NCBI GenBank assembly: GCA_017506865.1
Contig: JAFCMP010000017.1
Span: 372,001-436,000, forward strand
Direction of reading: 5' to 3'
DNA length: 64,000 nt
Origin: Tribonema minus
Lineage: Eukaryota; Sar; Xanthophyceae; Tribonematales; Tribonemataceae
Below the pieces are notes generated by a model. It was not told where the DNA came from, made no database searches, and worked only from the letters and a program-made list of their open reading frames with translations. A program made the position numbers and the translations under genes. This document shows positions 1 through 64,000 of the stretch, piece after piece (the first letter of the stretch is position 1; the number at the start of each line of letters is the position of its first letter).

Positions 1-1
1 G

Positions 2-3000
2 CCAGGAGCCGGGGGCTCGCAACGGACCACCACCACCAGCAGTAGCGGCGATCAGCATCTGCTGCCGCAAGTAGGTCCTGTACCGCATGAAGACAGCGAC
101 GACGACGACCCCACCATCGGCAGCAGCGCCGGCGGCAACGACAGCCGCGGCGGCGGCGGCGGTGGTGGAGGCGGCGGCAGCGGCAGCAGCGGCGGTGGCA
201 GCGGCCACAATGCCAGGGCCGCCTGGCCACCACACACCATGCAACCGCCGCCATACCAACTGCCGCCGCCGGCTCATGCCGCCGCCGCCGCCGCCGCTGC
301 TGCTGCTACTGCACCTGCTGCCGCCGCTCCTCCCGCCTTACGAGGGTCAGGCGCCCGCCATCAGCTGCCTCCGAGCGCAGCGCCTGCCGGCGGGCAGGGC
401 TTGGGGGTGCTGGCTGCTGCGGGGGCGCGCATCGAGGCGACGCCTGCTCGCTCTCTGCCGAAAGCGCCCTTGGCGCCGCCGCCGGTGAAGTTCGAGGGCT
501 TCGTACCGGGCAGCGGCGGCAGCGGCGGCGGCAGCAGCGGCGGCGCGGCTGGCGCTCCGCGATGGCGCAGCACGCCGCGTGCCGCCGATACACGGCCATC
601 GACTCGCCAGACGGTAAGCTTGTGTGACCACCTACTTATATTGTCCATTTTGTGATGTTGATTGCAATTGCTATTGTACTGTGCTGAGCGTGGTGTCCCG
701 CAACAAAGGATCACTACGTGTCATAGCATGTTGTGTACTTCTATGCTGTTTCAGACGTGGCTCCTCTCTGTGCTCATTGTTTTGTATGGCCAGCATCTCT
801 CATAGTGTGTGGCTATTCCAATCAACGTCCCGCTTGCAGCTCGATTTACCGTTCAACTTTTACATTCAGACACGTTGTTGAACCTGATGCAGTCGCATAC
901 TCGCCTGGACTGGCTGCTGTAAGCAGAAGATGCCCTTCTCGGTCACTCACCAAATGCCTTTCCCATGACTCATACATCCCGTTGCTGCTGCACCTTGTTC
1001 AATGCAGCGCGGCATGGGCCGTCGATCAGCACGGGATATACAAGCTGCGCTCGCGCGGGCTTCGTCGGCACCAGCGGGGCTCGCCACGCAGCAGGGAGCC
1101 CAGGCGGACCAGCAGCAGCGCTCAGCGGGGCAGAAGCTGAGCGCTGTGGCGGCGGCAGCCAGGGCACAAGATGCATCAGCAGACTGGCTGGATCAGGTAC
1201 GTGACGCAACTATATTGAGAAATGAGTAGATGTTGGAGGACACCGCTGCAGACCAGATGCGTCATAGTATCAAGTCTGGTCACGTGATAGGCATCAGGCA
1301 CCACGCGAAAATGTTGAACTGCACCCCCCGCCCTCGGAGATACAGCGCGTAGTTGTGTCGTTTGTGCGGCGTGGTTTTCATCATCGCATGACAGCAGAGT
1401 GCATTGCGCAGTGCTAGAAATGTGGGATTTGACGTTCAAAATAAAGAGGCATTGAAACGAATGCAGGCACAGGAAGCACTACCACTGGGTACTTCAGCAT
1501 GGCATGGCTATCCGTTCAAACAACATGCAACATCATTGTGCACGTGCGCGGACTTAGAGAGTGACGCATAGATGATGCCATCAGCACAATCAATTCAATG
1601 TGTGGTAAGATCATATCATGTTCATCGTCATCTCACTCGGTGAGTGAATGTTGTGAGGCCTCTAGGGTTTGAGAACCGCCGCCACCGAAACCTAAGTAGT
1701 CTGTGATGAAGAGCACGTTGTGACACACATTTGCGGCAGCACTCCGGCTCGCGCGTGGAGATCTCACTCAACTGGGAGGGCCTGTGTGCAGGGAGACACC
1801 CATCACCAGTAGTATTATTGCCGAAGTGCGACTTCCCCTATGCAATCGCTGCATCCGTGGAGGCCCGCACACATTCACCCAGATTACGGCGTTGACTCAA
1901 GGTGGCACAGCGGATTCAGCTCTGGGCCTCAGGGCCAGGCATATAGTGGGCCTCAGGAGCCGGCAGAGCATCAGGTGACATGCTTCGTTTTACCTCAAGA
2001 GGCGCCAGCGTTTGCTTCTTGTGCAGCTGCACAATCCTTCAGGCAACAACTCACTTCGGTGGCGAGAGCGCGCGGCATTTTTTGTTGTGGGACTCTGTGC
2101 CGCTGCGCCCACTGCCTAGTGGTTTATACGCCTCCTGTGGAGACCTTTGTGCATGTTCTGTAGACCGTGGGTGACTTGCAACAACGCCGCTTGCGAGGCA
2201 CTGCGGAGTTTGCAGTAGGCGCGCGCGCACCCGCTCCCACTTAGCTGTTCATGCTATGTGTGTGAAAGTTGCTGGCTTCGTCTCCCATGTTGACAGTGAT
2301 TACGCGGGCAGCCGTACCGTCGCCGCGGTGTTGTGCAAAGTGAGCTCACCCTCGCAAACACTCACCACTAGGGGTTGGTTGATCGATTGATGTTTCATGA
2401 GCACGTGGCGCTACCTCAACTGCGTGCTTGTATGTCAACAAACTCGTTTTACTCATGGCTGTTGCCCCACAATCAGCAGCAATCTCTGTCAGGACTGTCA
2501 GTCTGCTGCTTGAGTAAACTTATGATCTTCACCCCCCCCCCCCCCCTCGCCCAGTCAGCCATGCTACTGTAATACCAATGCCTGTGCCCATCCTCAGGCG
2601 CCGCGCATGCCTCACACAGTCGCTAGGCCGTGCGCACCCCTCTATCCCAAGCCCGCTACGGACGGCCAAACCCAGGGCGTGGGCAGCTGAAGCTCAGCAG
2701 AGCTTAACCCCCTAACCCTAAGCAGTGCGCACAGTCTTGTCTTGTCTCAGACTCCCCCCCGCTCTTTCGCACCTGGATTCCTCGGCCCGCAACTGATACC
2801 CCCCCCCCACCCCCCCCATCCCCCCTCGCGCAGCTCCCTGAGCACATCCGCGGCGGCCCGCCTCACGAGGTCCCCGCTGCGCGCTGGGCGGCGGCAGCAG
2901 CAGACTCCTCCGATGATGGCGCGCGCAGCGCGGAGGAGGCCGGCGGCGGCAGCGGCGGCGGCGGCGACGAGGGCGGCAGCATGGCGGAGCTGCTAGAGGG

Positions 3001-6000
3001 GCAGGGGGAGGGCGAGGGGGAGGGGGGTGCCGTGGAGCGCTACGACGCGACGCTGTGGTCGCTGGACGACTCCATCCGCTTGCAGCGCCTCGTGGAGGTG
3101 TACGGGACGTCGAGGTGAGGGTTGGGGCTAGGGGTAGGGTTATGGTTGGGGGGCCAGGGTGAGGGGTAGGCGGCTCGTGGAGGTGTACGGGACGTCGAGG
3201 TGAGGGTTAGGGCTAGGGGTAGGGTTAGGATCAGGGCTAGGGGTAAGTGTAGGGTTAGGGTCAGGGGTAGAAGCAGCGCCGCCGCAGCGCCGCGGTGCGT
3301 ACTGTTCAGCGGGAACCGTGTACAGTTAAGCAGTACAGTGTTATGCTCCGAGATACTGGTACTGTTCAGCGGTACACACCATGTACTGTACTGTGCTCGC
3401 GGCGCTTGCATTGGATGATGGCGCCGCTGCTCAACAGCGCGCACGAGCGCAGTGCGGTGCGCGTTTGCGCCTCTCTGCATCACAGACCAAAAACCCCATG
3501 CGCTCGCCGCGCTTATGGCGGCTGGGTGTGACAGTGGTGCTGCTGCGCTGCGAGGGCGGCGGCGGGCGCGCTGGTGCGCTCTCTGCGTCAGCGCTCAGGG
3601 AATCTGCATGTGTCAGCGCTCAGCAAACCGCCGTCCGCACTTTGCATGATTTGCCGTGCGGACGCTGGCGCCGCAGCGCAGACGCACATAGCCGCCGGAC
3701 TGCTTGGAATGCTGCTGTACGCACGTAGCACGACGCAAGATGCCAGCATCACAATTGCGATCCTCGCCTGCGGCACACGCGACCGATCTCACAGCCCGTC
3801 GCGTCAATTCAGGTCCTCAAAAGTGCGCTCTCAAGAGATGAACACGGCCGGCTCACTGGACGCGTCTGATGCGCTTTCTCCACATCGAACACGTTCATGT
3901 ACCTGCAGATCCATGGAACTGGTCACGCGTCTCATTGTCAGCTCAAGGCAGTGCTCATCAACAGGAGCGCCGCGCCGCATGCGCAGCCGCTCGTCCGTCA
4001 CACTGCGTGCCGCGCCTGCTGCATCGTGAAGCTGCTGCTTGCACACACCGTCCGTGCTATGCCAGCAGCCGCGAGAGTGTATCGAGCGCGCACCCCCCCG
4101 TGCATACCATCCACGCCAAAAAGCACATGAGCTGATCCGCCGCGTCTGACCTCGTGTACAGTGGCAGAGCATGGCTCTCTTCATCTAATCCCCCCCCCCC
4201 CCCCCTACCGCCCCTGCCTCCCACTGCCTTGTGACCTCAGCTGATGCCCCCCCCCCCCCCCGCTCCCCCTCTTCCTCCATCGCCAGCCGGTGGTCGGAGG
4301 TCGCGCGCAACCTGCCCGGCAAGTCCGAGATGCAGTGCCTGCTGCACTGGCGCTACGCGCTCAACGAGGACCAGCAGGTGCGCGGCATTGGCAGCTGGAG
4401 CGTGGAGGAGGACGCGCGCCTGAAGGCGCTCGTCACCGTGCACGGCTGCAAGTGGGCGCTCGTGGCGCGCAGGTGAGGGAGTCGCGTGCTTGGAGCGTTT
4501 CACTTGAACTTGAAGTTTGAAGAGTGAGTGCTCGTCGCTGTGTATGGCTGCAAGTGGGCGCTCGTGTCGCGCAGGTGAGGGGGTCGCGGACGTCAGCGCT
4601 CATCACGTTTGGAGCGTCTCGCTGTACACTTGAAGTTTGAGCGCTCGTCGCTGCGCACGTCTGTACGTGGGCGCTCGTGGCGCGCAGGCGAGGGCGGTGC
4701 AAACGTCAGCGCTCGTCATATTGGAGTGTAATCACTTGGACTTGAAGCTGCAGCGCTGGTCGCAGTTGACCGCAGGCGACCGTGCGAGTGAGAGAGTCGA
4801 ACAGTGCCGCGAGCGCTGCCTTAACATGCCCAGATCCCTCTAATCCTGTATCGAACCCTAGACTTCCATAAAGTGCGCCCCTAGCCCTTTAACCCTGTCC
4901 CAAATCCTATCTCTCCATAGGCCGTGGCCGTAGCCCTTGTTGGTGACCAGCGCCGCATCTCTCACCGCCCTCGCCCCCGCGCAGCATGCCCGGCCGCGTC
5001 GCCAAGCAGTGCCGCGGGCGTTACTTCAACCTCCTAGATCCCTCTGACCCTATCCCAAACCGTAATTCTCCATACGCTGTACCCTGACCCTTGTTGGTGA
5101 CCAACGCCGCATCTCTCGCCACCCCCGCCCCCGCGCAGCATGCCCGGCCGCATCACCAAGCAACCACCCTGATCCCCCTTGCACCACCCCAAACGCCTAT
5201 CCTTACCCTTTGGCGACCGCTTTTACAAAATCTGTTCGGTTTTGAATATACAACCAACAGGATTGGAAGACCCCAACCCTAACCCTGTAGCAACCACCGC
5301 TGTATCGCTCGCCCTCGCCTTGCAGCATGCCCGGCCGCGTGGCCAAGCAGTGCCGCGAGCGCTACCTCAACCACCTAGATCCGAAGCTGCAGCGCGGACC
5401 GTGGACGCCGGAGGAGGAGCAGGTGCTGCTGCGCCTGTGCGAGGGGCAGAACCGGCAGTGGGCCGAGATCTGCCGCCAGCTGCCGGGGCGCTCGTACAAT
5501 GACGTCAAGAACAGGTGCGTCACATGCGCCAGGCACTTGAAGTTTGTGTTGGGCTCTTTTGTTGTGTTTTGAGGTTGGCAACGGCGTCAAGAACAGGTGC
5601 GTCACACGCGCCAGGCACTTGAAGTTCATGTTGGGCTCTCTTTGTTGTCTTCTGAAGTTGGCAACGGCGTCAAGAACAGGTGCGTTCGCGCGCCGAGCAC
5701 TTTGAAGTTGATTTCGGGCTTTCTTTTTTGTGTCCTGGGCTTGACAACGACAATCAAGATTAGATGCGTTCGCGCGCGAGTGACGCATGGTACACAGATG
5801 CTCGGAGGCTCGTGTTGGGCGCTTTCGCATCCTGAGCTTGGCAATGGCGTCATGAACGGTGTGCGTTTGCGCGCCGGTGACGGCGCAATACCGAAGCACC
5901 TGCTTTGGAGCTCACGTATGTTGGGCTGTTTTGCGTCCTGGGCGGAAGCTCACGACCTGTGTACGGTGTTGTTGCGGTGCGCGGCAATGAGCGCGCGGTC

Positions 6001-6426
6001 GAGCATGTGCAGGCAGCGGCAGTGAGTGATGTAGGGGCCAACTTCAAGAAGCACTGCACTGACACCAGACGATTTCATCAGGGGCACAGCGGGCACTCGG
6101 GGCTGTGCGGGCAGAGTGCGAGCCCGCTCGCTGCATCAGCGCATACAAACACACGCACTGCGGATCACTTCTGATGCCGCCGCTGCCGATCGCTGCCACG
6201 CCCGTCGCCCGCCAGGTACAACCTCATACAGCGGCGGTTGAAGCGCGCCAGCAAGAAGGCCGCCGCAGCCGCCGCCGGCGCCGGCGGCGGCGCACTGTCT
6301 AACGCGGAGGAGGAGGGCCCCGGCTCGCCATATGGCTCTGCGCACGGCGAAGGCAGCAGCAGCGATCAACCGCCGAGCGGCGGCGGCGGCGGCGCGCAGG
6401 GCGCAGCGTTCGGCTCGCTCGGGTAA
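2..6426 (+). CDS. three-repeat MYB (R1R2R3) transcription factor, 5' partial
   Basis: Probable nuclear DNA-binding regulator. Exons read as: up to 613 (open from base 2, so the start lies upstream), 1008-1196, a possible exon 1813-1974, 2834-3114, 4287-4472, 5326-5514 and 6216-6426 (TAA). All junction phases match. The first exons encode Gly/Ser/Ala/Pro-rich sequence with an acidic D-S-D-D-D-D stretch. Three MYB repeats then follow: R1 (W-S-L-D-D ... W-S-E-V-A ... H-W-R-Y), R2 (S-W-S-V-E-E-D ... K-W-A-L-V-A ... Q-C-R-E-R-Y) and R3 (P-W-T-P-E-E-E ... Q-W-A-E-I ... N-D-V-K-N-R-Y). They have the regular tryptophan spacing of c-MYB/3R-MYB proteins. The C-terminus is basic, then Gly/Ser-rich. Exon 1008-1196 holds a Q-Q-Q-R-S-A-G segment made by a dispersed repeat motif. 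R1 ends, R2 ends and R3 ends are all flanked by duplicated splice junctions in the introns. Family assignment is strong; the 1813-1974 exon and the upstream start are uncertain. Confidence 0.85.
3088..3275 (+). repeat. duplicated exon-end/donor of MYB exon 2834-3114, with telomere-like repeats
   Basis: The last about 27 bases of the exon plus the donor (GTGAGGGT) and following intron recur with the donor at 3200, exactly 85 bases after the real donor at 3115. Both copies run into degenerate TTAGGG-like repeats (gggttagggctaggggtagg). The upstream donor joins the R1 exon to 4287 in phase. The second copy is a complete decoy donor preceded by identical exon sequence. Confidence 0.8.
4415..4700 (+). 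repeat. tandem copies of the donor end of MYB exon 4287-4472
   Basis: The exon end (gggcgctcgtggcgcgcag then GTGAGG) recurs with donors at about 4575 and 4688, the latter decayed to GC. Spacings are about 102 and 113 bases. Each copy keeps 30-40 bases of exon-like sequence and a CTTGAAGTTTGA-like intron segment. Only the first copy is contiguous with the R2 reading frame. Confidence 0.8.
4798..5200 (+). repeat. three decayed upstream copies of the start of MYB exon 5326-5514
   Basis: The working exon begins after CAG at 5325 with CATGCCCGGCCGC. Copies of this start, including the CAG acceptor, begin at 4985 (about 60 bases of exon homology, then divergence) and 5139 (about 25 bases). A more degenerate copy lies at about 4800-4845 (cagtgccgcgagcgctgcc). 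All precede the working acceptor, so they are pseudo-exon starts inside the intron. Confidence 0.8.
5498..5880 (+). repeat. about 83-bp minisatellite anchored on the donor of MYB exon 5326-5514
   Basis: The exon end (gtcaagaacag) and donor (GTGCGT) recur with junctions at 5515, 5597 and 5680. Weaker copies lie near 5764 and 5859, giving five units of about 83 bases. Each carries the exon tail, donor, a CACTTGAAGTT segment and a T-rich part. The first donor joins to the exon at 6216 in phase. Confidence 0.8.
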
Positions 6427-8039
6427 CCAGCGATGTGCAAAGTCTACCTCCGTTTGTGTTCTCCTCTCTCCATCCCCCCTTCTTCGAACAGAGCGTAGTT
6501 GGTGCCAGGGCGCGCCCCGGGCCACACGTGGCCTCGCAGGCAGCGCGAGCGCGCGCCGCTGGCAAGACGGCGACTACGGATGCTGCGACAAAACAGAAAG
6601 ATGAAGTTGAAGTTGGGCTCTCAATGTGTAGGTGCGTTGGGTAGGGAGCGGGGTACAGAGCGTGTTTCGCGCGCGGAGTTTCTGGGAGTCTTTCGGAATC
6701 TATCAAATGCACGTGCTAGAGGACGCGGGGGGGGAGTTTTTGCTGAGCGCTGCTGCTTGGCTGTCTGTGCTTTTGTGCATGCTGCCGGCTGTGCAGGATC
6801 ATATGCTGCGGCCCCATGTTTTGCTTGTTTGAGCGCTGCAGCTTGCTTGCCTTGCGTGCGTGCGCATGCTGCCAGCTGCACACTGTGCCGTGTTCTGCTG
6901 GTGCAGTTGAGGTCATGGGTTGAAGTTTAGACAGCACTGCATAATTGCAAAGGCACTGGGGGGGGGGGGGGGGGCATATAGTGTGTTGGTGCTTTGGGCT
7001 TTCGTGGGTGAGCGCCTGCGTGCTTTCCCACGATGTATGATCCACAGCTCGCAGATGGCTTCACTCCCTGCGTGCTCACATGACACCAGATGTCATGCAA
7101 CATACCTCTCTGACAATGGATGCCCTGCATCTGAAGGCATCGCGTCTGGATTGGACGCCAGCGTGCCAGAATACCATCACGCTTGCTTCGCATCTGGCAC
7201 AGGCGCGCATGCCTTCAACATGTTGTCGTGGTGCAGTGCATGGCAAGAACGTGGTGTCATTGTGTGGCATAACATGCGTGCATTACGCAACACATGGCTG
7301 GCGATCAGTGCTTGTTTGTAAATTACCAATACTAGTAATAGCAGGTTTGGCCAGGTCACTGGATCTTTATGAGCACACCGGCATGTTGGACACCAATGCG
7401 GACACTAGATGCTTGTCGCAATGCCGAGAGCATGAGAAGCAAGAGGAGTTCTGCAGCTTGCACCTGTATGTGTATGTACAATGTCAGTGTTTGCAGACAT
7501 CAAATCAGTGTTACCCTGGCACAGATGCACCGACAGCTCAGACGATTTTATGAACAACTGTGCAGTCCAGGCGGAACACATGCTGTTCAGAGTAAATCGC
7601 ATACATGTACCCTGAAGCATGCACATTGCATGTCTGCTACTGAGCACAGGCAGGCCTGATGCTTCCACCAGCATCGATACATACACTGGCACAACAGCGG
7701 TGAGGCTCGAGTACTTTAATTAATTCTCGCTCAGGGCACGAAAAAGCCCAGATGACACCTTGAGACTCTGCGTCTGAAATGTCCACGATGGGTGTTGCTG
7801 GTGCTGCTTCCTCATGAGGAGCACATCAAGTTCGGCATGGCGCAGCGCAAGCGCAGCAACAATGGCAGAGCGCATGGCATCCATCAGCACACAAAATGCA
7901 CATCAAATGTATTTCAAACATGATGTGATGGAATTTACAAGGTGGGACACGATGAAGGCGCTTCCTTGAGTCAGCGACCGCAAGTGGATCCACATGCATG
8001 CCGCAGTGTAACTGTAAAGCTGGTGCTCACTACAAGAAG
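6427..8039. other. gene-free interval between MYB and decarboxylase genes
   Basis: Downstream of the MYB stop and downstream of the convergent decarboxylase. I see no reading frame with coding character. It holds a GTTGAAGTTG-type motif near 6603, a poly-G run at about 6959-6974, and a copy of a dispersed repeat at 7711-7756. Confidence 0.5.
7711..7756 (+). repeat. dispersed repeat B (copy 1)
   Basis: A 46-bp segment containing tctcgctcagggc and cgaaaaagcccagatga is nearly identical to 47524-47570. A weaker relative lies at 36215-36247. The core GGGC...GCCC can form a short hairpin. The second copy lies just beyond the 3' end of the retrotransposon fragment at 47677-48723, so this copy may be a truncated element tail. 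Confidence 0.55.
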
Positions 8040-11000
8040 TCATTCCCAGAATGCCAGTGTCTGAGCGGTGCTCTGCACCTTAATCGGTGTAAAGCAGTAG
8101 TCCGACCGCGCGCCGGGCTGCGGCGGCGCGCTTCTAGCGACCAGATACACGGGCAATGGCGTGCGCGAATTGTACATGGAGTACATGGACGTACAGTACG
8201 CCCCCGTGTCGTGAATGCAGATGATGTCCCCTGCAGCGACTTGCGGCAGTGGCAGCGCGCGCGCTAGTAGGTCGCCGCTGAAGCACAGAGGACCTGCCAC
8301 GTTGTGAGGGACCATGGGGCGCGCTGCGATGCACCGGCGTACCGCGCCTGAGACCGGCGAATTGAACGCAGAGAGAGCGAGAACGTCATCATGAGGGCTA
8401 TGGCGGCCAGGTACAGACAGTAGTTTGCTAAACGCTCGGGGCGAGAAGCATGTAACTTGAGGTGTAGGTGTTCTACGATGCGCTGCCCGTTTCTGTCCTT
8501 GTCACTTAAAACATCAATGTTTCCAAGAGCAATAGGTACTCATGCGACACACCTACAACATGGCATTTCCACAGCCACAAGTGGAATATAATAAAAGTAC
8601 TCATGCACAGATAATTGGCAATCACGTCTCACGAAGTATGAAGCCTCCTTGCCAACTGATCTTCAGCGCCACGTCAGTGCTCAGCAGTCATGAGCAGATG
8701 TGGTACACGGCAATTGAATTGAAGGCCCCTAGGGCAGACTTGACAAAACTTGACAAAACTAGTATTTTCTCGGGACAAGAATTTTCTGATGGTACCGTAC
8801 CGGCTCCGGGGACACCTACCGTCGCGTCCGAACACCGAAAGCCGCTGAAACCATTCCGCTGGCCTGTACGCCTGCCTGACGAATTGGTTGGCCCCGGTGT
8901 GGAGGACAGCAGTGGGCACGCCTCCGCAGCTCTTGAGACCCGCCACACAGCTGAGGGTCACACCGGCCTGCACATGGAGGGGAAACGTGTGTTGGCGCCA
9001 TGGCGTATAGGCAGCAGAGAGGCACACAGGCCGCTCCAGATACATATCCCGCCAGCCTTGGTCGTACATGAGGTCATAGCAGCGTCAGCAGCAGCGACAA
9101 ACGATGCACCTTTCTGTTAATGCCTGCCTACCTTCGCGACGATGCTGCGTCCGAACTCGGTGATGACCTCGAACTCCCCTGTGAACAGCTCTGGCACGGT
9201 GGCCCTGAGGCTGGCGGCGTAGTCCGCAAAGCTCATGCCCGCCATGGCTGGTTCGTTTGAGCGATAGTTGGTGCACAAACCGCCGCCTATGTCTATCACA
9301 ACCACCTGCCGCGCATCGAAGCAGACACACAACAGAGTTTGTGCAAAGCATGGGCAGCCTTTTTGTACAGCGTACTGCCACTGTGACCAGTGGTTGCCAT
9401 CGGGTGACAATGGATACTGACACAGGGGATGTAATGACGCACATATCACAATCTCGGTCATGCACAAAGCACTCCATAAAGAGTGCACCATCAATGAAGG
9501 GTGCCTTGCAGCTTTTGTATGAATGGCCGTTGCACAAATACTGAAGTGCCACACACACGTGTATACTACAGGCCCCTACAGTGCGCTACATACTGTTGCA
9601 AGAGGCCTCGCAGGCAGTAGATGCGCAGGACGTCAACATCCCTACAAGTGCGAGCATTTGTTGTGCTGAGTGAGGCTAGCTCTGTGATGATGGTTGGCGG
9701 CTGTCTTCTTGCCAACAACTATTGACGAGCTAAACTTGCCGCAGTAGGAACCTCATGCTATTGGCAATCCCACCCAAGCAACTCAGCGGCTCAAGTGTTA
9801 CATACACCACAAGCAGACATAGTTCCTGCATATGCTTCCACACTCATTGTAGCACGTGTTAAGAGAGCCCCTGTGAGGCAGGTTAAGAGCATCAATTTGG
9901 TCTGTTGTTGGACAGTACACCTCTGCGGAGTAACTCAATGCTGACAACAGCTTGCAAAATAATAAGTGCCTGGCTGACACTACACATGAGCGCATAGCTG
10001 GGCGACACCCGCGACCGCGCTCAACATCACCATCCTGATTGCCGCAACATGACCGAAATACCCAAATAGCACTCAGTGAAAATGCCGACTCAGACTCAGA
10101 CCCACTCACCTGCCGCCGCGCAACGGCGGCGTTGACGCGCCGCGCAAAGTCCACCGCCGCGCGCACGCCCGTCACCAGCATCGCCGTGGAGCAGCCCTGG
10201 CTGCCCACGTGACAGTGCACGCACGTCAGCCACGCGTGACGCCGGTACAGGCCCACGAGATCGTCGATTCGTGCCGGCTCCAGCGCCTCGCCAAATTTGC
10301 TCGCCGCCGTGGCAGTGCTCGTGTGCCCTATCGTCCCCTCCCCCACCAGGGGGTTAATCCGCAGCCCCGCGCGCCAGCCGCGCGCGTCGCCGCCGCCTGC
10401 GCCGCATGTGCCGCCTGCGCAGCCTGTGCTGCTGCAGCTGCTGCCGCCGCCGCCCGCGCAAGTGCTGTGAGCGCTGCTGCCGGTGCCGTCGTCGCCTGCG
10501 CCGCCATCCGCGCCGCCGAGAGTATCGGCGTGAGTGCCGGCGCAAGTCCGACAGTGACCACCACCATCACACAAATGGCTTCTGCCACTGCTGCCGCCTG
10601 CTGCGCTGTCGCCGCCGCCGTCGCTGCCGCCTCCCGCGCTGCTGCCGGCAGCACTGCTGCCACAGGAGCACTGAGTGCGTGCAGGCGCGGCGCTGCCGCC
10701 GCCGCCGCCGTCGGCGCCTCTACACCCGCCGCCGGCGCAGCAGCTGCGGCCGCCTCCGCCACCGCCGCCGCCGCCGCTGCTGCTGCCGCCGTCATCACCG
10801 CCGCACGCCGCCTCCGCCGCGAGCACGTCGGCGAGCGCTGCCACCTCGCTGGCGCTGTCGAGGTTGACCAGCGCGCCAGCGCTCAGCGCGGCGCGCAGGT
10901 CCGCGCGCGTCTTGCACGGCGAGTCGTACACGAGCGCGCGCGCGGGGAAGCCGCAGCGGCGCGCATGCAGCAGCTCCTCGCGTGACGCGCACTCGGCGCC

Positions 11001-11555
11001 GAGGCCCGCCGCACGCACGCGCGCAAGAACGCCCTTGAGGGGGTTGGCCTTGATTGCTGGGGGGCAGCGGGCGGCGGGCGGGAGGGAGGGGGAGCGTGGT
11101 GCACGTTAATGTGCCTGGTCTGGGGTGTGCTTCATTGCACGTGCGGCGCTACGGCAGATGACGTTGAAGTTGCTGGCCATCACGTGTGGCGCGTCAGCTC
11201 TGAGGGCTGGTCTGCAATTTCATTGCATCAGCGCAATGACGGCCGCATATGTTTGTAAAGTAAGATGCAGCGGTGGGATTGACCGAGACTGTGCCAGTAT
11301 CGCAGCGCAGGCGCACGCAGCTGACGCACCATAAGCGTGCAGCCAGTTGTCTGGAAACGCCGCTTTCAGGCTGGCAATCTGCGCATCCAGTACAGCTGCA
11401 TCAATCAGCTCCACTGCTGGGCACTCATCGCTGCCCAGGTTCAGCTGCGACACAGCAGCGCGCACCACTCCCTCCACTGCGCCCGCCCACTCGTCGTGTC
11501 TGCGGGCGGCCCGAACACATGCAGGATGCACTGATTCCTCGATTGCAGCCTGATC
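8040..11555 (-). CDS. fold-type III PLP-dependent decarboxylase (Orn/DAP/Arg decarboxylase family)
   Basis: Probably decarboxylates an amino acid such as diaminopimelate, ornithine or arginine; the substrate is not settled. Exons on the minus strand: 11555-11330, 11056-10110, 9305-9132, 8967-8820 and 8323-8040 (TGA), all in phase, giving about 592 residues. A leader exon upstream is likely because exon 1 opens at an acceptor. Motifs in order: H-A-Y-A-I-K-A-N (PLP lysine, formed across intron 1), H-C-H-V-G-S-Q, V-I-D-I-G-G-G-L (phosphate loop), E-F-G-R-S-I-V-A-K (usually E-P-G-R), P-L-C-F-S-G-D (catalytic Cys/Asp region) and D-T-G-A-Y-C-T-S-M. The barrel is interrupted in exon 2 by about 150 residues of Gly/Ser/Ala/Cys low complexity between A-L-A-D-V-L-A and G-W-R-A-G-L-R-I-N-P. 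It is divergent from NAGS. Confidence 0.85.
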
Positions 11556-12062
11556 CTGTGAGTTCTAGCAAGGGCTGAAGTGAGGTGAGGTGAGGCGCAT
11601 GCAAACGACGATACTCTCTGGGCAAGTGCAACAATGGCATAGTTGAGGTATAGGGATGATAGCTGACTCTGAGCGGCACAAATCGATTCACATTATGAGT
11701 GCGCTCGATGCACTGCTGACTGACCTACTGGTGTCATAGTGCGTTGCTGGTGCTGGAGGAGCTGAAGATGCTGCCAGATCTGAATCGCTGGGGTGCATAA
11801 TTAATACACTGAGAGCAGCCCGCCAACGATTAGCAGGGTCGGATCAACCACTGCTGGCACCCGGCGATCCACAGTGGTGGGTACACCACCGTGCAGATCC
11901 AAGAGTGCCTCACTCCTGGGATCGCAAGATGTCACTTCAAGTTTACACAAGTTCGTACTTGAAATTTGCGCTTGAAGTTCTTGGCCTGAAGTCGAACACC
12001 GTTGTTTCAGTGAGCTCGTGTTGTGTGGTTGCGCGGGCAACGCGTGGGCGCAAGAGAAAGTT
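11556..12062. promoter_or_regulatory. divergent interval between decarboxylase and NAGS
   Basis: About 500 bases separate the first visible exon of the decarboxylase from the NAGS ATG. The first exon and 5' UTR of the decarboxylase and the promoters of both genes should lie here. No TATA box or clear motif stands out. CTTCAAGTTT/CTTGAAGTTC repeats occur at about 11935-11975. Confidence 0.35.
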
Positions 12063-15000
12063 ATGAAAGCGAAGGTCGCTGTTTGCGTGCTGCTGCTACT
12101 TGGATGCGAGCCAAACTTCGCCCTGTTGTGCAAGTCGCTGCTGCCGCGCTCCGCCAGATCAGCCCAATGGCAAGGATCCTCTGTGGCACGCAGCAGCAGC
12201 AAATGCGGCACAGGCACCAGCAGCAGGGGGAGATCACTTCGAGCATCTCACATAGAAGAGGGCAAGTCCATGATTGAGTCCTGGCTAGGAGCGAGGCTGG
12301 CAGATCTCGAGATAGTGCCTCGGCCAGCGCACCTCACAGCAGCTGTGGCCAGGGAAAAGGGAAACATGCCCAACTTTCTGGACATGTTCAGGAGCTCTGC
12401 TCCTTACATACGGTGGGTGCACACTGCTGCAAGCTCAAGTGCCCTGACTTCGCATTCCGCTTCAGGCAGTGCATGCTGCAGTCATCCTCTAGAGCTCAGT
12501 TTCACTGCAATAATTGGCAAGTGCTCCTGCTTGAACTACCTCAACATGCCTTTACACGATTGACCACGCAGAATGTACGCAGAACCAGGCCAGCATAGGT
12601 GCCAATCGCCAGTTGGTGTGACATCCGCAGGCACACGCTCGTGACGAACCACACGCACACATCAGCTGTGCGCCGCAACGCCTCCCGCTCACGCCGACCA
12701 TCGCCGCTCGCCCGCCGCGCCCGCAGCATGCACCGCGCCACCACCATGGTCATACACATCCCCGGGGAGACGCTTGAACTGGGCATCTTCAACTATCTGA
12801 TGGACGAGGTGGCGCTCATCAGCATGCTCGGCGCGCGCATCGTGCTGGTCGTGGGGTGCCGGCCGCAGGTGGACGCCATGCTGGCGAGCAGGGGGCTGCC
12901 CACGCAGGTGCGTGCGGCAGCAGCGCTCAGCATGCAACGGCAATTATCTGCAGGTTCAGAGCGGCGTTGCTCAGGGGGCAGAGCAGGCGGGAGCAGGGGT
13001 TCTCAAGGGCTTGGCGTGATTGCTGCGCGTCGCACAGAGTCAGGCGTTCTGGCGGTCGCCCTGCGCAATAGCATTGCAGCAGCTGCAACGCGGCAATGCA
13101 TGTCGCTGGAAGACGTCATCGCGCACTGCCGAATCTGCGCTGCCTCCAGATGCGTGCACCGGCTCATCGGCTTGTGCACCATCACCACCGTCGCACCGCA
13201 GCAATGAATTCACATGACGCAGCGCCCTGACATCACGCCCTGCCCGCAACTGTAATGCAGAAGTTGGCGGGCGGGCGGCGCATCACCGACCCGGAGGCGC
13301 TGTCTGTGGTGAAGCAGTGCGCGGGGTACATGCGCTTTGAGGTGGAGAGCGCTCTGGCGCGCGGGCGCACGGGCGACGCGCTCGTGCAGACGACGGGCGG
13401 CAACTTCTTCTCCGCGCAGCCCGTCGGCGTGCGCAGCGGGGTACGTATGCATGCGGGCTCGCCGATCCCTACCCCGTATGTATGTTGCTAACTCTGAGAG
13501 TCTACGTGCCCTACCCCGTATGTATGAAAACGAATCAAAAGATCGTAGAGCTCTAGGTGACAAGGGATGGTTAGCCGCAAGTGCCTTCCACCAATAACCG
13601 TGGTCGCCGCTGTTGCAGCAATTGGCCACGAGTTAAACAGTACCACCGTATCCACCAGTCAAAAGACTTTGTGTGCAAGCTTTTAGCGTTCGAGGCATGG
13701 GTGTTCAGTATTGGAAAGGTCTCACGTGTTCGGTAGGCCAGCTCCAGCCGGCAGCCCAACACAGAGGTTCAGCAGCTAGTGACAGCGCTCTTGAATGCGC
13801 GTAGTGTAGAAGGTGATGACGCGGGTTTTGAACCAATCCATGCGGCGACATGGAAGGCTCCAGGTTGTTTAGCACGAGCTATCCGTAGCGTTCTCATTTC
13901 CTCACGAGCAGTAGCGCAGCAGACGGAGCGCGGGTCAGGAGTCTTGTCTGACCCCCTAGCTTCGTCGCGCTAGAGGGTAAGCCTCCTTTCTCTAGCTCCA
14001 GCTTCCCAGTTTCCTCTCCATCCCGGGTCGTCCGTCGTCATGTTAAAAAAGGAACCTATGTCGTACGTAATATCTGCACTTTCTTCGACTTATCGACATT
14101 ATGTATGTTGCTAACCCTGATAGTCTACGTACACTGGTGCGCGGGCGATGCGCTCGTGCAGACGACGGGCGGCAACGTCTTCTCCGCACAGCCGGCGCTC
14201 GTGCAGACGACGGGCGGCAACTTCTTCTCCGCGCAGCCCGTCGGCGTGCGCAGCGGGGTACGCGTGTATGCGGGCTCGCCAAGCCCTACCCATATGTTGG
14301 CACAGTAACCCTGATAGTCTACAAACCCTGGTGCGCGGGCAATGCGCTCTTGCAGACGACGGGCGGCAACTTCTTCTCCGCGCAGGGCCACTGGCATATG
14401 AAGCGTGGCAAGCGCGCTCGTACCCCGGGGCAGACGGCGCCTCCTGCAACTGCAACTGCGGTCGGTGGTAGGCAAAACAGGCGCCGGTCACCAGCACACA
14501 CCTGTGTATGCACTACAACAGCACCATTATGACAGGTCTTGTACACAAAAGTCAGCGACGACGATGCGAGCCAAGCTGCATGATATCCCCGATCATTGCG
14601 TTTACTGAGAACCAACAACGTCCGCGGCAGCGCTCATCTCCCCGTGGTGTGCATAAGTCATGTCATCAGTCATTCTGTCACTCAGCTGAAGCAGTCAGCA
14701 CCAGCATCATCAGCAATTTTTCCGCATCAGTGCTTTGCCGTTGACACCAATTATCTGCACCTCTGTTCCTGATCACCGCCTTTTCAGATCAATTACGGCT
14801 ACAGCGGTGAGTTCAGTTACGTTTGTTTCCATTGAGACCAATGTTCTGCACCCCTGATCCTGATCACCGCCTCTTCAGATCGATTACGGCTACAGCGGTG
14901 AGGTGCGGCGCGTGGAGACAGAGAAGATACAGGAGCGGCTCGCGGCGGGCGACGTGGTGCACCTCACGTGCCTAGGGTTTAGCCCTAGTGGACAGGTGTT

Positions 15001-15081
15001 CAATGTGGAGACGGAGGAACTGGCGCGCATCTGCGCTGTCAAGGCAAGTCTCACCGTGTAAATGGTAGTACTGCATACTGA

Positions 15082-15129
<48 letters not shown>

Positions 15130-18100
15130 CACTGTATGTGTGTATACATGTGTACTTGGGAGTGTATGTTTGAAGCGGGCGGGGGGGGGGGGGATGTAGG
15201 GTTGAAGCTCAGCAGTTGAAGCTGGTGTTGGCAGCAGAGAGATGAAGGGGTGCCTCATCCAGCTCTGTGTATTTGCATTTCAAGGCCATTTCTGTCACAG
15301 TAGCTTCATTAGCTCCCTTTGGAAGTGTTGCATGTTGAAACGTTGTCTGTGGGTGATTGGGAACTACTGTTGGAACATTTGGCAGTTACGTGCTCACCTG
15401 TTTGCATGCTTGACGGTTAATGGAGTTACAATCACTACATGTACATTTGAGGCTCACTGCTGGCATCAAGGCATTGACGGAGTGCCTCTGTCAGCGTTGA
15501 AGCACGCACTGGCCCTCTTTTCGTTGCTGCACCACATGTTGGCTCAAGTGCGAACAGATGGTGAAGTGTTATCTTTGTGTTACCTCTGTGCGCGCCTGCT
15601 TCTCAAGTGAAAGCCGGGTGAACTCTCATCCCATGTTATCCCATCATTGACGACTCCAAGGCCTGTTGCACTTGAGTAGGGCTGACAAGGGCTTGGCCGC
15701 CAATGAAGCATGTAGCACGCACAGGAAAAACTGACTTCCAAAGTGAAGTTGAATGAAGGAGAGTCACATATGGTTGACCGTCTGTTTGTGCTGTGATTGC
15801 TGTGCTGTGCAGTTGAACGCCAGCAAGCTCATCTACGTCACCCAGGGGGAGGAGTGCTTATGGGATCGCTCTGCAGGGCACACAGTGCTGGTGAGGCATG
15901 CACCTGCTATAATCATGCACCCTGAATGCATGTTTGTGCCCACGTGTTGTCGATGTAACACATCTTGGTACCTGTGTAGGTTCCGAGATGTACAGGTACC
16001 GAGATGTGTTGCATCGACAACACCTGGGCGCACTCATGTACCAGTACCTACTAGATGCATACATGCCTCGCTCAGGACATGGACGTGCCGAGGGAACTGC
16101 TGGCCCTTGTGAAACTGCTGTTGTCAGGTTCCAACCAAAGCAGACTGCGCTGCAAGTGGTTGGTCGTTGCCTGAAGCAGCTGATGCACCTGCAACTGCAG
16201 CACCGGAGTTGTGGTGACCAGGCACGGCGTACTGGCGTCACTTTCTGCTAATGATTCTGCGCTGTTTGAGAGCTGATGGAGCTGATAGAGCTGATGGAAG
16301 CTGAAATGTCACTGCTTAAGTCTCCATCCATCTGCAAGCATAGAGCGTCCGCGCAGTCACAGCATCCATAGCCCGCACCCTCGTGGCGCTCGCACCTATG
16401 CCACCAGCGCCAGCTTGATTCTGTAAGGTTGTATCGTGTGTAGGGGTTAGCCCGAGGGTCAACAGCGGCCGTGCAGTCACACTGCTCTTTTTGACAGTGC
16501 AAGTGCCTGCTGCGCTTTGACGCGCCGCTGGCGCCAACCCCGTCCTTGACGTCCTAGCCTTCGTCTCGCCGCCTCGTCAGCATCAATCTGGCTTTGGCTG
16601 CTTCGCTGGCGCTCAACCCTCCCCGTGATGCCCCCAGCCCCCCCCCTGTCACCCCCTCACCATTATCCATTTGGTATCCGTTCTAACGGCGCACCCCTTG
16701 CGCACCCCCCGCAGAGCCTGCGGCTCCGCGAGGCTGCCGCGCTGCTGGAGCTGCAGCGGCAGCGCTCAGTAGCGGCGGACGGCGAGGGGCGGACGCCGCC
16801 GCCGCTGTGCTGATGCTAACCGTAGCTAACCCTGACCCAGACGCCTTAGCCCTCATCTCGACCCCCCCTCAGAATCATCATCAGTTTGTGTGCCCCGTCT
16901 CGACCCCCCTCAGTATCATCAGTTTGCATGTTCTAATGGCGCCGCTTGCAGAGCCTGCGGCTGCGCGAGGCGGCGGCGCTGCTGGAGCTGCAGCGGCAGC
17001 GCGCGGCAGCGGCGGACGGCGATTGGCGGCCGCCGCCGTCGCCGCGGCAGCAGGCGGTGGTGGACCTCATCGGGCACTGCGTGGAGGCGCTGCAGCAGGG
17101 CGTCAAGCGCGCGCACCTCGTGCCGCCCGTCGACGGCGGGCTCATAGAGGTGAGCGCTGCTGCTGATGATGATGACGATGATGATGCTGTATGAGCGTTG
17201 CTGTTGATGCTGTTGCTGCTGCTGCTGCATGAGCGTTGCTGCTGATGCTGTTGCTGCTGCGGGTGCGCTGCTGCTGCTGCGGGAGTGCTGCTGGTGTTGC
17301 TGCTACGTGAGCAGTGCTGCTCGAAGTGCCAAAGCTGCGATTCAAGCGCCAGCCTGCGCACGCAGCGATTGGCGCGTCTTGCAGCCGCTGCTGCTGCTGC
17401 TGCTGTGCTGCTGCTGCTGCTGCTGCCTGAGCGGTGCTGTTTGACGCGCCCGCGTCGCGCTTCATGCCATCCATTCACGCGCCGTGATCAGCCCGCTTTG
17501 CAGCCGCACACGACCGCCACAGCAACGCAACAGCAGCGCTCGCCAAATTCGAGCCACGCTGCTCTTCACACCTAGCATTGCTGACCCCCCCCCCCAACAC
17601 CGCCACCACCACCGCTCTACACGCGCAGGAACTGTACACACGGGAGGGCGCTGGTATGCTGATATCGCGCGACATTTACGAGGGGATATCGGGCGCGGAT
17701 CCCGCGCACCTGCCCTCCATCGCCAAGATACTGGCGCCGCTAACGGGGGAGTTTGGGTGGGCGCCGGTCAAGTCCACGGCGCTGGAGCAGGAGCTCGATG
17801 CGTGGGTTGTGTATACCAAGGATCAGAAGGTGGGTGCGTATGCGGGGGGGGCGCGCAGTGCACGTGTGTACACAATGTACACATGCAGTACAGATGTGTG
17901 GACAGGCCAACCTTGTACACATGTGTACACGTGCACGTGCGCATATATTCTTTGAAGCACGCGCGTGCATGCATGCCTGCAGTCTATGCCCTTGCGTGTA
18001 TTTGCATTTGCGCACGCATGTATGCACACATGTTTCATGGATGCGCATATGAGCCTACATGCACTGATATAGCATCCCACAGAGTCCGCTCGACCACTAG

Positions 18101-19965
18101 CAGGGGCCTGCGCGATGCCGCGTCACCAATTGGAAGCGCCGTCGCGTGACACTGCTTAAAAACTACATGAGTTGTCCGCTCTCCATAGGTCGGCCTCCAG
18201 AGCTCCCACCGCACACAATATTTGTTTACAAGTAGAGCTCTACAATCTTTTGATTCGTTTTCATTTCGTTTTCATTTGTTTACAAGTAAGAACTTATTAT
18301 TTGGCGTATTACGCAGGCCCTGGCCCTAACTTAATCGTAACCCTAACCCTAACCCCAGGTGGTCGGTTGCGCGAGCCTGCACCTGTACGAGGGGGATGAG
18401 AGCCTAGCTGCACGCGGGGCCACTTCCGTTGCGGAAGTGGGGCACTTGGCGGTGATGGAGGCGTACCGGGCGCAGGGTATCGGGAGGGCGCTGCTGGGGT
18501 ACCTGGAGCGAATGGTGAGCACTGTTGACGCATGTCATTATACATAGAAGTATATATATAATGGTGAGCATGTGTGCTCATGCATACGGCAACCAGTGCT
18601 TTGACAAAGCATGTATGAGTAGGCTAGAGGGAGGGAGCCTAGCAACACGCACGCATGCTGCAAGTGGTTTCTACACCTATGGGCGTTTGATAACGTGCGT
18701 GGTCACAGGGTATTGGGAGGGCGCTGCTGGGGTACCTAGAGAGAATGGTGAGCATCGCTCATGCTGTCATTGTACATACGTAATGATGAGCGCATACGTG
18801 CATGTCATGCCCCGGCCGATGCTCGTAACGAAATTCGTGCTCGACGTCTTTGAGTGAGGGCCTGTGGCAGCACGTGCGTATGCAGCGGGGTGCTTTCAGG
18901 GTATCGGGAGGGCGCTCCTGGGGTATCTGGAGAGAATGGTGAGCACTGTGTATGCATGTCATCATACATGGAGGTATATATAATCTTGAGCATGTATGTT
19001 CATGTCATGCGCGTGGTGACGGGTGCCTTTGATGATCCTGCTGCTGTATGTGCAACTGGTGCCTTCGATCGCGCTGCTGTGTGTGAGGAAGCGTGTGCGT
19101 GCGTGTGTCTCTGTGTGTGAGCGCGTTTGAGGGGGAGGCGCTGGCAGCGCGCACGCGCGCGGTCGACACCCTATACATAGAAGTACACGCATACACGGCA
19201 CCCTCTTGCGTGCTGTCATGCTATTGCTGGACGGCCAGTGGGTGCCACCGGAGCTGGCGCCATGCAAACAGTCGCGCTTGCGTCAACGTGAACTGCCCCC
19301 TCCCCTACCCCTAACCCTGATAACATTTTGGCACACGGGCCTTGTGCAATGGTCAGCACTGCCAATTAACTCTTGTGGAGTAAAGCGCAGCAAGCACTCA
19401 CTGCTGGCTTCGAGTCAGCATTTGGAGTTGGTATTGTTCTCGGCGGCCGTACTCTGTGCTGTGAGACTGGCGGCTTTCGTTGATCTCAACCTCAATCGAT
19501 CATCACTTAGGTTAACCCATACCCCAACCCTGAGATCATCACTCACATGAACAGGCCCTCAATGCAACAGGAGCCTGCAGGCGCTTGGCATCAGCCTTGC
19601 TCACCTGTGCCATTGCGCGCGCGACGCCGCGGCCGCTGCAGCGCGCGCATCGACGCTCACTCCCAACTTCAACTTCAACTGCTGTGCTGCCCGTTGTGTC
19701 CATGCATGTTGACACTGGTGCGTGGTACAGGACAGTATAGGCACCTGCAAGCGCTGCTGCTTGGCATCAGCAGTGCCGCCATCTTCCATCGCCGCGTTAA
19801 ACTTCAACTGCTGTGCTGCCCGTCGTGTGTATGCATGCGCAGGCCATCGCCAGGGGTGTAGAGCGTCTGCTGGCACTGACGTCGGGGGGCGGGCAGTGGC
19901 TGGTGGAGCGGGGGTTCACGATTGCCAAGCCGGACGAGGCACTCCCCGCAGGTGCAGTCCGCTAG
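12063..19965 (+). CDS. N-acetylglutamate synthase (amino-acid kinase + GNAT domains), plastid-type leader
   Basis: Makes N-acetylglutamate from acetyl-CoA and glutamate, the first step of arginine synthesis. Exons: 12063-12412, 12727-12907, 13261-13440, 14879-15043, 15813-15890, 16952-17149, 17629-17829, 18359-18514 and 19843-19965 (TAG). All phases match, giving about 543 residues. The N-terminus is a signal peptide (M-K-A-K-V-A-V-C-V-L-L-L-L-G) followed by a basic Ser/Arg-rich stretch, as in bipartite plastid leaders. The amino-acid-kinase-like domain starts near residue 105 (F-L-D-M-F-R-S-S-A-P-Y-I-R, then the I-P-G-E loop and G-A-R-I-V-L-V-V-G). The GNAT domain covers about 452-540, with the acetyl-CoA loop R-A-Q-G-I-G near 488. 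The intron after 15043 has a GC donor (AAG|GCAAGT). The C-terminus is shorter than in plant enzymes and may lack a last exon. Four junctions are tandemly duplicated. Its decarboxylase neighbour suggests linked Arg/Lys/polyamine metabolism (inference). Confidence 0.88.
13378..14395 (+). repeat. dispersed copies of the donor end of NAGS exon 13261-13440
   Basis: The exon end (ctcgtgcagacgacgggcgg to gcgcagcggg|GTACG) recurs in the next intron at about 14135-14262, in a back-to-back double copy, and again at about 14330-14390. A flank containing gtatgttgctaac and tagtctacg precedes the copies at 13487 and 14100. The working donor is 13441, the only one continuous with the kinase-domain reading frame. 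Confidence 0.8.
13527..13639 (+). mobile_element. dispersed repeat A (copy 1)
   Basis: About 113 bp beginning AAAACGAATCAAAAGATCG, about 85% identical by eye to the reverse complement of 34624-34736. A 39-bp fragment of the same end sits between direct repeats at 18220-18288. The two long copies share an open frame beginning M-V-x-R-K and continuing P-I-T-V ... G-H-E. The copy sits in NAGS intron 3. Confidence 0.6.
14770..14903 (+). repeat. duplicated acceptor and start of NAGS exon 14879-15043
   Basis: The intron end (gatcaccgcc...tcttcag) plus the first 20 exon bases (atcgattacggctacagcgg) occur twice, with exon-like starts at 14788 and 14879, period 91. Only the second continues as coding sequence (V-R-R-V-E-T-E-K-I). 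In the first copy GGTGAG directly follows the exon-like piece, so it could act as a micro-exon of about 20 nt. Confidence 0.8.
15083..15128 (+). repeat. (TG)n microsatellite
   Basis: A run of about 23 TG units in NAGS intron 4, followed by a poly-G tract at about 15180-15193. Confidence 0.9.
15944..16023. other. long near-perfect hairpin in NAGS intron 5
   Basis: Arms 15944-15975 and 15992-16023 (32 nt each) are inverted complements with only two differences, separated by a 16-nt loop. Read as + strand RNA, both differences are U opposite G, so all 32 positions can pair. The arms start gtgttgtcgatg and end catcgacaacac. It could be a small-RNA precursor, a young inverted-repeat element, or an intronic structural element. 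It is not part of any reading frame I recognise. Confidence 0.75.
16715..16813 (+). repeat. decayed upstream copy of NAGS exon 16952-17149
   Basis: After its own CAG acceptor, this segment repeats the first about 75 bases of the working exon (agcctgcggct...gagctgcagcggcagcgc) at a distance of 237 bases. The copied flank includes gcgccgcttg/gcaccccttg. Its frame runs P-P-P-L-C and then a stop at 16811-16813, so inclusion would truncate the protein. Confidence 0.8.
18220..18288 (-). mobile_element. 39-bp solo fragment of dispersed repeat A with 15-bp direct repeats
   Basis: The 15-mer atttgtttacaagta occurs at 18220-18234 and 18274-18288. Between them lie 39 bases that match the end of repeat A on the minus strand (agctctacaatcttttgatt). 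The direct repeats look like a target-site duplication left by insertion of a strongly truncated element, in NAGS intron 7. Confidence 0.6.
18473..18945 (+). repeat. three copies of the donor end of NAGS exon 18359-18514
   Basis: The 39-base exon end (ggtatcgggagggcgctgct to gagcgaatg) and donor GTGAGC occur with donors at 18515, 18748 and 18939 (spacings 233 and 191). All three keep the acetyl-CoA loop codons with few changes, such as GCTCCT and GAGAGAATG. Only the first is joined to the rest of the GNAT exon. Confidence 0.85.
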
Positions 19966-19969
19966 TAGG

Positions 19970-20005
19970 GTTAGGGTTAGGGCTAGGGTTAGGGTTAGGG
20001 TTGGC
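19970..20005 (+). repeat. interstitial TTAGGG-like repeat
   Basis: Tandem units of gggtta/gggcta just downstream of the NAGS stop codon. Other short interstitial runs occur at about 3117-3270, 5272-5286 and 18340-18356. Confidence 0.7.
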
Positions 20006-20588
20006 AATGCTGATAGGGTCGCTGCCCCCTGGAGGTGCGATCTCGTGACCTGCAAGCCAAAAGGGCACGTGCTCAGCAGTTTAGGGTTGATGAATACGGA
20101 TAGGATTAGGGCGAGGCTTGTGCATGTTATTGCCATTGGTCCGGCTGAAAGCTCTAGCATCAGCGCTCCGCACCAGGCAGTCCTCCCTGTGCACGTCTAT
20201 CCGGAAGCCACAGAAAGGGCTGGCGAATGCGCGCGCGCAGCGGCGCTGCGGCTCTGAGGCAACTGTGTGCATCGTTCGCCACGCACTGACTGTCGGCGTG
20301 CCCCATGTGCGGGCGTTGCACGTGCACGTGGCGTCAGTTACGTGTGCATGTTGAGGCGGTGGTGCGGGCAGCAAGTTGCGGCGGGCGCAAGCAAAACCAT
20401 CTGCTGACGGCTCACGCGCCGACGCATCGAGCGCTCTACAGAAGGCGTGAAGCCTTCATGCGTGTCACCCCCTGCATGGCTCTGGGAGACTTTGCGCTCG
20501 TGAGAGCGTGCTCTGCGGGTGATAAAGGTGAACTAGGCGCATTCGTGCTCTTGATCGCATGCACACTACTGTAACCACTCCCCCCCCC

Positions 20589-20622
<34 letters not shown>

Positions 20623-20656
20623 ACGGTCAACCCTAGCCCTAACCCTAAACCCTAAC
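20589..20656. repeat. head-to-head telomere-like repeat
   Basis: TTAGGG-type units (G-rich strand) run to about 20628. After a short junction (taacggtcaa) CCCTAA-type units continue to about 20656. This orientation is expected if two telomeric ends were joined, or if a telomeric array was copied in inverse. It lies just upstream of the ORF at 20677. Confidence 0.75.
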
Positions 20657-20676
20657 TTACAAGGACTCGACCAGCC

Positions 20677-20907
20677 ATGCTCCCTCACGTTGCCTTCGTG
20701 TTGCTGCTTCCGCTGCTGCTGCTGTTGCTGCCACCCTGCTGCCGCCATCGCTGCCGCCGCCATACACTCGCAGCCTTTGCAACGCGGCGCGCCGCATCGC
20801 AGAACGGCGGTCGCGTATACGTCAAGCGCCTGCAGGGCGTGCGTGGCATCGACGCCGATGAGCTTTTGTGGGACATTGGCGGCGCGGATGCTCCTCGCAA
20901 AAAATAG
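20677..20907 (+). CDS. small protein with signal peptide and plastid-leader-like site
   Basis: 76 codons, ATG to TAG. I do not recognise the family. The N-terminus has about 16 hydrophobic residues (V-A-F-V-L-L-L-P-L-L-L-L-L-L-P-P), then a basic stretch and L-A-A-F-A-T-R-R. This resembles the signal-peptide cleavage site with Phe at +1 seen in bipartite leaders of complex plastids. The remainder (G-G-R-V-Y-V-K-R-L-Q-G-V-R-G-I-D-A-D-E-L-L-W) is soluble and ends in K-K. It could be complete, or a first exon if the GTGCGT after L-Q-G is a donor. Confidence 0.4.
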   Translation: MLPHVAFVLLLPLLLLLLPPCCRHRCRRHTLAAFATRRAASQNGGRVYVKRLQGVRGIDADELLWDIGGADAPRKK

Positions 20908-22045
20908 CCCATGTACCGGCTTCAGGTTTTAGACCCTGCCCCTCCACAGTTTGCAGCAAATCGGTGGGTTTATCAATTGCTACGGCCGCCGCTGACCAGC
21001 AGCAAATGCTCCTTCACAAGGTCACGGTTGGCACGGCGATTGGCTATGTACAGCGCTTGCGCACCGTGCGTGTTGAAACCTAGGTCTAGGGTTTAGCAAT
21101 CGCTGCGCGCATGCACTGGCAGTGCGGGACGTATCTGCCAAAGGCACACGGTGTTTCGTGGTTCAGGTGCACCCACAGCGGGGGCGGCGTTGTGCGCCGC
21201 CGTGTCTGTGGCACCATTTTTGTAACTGTATGAATGGGACAGGGGAGCGCTGCTGCAGCGCAAGCGTCACGCTTTGGCGTACATGAGCATTCAGGCAGAC
21301 TGTTGGTGTGTCATGCGTGCCTGTGATGGTGTTGCTTACATGTTCGTTGCTTCTTGTTGGTGGTGCTTGTGCTGTTGATGCATGTACTGTGAACGGCAGC
21401 ACGCCTGAAAGGTGAACTTTTGTGCTGTGGCGCAGCGCGACGCTTCAATTGTTTATTCATCTGCATACACCCTGCATGACAACATGGCAATGGTTAGTGA
21501 AACTCATCTTCTACATGACCACGTTAGAACAAAGCCTGAATGTCAGGTTGAGCAAATCATCATTCGCTCTGCACGCCATGTGATGCTGCCACCTGTGTGA
21601 GGACCATGCATTTGGGCCGGTCCACATATCTCATGCGCCAAGTAGGCCACATGATCTGTTGAGAACTGCGCTGCTGCAGCGCCCGAAGCGGCACTCTTGT
21701 GTGCCTAAGCGAAGTGCCTGTTGTCATTGAGAAATATACTGTGAAATACCTTTGTGTGGGGGTGCTTCGTGCTTTGAAGTCGGAATACTGCTCGACATTG
21801 CAGATGATCACAAACGTCAGAGACTTGAGTCATGACTGCATCTGCTGGCGGTCAGACAGTTGTGTTTTAACCAGCTCTGTCACCTTTGCGTTGCACACGC
21901 CCGGCAAAGAGCTGCTTTGAAATGTCATATGGCGTGCAGAGACAGCGCGGGGGCCTTCACCCGATGAATTCAAGTCCACGAGTACAACATTGGTACACAA
22001 TGTCGTCTCGTCGGCCATGACACGTCGACATCAAGAGCGTTGCGA

Positions 22046-23699
22046 ATGGCAGCCACGTACGCATCCGTTCTCGTCACGCGCGCGCGGTCACTCTTCAAAG
22101 CGCTCGATATCTCGTCACTGCGCAACCGCTGCTGTGCCGCCGCGCGCGCGCAGGAGAAGCTGAGCGCTGCTGACGGCGCCGCGCTGCGCCGCCGCTGCGA
22201 AGGCATCCCGCGCGACCTGGGCGACGCGCCCTTCGTGCTCTACACGCACGCCGGCGTTGCTGCTGCCGCCGCCGACGCGATCGCCAACTGCTGCGCGCTG
22301 CCGCTGCTGCTGCTCATCGCACTTCGTGCTGCAGCAGTGCTCTACGCGCGCGCCGGCGTGGATGTCCACACGCAGGCGTGCGCCGCGGAGGCGCGGGCGC
22401 GCGCTGGCGACTTCGGCAGCCTCGTGCAGTGCGCGCTGCGGCAGCGCTCCGTGGAGGCGGTCGTCGACGCGCAGATGGCCGGCGTGCCCACGGACCTGCT
22501 GCCTTGCGCATGTGACGCACCACCAGATGAACGAGATGACAGCCCAGCCCTGCAGCGACCACCGGGGCGATGATGCCAGAGAAGAACGACATGGACTCCT
22601 CGGCGCCGTTGCCCTCAAGCTGGACATCCGCGGCAATTACCTCCTCCCTGCAGAGGGAGTAGGCATGGTATAGGGCAGAGCAGGCGTCAGGGGAGTGAGG
22701 AAGGACCCTAAGTTAGTGTGCGTGTAACTGCCGTAACTGCCGGTTGGTTGGTCGGTCGTGCTGCCGCGTGTCGAGTGTTGCCATCATGTTGTGAGGCATG
22801 GACTTGCGCTGGCGAGTAGCGCGATGAGAGGGGCGCCGGTCACGCGAGACCAGTGAGCAGGGAATAGGGGGACTCCATGTAGTGTGTGCTGTATCTACCG
22901 CGCTGTGCTGCAACACGCCGCGCTGCGCATCTGTACAGGCGGCGGCGCATCAAGCCCGTGCGCAGGCAGCGCAAGCGCTGCCGCACGCGCGCTGCCCCCC
23001 CCCCCCACGTCCTCCTAACCCCCGTCGCCCCGCCCGCTGCGCGCCTGAACCTCACACACGTTACAGGCACGGCGCCGTCGTCGCACACGCGCTTTGGTAT
23101 AGCGCGCACACCAAGGTTGCCGCGGGACTGCGCAACCCCGCCGCCGCCGCCAGCGCCGCCGCCGCCGCCGCCGTCGTCGTGTTCTGCCGCAACGTGAGCG
23201 CCGTCGTGCAGAGGCTGGCCCTCACCCTGCGCGCGAAGGTGTTCACGATGATGGTCCAGATCAGGGCGGCAGCGCGCAACGCACCGCACCGCGTCGCCGC
23301 CGCCGCGCCCAACGCCAGGCGTTCACGGCGGCGGTGCTGCAGCACGCGCTGCGCGGCGGCGGCGGCGGCGGCGGCGGCCTCGATTGCGTCGCCGTGTGGT
23401 TCGATAACCCCGAGGTCGGCCGCATGCGCGTCGCCGACAGGAACATGGCGTGGCTCGACACGCTGGCGGTGCGCGCGATGCCGATGCCATCTACTGCCCA
23501 CAACACCATGGCCGCCGCTGCTGCCGCCACCTCCGCCGCCGCCGCCGCGCCTGCTCGGGCTGTCCGCGGTGCTGCAGCTGAGCATCGACACTGGGATGTC
23601 GATATTGGCGGCAGCAGCGGCGGCGGCAGCAGCGTGCGCCACTCGGCGACGTTGCCGCGCCGCCGCAACAGAGTGTCGGAGCCACCATGCGGTGGTTGA
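22046..23699 (+). CDS. unrecognised multi-exon protein
   Basis: I do not recognise the family. High third-position GC and long frames on this strand support coding. ATG at 22046 opens a frame to about 22500 (E-K-L-S-A-A-D-G-A-A-L-R-R-R-C ... D-L-G-D-A-P-F-V-L-Y ... V-P-T-D-L-L-P). A second block starts after CAG near 23068 (G-A-V-V-A-H-A-L-W-Y-S-A-H-T-K-V-A-A-G-L). It probably splices from AAG at about 23239 to GCGTTC at about 23323, because the frame changes there in phase with an AG acceptor. It ends L-D-C-V-A-V-W-F-D-N-P-E-V-G-R ... to TGA at 23699. A near-repeat (F-V-L-Y-T-H-A-G-V / V-L-Y-A-R-A-G-V) inside the first block suggests a duplicated acceptor or a retained short intron. Exon limits around 22500-23070 are unresolved; other frames and the minus strand are also partly open there. 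Confidence 0.4.
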
Positions 23700-26566
23700 A
23701 GTCCAAAGACATCAGCCCCCCCCCCCTCTCCTCCCCTCCCCCCCCTCCCCTCGCCAGTCAGTAGTATTATACTTTTACATGGAGTGTGGCTCATATGCCC
23801 TCCACGGGACGGGTTGTCAGGAGGGGCTTGAGGGCATCACCGCTTTATATAAGTGAGCATACTGCGCGAGTTCTTCGGTTCGCTTGCCGCAGCACCGTAG
23901 CTGCCCATCATTGCGCGGACTGTGTTATGGGGGGGCACTGCCTTTGCCGTCTGCGCCTCTTGAGGTTTAAGTTGGCAAATGTCATTCACGAACATGTAGC
24001 ATGTAGATGGTTGAGTGTGCGCTTGCGTGCACAGTGCCGCCGTGCACCTTTGTGTTCTCGCGGTATGTGTTGACAGTGTGTAGGTTAGGGGGCTGACTCA
24101 TTGAGTCCTCGTGATAGGCTAGGCCCACCAGATTGTGCATCATCTGTTGGTAGTTTTCTAAAGCGCAGGCGTGCGCACCGCCCCCTTCTATCTTCTACTT
24201 TTGTTGTCATAATCATAACAATGACTCTTCTTTTCTGCATATTTGGTGATTTGGGCTCTCTCTGTGTTGTCTCTGCTTGCACTGCCTGTTGTAGTTCTAT
24301 GCGCAGTGAGTTGTGGGTTAGAGCTAGGGTTTGGTTTCCTCGCATGCAGAGCCTCCTGTGAATTTGTCACAAATGTGAAAAATCATCAAGTGATGCCGGG
24401 TACAGCGCTAAACATAAGCACAAAGTGCCACTTAGGGGGGGGGGGGGGCATTGACCATCATCATGAATGCTCGTTGCACGGCCGATGATAACCATCTGAG
24501 AGGTCAGCAGGAGAGGGCAAATGAGATGCACACGCTGATGTCACAACAGCCAAAATAACATCCACATTATTTGTATCGACAAGAGTTCGGTAACTATGAA
24601 ATCGGCTCTCATGCGGTGCGCGCCCGCATTCAAACACGGCTGCTATTGCCGCGCGTTGTCAGGATGCCAATACTGCTCTAAGAAGGGTGCAGAGCACCAA
24701 TTCCCATGTCCTACGGCTACTTGACCTGCAACAGGCTCTATGCGCGCGTGCGTAGCGGCGGCAACAATCTGTAGCTCTGTGGCTGACATGACGGCTGATT
24801 TCCCCCAGGAAAGGGGGGAAGGGGGGGGTGGGAGTACCCGTATTTACATGTGGCCAGCACTCCGCTGAGGTCGAGGGTGAAGCGGCGCACCGCGACTTGC
24901 TGGCATGACAAAAGCAGCGCTCAACAGGCCTCGCCCTGGATGAACACGCCCAGCATTTCCAGCAGCGTGCCAGCCGACGTACGCTCGGGATGTGTTGCAT
25001 GCGAGCAAGAATGCAAACAGGACGGCAGAAGCCAGCACATAGGGCGTAGAAAGAAGCAGCGCTCAGCGCCCAGCGGGCACTTGAAGTTGCTAGCGCATAC
25101 TAGCCATGTACATAAAGCCTGCAAGTAGCCGCGACAGCGCGGTCATGCCAGGCCTGCACGAGGTGGCACAGTATGGACTTGATGCTTGACAAGTATGCAT
25201 GTTGACAACGTTCTGGCAGAAGAGTCAGGGGTACGCGGCGGCACACGATTTGCTATCCAAAGTGGCCTACCGCGCCCCATCTACTTCTAAAAGGCGCAGG
25301 TGGTGCTCCACATGGTCTACCTACGACTATGGCCGGAAGCACCGCCGTTGCCTATCTACGCCTGTGCCACCTGTTCGATCAGCTAGCAATGATGTTGGCT
25401 TAAAGACTCAGCATCAACCCTATGCTAGCGCGCAGAGAAGAGAGGGGATCAGGTGTGAGCATGGGGCTATTTGTCATGCCAGGCGGCCAGAACCGGGCAA
25501 GGAGGAACCATCGTGGCCTATTAGCCAAACAGGCGTTCTACAAGCCACCACTACGCTTCCTCGCAGCAGGGCCAGCCAGGATCATGAATAAGCTCCTGAG
25601 CCGACACAGCCAGGGATGCGACCAAGAGTGACCTCCTCAGGGAAGGGACAGACGCTTGACAGCACCCCTGGCAGCACAGGCGCTGCCAACGACAAAACAA
25701 GCGAAGTTGCGAGATTGCACGCCAGAGCTCACGTTCTCTCTGCGCCCCACGCGCAGGGTCATGGCTGTGATGCCGTCGCAGAACAGGCTCAAACAGCCGA
25801 CGCGCGATTCCCGGCGCAACTGACACCGCTTGAGCCTGCAAAGCAACTGCCCCCATGTGCATCTTTCGGAAACGTGCAGACCTTCAACAAGTCCGCGAAA
25901 GCAGCGATCTGTGCCTCAACTGCCCCCATACTCCCTTCTATCCCTCTAATCTCTCTTCCCGCGAGCATCTACTTCTGTCGTGTGGCGCTGTGTCTATCGG
26001 ACGTAGAATTTGTGCTATTGTGTGCAAAAGCGGCTGCCCGCAAGCAGTATGCTGGCCACCGCGGCTGCAGAGAATATCAAGTTGAATGAACTTGCCTGTC
26101 TGATAGTGAGCCGCGCAAAGAGGGGTGCCCTGACGGGGCCTCAACTTGTGTCAGGCGTTGGCGATAGGTGACAATCCGCTTTGCTGAAGGCAAGGTCTCG
26201 TGTTAGTGATTGTTGAATCAATGGTAGAAGAGCAGAAGGAAGCTCGAAGAACTGCGTCTAGAAGTCGAAAAAACAAGCTGTGTCACGCATGTGTCACATT
26301 TATTCTGTCGCGACGCCTTCCGCGAGGGCAGTTCTCAGGGGACCAAGCACGGCGCACGCCACAGCTGACTTCAGAATGGTGTATTGACTCCTGTAAGACC
26401 CAAACCTGCCCGTAGCGACAGTCGTAGAACTCAAAAACTTTTAACTTCACCTTCAACTTAATTTGAGGATCACCGAGAAAGCATCCTCGCATTACAGCCT
26501 GATGCTACGCACTGCAGCATGCACACTACCACTGACTGCGCCAAGCTCGTGTTCATCGAGTAGGCT
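23700..26566. other. gene-poor interval
   Basis: Nothing recognisable. It contains a poly-G run at about 24435-24449, CAGCGCTCA motifs near 24914 and 25054, one candidate leader exon on the minus strand (24850-25038), and open frames at 25199-26089 without convincing coding character. Confidence 0.4.
24850..25038 (-). CDS. possible signal-peptide first exon
   Basis: An ATG at 25038 opens M-L-A-S-A-V-L-F-A-F-L-L-A-C, a good signal peptide, followed by about 45 residues rich in Ala, Gly, Arg and Ser. The frame stops where a good donor context lies (CAT|GTAAAT at about 24843-24850). No following exon could be joined with confidence, so this is only a candidate. Confidence 0.22.
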
Positions 26567-27575
26567 ATGGCACAGGCTGCGGCGGTCGCGAAGAAGCGGG
26601 CGTTGGAGTGCGACAAATCTGAGCATGTTTGCGCAGGCCGCGCAAAGGCCGTCCCGCCCGAAGCCGTGCATACGAGTGGCCTAGCAACACCTCCCGGTGT
26701 ATATAATGAGACTGTTCATGTTGATGGCGAGCATGCAGCGCGAGCCGGGAAGAAGCCAAGGCTAGCAAGTGATTCGGCAGTCCCGGGCCACCTTCAAGGT
26801 GCCGGCATTCCATCTTTCAACAACCCTATTGGAGAGCCGCCTGCAGCGCATGATGAGGAGCAACAGCATACCCCCCAACAGGTTGTGCCTTTCGTGAAGA
26901 GGGCGAGAGCAGAACAAGCCGTCAAGCACAGCCAGGTGCAAGTTCAGCCGACATCAAAGAGGCAGAAGAAGGCACAGCATCAGCATCAGCCTCCTGCAAA
27001 GCCTGCGCAGTCTAAGCACAGGACAGCCAAGCCAGGCCCGCTCGCACAAGTGTCGTATGCAGTCGTCAGCTCGAAGCAAAAGAAGGTGGAAGCTATCTAC
27101 AAGGCCGCTGAAACGCCTATACATGAAGCGAAGGACCTCCTTGGCGTACTGCAGCAAAGCAGAGCAGCACAGCAAGATCTGCATGAAGCACGCACTGGGG
27201 TCCTGAAGGCACAGCTTGTGGCGGCACAGACGGCATTCAAGAAGCTGAACCCGTCAACGCGTGCAAATCAGATCCTCTTCAACTTCCACGCTTTGCAGCC
27301 TGTTGGAGCCAAGGCGAGTATTGACATGCATTTTATGAGTCTAAACACACTATATGTGATGATGTTTGCAAGAGACGGCCATCAGCGAGCAAGTGAAGAT
27401 GACTGACCTGCCCGTGTTGAATGAATGTCAAGCAAGATTTGTAGAATCTGGTACTGTGCTCACTCTTGTGCAACACTGCGTGCAATTTCATGCTAAACCT
27501 GGGTTGGCGCTTTCGAGTCTCTTGCGGCTGTACCATGCCATGGCAGCATGCATGCACCGTGCACTGAGTGCATGA
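26567..27575 (+). CDS. basic, probably nuclear protein of unknown function, two exons
   Basis: Exons 26567-27313 and 27375-27575 (TGA), separated by a 61-nt intron with a GC donor (AAG|GCGAGT) and AG acceptor; the frame continues in phase. About 316 residues. Basic clusters (A-K-K-R-A, G-K-K-P-R-L, V-K-R-A-R, S-K-R-Q-K-K) look like nuclear localisation signals. The middle is Gln/Lys/Pro-rich, followed by a helical segment (L-L-G-V-L-Q-Q-S-R-A-A-Q-Q-D-L-H-E-A). Codon use is less GC-biased than in the conserved genes, as in the block at 49-55 kb, suggesting a transposon-associated or recently acquired gene (inference). Without the intron the first exon would simply run on to a stop at 27406. 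Confidence 0.5.
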
Positions 27576-27767
27576 ACCTTAAGTTGCATTTCAGCTCAGT
27601 GGTTCACACAAAGGGAGCTACACGTGTGACAGCAAAAAGTGCAGTTGCGTCCAAACATTTGGTACTACTATGCAACCTCTACTTGCATCCCAGCCGATAC
27701 CTACAGATCTTCCCCGGGTTGAGCATCTGCTTTTGCATGATTGATTCCACTGCTGCAGCTGCTTCTC

Positions 27768-28122
27768 ATGACGGAAGTGGAGCCAAGGCTGGCGGCAGCT
27801 GGCAAGCCCGCATCATCACAGGGTGAGGTGCCCAGAGCGCCGATGGCGTGTGCAAGGTCCGCCCGTGGTGCTGGCCCACTTTCGTAAGCACCCATTGCGC
27901 TACAAGCTACTGCCGACTTGTGATGAAGACAGCGTTTCAGTCAGGACACACACAGGCTCGAGGGACGCTGTTGCAGAGCAGTGTGCTGCCACCGTCGCCG
28001 AGACGGCGGAGACGCGCATCCTGACGGCCGCAGCGGCAGCTCGCAAGAGCGCCAAGAAGAAGCAGAGAGGACTTATACAGTGGTTGAGCACTGTCGATCG
28101 CATGCCCCCGGCGCTACACTAG
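27768..28122 (+). CDS. small hypothetical protein, two exons
   Basis: ATG at 27768 (M-T-E-V-E-P-R-L-A-A-A-G) runs to a good donor at 27884 (TTTC|GTAAGC). The exon 27945-28122 continues in phase (T-H-T-G-S-R-D-A-V-A-E-Q) and ends at TAG. The 61-nt intron has GT-AG ends. The product is about 98 residues, with an Ala-rich helical part and a K-S-A-K-K-K-Q-R basic cluster. No family recognised; it may be a remnant of the same gene class as 26567-27575. Confidence 0.3.
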
Positions 28123-28564
28123 ACAGGAGGCTGTGGGCGCGTGTGTGTGAGTGTTGGGGGTAGGGGGCGCGCTGCGTGGCAAGCTCAACTTCGGTGCACG
28201 CAGCAATCCATTGGGGTATCCGGGGCCGCCGCAGCTGCATTACACCAGCAGCCAGAGCAGGCATTGTTGCATGTGTCTGTGTCCAGTTGTGGTTTATTGG
28301 GTTTCTGGAGCAATTGAAGATCAACTGTCTGCTTTGTGAGAGGTGCAAGATGGTTGTGTAGCAGTAGCGTACGCCGCCGTGCATATGAGCAGGAACTGTA
28401 GAAAGGAGTTTGTAAAATTAGTATCGATCACGACTTTGCGGTGTTGAACTGGACACACCGTACAAGCTTGTGCGCCCAAGGCAGCATGGCATTGCGTGCT
28501 TCCTCCCAAAAGCATCGCAAACCGGTTGCCAGCTACGATCAGGAAGAGCCAGAGACATAGCAGC

Positions 28565-28911
28565 ATGTTGAGTGCATCTTTCGCTCCTGTTCAAAGCACC
28601 AGTGCAAAGCTGTACCAGTACGCCAGGCGTCTGCACTTGCTGACATACAAGCTCGAGAATGAGACTACTCGTGTGTGACGTTACATTTTCTTGTATACTT
28701 TGAAGTATGTGTATTGTCTGAGGCGCTGCTGGTCATTCGACATCACTCATGTGCTGTTCATTGGTGTACTTGGATACATCGGCACCTTCAGCTCCACAGC
28801 AGCATGGCAGTTTGCATGAGCGGTCATCACTTCAAGCTGGTCATCGCACTTCATGTGCCTGCGCCACTTGAGTGCGCAGCATACATCAAGCTCACCAACA
28901 CCACGCAATAA
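28565..28911 (+). CDS. possible small two-exon gene
   Basis: An ATG at 28565 opens M-L-S-A-S-F-A-P-V-Q-S-T-S-A-K-L-Y-Q-Y-A-R-R-L. A second frame near 28799-28911 reads M-A-V-C-M-S-G-H-H-F-K-L-V-I-A-L to TAA. GT and AG positions allow an in-phase join but the donor context is weak. Both pieces have protein-like composition; no family recognised. Confidence 0.22.
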
Positions 28912-29675
28912 TCTTATGCGGCGGCGCCATGAAGTGGGTAATGCAACATGTCAGAAAGGGTGAGGGCAAGTGTCAGGCGAGTGCAATTGATGCACGCCTC
29001 TTGTAATGCGCCAAGGATCTCGAATACTGAACATGGTTTGCTGCACTCTGCGGTACGCAGCTCAACCTTGTGTGACGAATTTCAGTTCTGCTCAAGCGGC
29101 GGGTCTCTCGCCGCGCCTGGCACCTGCAACTGCTGCAGGCGGCGGTTGGCGTGTTGACAGTTGACCTCTCTGCGTGATACGATGTGCGGCGACGCTGCTG
29201 GCGGTCACCGAGCTCAGAGCAGTCTTTTCAGCGTCGCACCGACGGGCATCTTGCTGCGGGTGCTGCGCTGATCAAATTCAGTAGTAGTGCGGCTTGATTG
29301 CAGCCTGAGCCTGCCTTTCACGACAGTCCCGTCGCGACCCTGTCGTAAACGCGTCCTGTCATCTAAGGTGTGTACAGTCTACTTCATGTAAAGTGTGCGA
29401 AGTATGGACACCATACCGCCAGCGACTGGCACAGGCCAATTTGGCAAGCTCAGCAACTCTTTCTGTTTTTTCAGAGCGTCACCTGGCAGTTGCGTGAACT
29501 GCAAGTGCACTCGTGCCCATCGGGAAAACACACAGCTGTGCTTGCTCAGCAGCGCGGTCAAGGAGATTCGGTACAGACCGTGCTAGAAGCCTGCAGTGTG
29601 TGACGTCGGTGCTGCACCCGCAGTGCAGGCTGCGGCTTGAGACTTCAGCACAGCGCCGTTGCGTTGCAGAAAACG

Positions 29676-32600
29676 ATGGTCGTTGTTGAGGGGTCGTCAT
29701 GGCCATGGCATGGGAGGTACTGGAGCAGATGGTGCACGCTGGCTGCTAGTGTTTTCATTGGATGCTTCTGCGGGGTGGGCTATGCATTTGGCCTGTTTTC
29801 GGACACCTTCAAGGAGAACCTGGGGTATTCGCAAAGGAGCTTAGATCTGGTCGCCAGCTTCGGTGAGCGCAGCACGTTGGTTGCCTGCAAGCTGTGTGAG
29901 GACGTTAACGGCTGTATGTACCCAGATATTCTATACTGATGAGCTTGTGGCAATATTACAGTTGAGATGCTTGACATGCGGTGCAGCAAAGCAGATTCAA
30001 CGTGTAGTCTACAGCACAAACAGCGATTCAAGGTGCTTTCATGAGTGTTGACAATGTGAGGTTGTCATTGATCGTCATAATCTAGTGCTGGTGAAGCCAA
30101 TCTATCAGGATTGCTGTCCCATCAACCTGTGACTCCTGAAGCCAATAGGGCAGTTGATGCAGCCTGCCTGTGCTGTCATTTTGTAGCATTGAAGGGAGCG
30201 ACGCTGTGACCTGTCTATTTGCATGTACGAAGTGCCTAGTGCAGCATCCTGCTTAGAGACTTGCAAGGCACATCTTTTCACAAATATATTGCAGTGGTGC
30301 CCACCCGCAATCGAGCTGCTGCCTCATATGATCAAGGGACACATGCCATTGATGCAGACATTGGGGGTAGCGTCAGGGTCAGGTCAGAGCTAATCCCCAA
30401 TCATCAATAACACACTCAACCACAAACATAATCGTGGGAACAGCGGCCGATGACACCACCACCATTGATGCGCTATTTGCATCGTCAATGAAATGTGACA
30501 CGCCACTATTATGAAGGTCTGCAGAGCACTGCCAACTGCTCTCCTCTTGCCATGCAGCTGCCAGGCAAACTCCATGCGGCACATGCAGTCGCGCTGGTTT
30601 CAAAGTGTGGCGCCTCTCAATGATTGTGTGCATCACCTGTCGTGAATGCACCCACCAGCAGAGCATGTCATGCGCTGCTTGCGCGCTGCACACAGGCGCT
30701 GCGCTGTACCACGCTTTGACTTAACGCTGACCCTAGCCCGAAGATTTGAAGCACGTCGCACAGAGATGTGTCACGTAAAACATACATCACGAGAGCAAGA
30801 ATCAGTTTGAATGTGTACGCAGCTGTCAGCCACAGCCAGCCTCTTTCAGACATCACATCTCTGACCCGTGTCCTCCAGATCACCTGTGTGCCAACCCTAC
30901 CCCTATTCCCAGCTGTAGAACAAGTCAGTCATGAGAAGAACTGGGGGCAGCACTGCTGCAACACACCGTTGCCAAGCCAGCGCCAACTTTCTGGGTGCGG
31001 TCTCGCTTGCTGCTAGCGAATTGGTACCGCGCTGTGTTCCCGATTAGCACAATGGAATGGAATTCAAGTCGCTGAGCACAACTTCAATAGGCGTGAACCG
31101 TGTCACTACCTCGGTGTTAAACGAGTGAGCCGACGTTACCAGCTCAGGATCCCTCGACACACTGTGACGAAGGCAGAGCTCCGAACCCACTACACTGGAT
31201 ACGTATCGTGCAGAGACAGCTGGCCCCCTTACCCCCCCCCCCCCACTGCCCTGCGTACAGGCGAACTGGGCATGTGGAGCACGTTCCTCGTGGGACTGGT
31301 CCTGGAGCACGTTCCGCCGCGCCGCGTCTTTGTCCTCGGCGCACTCGTGAGCTGCGCAGGCCTCATGTACATTGCGGTGGCGACGGACAACAAGATAGAG
31401 TCGTCTGTCGCGACGGTCGCGGGCGCGTACTACGCCGCCAACTTGGGCATCGCCGCGTTCCAGACGGCCGCGCAGAGCATCTGCGTGCGCAACTTCCCGG
31501 CGGTCGACCGCGGCAAGGTGACGCTCTGCACCTCTTATGAATGTGTGTTGCACATACATGGACCCGTGACATCGTACCTTGAGTAGATATACATGTATGC
31601 CTACACGCGATGGTCGTCGCCACATCTAAGACCACTGCGCAGAGCATCTGCGTGCGCAACTTCCGGCGATCGACCGCAGCAACACACACATTCTTGCCCA
31701 AAAGCACCAACTGCGCCAAGCCCGCTTGCCCCCTTGCGATCTCATATGCTCATCAGTGCTCACAAACAGTTGCCTGCAACGCCCCCCCCCCCCCCCCCCC
31801 CTGCCCCTCCAGATCTGTGGCCTGCTGAAGTCGATACTCGGACTGAGCAGCGCCATCCTGGCAGCACTGTTCCAGGGGCTGTTTGGGGAGGAAAGGGTCA
31901 TCACCTTCCTGTTTGTCATTGGGTGAGTGATCATTTATCTGATTGGGGAGGGAACAGTGGTCATCTCGCTTGTCATTAGGTGACCATTCATTGGTATATA
32001 TTGCCAATGGGTGATGGGTCATGTGTTTGCATATGGACACTGGGAGGGCTGTGCCATGGGGGGGCAGCACTGCTGATAGCGCCAGTCACCAGCAATCCTG
32101 GGGGTAGTTGTGCTCTCGGAGATGAGCGTTGCGCAGTTTGTGTTGCGCATACGTCCGAATGTGCCAGCCCGCGGGCGCTCGCACAGCTGCGGAAGGGGCG
32201 CAGGCCTCCCCTTTTTGTTGCCATGACGCTGTTGAGTATGGTAATGTTATTGGAAGGCTGATAATGCTGCTGAAGTTCAGTATTGCTGTTTGTTAATGCT
32301 GTTGAACTCTGGCACTGCTGCTGAAGTTTGATGATGCTGTTGATGTTTGGTAGCGTCACCCAGTGATGTCTTCCCCCGCCCCCCCGCCCCCTCAGATCCG
32401 TTCTGCCGACAGCAGCGCTGATCGCGGCGGTGCCCTTCAACGTCGTCCCTGCCGCGCACCTGTCGTACGTCGTGGAGGCGGCGCAGGGCGTTACCCCAAC
32501 GCTCAACCACTTCTTGCGCTGGTACGCGGCGCTGATCGCCGCTATCGTCATAGGCATCGCACTCACAGGTGCGGCTAGGCGACTCAGGTTTATGGGATCA

Positions 32601-35600
32601 GGGTTTGGTTGAGGGTTAGGGCAAGGGTTGTTTTTGAAGCTAGGGTGGTTTAGGGTTCAGAGCAGGCTTGACACCAGCGCTCTACCACTTTTTTCGCTGG
32701 TATGCGCCGCTCATCGCCGCGATCATCATAGGCATCACGCTGACAGGTGCAACTGGGGTTAGGGCCAGGGTTTGACTGGTGAAGTAGAAGTACTTGAAGT
32801 TACGTTTTGTTTCAGCGTGACACCAGCGCTCGCCCACTTTTTGCGCTGGTATGCGGCGCTCATCGCCGCGATTGTCGTGGGCATCGCGCTCACAGGTGCG
32901 GCTACAGGCGACTTAGGGTTGGGATTAAGGCACACAATGTGTGTTGCATCAGCGTTGTCACCCTGCTGCACCTTGAGCACTGAGCCCTCGTGTTTTGTAT
33001 CTTGTCTTCCGCCGTGACCCCGGTGCAGCCTGCCACGTGACCCTTCCGGCGCCGTATTGGGGTATCGGCGTCCTGCTGCTCATCACGGGGGTTCTGGCAG
33101 TGCCGTGCTGCTACGGCAGCATCACTATCAAGGTGGGGTATGCTGGACGTATGCGCGTGCATGTATCCTTTGACAGATCCCCCCAATCCTCTGCACTGGC
33201 GAGGCCGCAGGGTAGGGGAGCTAGCGTCACAGTTGAAGCGTCGTGCGCAGCACATAAATTGCAGTTGGTGTGGTTGAAGTTGAAGGCAGCGCGCAACTCT
33301 TTAGCGGCGGAGGCATCATGGTGCGAAACATGTGCGCTGCCATGTCAAGTGTGTCATGTTATGCTGAGTCAGGGCGCATAGGGGGGCGGGTGGGGGGTGC
33401 GCCCTTTGTGGTGGCAGTCGGTTCAAATTGCGCCTTCATTCTGATCGGTACTGATGACCTGCGCAGCGCTGTCATCAGAGCACTGCCACGCTTGCTGTGT
33501 GCTGCTACTGGAAGCACACGCCTCTTTCATGTTTGCCTCCGCGCTTACCCTGCTACTTCAAGTTGACACTACCCCTGCTGCTCGGACCCGCGAAGCCTTG
33601 CACCGCTGACAAACACAACTAATCGCGTTTCTGGTCGCCGACCACAATCCGCAGAGCGCTGCCGACGAGAATGCAGACAAGTCCCCTCATGCATGCAACA
33701 ACGCACCGCAGTCGCTATCGGTTGTCGCAGAGAGCACTGCTGCACGTCCCCTGCTACTTCGACATCAGGCCCGATGGCTGATTCTCCGCATCAATCCCTC
33801 TATTGGCTATTGCTGTGATTTGCAGAGCGCTGCCGCAGAGGATGCGGACGAACCCCTGATGCAGGAGGTGGAGCCCCTCCTCGGCACCCCCCTACTGGGC
33901 ACTGTCCGCGAGGGGGACAACGGGGGGGGGGTGGAGCTCGAGGGGTCACAGCCGGCATTTGCGTGCGCGGTGACCGTCGCGCCGGCGCTCGCGAAGGAGG
34001 GGGATGGGGGGATGACGTGGGTGGAGGCCATGCAAGACGCGCGGTTCTGGGCGCTGCTGTTCGCGTTTCTGTGAGTGATTCGCGAGTGACTCACAGGAGT
34101 GACTCACAGGAGTGACTCACACTTGAGGTTAGAAGTATCAGCACGAGTTCTGGGGGCGCGAGAATAGTTGAAGCTTGACTTAAGAGTAGCAGTCCTACGA
34201 GCATCGTCACGCGGTCGTCCGCGCCTCCATTTGGGAGCAATGCAACACTGTATCGCAGCCATGCATCCCTTGAGTGACATACGGAGCGGCATGCTTTACT
34301 GTCCGAGATGGACGCGCTGTGCATCATTGCCGCAGTGCGGTGTGCCAAGCGCTGACGGAGGAACGTTCAGTGCTGCCGCAGAGATGATTTTTGAGCGCAG
34401 GCACACGCGGGCGCCTAATCTGCCCCCCCTTGTCACTGCTTGTGCTACCCTATATGTATGTATGTTGGCACCTACCCATGCCTGCCGTACGTCCAGTACC
34501 CAAGCAAACGCGGCTGCGAGCGCCCAAACGCGGCTGCGAGCGCCCCATAGTCTTGTCCTGTTTTATCGCTAGGAGCGCGCTGGGTATGCTGATGTAACCC
34601 CCCTTCATCAGCATGTAGATAACCTTTTGGCTCGTGGCCAGTGACTGCAGCAGCGGTGAGAACCGTTATTGGTGAAAGCCACTTGCGGATAACCATCTCT
34701 TGTCACCTAGAGCTCAACGATCTTTTGATTCATTTTTTATAACCCCCCAAGTGACGTAAAACCTTGTATAAACAATACCTACCTACGCTGCAGGCATATA
34801 TCGTTACCCCCGCACAAACGTGACCCCCCCCTCCCCTCCCCCCCCCCCCAGTAGACATGTACCCTAACCGCTACCCTGCGCTACCCTACATACCCTGCAC
34901 AGATGCGGCGCGGGCTCCGGCCTAGTCGTCATCAACAACATTGCCAGCATCGCAGACTCTCTCGGCGTGCCCTCCAGCTCGCTGCTGGTGAGCATCATCG
35001 GCCTCTGCAACGCGGGCGGGCGCTTCACGGCGGGGTGGGCTTCGGACCGCCTCGTGGAAGCGGGGATGCCGCGGTGAGCAGTGCTGGCGTGGTACTGTGT
35101 ACTGGTCTGTACTGTACTGTACTGTACTGTTTGTGGAAGCGGGGATGCCGCGGTGAGCACGGGTACAGAGAGGGGGGGGCACTGCGTGTACTGCGTACAA
35201 CAACCAACTGCATTCTGTACTGTTTGTGGAAGCGGGGATGCCGCGATACGCGCGCGTCCAGGAGAGGGGGCAGTGCTTGCGTGTACTGTGTACTGTTCTG
35301 TACTGTACTGTACTCTACTGTACTGCACAGTAGCTCGCATTCAGAGAGGGTGGGGCAGGGCCAGTACTGCACTGCCGCTGTGTAGTGTGTACTGTACTGA
35401 ACTGTATTGTACTGTACTGTACTGTACTGTACTGTGTGCGGAGTTGCGTGGTCAGTACTGTGCCCGACGCCTGAGCGCGCGCACGCCGGGCGGTGCAGTG
35501 CACGAATAACGGCACAGGACGGGGAGGAGAGTCACCTGGTGCAGTTGCGTCAGTCGCGTGGCGCGGCGGCGGCGCCACACAGCGTTGCCACGACATATGA

Positions 35601-36815
35601 CACAAGTCCGTGCGCTGATACACACCGCCATTCGCGGTGCGTGAGCGCTTCGATGCCTGCGGCGCACTGCTCTCTGGTGCCAGGCATTCGTGTTGGTGAC
35701 TTTTGTCTCCGCATCTCAAGTTGCCGGCACAAAGAAGGTAGGGCCCGCAGTGACATCTACGCAGCCAGTGCTGCAGCCTGCCGATGCATCTGTATTCAAA
35801 GCCCCCCCCCTCCCCCTGCACCCCCCCCTTGCTCCCCTTGCAGAGCCACCATGCTCTGCTTTAACCTGACGCTATCGGCATGTGTCAGCCTGCTGCTGAG
35901 CGCTGGCGTGCCGGAGCTGCTGTATCTCGGCGCCGCACTGGCGGGCATCGCGTACGGCTCAATGTTTAGTGTCGTGCTGGCCGTGTGCGGCGACTGCTTT
36001 GGCACGCGCCACATTGCGACCATCTACGGGCTGCTCGACCTAGGGTGAGCACTACTCCAACTTGAAGTATGTACTTGTATTGGCTGGTGTTCAACGTCGT
36101 GCTCGTCGTTTGCAGCGACTGCTTTGGCACGCGCCACATCGCCACCATCTACGGGCTGCTCGACGTAGGGTGAGCACCACTGCAAATTGAAGCAGAAATA
36201 TGTGCTTTTGATCGAACTCTCGCTCAGAATGCGATAAAGGCCAGATGGTGGATGTCCAGCTTGCTACCGGACTACATTGTGTGGTGTGAACAACTTGAAA
36301 TGTCTCAAATTTGAAATCACCATGTGCCACCTTTTTGAGGCCCAACGATGATGCCGCATTGACGGGAAATGTGTCGCAGTATAGACACACGCCGCCGTCT
36401 GCAGATGTCAATCTCTTGGAAGCATTGTGAAGTTTTGACTGGGACCTCACATCTCATGGCTGCACAAATCCTCCGTCACTCTCACCTTCGCAACACACAC
36501 ACACTCAAGCGCATCAACTCGGCTCTCACTCCAAGACTCACGACTCTCGACTGCCTCCCCCCTCCCCCCCCCCAAAAAAAACGGCGCAGACCGGCATCTG
36601 GTTCGTTCCTCTTTGCCACGCTGCTCGTCAACGTCACGTACGGCATCGAGCCCGACTGCCTCGGAAGCGCGTGCTTCTCGGGCACCTTTGCCTTCTGTGC
36701 GGGCGCCGCAGCCTTTGCCACCGCTACCACATACATCGCTCTCGTAAGGCCGGGCCTGCAGCTGCGGCGCGCAGAGCGGCGGCGCGCCGGCGCGGAGGCG
36801 CACCTCATCGGATGA
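29676..36815 (+). CDS. NFD4/nodulin-like major facilitator superfamily transporter
   Basis: Multi-pass membrane transporter of the nodulin-like/NFD4 branch; substrates of this branch are poorly known. Nine exons, all phases matching: 29676-29862, 31261-31517, 31813-31922, 32396-32568, 33029-33132, 33826-34070, 34903-35073, 35844-36044 and 36590-36815 (TGA); 557 residues. The first helix is F-I-G-C-F-C-G-V-G-Y-A-F-G-L-F-S. The exon 3 start (C-G-L-L-K-S-I-L-G-L-S-S-A-I) is a family hallmark, as is C-G-A-G-S-G-L-V-V-I-N-N-I-A-S-I at the start of the second half, followed by G-R-F-T-A-G-W-A-S-D. Exon 6 is the acidic central loop (D-E-P-L-M-Q-E-V-E-P-L-L) leading into D-A-R-F-W-A-L-L. The end is basic (L-R-R-A-E-R-R-R). 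Several acceptors use long poly-C tracts, and five junctions have tandem copies in the introns. Confidence 0.88.
31468..31680 (+). repeat. copy of the donor end of MFS exon 31261-31517
   Basis: The exon end (gcgcagagcatctgcgtgcg then caacttcc) recurs at about 31637-31680. The copy has lost the GT after the equivalent of GGCAAG and carries a short deletion, so it is an old, non-functional copy. Confidence 0.7.
32500..32896 (+). repeat. three copies of the donor end of MFS exon 32396-32568
   Basis: The exon end, from about ccaacgctcaacca to gcactcacag, with donor GTGCGGC, recurs with donors at 32747 and 32896 (spacings 178 and 149). Each copy keeps 60-75 bases of exon homology, encoding L-R-W-Y-A-A-L-I-A-A-I-like sequence. 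TTAGGG-like runs separate the copies. Confidence 0.85.
33640..33690 (+). repeat. upstream copy of the acceptor and start of MFS exon 33826-34070
   Basis: The working junction reads tttgcag|agcgctgccgcagaggatg. A copy at 33655 reads ccgcag|agcgctgccgacgagaatg, 171 bases upstream, with about 25 bases of homology before it diverges. Confidence 0.7.
34624..34736 (-). mobile_element. dispersed repeat A (copy 2)
   Basis: Reverse complement of this segment matches 13527-13639 at about 85% by eye, and on the minus strand it carries an open frame beginning M-V-I-R-K-W-L-S-P-I-T-V. Located in MFS intron 6. Confidence 0.6.
35050..35440 (+). repeat. copies of the donor end of MFS exon 34903-35073 with ACTGT microsatellites
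   Basis: The exon end gtggaagcggggatgccgcg recurs with junctions at 35153 (GTGAGC intact) and 35246 (GT changed to AT), spacings 79 and 92. Tracts of TACTG units at about 35100-35130, 35285-35325 and 35385-35437 fill the rest of the repeat. Confidence 0.85.
35998..36175 (+). repeat. duplicated donor end of MFS exon 35844-36044
   Basis: About 50 bases of exon end (ctttggcacgcgccaca to ctgctcgac) plus GGGTGAGCAC occur twice, donors at 36045 and 36170, period 125. The second copy keeps an intact donor and encodes the same F-G-T-R-H-I-A-T-I-Y-G-L-L-D. Confidence 0.85.
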
Positions 36816-37080
36816 GCGCTGCTGCCCACCACGCACACGCCGCCGTCGCTTGCTGTGAGCGCTGTTTCCCCGCTCTTGCTGCATGGCTGAGCGCGCTGCT
36901 CAGTGTGTGCCTTGGCTGAGCGCTGCTGAGCTGAGCGTTGCTGTGGCTGAGCGCTGCTGCACCTTGTCATGGCAGAGCGCTGCTGCACTGAGCCCCCCTG
37001 AAGCTGAGCGCTGCCGAGCCTTGACAATGGCTGAGCGTTGTTGCGCCACGCCAGTGGCTGAGCGCTGCTGCGCCTCTCGC
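36813..37080 (+). repeat. cluster of GCTGAGCGCTGCTG motifs
   Basis: About ten exact or near copies of gctgagcgctgctg, irregularly spaced by 15-45 bases, directly follow the MFS stop codon, which itself lies in the first motif. The same motif, or its complement cagcagcgctcagc, occurs singly across the window. Confidence 0.75.
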
Positions 37081-37174
37081 CGCACCGCCGCGCTGCCTTC
37101 CAGCGCCGCTGCGCAGCCTGGGGGGCAACCAGTCTTAACTCTAGACCTGTGCCCATGCGTGCCGTCTGCTCCCT

Positions 37175-37339
37175 ATGCGGAGTGACCGCCGCTCCCAGAG
37201 CTCGTGCATCGCTGGCCCTTCGACAAGCGTGTTCGCGGTTGCGGGCGTGATGCTCGCTGCAGCAGCGGCCGGGGCGGGCACCACACTTGCGTGTCGCCAC
37301 CGCGCCTGCCTTGGCAGCCCGCTGCGGCCGTTTGTGTAG
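37175..37339 (+). CDS. possible small single-span membrane peptide
   Basis: 54 codons, ATG to TAG: a basic/Ser-rich start followed by one hydrophobic segment (V-F-A-V-A-G-V-M-L-A-A-A-A-A-G-A-G). It could be a leader exon, a small membrane protein or chance. No homology recognised and no donor clearly marks an exon end. Confidence 0.2.
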   Translation: MRSDRRSQSSCIAGPSTSVFAVAGVMLAAAAAGAGTTLACRHRACLGSPLRPFV

Positions 37340-39314
37340 TCGACGGGGGGGTGCGCGCTGTTGACGCAGCGAAGGTGCGCACGGCTGTTGAAGTTGCGGC
37401 GTCCGCCCTTGAGGTTGCGCCGTCCTTTTTGCGCGGCCGGCGACGCGGCGCCCTCCGTTGCCATGTGTTTCAACCTGTCGTCGTTCGCGCTCTGCTGCTG
37501 CTACATAAGAGAGAGCTGCCGCCGTGCGTCGGGGCAGGTCTCAGGCCCTGCCCTAAGCCGAGTCTCAAGGTCAAAACATGTTGTGGAGCGAAACCAAAAC
37601 CGCGGTGTTCGTTGACGCTGAGGCATGGCTCCAAATGCCCGCATTTATGCACGGTTGTTTTTACAGTTCTCCAGAGTGACGGCGGCGTGGCTTCTTTGAG
37701 CACACTTGAGCCAGGGGCCTGCCTGATTCGTGGGGGTTCTCAGCTGGTAGCCTGACTTGTACATAGGCATTGGTATCGGTGATGTGCGGTCAGTTACTGA
37801 GCACTGCAGCTTGGTGCCAGCACTCACCAGCTAGTGCATTGTAAATAGGCGACAGAGCTGACCACACCCAAAATGCACACAGGTTGCCCTCCGCAGAGCA
37901 CAATCTGCAATGTCTGAACCACTGTGTTGCTGCTTTGTCCTCATATCTGCGACTCTGCCCACATTTGCAGTGAGCAGCGGTTGAGGGCTTCTTGCTGTGT
38001 GGTGCTAGACTATGGTTCAGCATCATGCACCCGTGCGTGCTTCCGCAGCATCTGGTTAGGCATGACAATGAGCCTCAATGCCGCTGCTGTGCGAGCATGC
38101 AGAATAGCAGCGACTGTTTGCACTGTCAGGCGAATATGCCGCTGTTGCGGCGCCTGCTTTTTTGTCTGGGCTGCCGGCATCCTAGCCTGAACACACAAAG
38201 ATCTGCTGACTTGATCGGGGATCTTGCATCTCCAATCATCTGCCGGCATGCAGCCAGGCCATATGCCTCGCGTTAGCGAGGCGTCTCAATGTGGCTTGGC
38301 TGCAAGCTGCATGTGCTTTTTAGCCACTATCTGGTCCAGGCACCTCTGCATGACTTGTAGGTGTGTGGCTCTTGCGTCATCAGGGCATGATGCCGTGTCT
38401 CTGGCTTGAATGCTATACAGGGGTGTATGAAAAAAATGCAGGCCATTCACATCATGTAGGATGCCAGCCCTGAACCCCTGGTGACAATCTTACACCGGGT
38501 GCTGACCGACCTCTTGGTTCAACAATGTGGTTGTGCATACAATACGTGCATTTAAAGTGGCTTGTGCAGCGTCAGTAGGGTAAAGACAGCACGCATACAA
38601 GTGGTAGACTCCAGACACATGCGCTTGTTCAAATCTCATGAGGCCGATTGTCAGTCAGGGACATCTGCGCGATCACAAAGACGAGCGCCAGACAAAAACC
38701 GCAAGAGGCGCTGCAGCTATCGATGTCTCGTTTTGTGATGGTCACATTACAATGAGCGACCTGCACATCAGAACGCTCACAGAGTGCCTGCATGTCTGCA
38801 GAGACAGGCTCGGCCACAAATCAGGGACAACAACACGGCATGTTCCTACCCCCTTGCCTCCCATACCCCCCCCCCCCACCCCCCCCTCCCCGCCCCCCGC
38901 TTCCCCATCACAGCAGGCGCCTAGGTGAACTGCAACTGTGCCTAGCTGTAATTCAGCACAGGCATCCCCTCCCTGCACTGCATATGCCCCACCAAATAAC
39001 CGTTCTTTGTGGGTCACCACCAGTGCATCTGCACCCAAGGGTCCGCGCCGCTGTCATCAACATCAGCACCGGCGCCCCAGAGCAAAGACACTTCCGCTGC
39101 GCCGGAAAACCTCATGGCGACCCCCCTCCCCCCGCCCACCGCAACATGAGTGTCGCACTTCAAGTTGAAATTGTGACAACTCCACTGCTGCCGGTGTCCC
39201 GCAGCGCTCCTGCATGTCATCAAGGCTCAACCGCTGCCGCCGCGCAGCACACCCCGAGTGGCCGCCCACCGCAGCCGCCGCCCGCCGCCGCCGCCGCGCG
39301 CATCGCGACAACGC
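37340..39314. other. gene-free interval 3' of eIF1A
   Basis: No convincing coding frame. C-rich low complexity at about 38865-38900. The part next to 39315 is the 3' flank of eIF1A. Confidence 0.4.
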
Positions 39315-42300
39315 CTAGATGTCATCGAAGTCGATGCCGATGTCGTCGGCGTCGCCGCCGTCGTCCATGGCAATGTCAACGGCGGTTTCATTGATGCGCG
39401 CGTGCTCCGGAAGTTCGCCGTACTGCTTGAGGTTTCGCGCCTCGTCGGCGTTGTAGCGGTGGATGATGTCCACCTTGTCGTCCTGGTACTCGCGCAGGCC
39501 GCACAGCACGATGTCGCCGGCGCTCACCCACACCTGCAAAAGGAGATGTAGGTAGGGTCAGGATTAGCCATGAGATCGAACCAAGGTTGAGGTAAAGCAC
39601 AGCGCCCACACTGGTGCAAGAAAATTGGCATTGTTTGAAGTAAACCTGGGGTAAGAACAGCACTACGTCGATGACGCTCACCCCACACCTGCAAAATCAA
39701 GATTAGGGGTAGAAATCGAATAGACCTAAAGGTGGCGGTAGAGGTTGGGGCTTGGGTCACGCATAAGTCAATGTCGTTGGCCCACATCTGCAAAGTTGAA
39801 ATTAGGGCTAGAGTAAGCACGGCGCAGAAAATCGGGGGTGGGTATGGGTTTTGAGTTAGGGTTTTGGACAATATCGCCGGCGCTCGCCCACCCACGCCTG
39901 CAGGGTGAAGGTATGATTAGGGTTTTAAAAAAAGGTATGGGGTTGAGATAAGACATGTGATGATTGTCGCCAGCACTCACTAATGGGTTAATTAATATAA
40001 GCATCATGTAAAGTTAGAGTTGGGAACAAAACGATTTCGTCAGCACTTATCAACGCCTGCACGTGTAGTATTGCAGTTAGGATTAGCAGTAAATTAATAT
40101 CGGGGTTAGAGTAACACGCAGACCTTTCAAGCGACTACAAGTGTTGTGTGCTGTGCATGTCTTTAGATATATAATAATGGCCTCAGTGCGCATGCGTGTT
40201 ATTTGTATGTGTGTTGCACGCATTTCATCCGCGCTTGTGGCGGCAAAGTCCTGGAGCTTTAGGTTGGCAACTGAGCGTTCGCGACTTCAATACTGGCCCC
40301 GAACTGGTGCACCGGTGAAATTCAACGGTGAAGTTCACTACATAGTGACGTGCCTGATTGGGATGGGCGTGGATGTGGAGCTCAAAGCAAGTGTGTATTC
40401 GGAATAATATGGGCACATTGGGTAAACTGTGGTTGATGCTGGCACCGCCAACCACAGTACTTTTCACTGCAGCAACGTGCGCTTTACAGCTGACCAGGTA
40501 TTGACCATGGCGAGTATGGCAAGACTGAACTAAAATAGATCAGCAGCGATTGAGAGTGTTGATGACAAAATGATGCCAAAAGCTGTGGTCCTCACTGCAG
40601 CACTGTGTGTGCGCTTTGCAGCTGACCAGACATTATCACATCAAGCACCGCTGATTCAAGGCTGAACTGAAAAAGTTGATTAGCAGCCATTGGAAGTGTG
40701 GTGAGTGCTGGTGACAGCACGCAGCCACTATGGCACACATTGGAACTGTTGATGACGGGTCCCCGATTTGCCCTTGCTGCACCCTGAAGGGCTGCCTTTG
40801 ACAAGCCCAAGTATATACATGTACTTTGTTGTCACATGATTATGAATCGTAATTGAGGTTGTTCACCATGCACGGTTTGACAGATGTGAAGATTGACTAG
40901 CAGCGACCACTGCTGCGCCAGGTACTTCCTGTCAATGCTTCGCGTACCACCACCCAGTTGCAGCGGTTCACCACTCGCGGATGCCCGAATTGGGGGCCCT
41001 ATCCTCGCCCTAAACCTAATCATGATCGCATCACCAGCTAGCCGCTGTTGGGGCCCGCAGCTTCACTGTGAGATGTTCATATACCGTGCGCTCAATGGTT
41101 AAATCACATTTGAGTGCAGCAAGTCAGCCCGCAGCTCCATTGTGAAAGGTGGCAGCTGTGCGCCCCATGGTGCACACGATGAGGCACATGAGCCCTGTGT
41201 GAGCAGTGCTCAAAACTCATCATCATCAGCACAGGCCTCTACAGCCAGAGCTAGCTCTAGAGCTAGAGCTCCCTCGAAGCGGCCTCTCAACAAACCGTGT
41301 CATCGCAGCGTCAGTGTAAATGCTTCAGGTATGCGGATGTCAGTTTTCTGATGGGGGCGTTGCTCGCCTTTTCTGCTGCACAGTCCCGCTGTGTGCACGA
41401 CACGATTACCATTACTCCAGAATTGGCAGAGAGATTGACTCTGTGTGTGTGGCCGCCATCAGGCAGGCACGTAGTGCCCCCTCCTGAATGGGCACCAATT
41501 CTATGATATACCGATTGCAGCTTGTGCATCACCGAAGGCACTGATCTGTTCGATCCACTGCCTCAATAATGTTGTTATGTAGACTAGTGGTCTAAAAGGT
41601 TTACTCAAGTTGGCAAAAGATTTGAGTGACCATAAGCGGGCTGACACAGCAGTGGATGCACTTCTGGGCACATGATACGGGCTGCAGTGAGGGGGGCAGA
41701 GCCACTGGTCAATTCGCTTACACTATGTAGACCAGATCTATAGTCCAGATCAGAAGATCTATAGACCAGATCAGATCTATACATTGGGAGAGACGGGATT
41801 TACCCACACGAGTGATCGGTCTGGATAAGTAGGTGACAAACGATGCGGAAAGTGTAGAAGCTGAGACGCCGACTTGCCTTTTTGCGCATTTTCCCTCGGA
41901 TGTGTCCCAGCCGAGTCACCCCATCGTAGCAGTAGCACTCACACCGCCCATTCCCCAACATGCGCACCACCTGTGCGTACTCCTGTCCGAACTCCTTGTA
42001 CTCCAGCTCACGCTTGGTTTCCTCGCCATCGTTCTTCCCCCTACGCCTATTCTTGCCTCCTTTACCTGCAAGTGAGCAATCGTGACAGCAAGGTGGAACA
42101 TAAGCGCCTTGTGGCAGCAAGCGGCATGAACGCCTGGCCGCGGCAGTAGCCCGGCGATAGCAGAATCGATGTTTACAGACTCGACCGCACGGTGACAGCT
42201 CTTTGCCATAGACAATACCAGGAGGACGGCGCCAACACCGTCGATTTAGTTTGAACCCGACAGCACCAGACCGACCGCTGACATGCACGGAAGCACTGGA

Positions 42301-42447
42301 TTGAGATGAAGATCGGAGAGACGCCGATAATCACATTGAAAGCACCGATCCAGTCTCTCGAGCATGGGAGGTCAGGCTTGAATGGGGCAACAACCATGGT
42401 CCTAGAACGCGCCAGGGTGATGTAGACTCACCTTTGTTCTTCGGCAT
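39315..42447 (-). CDS. eIF1A: translation initiation factor eIF1A
   Basis: OB-fold factor that acts with eIF1 in 40S scanning and start-codon choice. Exons on the minus strand: 42447-42432 (M-P-K-N-K), 42065-41878 and 39533-39315 (TAG), all in phase; 140 residues, close to the usual 144. The basic N-terminal tail ([12 protein letters not shown]), the core ([37 protein letters not shown]) and the acidic D-D-I tail are all present. The first coding exon is only 16 nt. Intron 2 (about 2.3 kb) begins with GC (AAAAAG|GCAAGT) and ends in a series of degenerate copies of its own acceptor. Same strand and next to EF-1alpha. Confidence 0.93.
39505..40065 (-). repeat. about six degenerate copies of the eIF1A exon 3 acceptor
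   Basis: The working junction (minus strand CTTTTGCAG|GTGTGGGTGAGCGCC) is followed upstream in the intron by related segments near 39670-39700, 39770-39795, 39868-39902, 39963-39985 and 40036-40062. Each has the complement of gcaggtgtgggtgagc or part of it, about 70-100 bases apart, separated by GGTTAGGG-like sequence. Copies become more degenerate with distance from the exon. Confidence 0.75.
41727..41783. repeat. short tandem/inverted AGATCTATAG repeats
   Basis: Units of accagatctatag and its inverse recur four times within about 57 bases, in eIF1A intron 2. They could fold into alternative hairpins. Confidence 0.7.
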
Positions 42448-43294
42448 CCTTTACGCCTTGCAGTCAACCAGGGTCAGGTGATGCTCCGATACCGACTGAG
42501 ACTTCTGCCGCCGCAGCAAGAGGTGTGTGTGCTCTCGTGTGTCGTGTGTTTTCTCGTCCTGGGGGGCCACAACCTGAGCACTGCCGCCTTGAAGTTGTAG
42601 TGGAAGTTATTTCTTGTGCAAATCATAGAGCAGTTCGCTGGCTTCAATTAGCACTGTGATCGATTGCACTTATTCGCAAGCACCATCATGACTGCATGCA
42701 ACAGTAACACCCGCAAAATTCAATGCAAACACACCAGGCAGCAGCACACAAAAAACAGACAGAAACGGCAATCTCTCGTGCAGTGGGCACTCAATCGTCT
42801 TCGATTGCGGCAACAGTCAGAACCCTACAGCAGCAGCGACAGAAGAGCACATGCCGCCGCACGGCCTCCCTGTGCCCTGACTCTCTCTCTAGCTAGCTAC
42901 AAACATGTGATAGTGTGGGGTGTGTGTGTGGTGGCTCCGTGTGCGTGCAGCAGGCCGCCGCACACCCCGCTCCAATGACCCCCCCACCCCCCACCCCCTT
43001 TCGCAGACGCCACAGCGGAGGGCTAGGCGCCAACCGCAACAGAGGACGGACAACAGGCAAACGGCAACACGAGCGTCGCGAGAGCTGCAGCTAGGGTTGG
43101 TAGCCTTTGACTCTGGGCTGCCCGGCGCCGCCACCGCCGCCGCCAAAAAGGGGGGGGGGAGGCGGGGCTCGGGGGGAGAAAGGGGCGGCACGTGTGTTTT
43201 GCGTAGTGTGATGGGGGGGGGGGGGGGGGGGTAAGGGGGAGGGGCGCTCCTAGCTGTGGAGCAGCAGCGCTCAGAGCTGTAGGGCAGCAGCGCT

Positions 43295-45534
43295 CTACTT
43301 CTTCTTGGCGCCCTTGGCGGCCTCGACCTTCTTCTCGACCGACTTGATGACGCCGACGGCGACCGTTTGCCTCATGTCGCGCACTGCAAAACGGCCGAGC
43401 GGCGGGTAGTCGCTGAACGACTCCACGCACAGGGGCTTGGAGGGCTCGAGCGTCACCATCGCGGCGTCGCCGTTCTTAATGAACTTGGGGTTCTCCTCCA
43501 TGACCTTGCCGGAGCGGCGGTCCATCTTCTGCGTGATCTGCGCAAACTTGCACGCGACGTGCGCCGTGTGGCAGTCGAGCACGGGCGAGTAGCCGTTGCC
43601 GATCTGGCCGGGGTGGTTCATGACGATGACCTGGGGGGGGGGGGGGGGGGGGGGTGACGGTAGGGGGTCAGGAAGGGGCTGAGAGACAGAAATGAGTGCA
43701 AATTCACCAGCACTTCAACTGACGGCATGTGACTCTCTCGCCCTGAGAGGCAGCACTTAGAAGAAGCTGAGACTGCGTGCGTCCCATGCTTTCATTTCAT
43801 GCCATGGCCATGCCATGGCCAGCCCGAACACGTGCACATCTCAACATATCTGCCAGACACGGAAAGCACTGTAGCAACGCGCGCAATGCGACGCCCATCG
43901 GGTGCCGTACCCACTTGCTGCCAACTGGACGCCATTCAACAACACACATTGATGCCGTCAGGACGCAAGTTTCAACTTCAACTTCTGTGAACACGTCGCC
44001 GCACCTGCGCGTGGAAGTTGGCGGCGCCGACGGGGGGGTCGTTCTTGGAGTCGCCCGCCACGTTGCCGCGGCGGATGTCCTTGACGGACACGTTCTTCAC
44101 GTTGAAGCCGACGTTGTCCCCGGGCATGGCCTCCGCCATGGACTCGTGGTGCATCTCGACGGACTTGACCTCAGTGGTGACGCCGGTGGGGGCGAAGACG
44201 ACCACCATGCCGGGCTTGAGGACACCAGTCTCGACACGGCCAACAGGTACAGTGCCGATGCCGCCGATCTTGTACACGTCCTGTGAGGCGCGACACACCA
44301 AGGGGGGGGGGGGGGCGGGGGGGGAGTGTGAGTGTATCTTGTTGTGCGAAGTGCGGCAGCGAGTAGTCAGGTGAGGCAAGCGCAATAAGCCAGCAACGGC
44401 AACTACGTATGGTGCTGAAGGTGGCTGGTGCGCGGGCATGCACCGTAGACGCGTGCCATGAAGTGGATATGAGTCCACATTGTAATCTGTGTAGATATTG
44501 CACATACTGAGTAGGTATTGCACAAATTGGGTACACATGCCATACACGCCAGTCACTTGCCGCAACGCAAAGTGGCTACATACAGCTTCAAAAAGCATGT
44601 AAGCTGCCAGCTCTGGAAGCCGCGCGCGCCATGCCAATGTCCGTGCCAACGAGATATAACATTGAGACCATCATGCTGCGCACGAGCGGTGGCGCCCCAA
44701 CAAGCTCAAAACAGTTCAAAAACGCCCCGCCGCACTGGCGCACTTGATCGACTCCATTGCTTCACATGCGCGTTCACACAAAATTGCTACCGAGTCACGT
44801 GAAGCGCGCCGACGCACCTGGAGGGGCAGGCGCAGGGGCTTGTCCGTGGGGCGCTTGGGGGGGTTGCAGCTGTCGAGCGCCTCCAGCAGGAAGGGGCCCT
44901 TGTACCACGGCATGTTCTCCGAGCGCTCAATCATGTTGTCGCCCGCCCAGCCCGAGATGGGCACGAAGGGGATCTTGGCGGGCTTGTAGCCGACCTTCTT
45001 GAGGTAGTTGGTCACCTCCTCCTTGATCTCGTTGTAGCGCGCCTCGCCGTACATGACGGAAGAGTCGTCCATCTTGTTGATGCAGACGATCATCTGCTTC
45101 ACGCCGAGCGTGTAGGCGAGCAGCGCGTGCTCGCGCGTCTGCCCGTCCTTGGAGATGCCCGCCTCGAACTCGCCCACGCCGGACGCGACGACGAGCATCG
45201 CGACGTCGGCCTGCGAGGTACCCGTGATCATGTTCTTGATGAAGTCGCGGTGGCCGGGGGCGTCGATGACCGTGTAGTTGAACTTAGGGGTCTCGAACTT
45301 CCACAGGGCGATGTCGATGGTGATGCCGCGCTCGCGCTCGGCCTTGAGGTTGTCAAGCACCCATGCGTACTTGAAGGAGGACTTGCCGAGCTCGGCGGCC
45401 TCCTTCTCGAACTTCTCGATGGTACGCTTGTCGATGCCACCGCACTTGTAGATCAGGTGGCCGGTGGTGGTGGACTTGCCGGCATCGACGTGGCCGATGA
45501 CCACCAGGTTGATGTGGACCTTCTCCTTGCCCAT
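43295..45534 (-). CDS. EF1A: translation elongation factor 1-alpha
   Basis: GTPase that delivers aminoacyl-tRNA to the ribosome. Exons on the minus strand: 45534-44818, 44280-44005 and 43630-43295 (TAG), all phase 0; 442 residues. G1 [10 protein letters not shown]2 R-G-I-T-I-D, G3 D-A-P-G-H, G4 N-K-M-D and G5 region S-G-W are intact. Domain 2 ([11 protein letters not shown]) and domain 3 ([11 protein letters not shown] end) are present. This is canonical EF-1alpha, not the EFL form, which excludes many algal lineages. TTTCAG lies 5 bases before the ATG, suggesting a 5' UTR intron. Both coding introns end in long poly-C tracts (poly-G at 43633-43654 and about 44302-44324 on the + strand). No junction duplication is visible in this gene. 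Confidence 0.96.
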
Positions 45535-47676
45535 GGTGCCTGAAACCAGAGACGCCGTGTGCACGTGCGTGCGTAAGACAAAAAGTAGATTCTTACCATA
45601 ACCTGAACACCCTAACGAGACTCGTGGTGTGCCAGACGGCACCTCTGAGCAAAACACAGCCACCACCAGCCCATAGCACTGCCAGGCTTACGGCAGATCC
45701 AACGGCGACAGGCGTGATACGAAGCTAAGCGCGGACAGGAGTCGAACCATCAACGGACGGAGCGATGCACACACGAATCTAAAAGAAAACGCGAGGGGAT
45801 CGCAGGCCTTTTTGTCGCACTTCTCCCTCCTCCAGCTACCGCATTCACCCAAGCTCAGTCATTGCAGCCTCTGCCTCCCAGCCATAAACTTCGCCCAAAT
45901 CGCACTTCCCTGGCCTTTGAGAGCAAGCGACTCGACAGGGACCGTAGGAGTGGCGCCAGGGCAATTAAAAAGAGTCCCTCGCCTTCCACAAGCCGCCCAC
46001 GCCTATCGCACGCACCTGGTGTTGAGTTGACTGTTGCTGCTGCTGGAGCAAAGGGAGTGCAAATTTAATGGTGGGGGACTGAGAGGTAGTTTACGCACTT
46101 CAGGAAACCAGAAATACGAAAGAGCTAGATCTATAGATTGGGCAACATGTTGCAACAGCCCTAAAGCACGGTGGCAGCATACTTTTAAAGCGCCATCAAA
46201 CAGGTGCTGCAGCTTCTAAATGTTTTTCCTACAGAGCGAACTTGCAGACTGATGGCATGCGCTAGGGTAGAGAGGCTTAGGTTTGATCCGGATTGTCGAG
46301 GGGCTTGCAATGCAGTATGCTGCTGCTGACGTGATCAGTTTACCTCGTGGCAAAAATACAACCATCTCAAAAAATGAAAAACACACCAATCTCAAAAAAT
46401 GGTCTGCATTGTGAGCAAAGCGACTGTCAATGAAGGGGGACAGTGAGTGGTATGTATGCATTAGACATGGGCCGCCCAACATAACCCCGCCGGGGCAGTC
46501 CCCAATTACGTATGTGGACACAGCATCACGTGCAAACTGTCACACTGTAAGGGTGAGCTTAGTAGCGCAGCATCATTACTCACTTCAAGTCCAATACGAG
46601 GGTTGCGTCGACCATCATCAGGGTCTAACTTAAAACGGTGGCTCGCAATGATGCTGGCCAAAGTATGTGGTGCGCGCTATTTGCACTGCACGCGGCACGT
46701 TCACGGACACTGGAACAAGCACACATACTTTGCAGACATACTTCGCAGAATATACATGTGCAGGTGCATAGACAATATGCATATGTCCTTTTCTTGTGTA
46801 CTTCGAAGTATGTGTTGCAAAAATAATATCATGCCGTTGCAATGAGGGCGGCGTAGCAGAAGTGCGCACGCCATGCAAGCATACCTTCACAATGCTTGAA
46901 ACTGCGTACTGCATACATATGTGTACATGTAGTCAGGCGTGTGTTTGCTAAACACAGGGATGCCCAAAAAACACTGATGACGGATGGCTCGACTTTTCCT
47001 GCTCATCCTAATCATCATGATGCCACATACGCTGTCACAAGTGAACCTCGTGGCGACGGGGTGTCCGCACGTCTTCAGCTGCCAGCCTTTTTGTGGCCAG
47101 GTTGCAGATGACCTCTTGTGGGTAAAGCGAGAAATAATTACACAAGTTCAAGTGACGTTGACCTGAAGATGTGGGGTCACGCTGGGGATCTGAGCTGAAG
47201 TCAGATTACCTGGCGTCAAGATGGTCACCTGGATTGCAGACGTGTCCCTGTGAGCATCACTGGCCAAGCACTCCTCATCCTACTGGTCTTCAAAGTTTGC
47301 GCTGACTGATGCTGATTTCAACCTCCCTGGTACAGTCAATAGGTAGCTCTACACCATCATGATGATCTTGCATTGTGCGCCTAGGCTCTTGCTTCTTAGA
47401 AGTTCTTTGACCTAGATTCTCACAAAGATCTCATGGCATGCGTAGGCAATAATACGTAACAGCCTTGATCAAACTTGAATGTGATCATCACAGTGCTGAG
47501 CACACGTACACAACTTGGACAGAGTACTTTTTATTAATTCTCGCTCAGGGCGCGAAAAAGCCCAGATGATTGGCATCTAGCTGTAAGGAATCTACATGTC
47601 GTATGACAGTCTGAAAGTGTCGCAACGACAACCACTCAAACGCCGCCGCCGCCAAATGGCATCTCGGGGTCCTCCC
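45535..47676. other. EF-1alpha 5' flank and gene-free interval
   Basis: The first few hundred bases are the EF-1alpha promoter/leader region. The remainder shows no coding character. Dispersed repeat B lies at 47524-47570, followed by the 3' flank of the retrotransposon fragment. Confidence 0.4.
47524..47570 (+). repeat. dispersed repeat B (copy 2)
   Basis: Matches 7711-7756 almost base for base (tctcgctcagggc ... cgaaaaagcccagatga). It lies about 105 bases beyond the end of the retrotransposon ORF on the opposite strand, so it may be part of that element's 3' untranslated tail. Confidence 0.55.
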
Positions 47677-48723
47677 CTACGTCCTCCTCCATGTGCCCCC
47701 CCCCCTGGATTCTGCCATGTGTGTCATAACACGGCCAGAGTACGCCATGTGGAGCGCTGCCGACAGTGCCGAGCGTAAGCGCGCCAGGGCGATGCCCTTG
47801 AGAGCTTTAGGGCGCGCTCCTCCGGGCACTGACATCCTGCTGGCACACTCCGTCGCCACAGCCTCCAGCAGCTTCCGCCCCTGCTCCCCGATGCTGCCAA
47901 ATGACCCTATTGCCAAAGTGGCAAGTTTGTAGCATTTCTGATCATAATGACCAGAATAGTGGGTAGTCTTGGCGGCCTCTTGGTCGCGGCAGCATCGCTC
48001 GGGGTCTGCTGCAGTCTTCGCCGCCCGCGACGCCACCTGTGCCTCGAAGCAGGTAACGTCCACCATGAGCGGTAGGTGGCGTGTCGGGTCGTCGTAGCCG
48101 GTCACCGGGAAGGCGTCGGCAGGCAGCACGATGTCCATCCTGCGACTCCCCGGCGGCCCGGCGGACCCCAGAAACGGCGTGTAGTCCTCGTCCACCAGTC
48201 CCGTTTTGAGGTATTGCCGCAGGAAGCGCTGCGTGGCCCTCTTGACGCTATTGTGGACGATGGTATCGTGCGCCTTGACGCGTGGCGCTTGACACAGCCG
48301 TGCATGCAGGGTGCCGCCCGGCGACTTCCCGCACAGCTTGCAGCCTGCCGTCTGCTCCTCTTCTCCGATGGCGCGTTTGACGGCCAGCTGCCAGGATAGG
48401 CCATCGAACGAAGCCGTTGTGGAGTACATGGGCTCGTTGAGGAATGCCATGCCGATCGAGTGCATGTGGCGCTGCGACCGGAATCGAGCAAGTGCTTGCG
48501 TGCGTTGCGTGCCCTGCGGCAGCTGTTGCAGGTCCGCCTCCACCTTATCTGCAAGCTCGGTAGCGACGGCATCTGCAAGAGCACTCTGATTGGGGCACTT
48601 CAGGCTACACTGCAACTGCAGAGCACTGGCGTCAAGTACGCAAGCAGCATCCGCACCAGTGCCCACCACCTGCTGTCGGCCGCAGCGGCGGCTGCTGCGT
48701 AGGTGGTTGCTGCTGCAGTGGCG
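47677..48723 (-). mobile_element. non-LTR retrotransposon fragment: C-terminal zinc knuckle and restriction-like nuclease
   Basis: One open frame of about 345 codons, without a clear start; a TAA precedes it in frame at about 48725-48727. A zinc-binding motif (C-K-L-C-G-K-S ... H-A-R-L-C) is followed by G-S-R-R-M-D-I-V-L-P ... L-M-V-D-V-T, the R-x-D ...(D)-V pattern of PD-(D/E)XK endonucleases at the C-termini of some reverse transcriptases. The reverse transcriptase itself is missing. The same zinc/nuclease polypeptide continues 5' only in shifted frames. I read this as a 5'-truncated, decaying element. Confidence 0.6.
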
Positions 48724-49465
48724 TTAGCGCTGGTGGCAGTATATGTTCCAGCTTGTCACCTGTTGCTGCACGTGAGGATGTGGCAGCTGTGGCGATCGTC
48801 CGCATGAGGGGCAGGCGCGCCACCTCTGCTGCTGCTGCGCCTTGTAGCATTGCTGGTGTGGAACGCGCAGCGCCTGCATTGACGGTGTACCTCTCAAAGT
48901 ACACATATTTGCGCCTCCCCAGATTTGGCAAATGCAACAGTGTGCATCGTGGCTTCTGCTTTGTTGAACAAATGTTGAACAAATGGAACTGCCGGCAAAC
49001 GACATAACCTGAGAGGCGTTTGAGGGGTTCACACAACGAGTAGGGCCAGGGCTACACGGCCGCCCGGCACAGCAACTGGACCACGGTGATGGGTACTTTA
49101 CAACGGCGCAATTCACTGTGCTTGGTGCATGCCCTGTCACCCTGTGTGCATATGCCATGTCACAAGACGTCAAGGGCTTACATGAAAGGTGCAACTGCTC
49201 GAGTAGGGCTTGCGCATGTTCAACGTCAATGAAGTCAGTGTTCAACGTCATGAATCCAATTACGCAGGCGCAGGAAGAGCCATGCGGCGAACAAACGGCA
49301 GCAGTACACGGATGTGCAGCCAGCAGAAGGCGATCATGTACATTCATGCCATTGACTGCAGTCACTGCAGCAATGAAGGCAGAAAGATTGTTGAAGGGAC
49401 AAGCGTGTACTGGTTACAAAGCGCACGACTTGCTGCATAGGGTTGTCGCTCTTCAACAGGTTAAC

Positions 49466-51870
49466 TCAGGCAAACATCGTGCCACTGGGGTCGATGAATT
49501 TGGCTACCAGAGGCCCCAACCGTTCCACCAGCTTTTTAAAGTGCCACTTGCAGCAAAGCTTAGCAGGCGACTGCGGGCCGGCACGCCCCTGCGTGTCATT
49601 GCCGAGCGCCGCCTTCACGTGCTGGTCGCACTCCGAGAGCTGTTTGACAGCGTCATCCCTTTGTGCCTGCTGATCACGAGGAAAGTGGTCCGAGTGCAAG
49701 AAAATTCTCAGTACCTTCGCCAGCTTGGCAACCACCTTGAAGTCTTCGGCGGTGTTTACCGCGTCACAGTCGACGCAAGAGAACCTCGTCGGGCACTCGT
49801 TCTTCAGCAGCAGCGCGCGCAGCCCGTCGCTGTCGTACTGAATGAGCAGCGCATTCAGAGCGCCGTACAGACAGTTCGCAGGTGCGCGGTGCCGGCGGTT
49901 CCCCGGAGCCAAGCACTCCATGGCCTTTTCTGCGGCGGCGCGGCGCGTCAACTCGGGTGGCTGCGCGCCAAACGCAGCTGCGGCGTCGGCGGGCACCACC
50001 GGAGGCGCGTGCACCTCGGGGGTGACCGCCCGAATCGCACCCATGGGAGCAGCTGGAGGCAGCACCAGCGGCAGAGCGGCCGGGCGGGCGAGCGGGGCGC
50101 CCGCGGCCGCCACGCGCAGCGGCTCGGGCGCAGGGCTCTCTTCGAGGCGCGCTCGCTTCGGCACAGGCGGCGCAGCCTCCGGCGCCACAGCCTCCAGAGC
50201 ATCAGCATTGGCTGAACGCTGATGCAGCGCGCCCTGGCCGCCAGCGTGCTGCTGGCCGGCAGGCGTTGGGGCCGCGGCGCCTGCGAGGGCGTAGAGCCAC
50301 GTGCCTTCGGCGTCGTCGTCGTGCGCCGCCGACGTGTAGGTGATGCCGGTGGCGTCGCCTTCGTCATCGATGATGCCGCGTACGACCTCGAAGGTGGCAG
50401 CGACAGCGCCGCTCGCAGGTTTGCGCCGCGGCCCGCAAATCTCGCCCCACAGTTCCCGGTTCTTGACGATGCTTTCCGTCAGGTGCGCCTCGGTCAGCCA
50501 GGTGCCTGCAGTGGTGGAGTCTAAGGGGGTCTAGTTCTCCAGCATGGTGCGTGCGGCGCGAATCAACTTGACTCCAGCGGTCTCCTCCTTGTTGCTACAG
50601 GCCGATGTGACGGTGGCATGAAAAAGAAAAGACGTGAGCTCATCTTGAGCGCATCGGGTGATGACCGTTGCGCTGATCGCTGATCTACTGACAAAGCAGC
50701 GGTATGTAGTGGATACAACTACACTACTTCTTGCATGATTTGGATTTGCTTCAGAATCTTCTAATGCACTCGAAAAGTCATTCAGGTAAAGGCTACCTTA
50801 AAGTTTGGAATAGTTTGATAGCAAGGCAAAGAACTCAAGATTCCAGTAAGCTCAGTGCCAGATTGGTACAACAAACCAGACTGCACGTCGCTTCCCTCAC
50901 GCAGCACGCAAGGCCCGTGCGCACTCATGTGATGAGATAATGCATGGTGTGAAACATCCGACCCTGTGATGTACGCACGTTGAAGATAACACGCAAAAAC
51001 AGTGTTACTTGTGCAAGCCTGCAGCATTCATCTGAATAAACTTGATGCGTGGGACACAAGTCACTTGAAGTCACATGTACACAAAAGCACATGGCGGTGG
51101 CCCCTTGCCTCACCTGAGTGTGTACCAAAACTCGGCCTTGCCATCTGAAGTTGACTTCTTCTCGAATGACAACGCTGACTTTCGCCCTTGGCGCGTGATG
51201 TATCTATTGATGTCTTGGTGATACATAGTGATGATGGCGCTGCGCGAGGGCACCTGCTGCCACACGGATTTCCAAAGGCCTTCAAGGGTTTCTTCCACGA
51301 GCGCGCTGAGTCCAATTCCTCGGTCTGCGCTGTACCAGCTCCGCCTCGCACGTTCCAGCGTCGTCTGATATTGCAGCTTATATTTGGGTGGCTGCTTGGC
51401 GACGACGCAGGCTGCGGCGGACGGTGCCGGCGGCGGAGCGTCGCCCCCTTCGTCAAGTTGACAGGCGGATGGTGCGGATGCGGGCGGACTAGGAGCGTCG
51501 GCCATTGCACTACGGGAGAAGGAAAACGGTGACGCAGAGGAGATGTAGATGAGTTGGCGCTTTTGTGTGCGAGTCCAACCGAAAGTTGTTGTTGAAGGTG
51601 CTCGGGACCTCACCTGAGGGAGTACGAGCGTCCGCTGACGTTGAGCTTCGTGCGCCCTGCACGAATAGCAGCATTGACGTCTCGACTGTACATCGTGCGC
51701 ACTGCCTTGGCGGTAGGCTTGTCTGGCCACACCTCCTTCCACAATTCGCTGCTGAAGATGTCTTCGACGAGTGCATCTAGCTCCACCAGCACATCCGCCC
51801 AGCGCTCCTCTATGCGGCGTTCTGTGACATCCAGCAGCCTCATATACAGGGGGCGCCTTTCAGACGCCAT
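49466..51870 (-). pseudogene. gene with three tandem copies of an unknown 65-residue domain, interrupted by in-frame TAG
   Basis: Exons on the minus strand: 51870-51614, 51509-51114 and 50594 onward, all joined in phase 2. Exon 3 reaches TAG at 50533-50531, but the same frame stays open for another 354 codons to 49466. Three related units are seen: L-W-K-E-V-W-P ... M-Y-S-R-D-V-N-A-A-I ... S-Y-S-L; L-W-K-S-V-W-Q ... M-Y-H-Q-D-I-N-R-Y-I ... F-W-Y-T-L; and, past the TAG, L-W-G-E-I-C-G ... A-T-F-E-V-V-R-G-I-I ... T-W-L-Y-A-L. The N-terminal part of unit 3 lies before the TAG, so the stop falls inside a domain. The rest is Ala/Pro-rich with an NLS-like P-K-R-A-R-L and a Cys-containing helical end. 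TAG is a normal stop in EF-1alpha, eIF1A and NAGS here, so this is a disabling mutation, readthrough, or a base error. No family recognised; possibly an ORF of a mobile element. Confidence 0.55.
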
Positions 51871-52028
51871 GACCTCACAGATGTGTGTGTGTGTCGGAGG
51901 TGCAATGTACTGTTCGGTTAACCTCGTTGGAATGATCTTCAAGTTGCGTTTGCGTTTGAGAATCTTCTTTGTATTTTTCTTGGATACAGTTCAGTTCAGT
52001 TGCACGCAGCTGTGGACCACCGTCGACT
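51871..52028. promoter_or_regulatory. compact divergent promoter region
   Basis: Only 158 bases separate the two divergent ATGs at 51870 (-) and 52029 (+). It includes a (GT)n-like stretch at about 51880-51893 and a T-rich segment at 51960-51985. Transcription of both genes probably starts here (inference). Confidence 0.35.
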
Positions 52029-53952
52029 ATGAGCGCCAGCTTCGGCGGCCGCAAGGCTGTCTACACCACTGGTGAGTGCTGTTACTCCGTGGCCAGTGAC
52101 ATCGCTGCCGGCGTTCGGAGAAGCAAAGATTTGGGGGGGGGTTGAAAGTTGCTGGGCAGCTGGAACTTCTGCTGTCGGTAGTCCCTATCGCCCCGCGAGC
52201 GTTCGTAACTGGCCTAGGTACATTGCCCCATCACGTGATGTGATGCCATTGCCCTGAGATTGACATGCGCGCGAGAAGATCCCGACAAACCAAGTTTGGT
52301 TGGGGGGGAACATTTTGAGTCCCCGCACGCTTGCCCTCTCCGTCAATCTTCTGCATCAGTATTGCCGGAAATAGGGCTCGTGCGCTCGAAACAACATTTC
52401 CATATGCGGGCCGTCTCACGTCTCGGAACCGCCTTCCGCGCGTGAATCGCAGGTACCGCGGCAAACGTCTTCGCCTCCCCCCCGCAGCTCCATGGCAACG
52501 GTGGCTACATCTTGAATCCCGCAGCGCTTCCATGGCCAGCAGAATGTTCCACCTCACGCGCTTTGGACGACGGGCACACCGGCACCAGCTATGACCTTCG
52601 GACAAGCCAGGATGCAAAGCCCTACAAACATAGACGTTTTCCGCTGTCCCCCCCCCGTCTACGCCACGGGCAACAGCACTGACTGGCGCCATGGCGGGCC
52701 GGCGCCGGCTGCGCACAGTGGGCATCCTCAGATTTTCGGCGACACCAACGCTCAGCGCCACCCAGCGACGGACGCTGCCGACACAGGCCGCGCGAAGGGC
52801 AGTCAGGACCAGAGCGGCGCCACCAGCGGCGCAGAGAGTACGCCAGGCGCGATCACTAATGCTGGCCCTGCAGAGGGTGCGCCAGACGCCGCCGTGGACG
52901 TCAACGCCAACGCCGCCCGCACGCAGGGCACGCCGAGCGTAGGCGCCGACGCCGCTGGCCATGCACGCAGTGCCGCCCCTGCAGGGGGCATGCCACTGGC
53001 AAGCGGCGACGCCGACAGCGCTCAGCCTGGCGACGGAGGCGACGGCGACGACAACGGCCGCAAGCAGCAGGCGGCCGTACAGCCCACGTCCGCTCTCGCT
53101 CTCCTCTCTGGCTTTTTGCCGAAAATGCTGGAGAAGTACAGCGAGGACAAGCCGGAGGAATGCTTGGACAAGCTCATGATTCCGTTGCTGCAGTCGACCG
53201 CGGAAACCCAGGTATCTGAGGCTAGGTGCCGCACAGCAACCACGGAAGCTGCTGCGACGCAGAGCACGCTCGCTGCTCGGCGCGCAGACCGTCACGACAA
53301 GATGGACCTGGTGAAGGAGGCGCTCGCATCAAAAATCAACGAGAGGGTTATCATCGCCATCATCAGCGACGACCCCACGCACACAGCGGCGCCTGTGCCC
53401 GCTGGCGCTGGTCGCCTTGATGAGCCTGCTGCTGCCGACGCTGGCGACGATGCCCCTGAGCCGGCCGCAGCCGGCGGACGCGGCAACACATCTCAACGCG
53501 CCGACGTCCAGGCTCGCGGCACCTCTCGTAAGCCAGCCGCCACGAGGGCTCGCGCCAACAATGCCGGCCCTGCGGTTCAGGTCGCAGACGGAGGCAGCAA
53601 TCGCGATGCGCCTGAAGTGCCTGTCCCGGAAGACTACCCCCTCCCTGCGCCCCCGGCATACTGTGCTGCAAACGCGATCCGCACGTACGCCGAGTATTTC
53701 AGGTACGATATACCAGACAACACTGTCGTTTTTGGCCGCCTGTGCACTAAGATCACCAATAAGTACAATGAGCGGGTCAAGAAGCAAGGTGTGACGATGA
53801 GGCGTAAGTTCTTGCCCGAGTTCTTCGAAAAACACATGATGCCAGTGATGACTGACGTGTTTGAGACAGAAGCTGCAAAGACAGATGGCCTGGTGAGCAA
53901 GCGCGACGACACAGTCTCTCAGCCGCGCAGGAAGGTCGCACGCCACTCGTGA
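52029..53952 (+). CDS. hypothetical acidic/basic protein, frame broken at a 9-C tract
   Basis: Exon 1 52029-52071 (M-S-A-S-F-G-G-R-K-A-V-Y-T-T) ends at a consensus donor. Exon 2 starts at 52453 in phase (G-T-A-A-N-V-F-A-S-P-P). Its frame runs well to the poly-C run at 52648-52656, after which coding continues to TGA at 53952 in the frame that needs one C fewer. That downstream frame has its own ATG at 52591. The protein is Ala/Gly/Asp-rich, then helical (M-L-E-K-Y-S-E-D-K-P-E-E-C-L-D-K-L), and ends with a conserved-looking region (Y-F-R-Y-D-I-P-D-N-T-V-V-F-G-R-L ... F-L-P-E-F-F-E-K-H-M) and a basic tail. No family recognised. Divergent partner of the three-repeat gene; likely part of the same mobile or lineage-specific unit. 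Confidence 0.5.
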
Positions 53953-54791
53953 GCGCATCACGTGCATGGCGTTGCTAGGTTTCGGGGGGTGCGCGCGCGC
54001 TTAGCGCGGTGGGGGATTCATCATCATCTACATGCTGGTTCAGGATTCAGGCAGGCAAGAGGGGGGGGAGGGGGTGACGTGCCGCTTGCGAGCGCTCGGG
54101 GTGCATGCGTTGTTGTGCGTGGCAGATAATAGTGTTTTCAAGCATGCAGCTGCATGTCTGCGTCGTGTGACGATCGTACAACTGAAGAGAAAAAAACTTC
54201 GTACAATAATCAAAGTTGCGGTTGTGTCTGCATTGATGCCCCCCTTGTTCAGATGCTGGTGCTTGATGCTTGCTTATGCGCCAAACGCTGTTCAGTGGTG
54301 ATGCGCTTCTGTTTGTTCGTCACAGAACGTGCATGCTTGCAATTTTGAAATTGAATTGCTCATTGTTGTCACTGGCAATACCATGATATTCATGCTGCAG
54401 TGCCCGTAGTTGAACGCTGTGGTATGTATGCATACTGGCCAATAAGCCTTGAAGAAGGCACTGCAGCTGTAGAGTGGTGGTCGAATGAGCAACCAGCAGT
54501 CACTAGTCACTGAGGTGTCGAGTTGCAGTCAGTCTTCGTTCATCAAGCACGGCTGTTTTTCAAAGTCAGCGCTCGGCGGCAAGTTTGGTGCTACCATCAT
54601 GATATCATGATGCACCGTGACTCCATCTTCATCATACATGCGTGTGCTGCCTGACATGGCGCATGACCGCTGCTTGTGGTATATGCGCAGAGAGTCCGGG
54701 AAATAGACATTGCATAGCACTTGAGCAACTGCTGTCCTTGTCCAAAGTATGACACGGAACCAGTCGCCATTAAGCCTGTGTGTGACTCACA
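53953..54791. other. interval without a convincing gene
   Basis: A minus-strand frame at about 54529-54772 (ending L-M-N-E-D, stop) has protein-like composition but no supported start or splice partner. A perfect palindrome, atcatgatatcatgat, lies at about 54595-54610. Confidence 0.35.
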
Positions 54792-55509
54792 GTGTACACG
54801 GACCCACCTACCCATGGCAATCTCCGGTGGCAAATGGCATATGCATGGACAGGACACCTCGAATTGCCTCCATCAGTTGTGACTCTCAACATATCAGCAC
54901 AGCATTCGAATCTCTGTGTTGTATTGTCAGCGACCAAGTTGTCCGACATTTTTCTGATGCGACACACCGCGGCTGCCGCAGTCAGTAAGTGCTTCTGACG
55001 CGCATAGTTTCAGTTCACAAAGTGGCTCATGCGACCACCGATGACGACGGCAACGCCCTGGACCGTTTCTCTGGCATTGCGAAAGCATCACTTCTCTCAT
55101 GCCAGGCGCTTTTGGCTAGGCTCCAAGGTGCCAAGAGAGGTGACAAGATTACAAGGGGGTCGGGGTTAGAATTAGGGCTACGTCAAGGTTACGTCAGGGC
55201 CAACCCCCAAATGTAACCAGACAGTCATACTCTTTTAAGTCAAAACCATATGCTGAAGATCTCGGCGAGGATGCTGAAAGATGCCCTTGCTGACTACTGG
55301 AGTTTGCTTCAATCCCAGCCCCTTGTGTGTCTCAATGTCACGTGTTCTCAACGTGTTCAAGGAGATGTTTGCAGGAAGAGGCAGTACAGAGCAACTGGGC
55401 AAGCAAGCACCACCACGTTCTCGTATTAGGCAGCACTGCACTACTTGCTGGTGCTACCTCAAAGCCTACACAATGCTTGCGTGGCAACACCATCGTACTC
55501 AAGCTGTAG
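54792..55509 (+). CDS. hypothetical gene with very short introns, 5' incomplete
   Basis: Exons about 54792-54984, 55014-55127, 55281-55324 and 55390-55509 (TAG), joined in phase. They read M-A-Y-A-W-T-G-H-L-E-L ... L-M-R-H-T-A-A-A-A-V | H-K-V-A-H-A-T-T-D-D-D-G-N-A-L-D-R-F | A-L-A-D-Y-W-S-L-L-Q-S-Q-P-L | S-N-W-A-S-K-H-H-H-V-L-V-L-G. The first intron is only 29 nt (GTAAGT...TTTCAG), the third 65 nt. No family recognised. Codon use is less GC-biased than in the conserved genes. Exon 3 and the 5' end are the least certain. Confidence 0.35.
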
Positions 55510-55965
55510 GGTCACGAAAATCTCGAACATGCTGGTGCAGACCGTCGCCGCGACCGTGCACTAATATGACTTCTCCCTACCGCCAACGCACAACGTCAAT
55601 GTTGCACGCGTGAGGCCCGGGCCAGTGCTAGATATCTACAGCACGCACGAACACGTGAGCGGCCACCCCCCAAAAAAGCATCAAGCGTATATACCCCCCC
55701 TCACCTCAGCACACACAAACACGCAGCGAGCTCTCCGCGCACCGACACACAAATGAGCTCAAAAAGCGGTTTCATTGTGGCTGTCCCGCTTCAAAGGCGC
55801 TCCGGATCGCACACCGCGCAGTCAGCAGCACCCCCGCACGCCCCCCCCCCCCCCCCCCCCCCCCCCCGCAACACTCCACATACGGCGGCACGACAGGCGA
55901 GGGCGACAGCAACGGCGCGCGCCGGAAGACGATGCTGATCACAGCGGCAGCGGCGGCTGCAGCGC

Positions 55966-58900
55966 TCAGTTGCCGTTGGCGGCGCGCTTGTCGCGCGCGG
56001 CGCGCTCCTCCAGGATCGTGAGCTTGACGCCCTTGCCGCGCGGCAGCGAGATGGCGGGGCGCGTAGACTCGCCGAGCACAAAGATGTTGGCCTGGCGCGT
56101 CGCAAAGACGTTGCCCGCGGAGTCCTTGACCGTGACGATGTCGAAGGACCCGGGGTGGCGCTCGATGTGCTGGATGGTGCCCACGCGGCCCGTGTTGTGG
56201 CCGCGCGAGATCATGCAGAGGTTGCCGATCTCGTACTTGTAGATGTCCGACATCTTGCCCGTCTCCACGTCTACCTTGATCGAGTCGTTGACCTGAGGGG
56301 GCGGTGTGTAGGGAGGTAGGTATGATTGAGCGACTGAGGGGTATGTGTATGAAGTACATGTGATGCGGATGCAGGGCCGCGCGTCGCCTCACTTGTGATG
56401 TGATGCGTAGGCAGCAGGGCTCCCTAGCTTTGTAGGGACGTAGCACTGCTGCTTCAGGTGCGCAAGGCCCAGATCTGAAGCTGAAATATGGTGCACACAA
56501 CATCTGCTGACTATGTCCTGCATGCGTTGTGCGTACCCGAATACCCCGCCCCTCCCCCATCCAAATGCTTGTTGCATGCCACAACACTGACTTCAAGCAG
56601 TGTAGTCACATGAACCGTGAGCGCTGCAATTACAGCCTTCAAGTGTAGAAGCATGAGAAGCCTGAGCACCGCTACTGACTGACAACGACAAAGACGTTGA
56701 TGAGAGATGCGCTTGTGCCACTTCAGAATGGTCGGTTCAAACGGTGGCTCCGACTTGGCTGATGCTTCGCCGAGTAAACTGCTACATGCCATTTTGAGAG
56801 GTTCAGGCCGACTCCACATCATGTGAACGCACAAACGCATCCACACATACGTAGTGTGCATACACAGATGCGCAGTATATTGATGCATGCCTACATGCGT
56901 GCATCATGATGGCAGAGGGTGGTGCGCGTGTCGTGCACGAATACCTGCAACGCGCTTGGAACTGCGCACTATGTACTTCCACACGCGTGAACACATACGC
57001 GTATTACGGTATTATTGGTGCGTACATGTATAGTCTACATTAAATAATGAAGTGCGCGTACGTACATGTATAAGGTAGCGCGAACCACACCTTCATGAGG
57101 AGTGTATCTGTGTACATGCATGCATACATTTATTCACAGAAAAAGTTCGCGACATACCTTCACGAGGGGGTCGGGGTAGCGGATGGTGCGCCCGTCGTGC
57201 GTGACCAGGAAGGGGATCTTCTTCTTGGAGACCTCCACCTTCTGCACGCGGCACAGCTTGTACTTGGCCTCCTCGTCCTTCACGCGGTGCAGCACAAAGC
57301 GCCCCTTGGTGTTGTACAGCAGGCGGAACTGGTCCGCGGACTTCTCGATGGAGACGACGTCTGGGCGCGCGCACGAGTAGGTATGTAGGTATGGGTTGAG
57401 CACTGCGGCGAGCACTGCTGCAGCAATACTGCAGGCGGAACTGATCCGCGGACTTCTCAAACGAGACGATATCTGCACAAACACAGGTAAACATCACTTG
57501 CGCACGCAGAGAGCACTGCTGCAGTGCGCGCAAAGGCGCGCACTGTCGCCGATACCGCCGCCGTCGCTGCCGCTTGTCCGATGCGGCGCGCGTCGCTGCA
57601 GGATTCGCGCGTGAATCACCCACAGCACTACGATAACATACACTGCATGATCTCAGGAGGCAGGGCGCTTTGCGTACAGAGCGCGTCACTAACTAGCATG
57701 CATACGAAACGCATGAGTGTAATGATGTAGCACCTACACCAACACGCATCGACATGTGTGCAACAACAAACGATATCGCCAGCTGCCACAGCCGCCGCCA
57801 CCGCCGCCGCCACTGCCGCCGCCACCACCGCCGCCACCGCTGCCGCCGCTGCTGCCAACACCACGCCTCCGCCGCAGTGTGCACCGAGCGCTTGCTGCTG
57901 CACCAGACAAACACGCCAACAACAACAGCAGCAGGGGAAAAGCTCCCAAGGCAGCAGCAGGCGGAACCGAAGTCCAGCACTGCAGGCAGGCCTTTTTTTA
58001 CCCCCATGGACTGGCACATCATACCCCCCCCCCCCCGCCCTCCCCCCCCCCTCCCACTCAGCTCACGCCACCGAATATGGTGGCCTCAACTCTCTGATGC
58101 CAGTAAAGGCGACAGAAGAGTTGCAAGAGAGAGGGCAAGGGCGGGAGACGTGGGGGGGGGAGGGGGGGATATAATGGCACGATGGACTACCACCAGGTGG
58201 CCCTAGCCACATCACTGCAAGGCCAGATGGGGGACCGCGAGGCCCCCTATCCAACCCCCCCCCCCCCCCCCCAACTCCGCTCTCTTTGCAGAGAGCCGTG
58301 AGGAGGGGGGGGGGGAGGAAGCAGCGATGCGATGCGCTAGGGAATCTGCGTGGCGTGTGCATTCACCGCTGGGGCGGCGGCCCGCGCCGCGCGCGCCCGT
58401 CTCGAGCCCCGCGCGCAGGGGGTATGTAAGGGTATGACATACACATTATACCCCTACATAGCCCTTGCAACACGGGGCGAAACAGGGCGCGCGCGGGGGC
58501 CCGCGCTTTGCTGCCGCGCCAGGAACCGGGGCGCATGGTGGCATGCCCGCACGACGCGCGCACAGGCAACTGGTGCCGTGAGCGCGCGCGCGTGGCGCAG
58601 CGGGAAGCGGGCATGGAGCCCTCCCCTCCGGAATCGCGCCAGAGACCGCACAGACCCGACCCCCGTACTTGCGTTTCCGGGGCGATGAGGCGGGAGGGAA
58701 GCCCCTGGGGGACCCACGCCCCGCGCCCCCCCCCCCCACACACACACCCCAAAAAGGGGGGGAAAGGGGGGAGGGGGCGACAGGGGGGCCCGCGCACCAG
58801 TTGCGACCCAATTACGCACCCTGCGCACCCCCCTTTCTCCGCCAGCAGCCGCGAGGGCTGAGCATCATCAAAGGGGGGTGCGTGGGCGTGGCGGCCGGGC

Positions 58901-60908
58901 TGGCGCCTGCCCGGAGGCGAGGCGCGTGTTGGCGTTCGCCGGGACGGCGACATACTGTCGAGCGTTGCTGCTGCTGCTGCTGCTGCTGCTGCGGCGGCGG
59001 CGGCGCGAGGGAGCGCGCGCGCGGTCTCAAAATCGGCCGAGTGCGGGAATCACCCCGGTGCCTGAGAGCCACGCGCGGCGGCCCCGCGCTGCTGCCGAGC
59101 GCTGCTGCTGAGCGCTGCTGCAGGCGCTGTGCATATGTAGTGCAGGTGGCAATGGCGGCTGCGCGCTTGCTGGCGACGCGGTGGCGCTGCGGCGGCGCGA
59201 GGAGAGCGTGGCGGCGAGCAGCAGCGGCGCAACGGGAATCACCCCAGTGCCTGTGCAACGCGCACGCCAACACCTCCTCTGCTGGCATCGCAGGCCGCGC
59301 GTGTACGCGGCAGCAGCGGCGTATCTCGACTCTTGGCGGTGGCGGCGCAGTTTTGCTGCGACTGCTAGCCGGTGAACGGCGCAGCGTGCGCAGAACGGTT
59401 GATCGCTGCTGCTGCAGCTGAAAGGCGTAACTGCCAGTGTAACTGCCGCCGCGGCGCGCGCGCTCACCCATGAAGCCGGCGGGGAAGTTGAGGTCCGTGC
59501 GGACCTTGCCGTCCACCTTGACGTGCTTCTGCATGCAGATCATGTTGGCCTCCGCCTTGGTCAGCGCGTACTTCAGGCGGTTGCGCACGATGATGATCAG
59601 CGGGAGGCACTCGCGGCCGTTGTGGGGGCCTGCGCGGCAGCGATCAGCGGCGGGCAGTGCTCAGCATCAACCGCAGAACATGTGGACCGAGACAAGCGGT
59701 GGTGCGGACGCAGGCTGAAAACCTCTGTGACGGGCAGCAGTGACTGAAATGACGGGGTCCAGGCATGCAGTGTTGAACTTCATGTGAGCATGCGTGACGG
59801 CGCGCGCCGCTTGCAGACACAAGACTCCGCCAGGTGCGCGAGCAGCGATACGTGTCAGCAGCACGCTGAGAGTGTGAGGCCTTCTCTCGTGCAATGCCGC
59901 GCTGCCGAAGCGCGGCGCTCGTCATCTGAGGGACTCCAGCGCGACGCTTGTCGTCCGAGGTACTCCAGGGCCGACAGCCAGTCGCTTGGCAGCGAACGCG
60001 CTCGGGGTGCCTGCACGGGCACTGGCATGATGAAGACGTTGAAGTTTGCAAGGCGAGTGCCACCGCGGCGCACTCACCGCAAGAGGGCTTGGGGGCCCAG
60101 ATGCCCTCCAGCTTGCCCAGCAGCCAGTGCTTGGGCGCATTGAGGCGCTTCAGGTGCTTCTTCGGACCCCTGATGACAAGGACAGGAGGGTGCTTATGTC
60201 AGCAGCATGTAAGTGGATGGAATATCGAAAGACGGGTAGAATCTCGCACAGCACACGAGTTCGCCTAGCTTAGCGGCATACGTTTGGCTTTGACTGTGTG
60301 CTTGACCCCAGTTGAGAGTGCACAGCGCGTGCAGCAGGGCGCTCAAGACACCAGGCGTGGTTCGCAGGAAGCATGAACAAGCCTGCGTCAGATCGGGTGA
60401 TCTTGAAAAACTTGTGAACTTCCGCTGCTTCAATTTGATCGCAGGTGCGATAATTGCAACCTCGCACACGCTCTATGCAACGGGACTGGTGACAGCACGC
60501 AAACCCAACCGGCTACGTCTGTGCTCAAGAAATGGGCAAGCTGCTTTCTTGTGTACAACTCACCTCGTCTAGAGCGCGGGAGGAAGGAGACCACGGATGC
60601 AACACCAGCCAGCCCCCAGCGCGCCAGCAGCAGCAGAGAGCAACACAGGAGAGTGAGCCGTGCGTGCTTCCCATCCGAAAGGCATCAGGCGGCCACCGAC
60701 TGTGCCTTAGTTTATCTCCATCGCAGCATCAGCATGCTGGAGCACCAGCTAGCGCCAGCTGCGGTCAAAGTGCTGCCGTACTGCCGATTATTACTAGTAG
60801 TGGAGTGGTCGCAAGGCAATCGAGAGGACTGCGCTGCGCCAGCACATCAAGACAGCAGGATGGTGTGCGCATATGCAACAACGCAATAAAATGCTGGCTA
60901 CTTACCAT
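55966..60908 (-). CDS. RPS4: 40S ribosomal protein eS4 (RPS4)
   Basis: Small-subunit ribosomal protein. Exons on the minus strand: ATG-only exon 60908-60906 (ATG|GTAAGT), then 60192 (or 60169)-60078, 59629-59468, 57360-57158 and 56292-55966 (TGA). The last four are certain and in phase: [10 protein letters not shown] ... [10 protein letters not shown] ... F-P-A-G-F-M-D-V-V-S-I-E-K ... [11 protein letters not shown] ... [12 protein letters not shown]. With the acceptor at 60193 the start would be [13 protein letters not shown] and the protein 269 residues; eS4 is usually M-A-R-G-P-K-K and about 263. Intron 57361-59467 holds a duplicated acceptor and an unusual GC-rich block. Divergent from the ABCA gene, ATGs 287 bases apart. 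Confidence 0.93.
57425..57480 (-). repeat. upstream copy of the acceptor and start of eS4 exon 57360-57158
   Basis: The working exon start encodes [12 protein letters not shown]. On the minus strand 57477-57430 repeats it as CAG|ATATCGTCTCGTTTGAGA through AGTTCCGCCTGC, about 112 bases upstream, with a handful of substitutions. Confidence 0.8.
58330..58960. other. very GC-rich block in eS4 intron
   Basis: About 630 bases unlike the neighbouring intron: high G+C on both strands, open in several frames, C and G homopolymers at 58728-58770, and a small palindromic segment (gtatgacatac) at about 58432. No recognisable coding. It could be an insertion. Confidence 0.35.
58985..59260. repeat. imperfect tandem repeat of about 180 bp
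   Basis: Two units each contain a ggcggcgcgagg-like segment followed by gggaatcacccc(a/g)gtgcctg, at about 59047-59065 and 59229-59247. CTGCTG and GAGCGCTGCTG motifs lie between them. Confidence 0.6.
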
Positions 60909-61195
60909 GGTGGTGGTCTCCTGCTACGGACGCGGGGACAAGCCACAGTGCCAATCCATTCATTAGAGGACTCCGGAAGGTCACTCAAGAAGTTGGTGGA
61001 AGTTCACTTTCAAAGTGAAGTGCCAGGTGGAACGTGTGAGCCATAGTGATGCCGCACTACAGCGCTCGGTGATTGGAAGTATTGCAACACAGTAGGCTGG
61101 CTGCCGCTCAGGCCAGTTCGTGAAGAGCCTACGCACCAGTCTCGGCACAACTTCAAGTCGCTTCGCTTCTCTCCTGAGGACTCTCAACGCCGCCC
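60909..61195. promoter_or_regulatory. divergent promoter region of eS4 and ABCA genes
   Basis: 287 bases between the two divergent start codons. Contains CTTCAAAGTGAAG-type and AACTTCAAGT segments near 61006-61150; no TATA box recognised. Confidence 0.3.
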
Positions 61196-63957
61196 ATGAA
61201 GCTATGGTGGAACCATATGCGGGCCATGCTGACCAAAAATCTGCTGCTGAAGAGAGCGGACTGGATCCAGGTGCAAAGTCAACTGTGCACAAACCCTGAT
61301 TGCTGCTCTGTGGAGGTCTGCATGACGTGCGAGCATGCTCGCAGCTGCATTGAAGCACCTGAATACATGTTCATAACCGCAGTCGCCATGAGTTCACGTG
61401 AATCTTTAACATAACTGTGTGTTGAGAAGGCCAGGCGCTGGCGGAGATCACGCGTGAAGTTTTTTCTGACTCTCTCGCATTCTCTGCTTGCTCGATGAAA
61501 CACCCAGACGCTCGCAGAGATCGCTCTGCCTGCTGCATTCATGGGCCTGCTGGTGTGGATCAAGAGTGTTACAACAGTCTTCGACAGCCCCAGTGTGGCA
61601 TACGTCTGCGGTCAAGCACCGCCATGGCAGTACGACAGCCACCTGAATCCATTTGGAGGCGGCATTCTGTCGTGCCTGCGCAAGCCTGCAGAGTGCACGA
61701 CCCCTAACTACTACACGTGAGTAACTGTAAAATTTGCAACAAAGAAGTCTCTTGATTAAATCCTACTTGCATCATCCGTGTCCACGCTCTCGTATTTGAA
61801 GCGGCACTGAAAGCGGGAATGGCGCACGCATGCGCCAGCTTTCTGTGCCCTATGTAGCAATGTACGCCGTGCATGCATCATGTGTAATCACACCTTGTAA
61901 GCTCTCTTGCTCAATGCCCTCATGAGCAGGCCGATTGGTGTATCGGCCATCGCTGTGGCTGTGCGAGCGCATGCCATCATCGCCTGTTACCGAGCGCCGT
62001 GCTCTCCCTCATGCCTTGCTCCATGCGCCGGTGCCTGCACTCCAACGCTGCAGTGACGACTGGGGCATCGGGGCGGCGCTGAACAAGACTGACATCTACA
62101 CGAGCTACGGATACATGCCCGGCGCGGACCGATACCCCTTCTACGCATTCACGGTGGAGGACGGAAGCAGCATCTACGAGGTGGGCTCAGGCACATGAAC
62201 GCTGCAGAAAATTGCGTCCATTCGGTGATATAGTGGTACAGCACGTCACTGGGTGTCATACTGTGCATCGATCAGGATGGTTGGATCTATGCGCAAGCAG
62301 CAGCATAATGATGGGCGTGGTGCACGCCTTGATCAGATATTTTCAGCAGTATACTCTTCCAGCGTACCGTGCGATGCAGCCAATGCTCGCCTTTCAAGAC
62401 ACCTTGTACCTCTGTCAATGTCGTGCTGTTGCAGCGTACCGCGAGCAGCTTGCGATGCAGCCAATGCACGCCTTCCCACCTTGCACTGCTGTCAATGTTG
62501 TGCACTGATCCGGCAGGAGGCGGAGGCGCTCACTGGATTCCAGCTGTACAACCCCAGCCTGGAGCTGCTGACGGTGGCGCGAAGGCTGAAGTTCAACGGC
62601 CAAGAGGTCAGCAGAAGTCAGAGTCTCGCTGTTGTGAAGTTCATCAAGACACAGTGCATGCAATCACTTACCCTCACGATGTCGGTACTTGACCGTTGTG
62701 CTCGTATGCTAGCGCAAAGTGCGCAGCAGTTCGTGCGTATAGTCATGCGCTCCACCTGGTTCGGCCATTGCACGGCCGCTGAGCCATGGCCGCAGCGCTG
62801 GTATTGCACGGCATCGACACACATGCATGCTGCGCACATAGTGACACTTGCACGCAGCGCTCAGCAATAGAAGAGTTGCCAGCAGCGCTCTGTAATGAGC
62901 CAGCCGCACATTCGTCAAAACTTTGTTGCGGCGGTGCCACGCGACAGTCTTGCCCAACAGCGCAAGCAACAGTGCTCGACCTCACACACACACACACACC
63001 CCTCAATCAGAACTTTATTGCAATAGCGCCGTGCGACAGCCTTGCCTAACAGCGCAATCAGCAGTGCTCACCCTTGATACCCGCCCCCATCCCCCCCCCC
63101 CCCCCCCCCCTTCCTACCAGAACTTCATCGCGGTGGCGTCGCGCGACAACGCGCCCCCCGCCGCGGCGGCGGCGGCGCGCCTCTTTGCGGAGCACCTATC
63201 GTCGCGCCTGACGGACGGCGACGCACGGCTGAAAGGCATCGTCCGCGCCTTTGCCTCCGAAACTGCCATCGAGCAGTATGTTAGTGACGCCAACTATGAT
63301 TCCCCCGGCAGTGTGAAGGTCGGCTTCGCGGTCGTGTTCAACGAGGCGCCGCCGGCGCTCGCGCGCGCGGAAGAGGCGTGGAGCGCTGCTGCTGCTGCGG
63401 CCTCTGCGGAGGACGGCGCACTTGCAGCTGCTGCTGGGGGTGATGATGGCGAGGGAGAGGGGCTGCCGCAGGAGGCGGCAGCAGTGCTCAGACAGCAGCA
63501 GCAGCAGCGCTCAGCAGGCCAGGACGGGGCAGCGCTCAGGCAGCAGCAGCAGCAGCAGCGGCACCAACGCTCAGCAGATGCTGACTTTCTACTCGCAGCG
63601 GGAGCGGCGCCGGCGCCGCCGCCGCTCGCGGGCGGCGGCGACTGGGACTACACGCTGCGCTTCAACTTCACGTACGCGGTGGACCTGCTGTCGCGCTCCA
63701 GCACGTGCCTCTACGGCATGTGCGACGGCGGGGGGGAGGGGCTGCCGGGTACCCGCCTGCCCCCCACGTCCCCCCTGCTGCGCCCCCCCTCCGCCGCGGC
63801 CGCGTTCGGCTACGGGCGCTCGGGGTTCCTCGCGGCGCAGCGCTGGGTGGACGAGTGGGTGGTGGGGGTGGCGGCGGGGGGGGGGCAGGGGGTGAGCCTA
63901 AAGGGGAGTTTCGCTTTTTTTCCGGAGCGCGCTTACAGGACGGACCAGTTTCAGCAG
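61196..63957 (+). CDS. ABCA-type ABC transporter, N-terminal part
   Basis: Start of a full-length subfamily A transporter (lipid-type); the gene continues past the window. Exons 61196-61270, 61520-61716, 62054-62180, 62517-62606 and 63121-63957, all in phase; the last ends at CAG|GTGAGA. 442 residues visible. Exon 1 is the family start (K-N-L-L-L-K-R-A-D-W). Exon 2 is the first membrane helix (L-P-A-A-F-M-G-L-L-V-W-I) followed by Y-V-C-G-Q-A-P-P-W-Q-Y-D. The rest is the first large non-cytosolic loop (V-V-F-N-E-A-P, W-D-Y-T-L-R-F-N-F-T, Y-R-T-D-Q-F-Q-Q). That loop carries an unusual insertion with two poly-Gln stretches and Q-R-S-A-G, made by CAGCAGCGCTCAGC repeats. The ATP-binding domains lie beyond the window. 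Confidence 0.88.
62350..62512 (+). repeat. tandem repeat before ABCA exon 62517-62606
   Basis: Two units of about 90 bases, each with cagcgtaccg, gcgatgcagccaatgc and ctgtcaatgt, lie directly upstream of the acceptor. This one duplicates intron sequence only. Confidence 0.7.
62915..63145 (+). repeat. upstream copies of the start of ABCA exon 63121-63957
   Basis: The working start (ccag|aacttcatcgcggtggcgtc) has degenerate copies beginning at 62919 (aactttgttgcggcggtgcc) and 63011 (cag|aactttattgcaatagcgcc), spacings 92 and 110. Each is followed by a copy of the cagtgctc intron segment. Confidence 0.75.
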
Positions 63958-64000
63958 GTGAGAGTGCGTGCGCGTGTGTGCAATGGGTGGTGGCGCGTCA

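Follow-up and report, generated by a model that had tools for sequence, protein, structure and literature searches.

The window analysed here is a stretch of 64,000 nucleotides of the Tribonema minus genome. Pfam supports spliced models for MYB (three Myb stretches), NAGS (amino-acid kinase and acetyltransferase), MFS and eS4, as well as the exons of EF-1alpha and a decarboxylase; the names ABCA and eIF1A are putative, and Pfam support covers the other named genes. Self-alignment of the window together with reading of the alignments confirmed that splice junctions are copied, as had been claimed from the letters alone, in MYB, NAGS, MFS, eS4 and the ABC-type gene (Table 1). The sixth gene named at that time, eIF1A (about 41.9-42.4 kb, minus strand), had no junction copy, and the sole self-match in 40,300-42,500 was weak and lay elsewhere. 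EF-1alpha and the decarboxylase had been described as free of copies, and the self-alignment indeed gave no match in either gene. Ten window junctions are spanned by copied blocks with at least 8 bp on each side of the junction, which was the rule for counting. Five further junctions were seen by self-alignment or by eye and were not counted, namely the NAGS acceptor at 16952 (the block holds too little intron), the MFS donor at 31517, an MFS acceptor at 33826, the eS4 acceptor at 57360 and the ABC-type acceptor at 63121, where the resemblance of the copies to the real exon start was judged by eye. Window lags are mostly 79-240 bp, with a copy number of two to about five. After the complexity filter no repeat pair of at least 50 bits was found in 20.0-31.2 kb or 36.2-57.3 kb, stretches that include EF-1alpha and eIF1A, and the arrays seem to be tied to certain genes.

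Table 1. Copied splice junctions of the window, in window positions
Junction	Span	Strand	Copies
MYB donor, exon end 3114	3085..3227	+	block 3085-3142, copy 3170-3227, lag 85, 96.6% identity
MYB donor, exon end 4472	4428..4763	+	lag-102 array, from self-alignment
MYB acceptor, exon start 5326	4880..5382	+	real 5308-5382; upstream copies 4970-5041, 5126-5162
MYB donor, exon end 5514	5497..5876	+	array, lag 82-83
NAGS donor, exon end 13440	13366..14385	+	block 13366-13505; copies 14112-14191, 14185-14322, 14306-14385
NAGS acceptor, exon start 14879	14735..14902	+	14826-14902 copied at 14735-14811, lag 91
NAGS acceptor, exon start about 16952	16711..17042	+	16948-17042 copied at 16711-16805, lag 237, 89.5%
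NAGS donor, exon end 18514	18473..19004	+	copies 18706-18778, 18897-19004
MFS exon end at donor 31517	31444..31682	+	block 31444-31516, copy 31611-31682; not counted as spanning
MFS donor, exon end 32568	32487..32925	+	three copies; lags 178, 327
MFS donor, exon end 35073	35054..35293	+	lag-79 array
MFS donor, exon end 36044	35963..36192	+	copy 36088-36192, lag 125, 87.6%
eS4 acceptor, exon start 57360	57315..57475	-	57315-57363 copied at 57427-57475, 85.7%; not counted as spanning
ABC-type gene acceptor, exon start 63121	62915..63150	+	62915-62977 matches 63007-63069, lag 92

Other repeats lie among these arrays. The first NAGS donor array holds a probable inserted element at 13510-14105, as read from the sequence, and the sequence at its end is found again, reversed in orientation, in a NAGS intron further on (about 18240-18290). 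A TGTAC microsatellite at 35097-35435 lies within and after an MFS donor array.

The genome comprises 158.18 Mb in 554 contigs, in which 92 light-harvesting matches were found. In 45 seed exons the G+C content of third codon positions is 87%, which allowed a small gene model to be trained on the sequence itself; the splice profiles of this model are ordinary (AG|GTRAG, YAG|) and include some GC donors. Chaperonin genes were chosen because their exon order can be checked, and ten loci were taken from a PF00118 search with 56 exon matches. Combined with five window genes, they form a main set of 94 introns in 15 genes whose exons were checked by homology. Junction-spanning copies were present in 42 of the 94 introns (34 at donors, 20 at acceptors) and independent internal arrays in 13, while inverted alignments under the same criteria gave none at junctions and one internal. 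The set leaves out an intron of L022 and another of L025, where an exon was uncertain or missing, as well as low-complexity repeats, lags below 40 or above 1500 bp, and blocks with less than 8 bp on either side of the junction, which drops eS4 and one NAGS acceptor. The exon 2 donor of L027 was set one base early, and its junction copy is absent from the counted families. A complexity filter that discarded multi-unit blocks gave 28 donor, 18 acceptor and 12 internal cases; the counts reported here use a changed filter.

Among 15 random 10-kb loci, 12 contained at least one local repeat pair and three (L005, L011 and L013) had none. Their 69 model-predicted introns included 14 with junction-spanning copies (9 donor, 7 acceptor) and 11 with internal arrays. 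Kinesin and SNF2 genes showed, by eye, exon-end copies beside their own exon (122 of 191 kinesin candidates were scored), and no neighbouring copy was seen by eye among 81 rows for Hsp70 (73 of 98 candidates scored). In the kinesin, SNF2 and chaperonin rows the copied exons were of donor type in 8 cases and of acceptor type in 5; several rows are weak, with E values up to 8.7. The DNA confirmed three kinesin cases that had been picked because their rows showed copies; L029-L031, picked for visible copies, were excluded from all rates. A literature search, whose coverage of subscription papers was poor, found no description of such a pattern.

For exon-containing blocks at lags of 40-1500 bp, the copy lay in the adjoining intron in 98 of 98 cases and was never inverted. 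Ninety-two of these blocks reach the junction that faces their copy and 6 are exon-interior; 58 reach the 3' end of an exon and have their copy in the next intron, and 34 reach the 5' end and have it in the previous intron. The exon part measures 9-118 bp, and the smallest lag per family has a median of 148 bp, mostly 84-277 bp. Copies confined to adjoining introns and never inverted point to contiguous local duplication and argue against captured fragments, RNA copies and transposition. The sequence-only reading had noted that donor copies lie downstream and acceptor copies upstream of the real site. This rule holds in exon-containing blocks but is not evidence of a direction, since contiguous tandem duplication and selection for an intact protein force the extra copy into the intron.

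Head-to-tail units make up 25 of the 54 junction families, and the other 29 consist of block, spacer and block with sharp edges, the identity just past the block being near the random level in 34 tested pairs with a spacer. The spacer families, which plain slippage does not explain, count against the account favoured below. The spacers could also speak for insertion of a mobile element (an introner), of fragments or of RNA copies, with which the arrays share bulk intron change in a protist genome. However, where introners would be expected in either orientation and at unrelated sites, no copy was inverted or lay in a non-adjoining intron within 1500 bp. Moreover, the spacer at 18547-18705 and the array at 5503-5749, the one spacer and one array searched, matched only themselves in the genome (simple repeats skipped), so that no shared element was seen, and the copies come from the gene's own junction. 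We regard insertion as very improbable.

The copies add substantially to intron length. Array introns have a median of 798 bp compared to 461 bp for array-free introns (p 6e-7); copies and spacers account for 45% of array-intron length, and their removal gives a median of 497 bp, close to the array-free value. Joined at its outermost sites, CCT-epsilon gives 337 residues on 337 family-model positions with no net gap, and CCT-gamma covers nearly the whole family model. Splicing at the outermost sites is thus predicted to restore conserved proteins. If the protein is kept by use of the outermost sites and the duplication runs across the junction, the extra copy must stay inside the intron.

Within the introns the copies decay. 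Median identity was 93% for the exon part and 84% for the intron part (76 pairs, intron part 15 bp or longer; pairs from one array are not independent). The copies showed 158 synonymous and 137 non-synonymous codon differences and 2 stops. Usable splice dinucleotides were present in 46 of the 49 donor copies and 24 of the 26 acceptor copies, or 70 of 75 compared to about 63 expected without constraint. These identity, codon and dinucleotide figures mean that the copies are under at most weak constraint and decay in a near-neutral manner, and that intact decoy sites are not purged. The small excess of usable dinucleotides, the surplus of synonymous changes and the copies of the NAGS donor at 18514, where all codon differences are synonymous, would fit copies kept for a function, as reserve splice sites, alternative exons or splicing enhancers. 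Against such a function, nearly half of the codon differences are non-synonymous, the exon copies differ in extent, and within one chaperonin complex the subunits range from no affected introns to nearly all, which makes it improbable. The earlier proposal that introns are lengthened by decaying copies of their own boundaries is borne out in many genes of the genome, and in places the process is recent (97% identity for a MYB copy).

Some contigs resemble paired haplotypes, a sign of incomplete collapse of the assembly that would speak for artefactual copies. Differences of 5-30% are common among the copies of one array, and copies turn up again in independent contigs; an assembly artefact can hardly be credited for that reason. 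Identical or near-identical family matches occur on different contigs in C90/C179/C359 and in C70/C489, which suggests uncollapsed haplotypes or recent duplications and offers a chance to find polymorphic arrays.

Affected introns differ among genes beyond chance (permutation p 5e-5). In the CCT complex the affected introns were 0/7 in alpha, 0/5 in eta, 0/9 in beta, 3/8 in gamma, 6/9 in delta, 5/6 in theta and 9/11 in epsilon. CCT subunits are made in similar amounts, and expression was rejected as the cause of the uneven arrays given the span from 0/9 to 9/11. The two cpn60 paralogues have five intron positions in common, with 1 of 5 introns affected in L026 compared to 5 of 6 in L027, and their mean intron lengths are 486 and 1124 bp, respectively. 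The sixth L027 intron (L027 7702-8346 against L026 3805-4307) is missing in L026, through gain or loss.

Whether junctions are preferred depends on what is expected by chance. The 94 introns hold 54 junction and 13 internal families. Simulation with conserved exons and ordinary decay gave junction:internal values of 0.65-0.89 for tandem and 0.40-0.64 for block-spacer-block duplication, and length alone predicts 0.63-0.69 at the observed lags and 0.27-0.30 for block length. An excess at junctions could still arise without targeting, if short tandem duplication is frequent in genes generally, selection clears the exons but keeps introns and junctions, and exon conservation aids the detection of junction copies. 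Several results agree with this. Internal arrays occur too, in the 13 introns already mentioned. When exons were masked the families stood at 27:28, which does not differ from the tandem expectation (0.82, p 0.65) and exceeds that for spacer duplication only (p 0.02), in a test that is confused by multi-copy arrays, as the simulation lacks them. At the random loci, where the gene models are rough, the ratio was 16:11, and junction pairs look slightly older than internal pairs by intron identity (0.835 vs 0.866), as a detection bias predicts. A further result against a preference is the count of 8:3 at an overall identity of at least 90% (p 0.08 compared to a fraction of 0.47). In contrast, families aged by the intron part alone stood at 22:7 at an identity of at least 0.85 and 12:2 at 0.90 or more, compared to 0.61-0.80 for tandem and 0.20-0.24 for spacer duplication in an age-controlled simulation and to the length expectation at the observed lags. 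We consider an untargeted origin a serious alternative, though on balance an unlikely one. Repeats had also been expected to overlap junctions more than random placement allows, and at the random loci an overlap with predicted exons was seen for 21 of 43 array regions compared to 13.5 expected; as regards targeting itself, the masked test and the random-locus ratio lead us to call it likely, not proven.

Two sequence features were considered and rejected. A TTGAAG/CTTCAA-type motif had a weak tie to array donors (7/34 vs 4/60, p 0.09), too weak for a driver, and it does not mark copy edges (9 of 108 edges vs 7.9 expected). A cassette-exon origin would put an AG at the left edges of donor copies, where by eye it was just mildly frequent. 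In the 15 genes, TTGAAG/CTTCAA-type words number 40 in the first 50 bp of introns compared to 7-18 per bin in the next eleven 50-bp bins, roughly a threefold frequency, and telomere-like TTAGGG words are enriched in introns.

The account that we favour, and consider probable, is that short, direct and local duplications strike exon-intron junctions in many genes and that the copies are trapped in introns. The outermost donor and acceptor would be used in the RNA, giving the same protein. Some duplications would expand into arrays, with unequal exchange between copies as the probable cause, and decay of the copies would then be almost neutral. The first step may be a staggered break or a pair of nicks near the junction that is filled in before end-joining, sometimes with filler. 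Small tandem duplications of this kind are described in mammalian cells, where PMC8355091 attributes them to fill-in of staggered breaks by CST and Pol alpha-primase and to end-joining. As in the account given there, the duplications in Tribonema are direct, local, tens of base pairs in size, repeat-independent and contiguous with their source. They differ from it in their longer lags and in the frequent presence of spacers and arrays, and a role of these enzymes here is putative.

The pattern had been linked to the intron-gain model in which an exonic AG|GT segment is tandemly duplicated to form a new intron (Rogers 1989 and Hellsten 2011, as presented in PMC4974935), with cases described for a potato RdRp (PMC4974935) and for Drosophila (PMC2891723). 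As far as these accounts go, the likeness is that a short direct duplication arises inside a gene, the copy becomes intron and the protein is unchanged. Unlike in that model, an existing junction is copied with intron sequence, an existing intron lengthens and many genes are involved. The model does not fit the counted blocks, which consist of exon and existing intron sequence, and five intron positions are common to L026 and L027.

It is possible, and we propose it tentatively, that junctions are hot spots of break-and-fill duplication tied to transcription or splicing, in which case the copying of splice sites into introns would be an ongoing genome-wide process that lets introns grow and supplies decoy and new sites. 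Intron lengthening and the origin of new splice sites have mostly been inferred from rare single events. In Tribonema minus, dozens of copies of varied ages lie beside their source in housekeeping genes, and array-free subunits of the same complex serve as controls. The mutational origin of intron length, and the neglect of intact decoy sites by splicing, thereby become countable.
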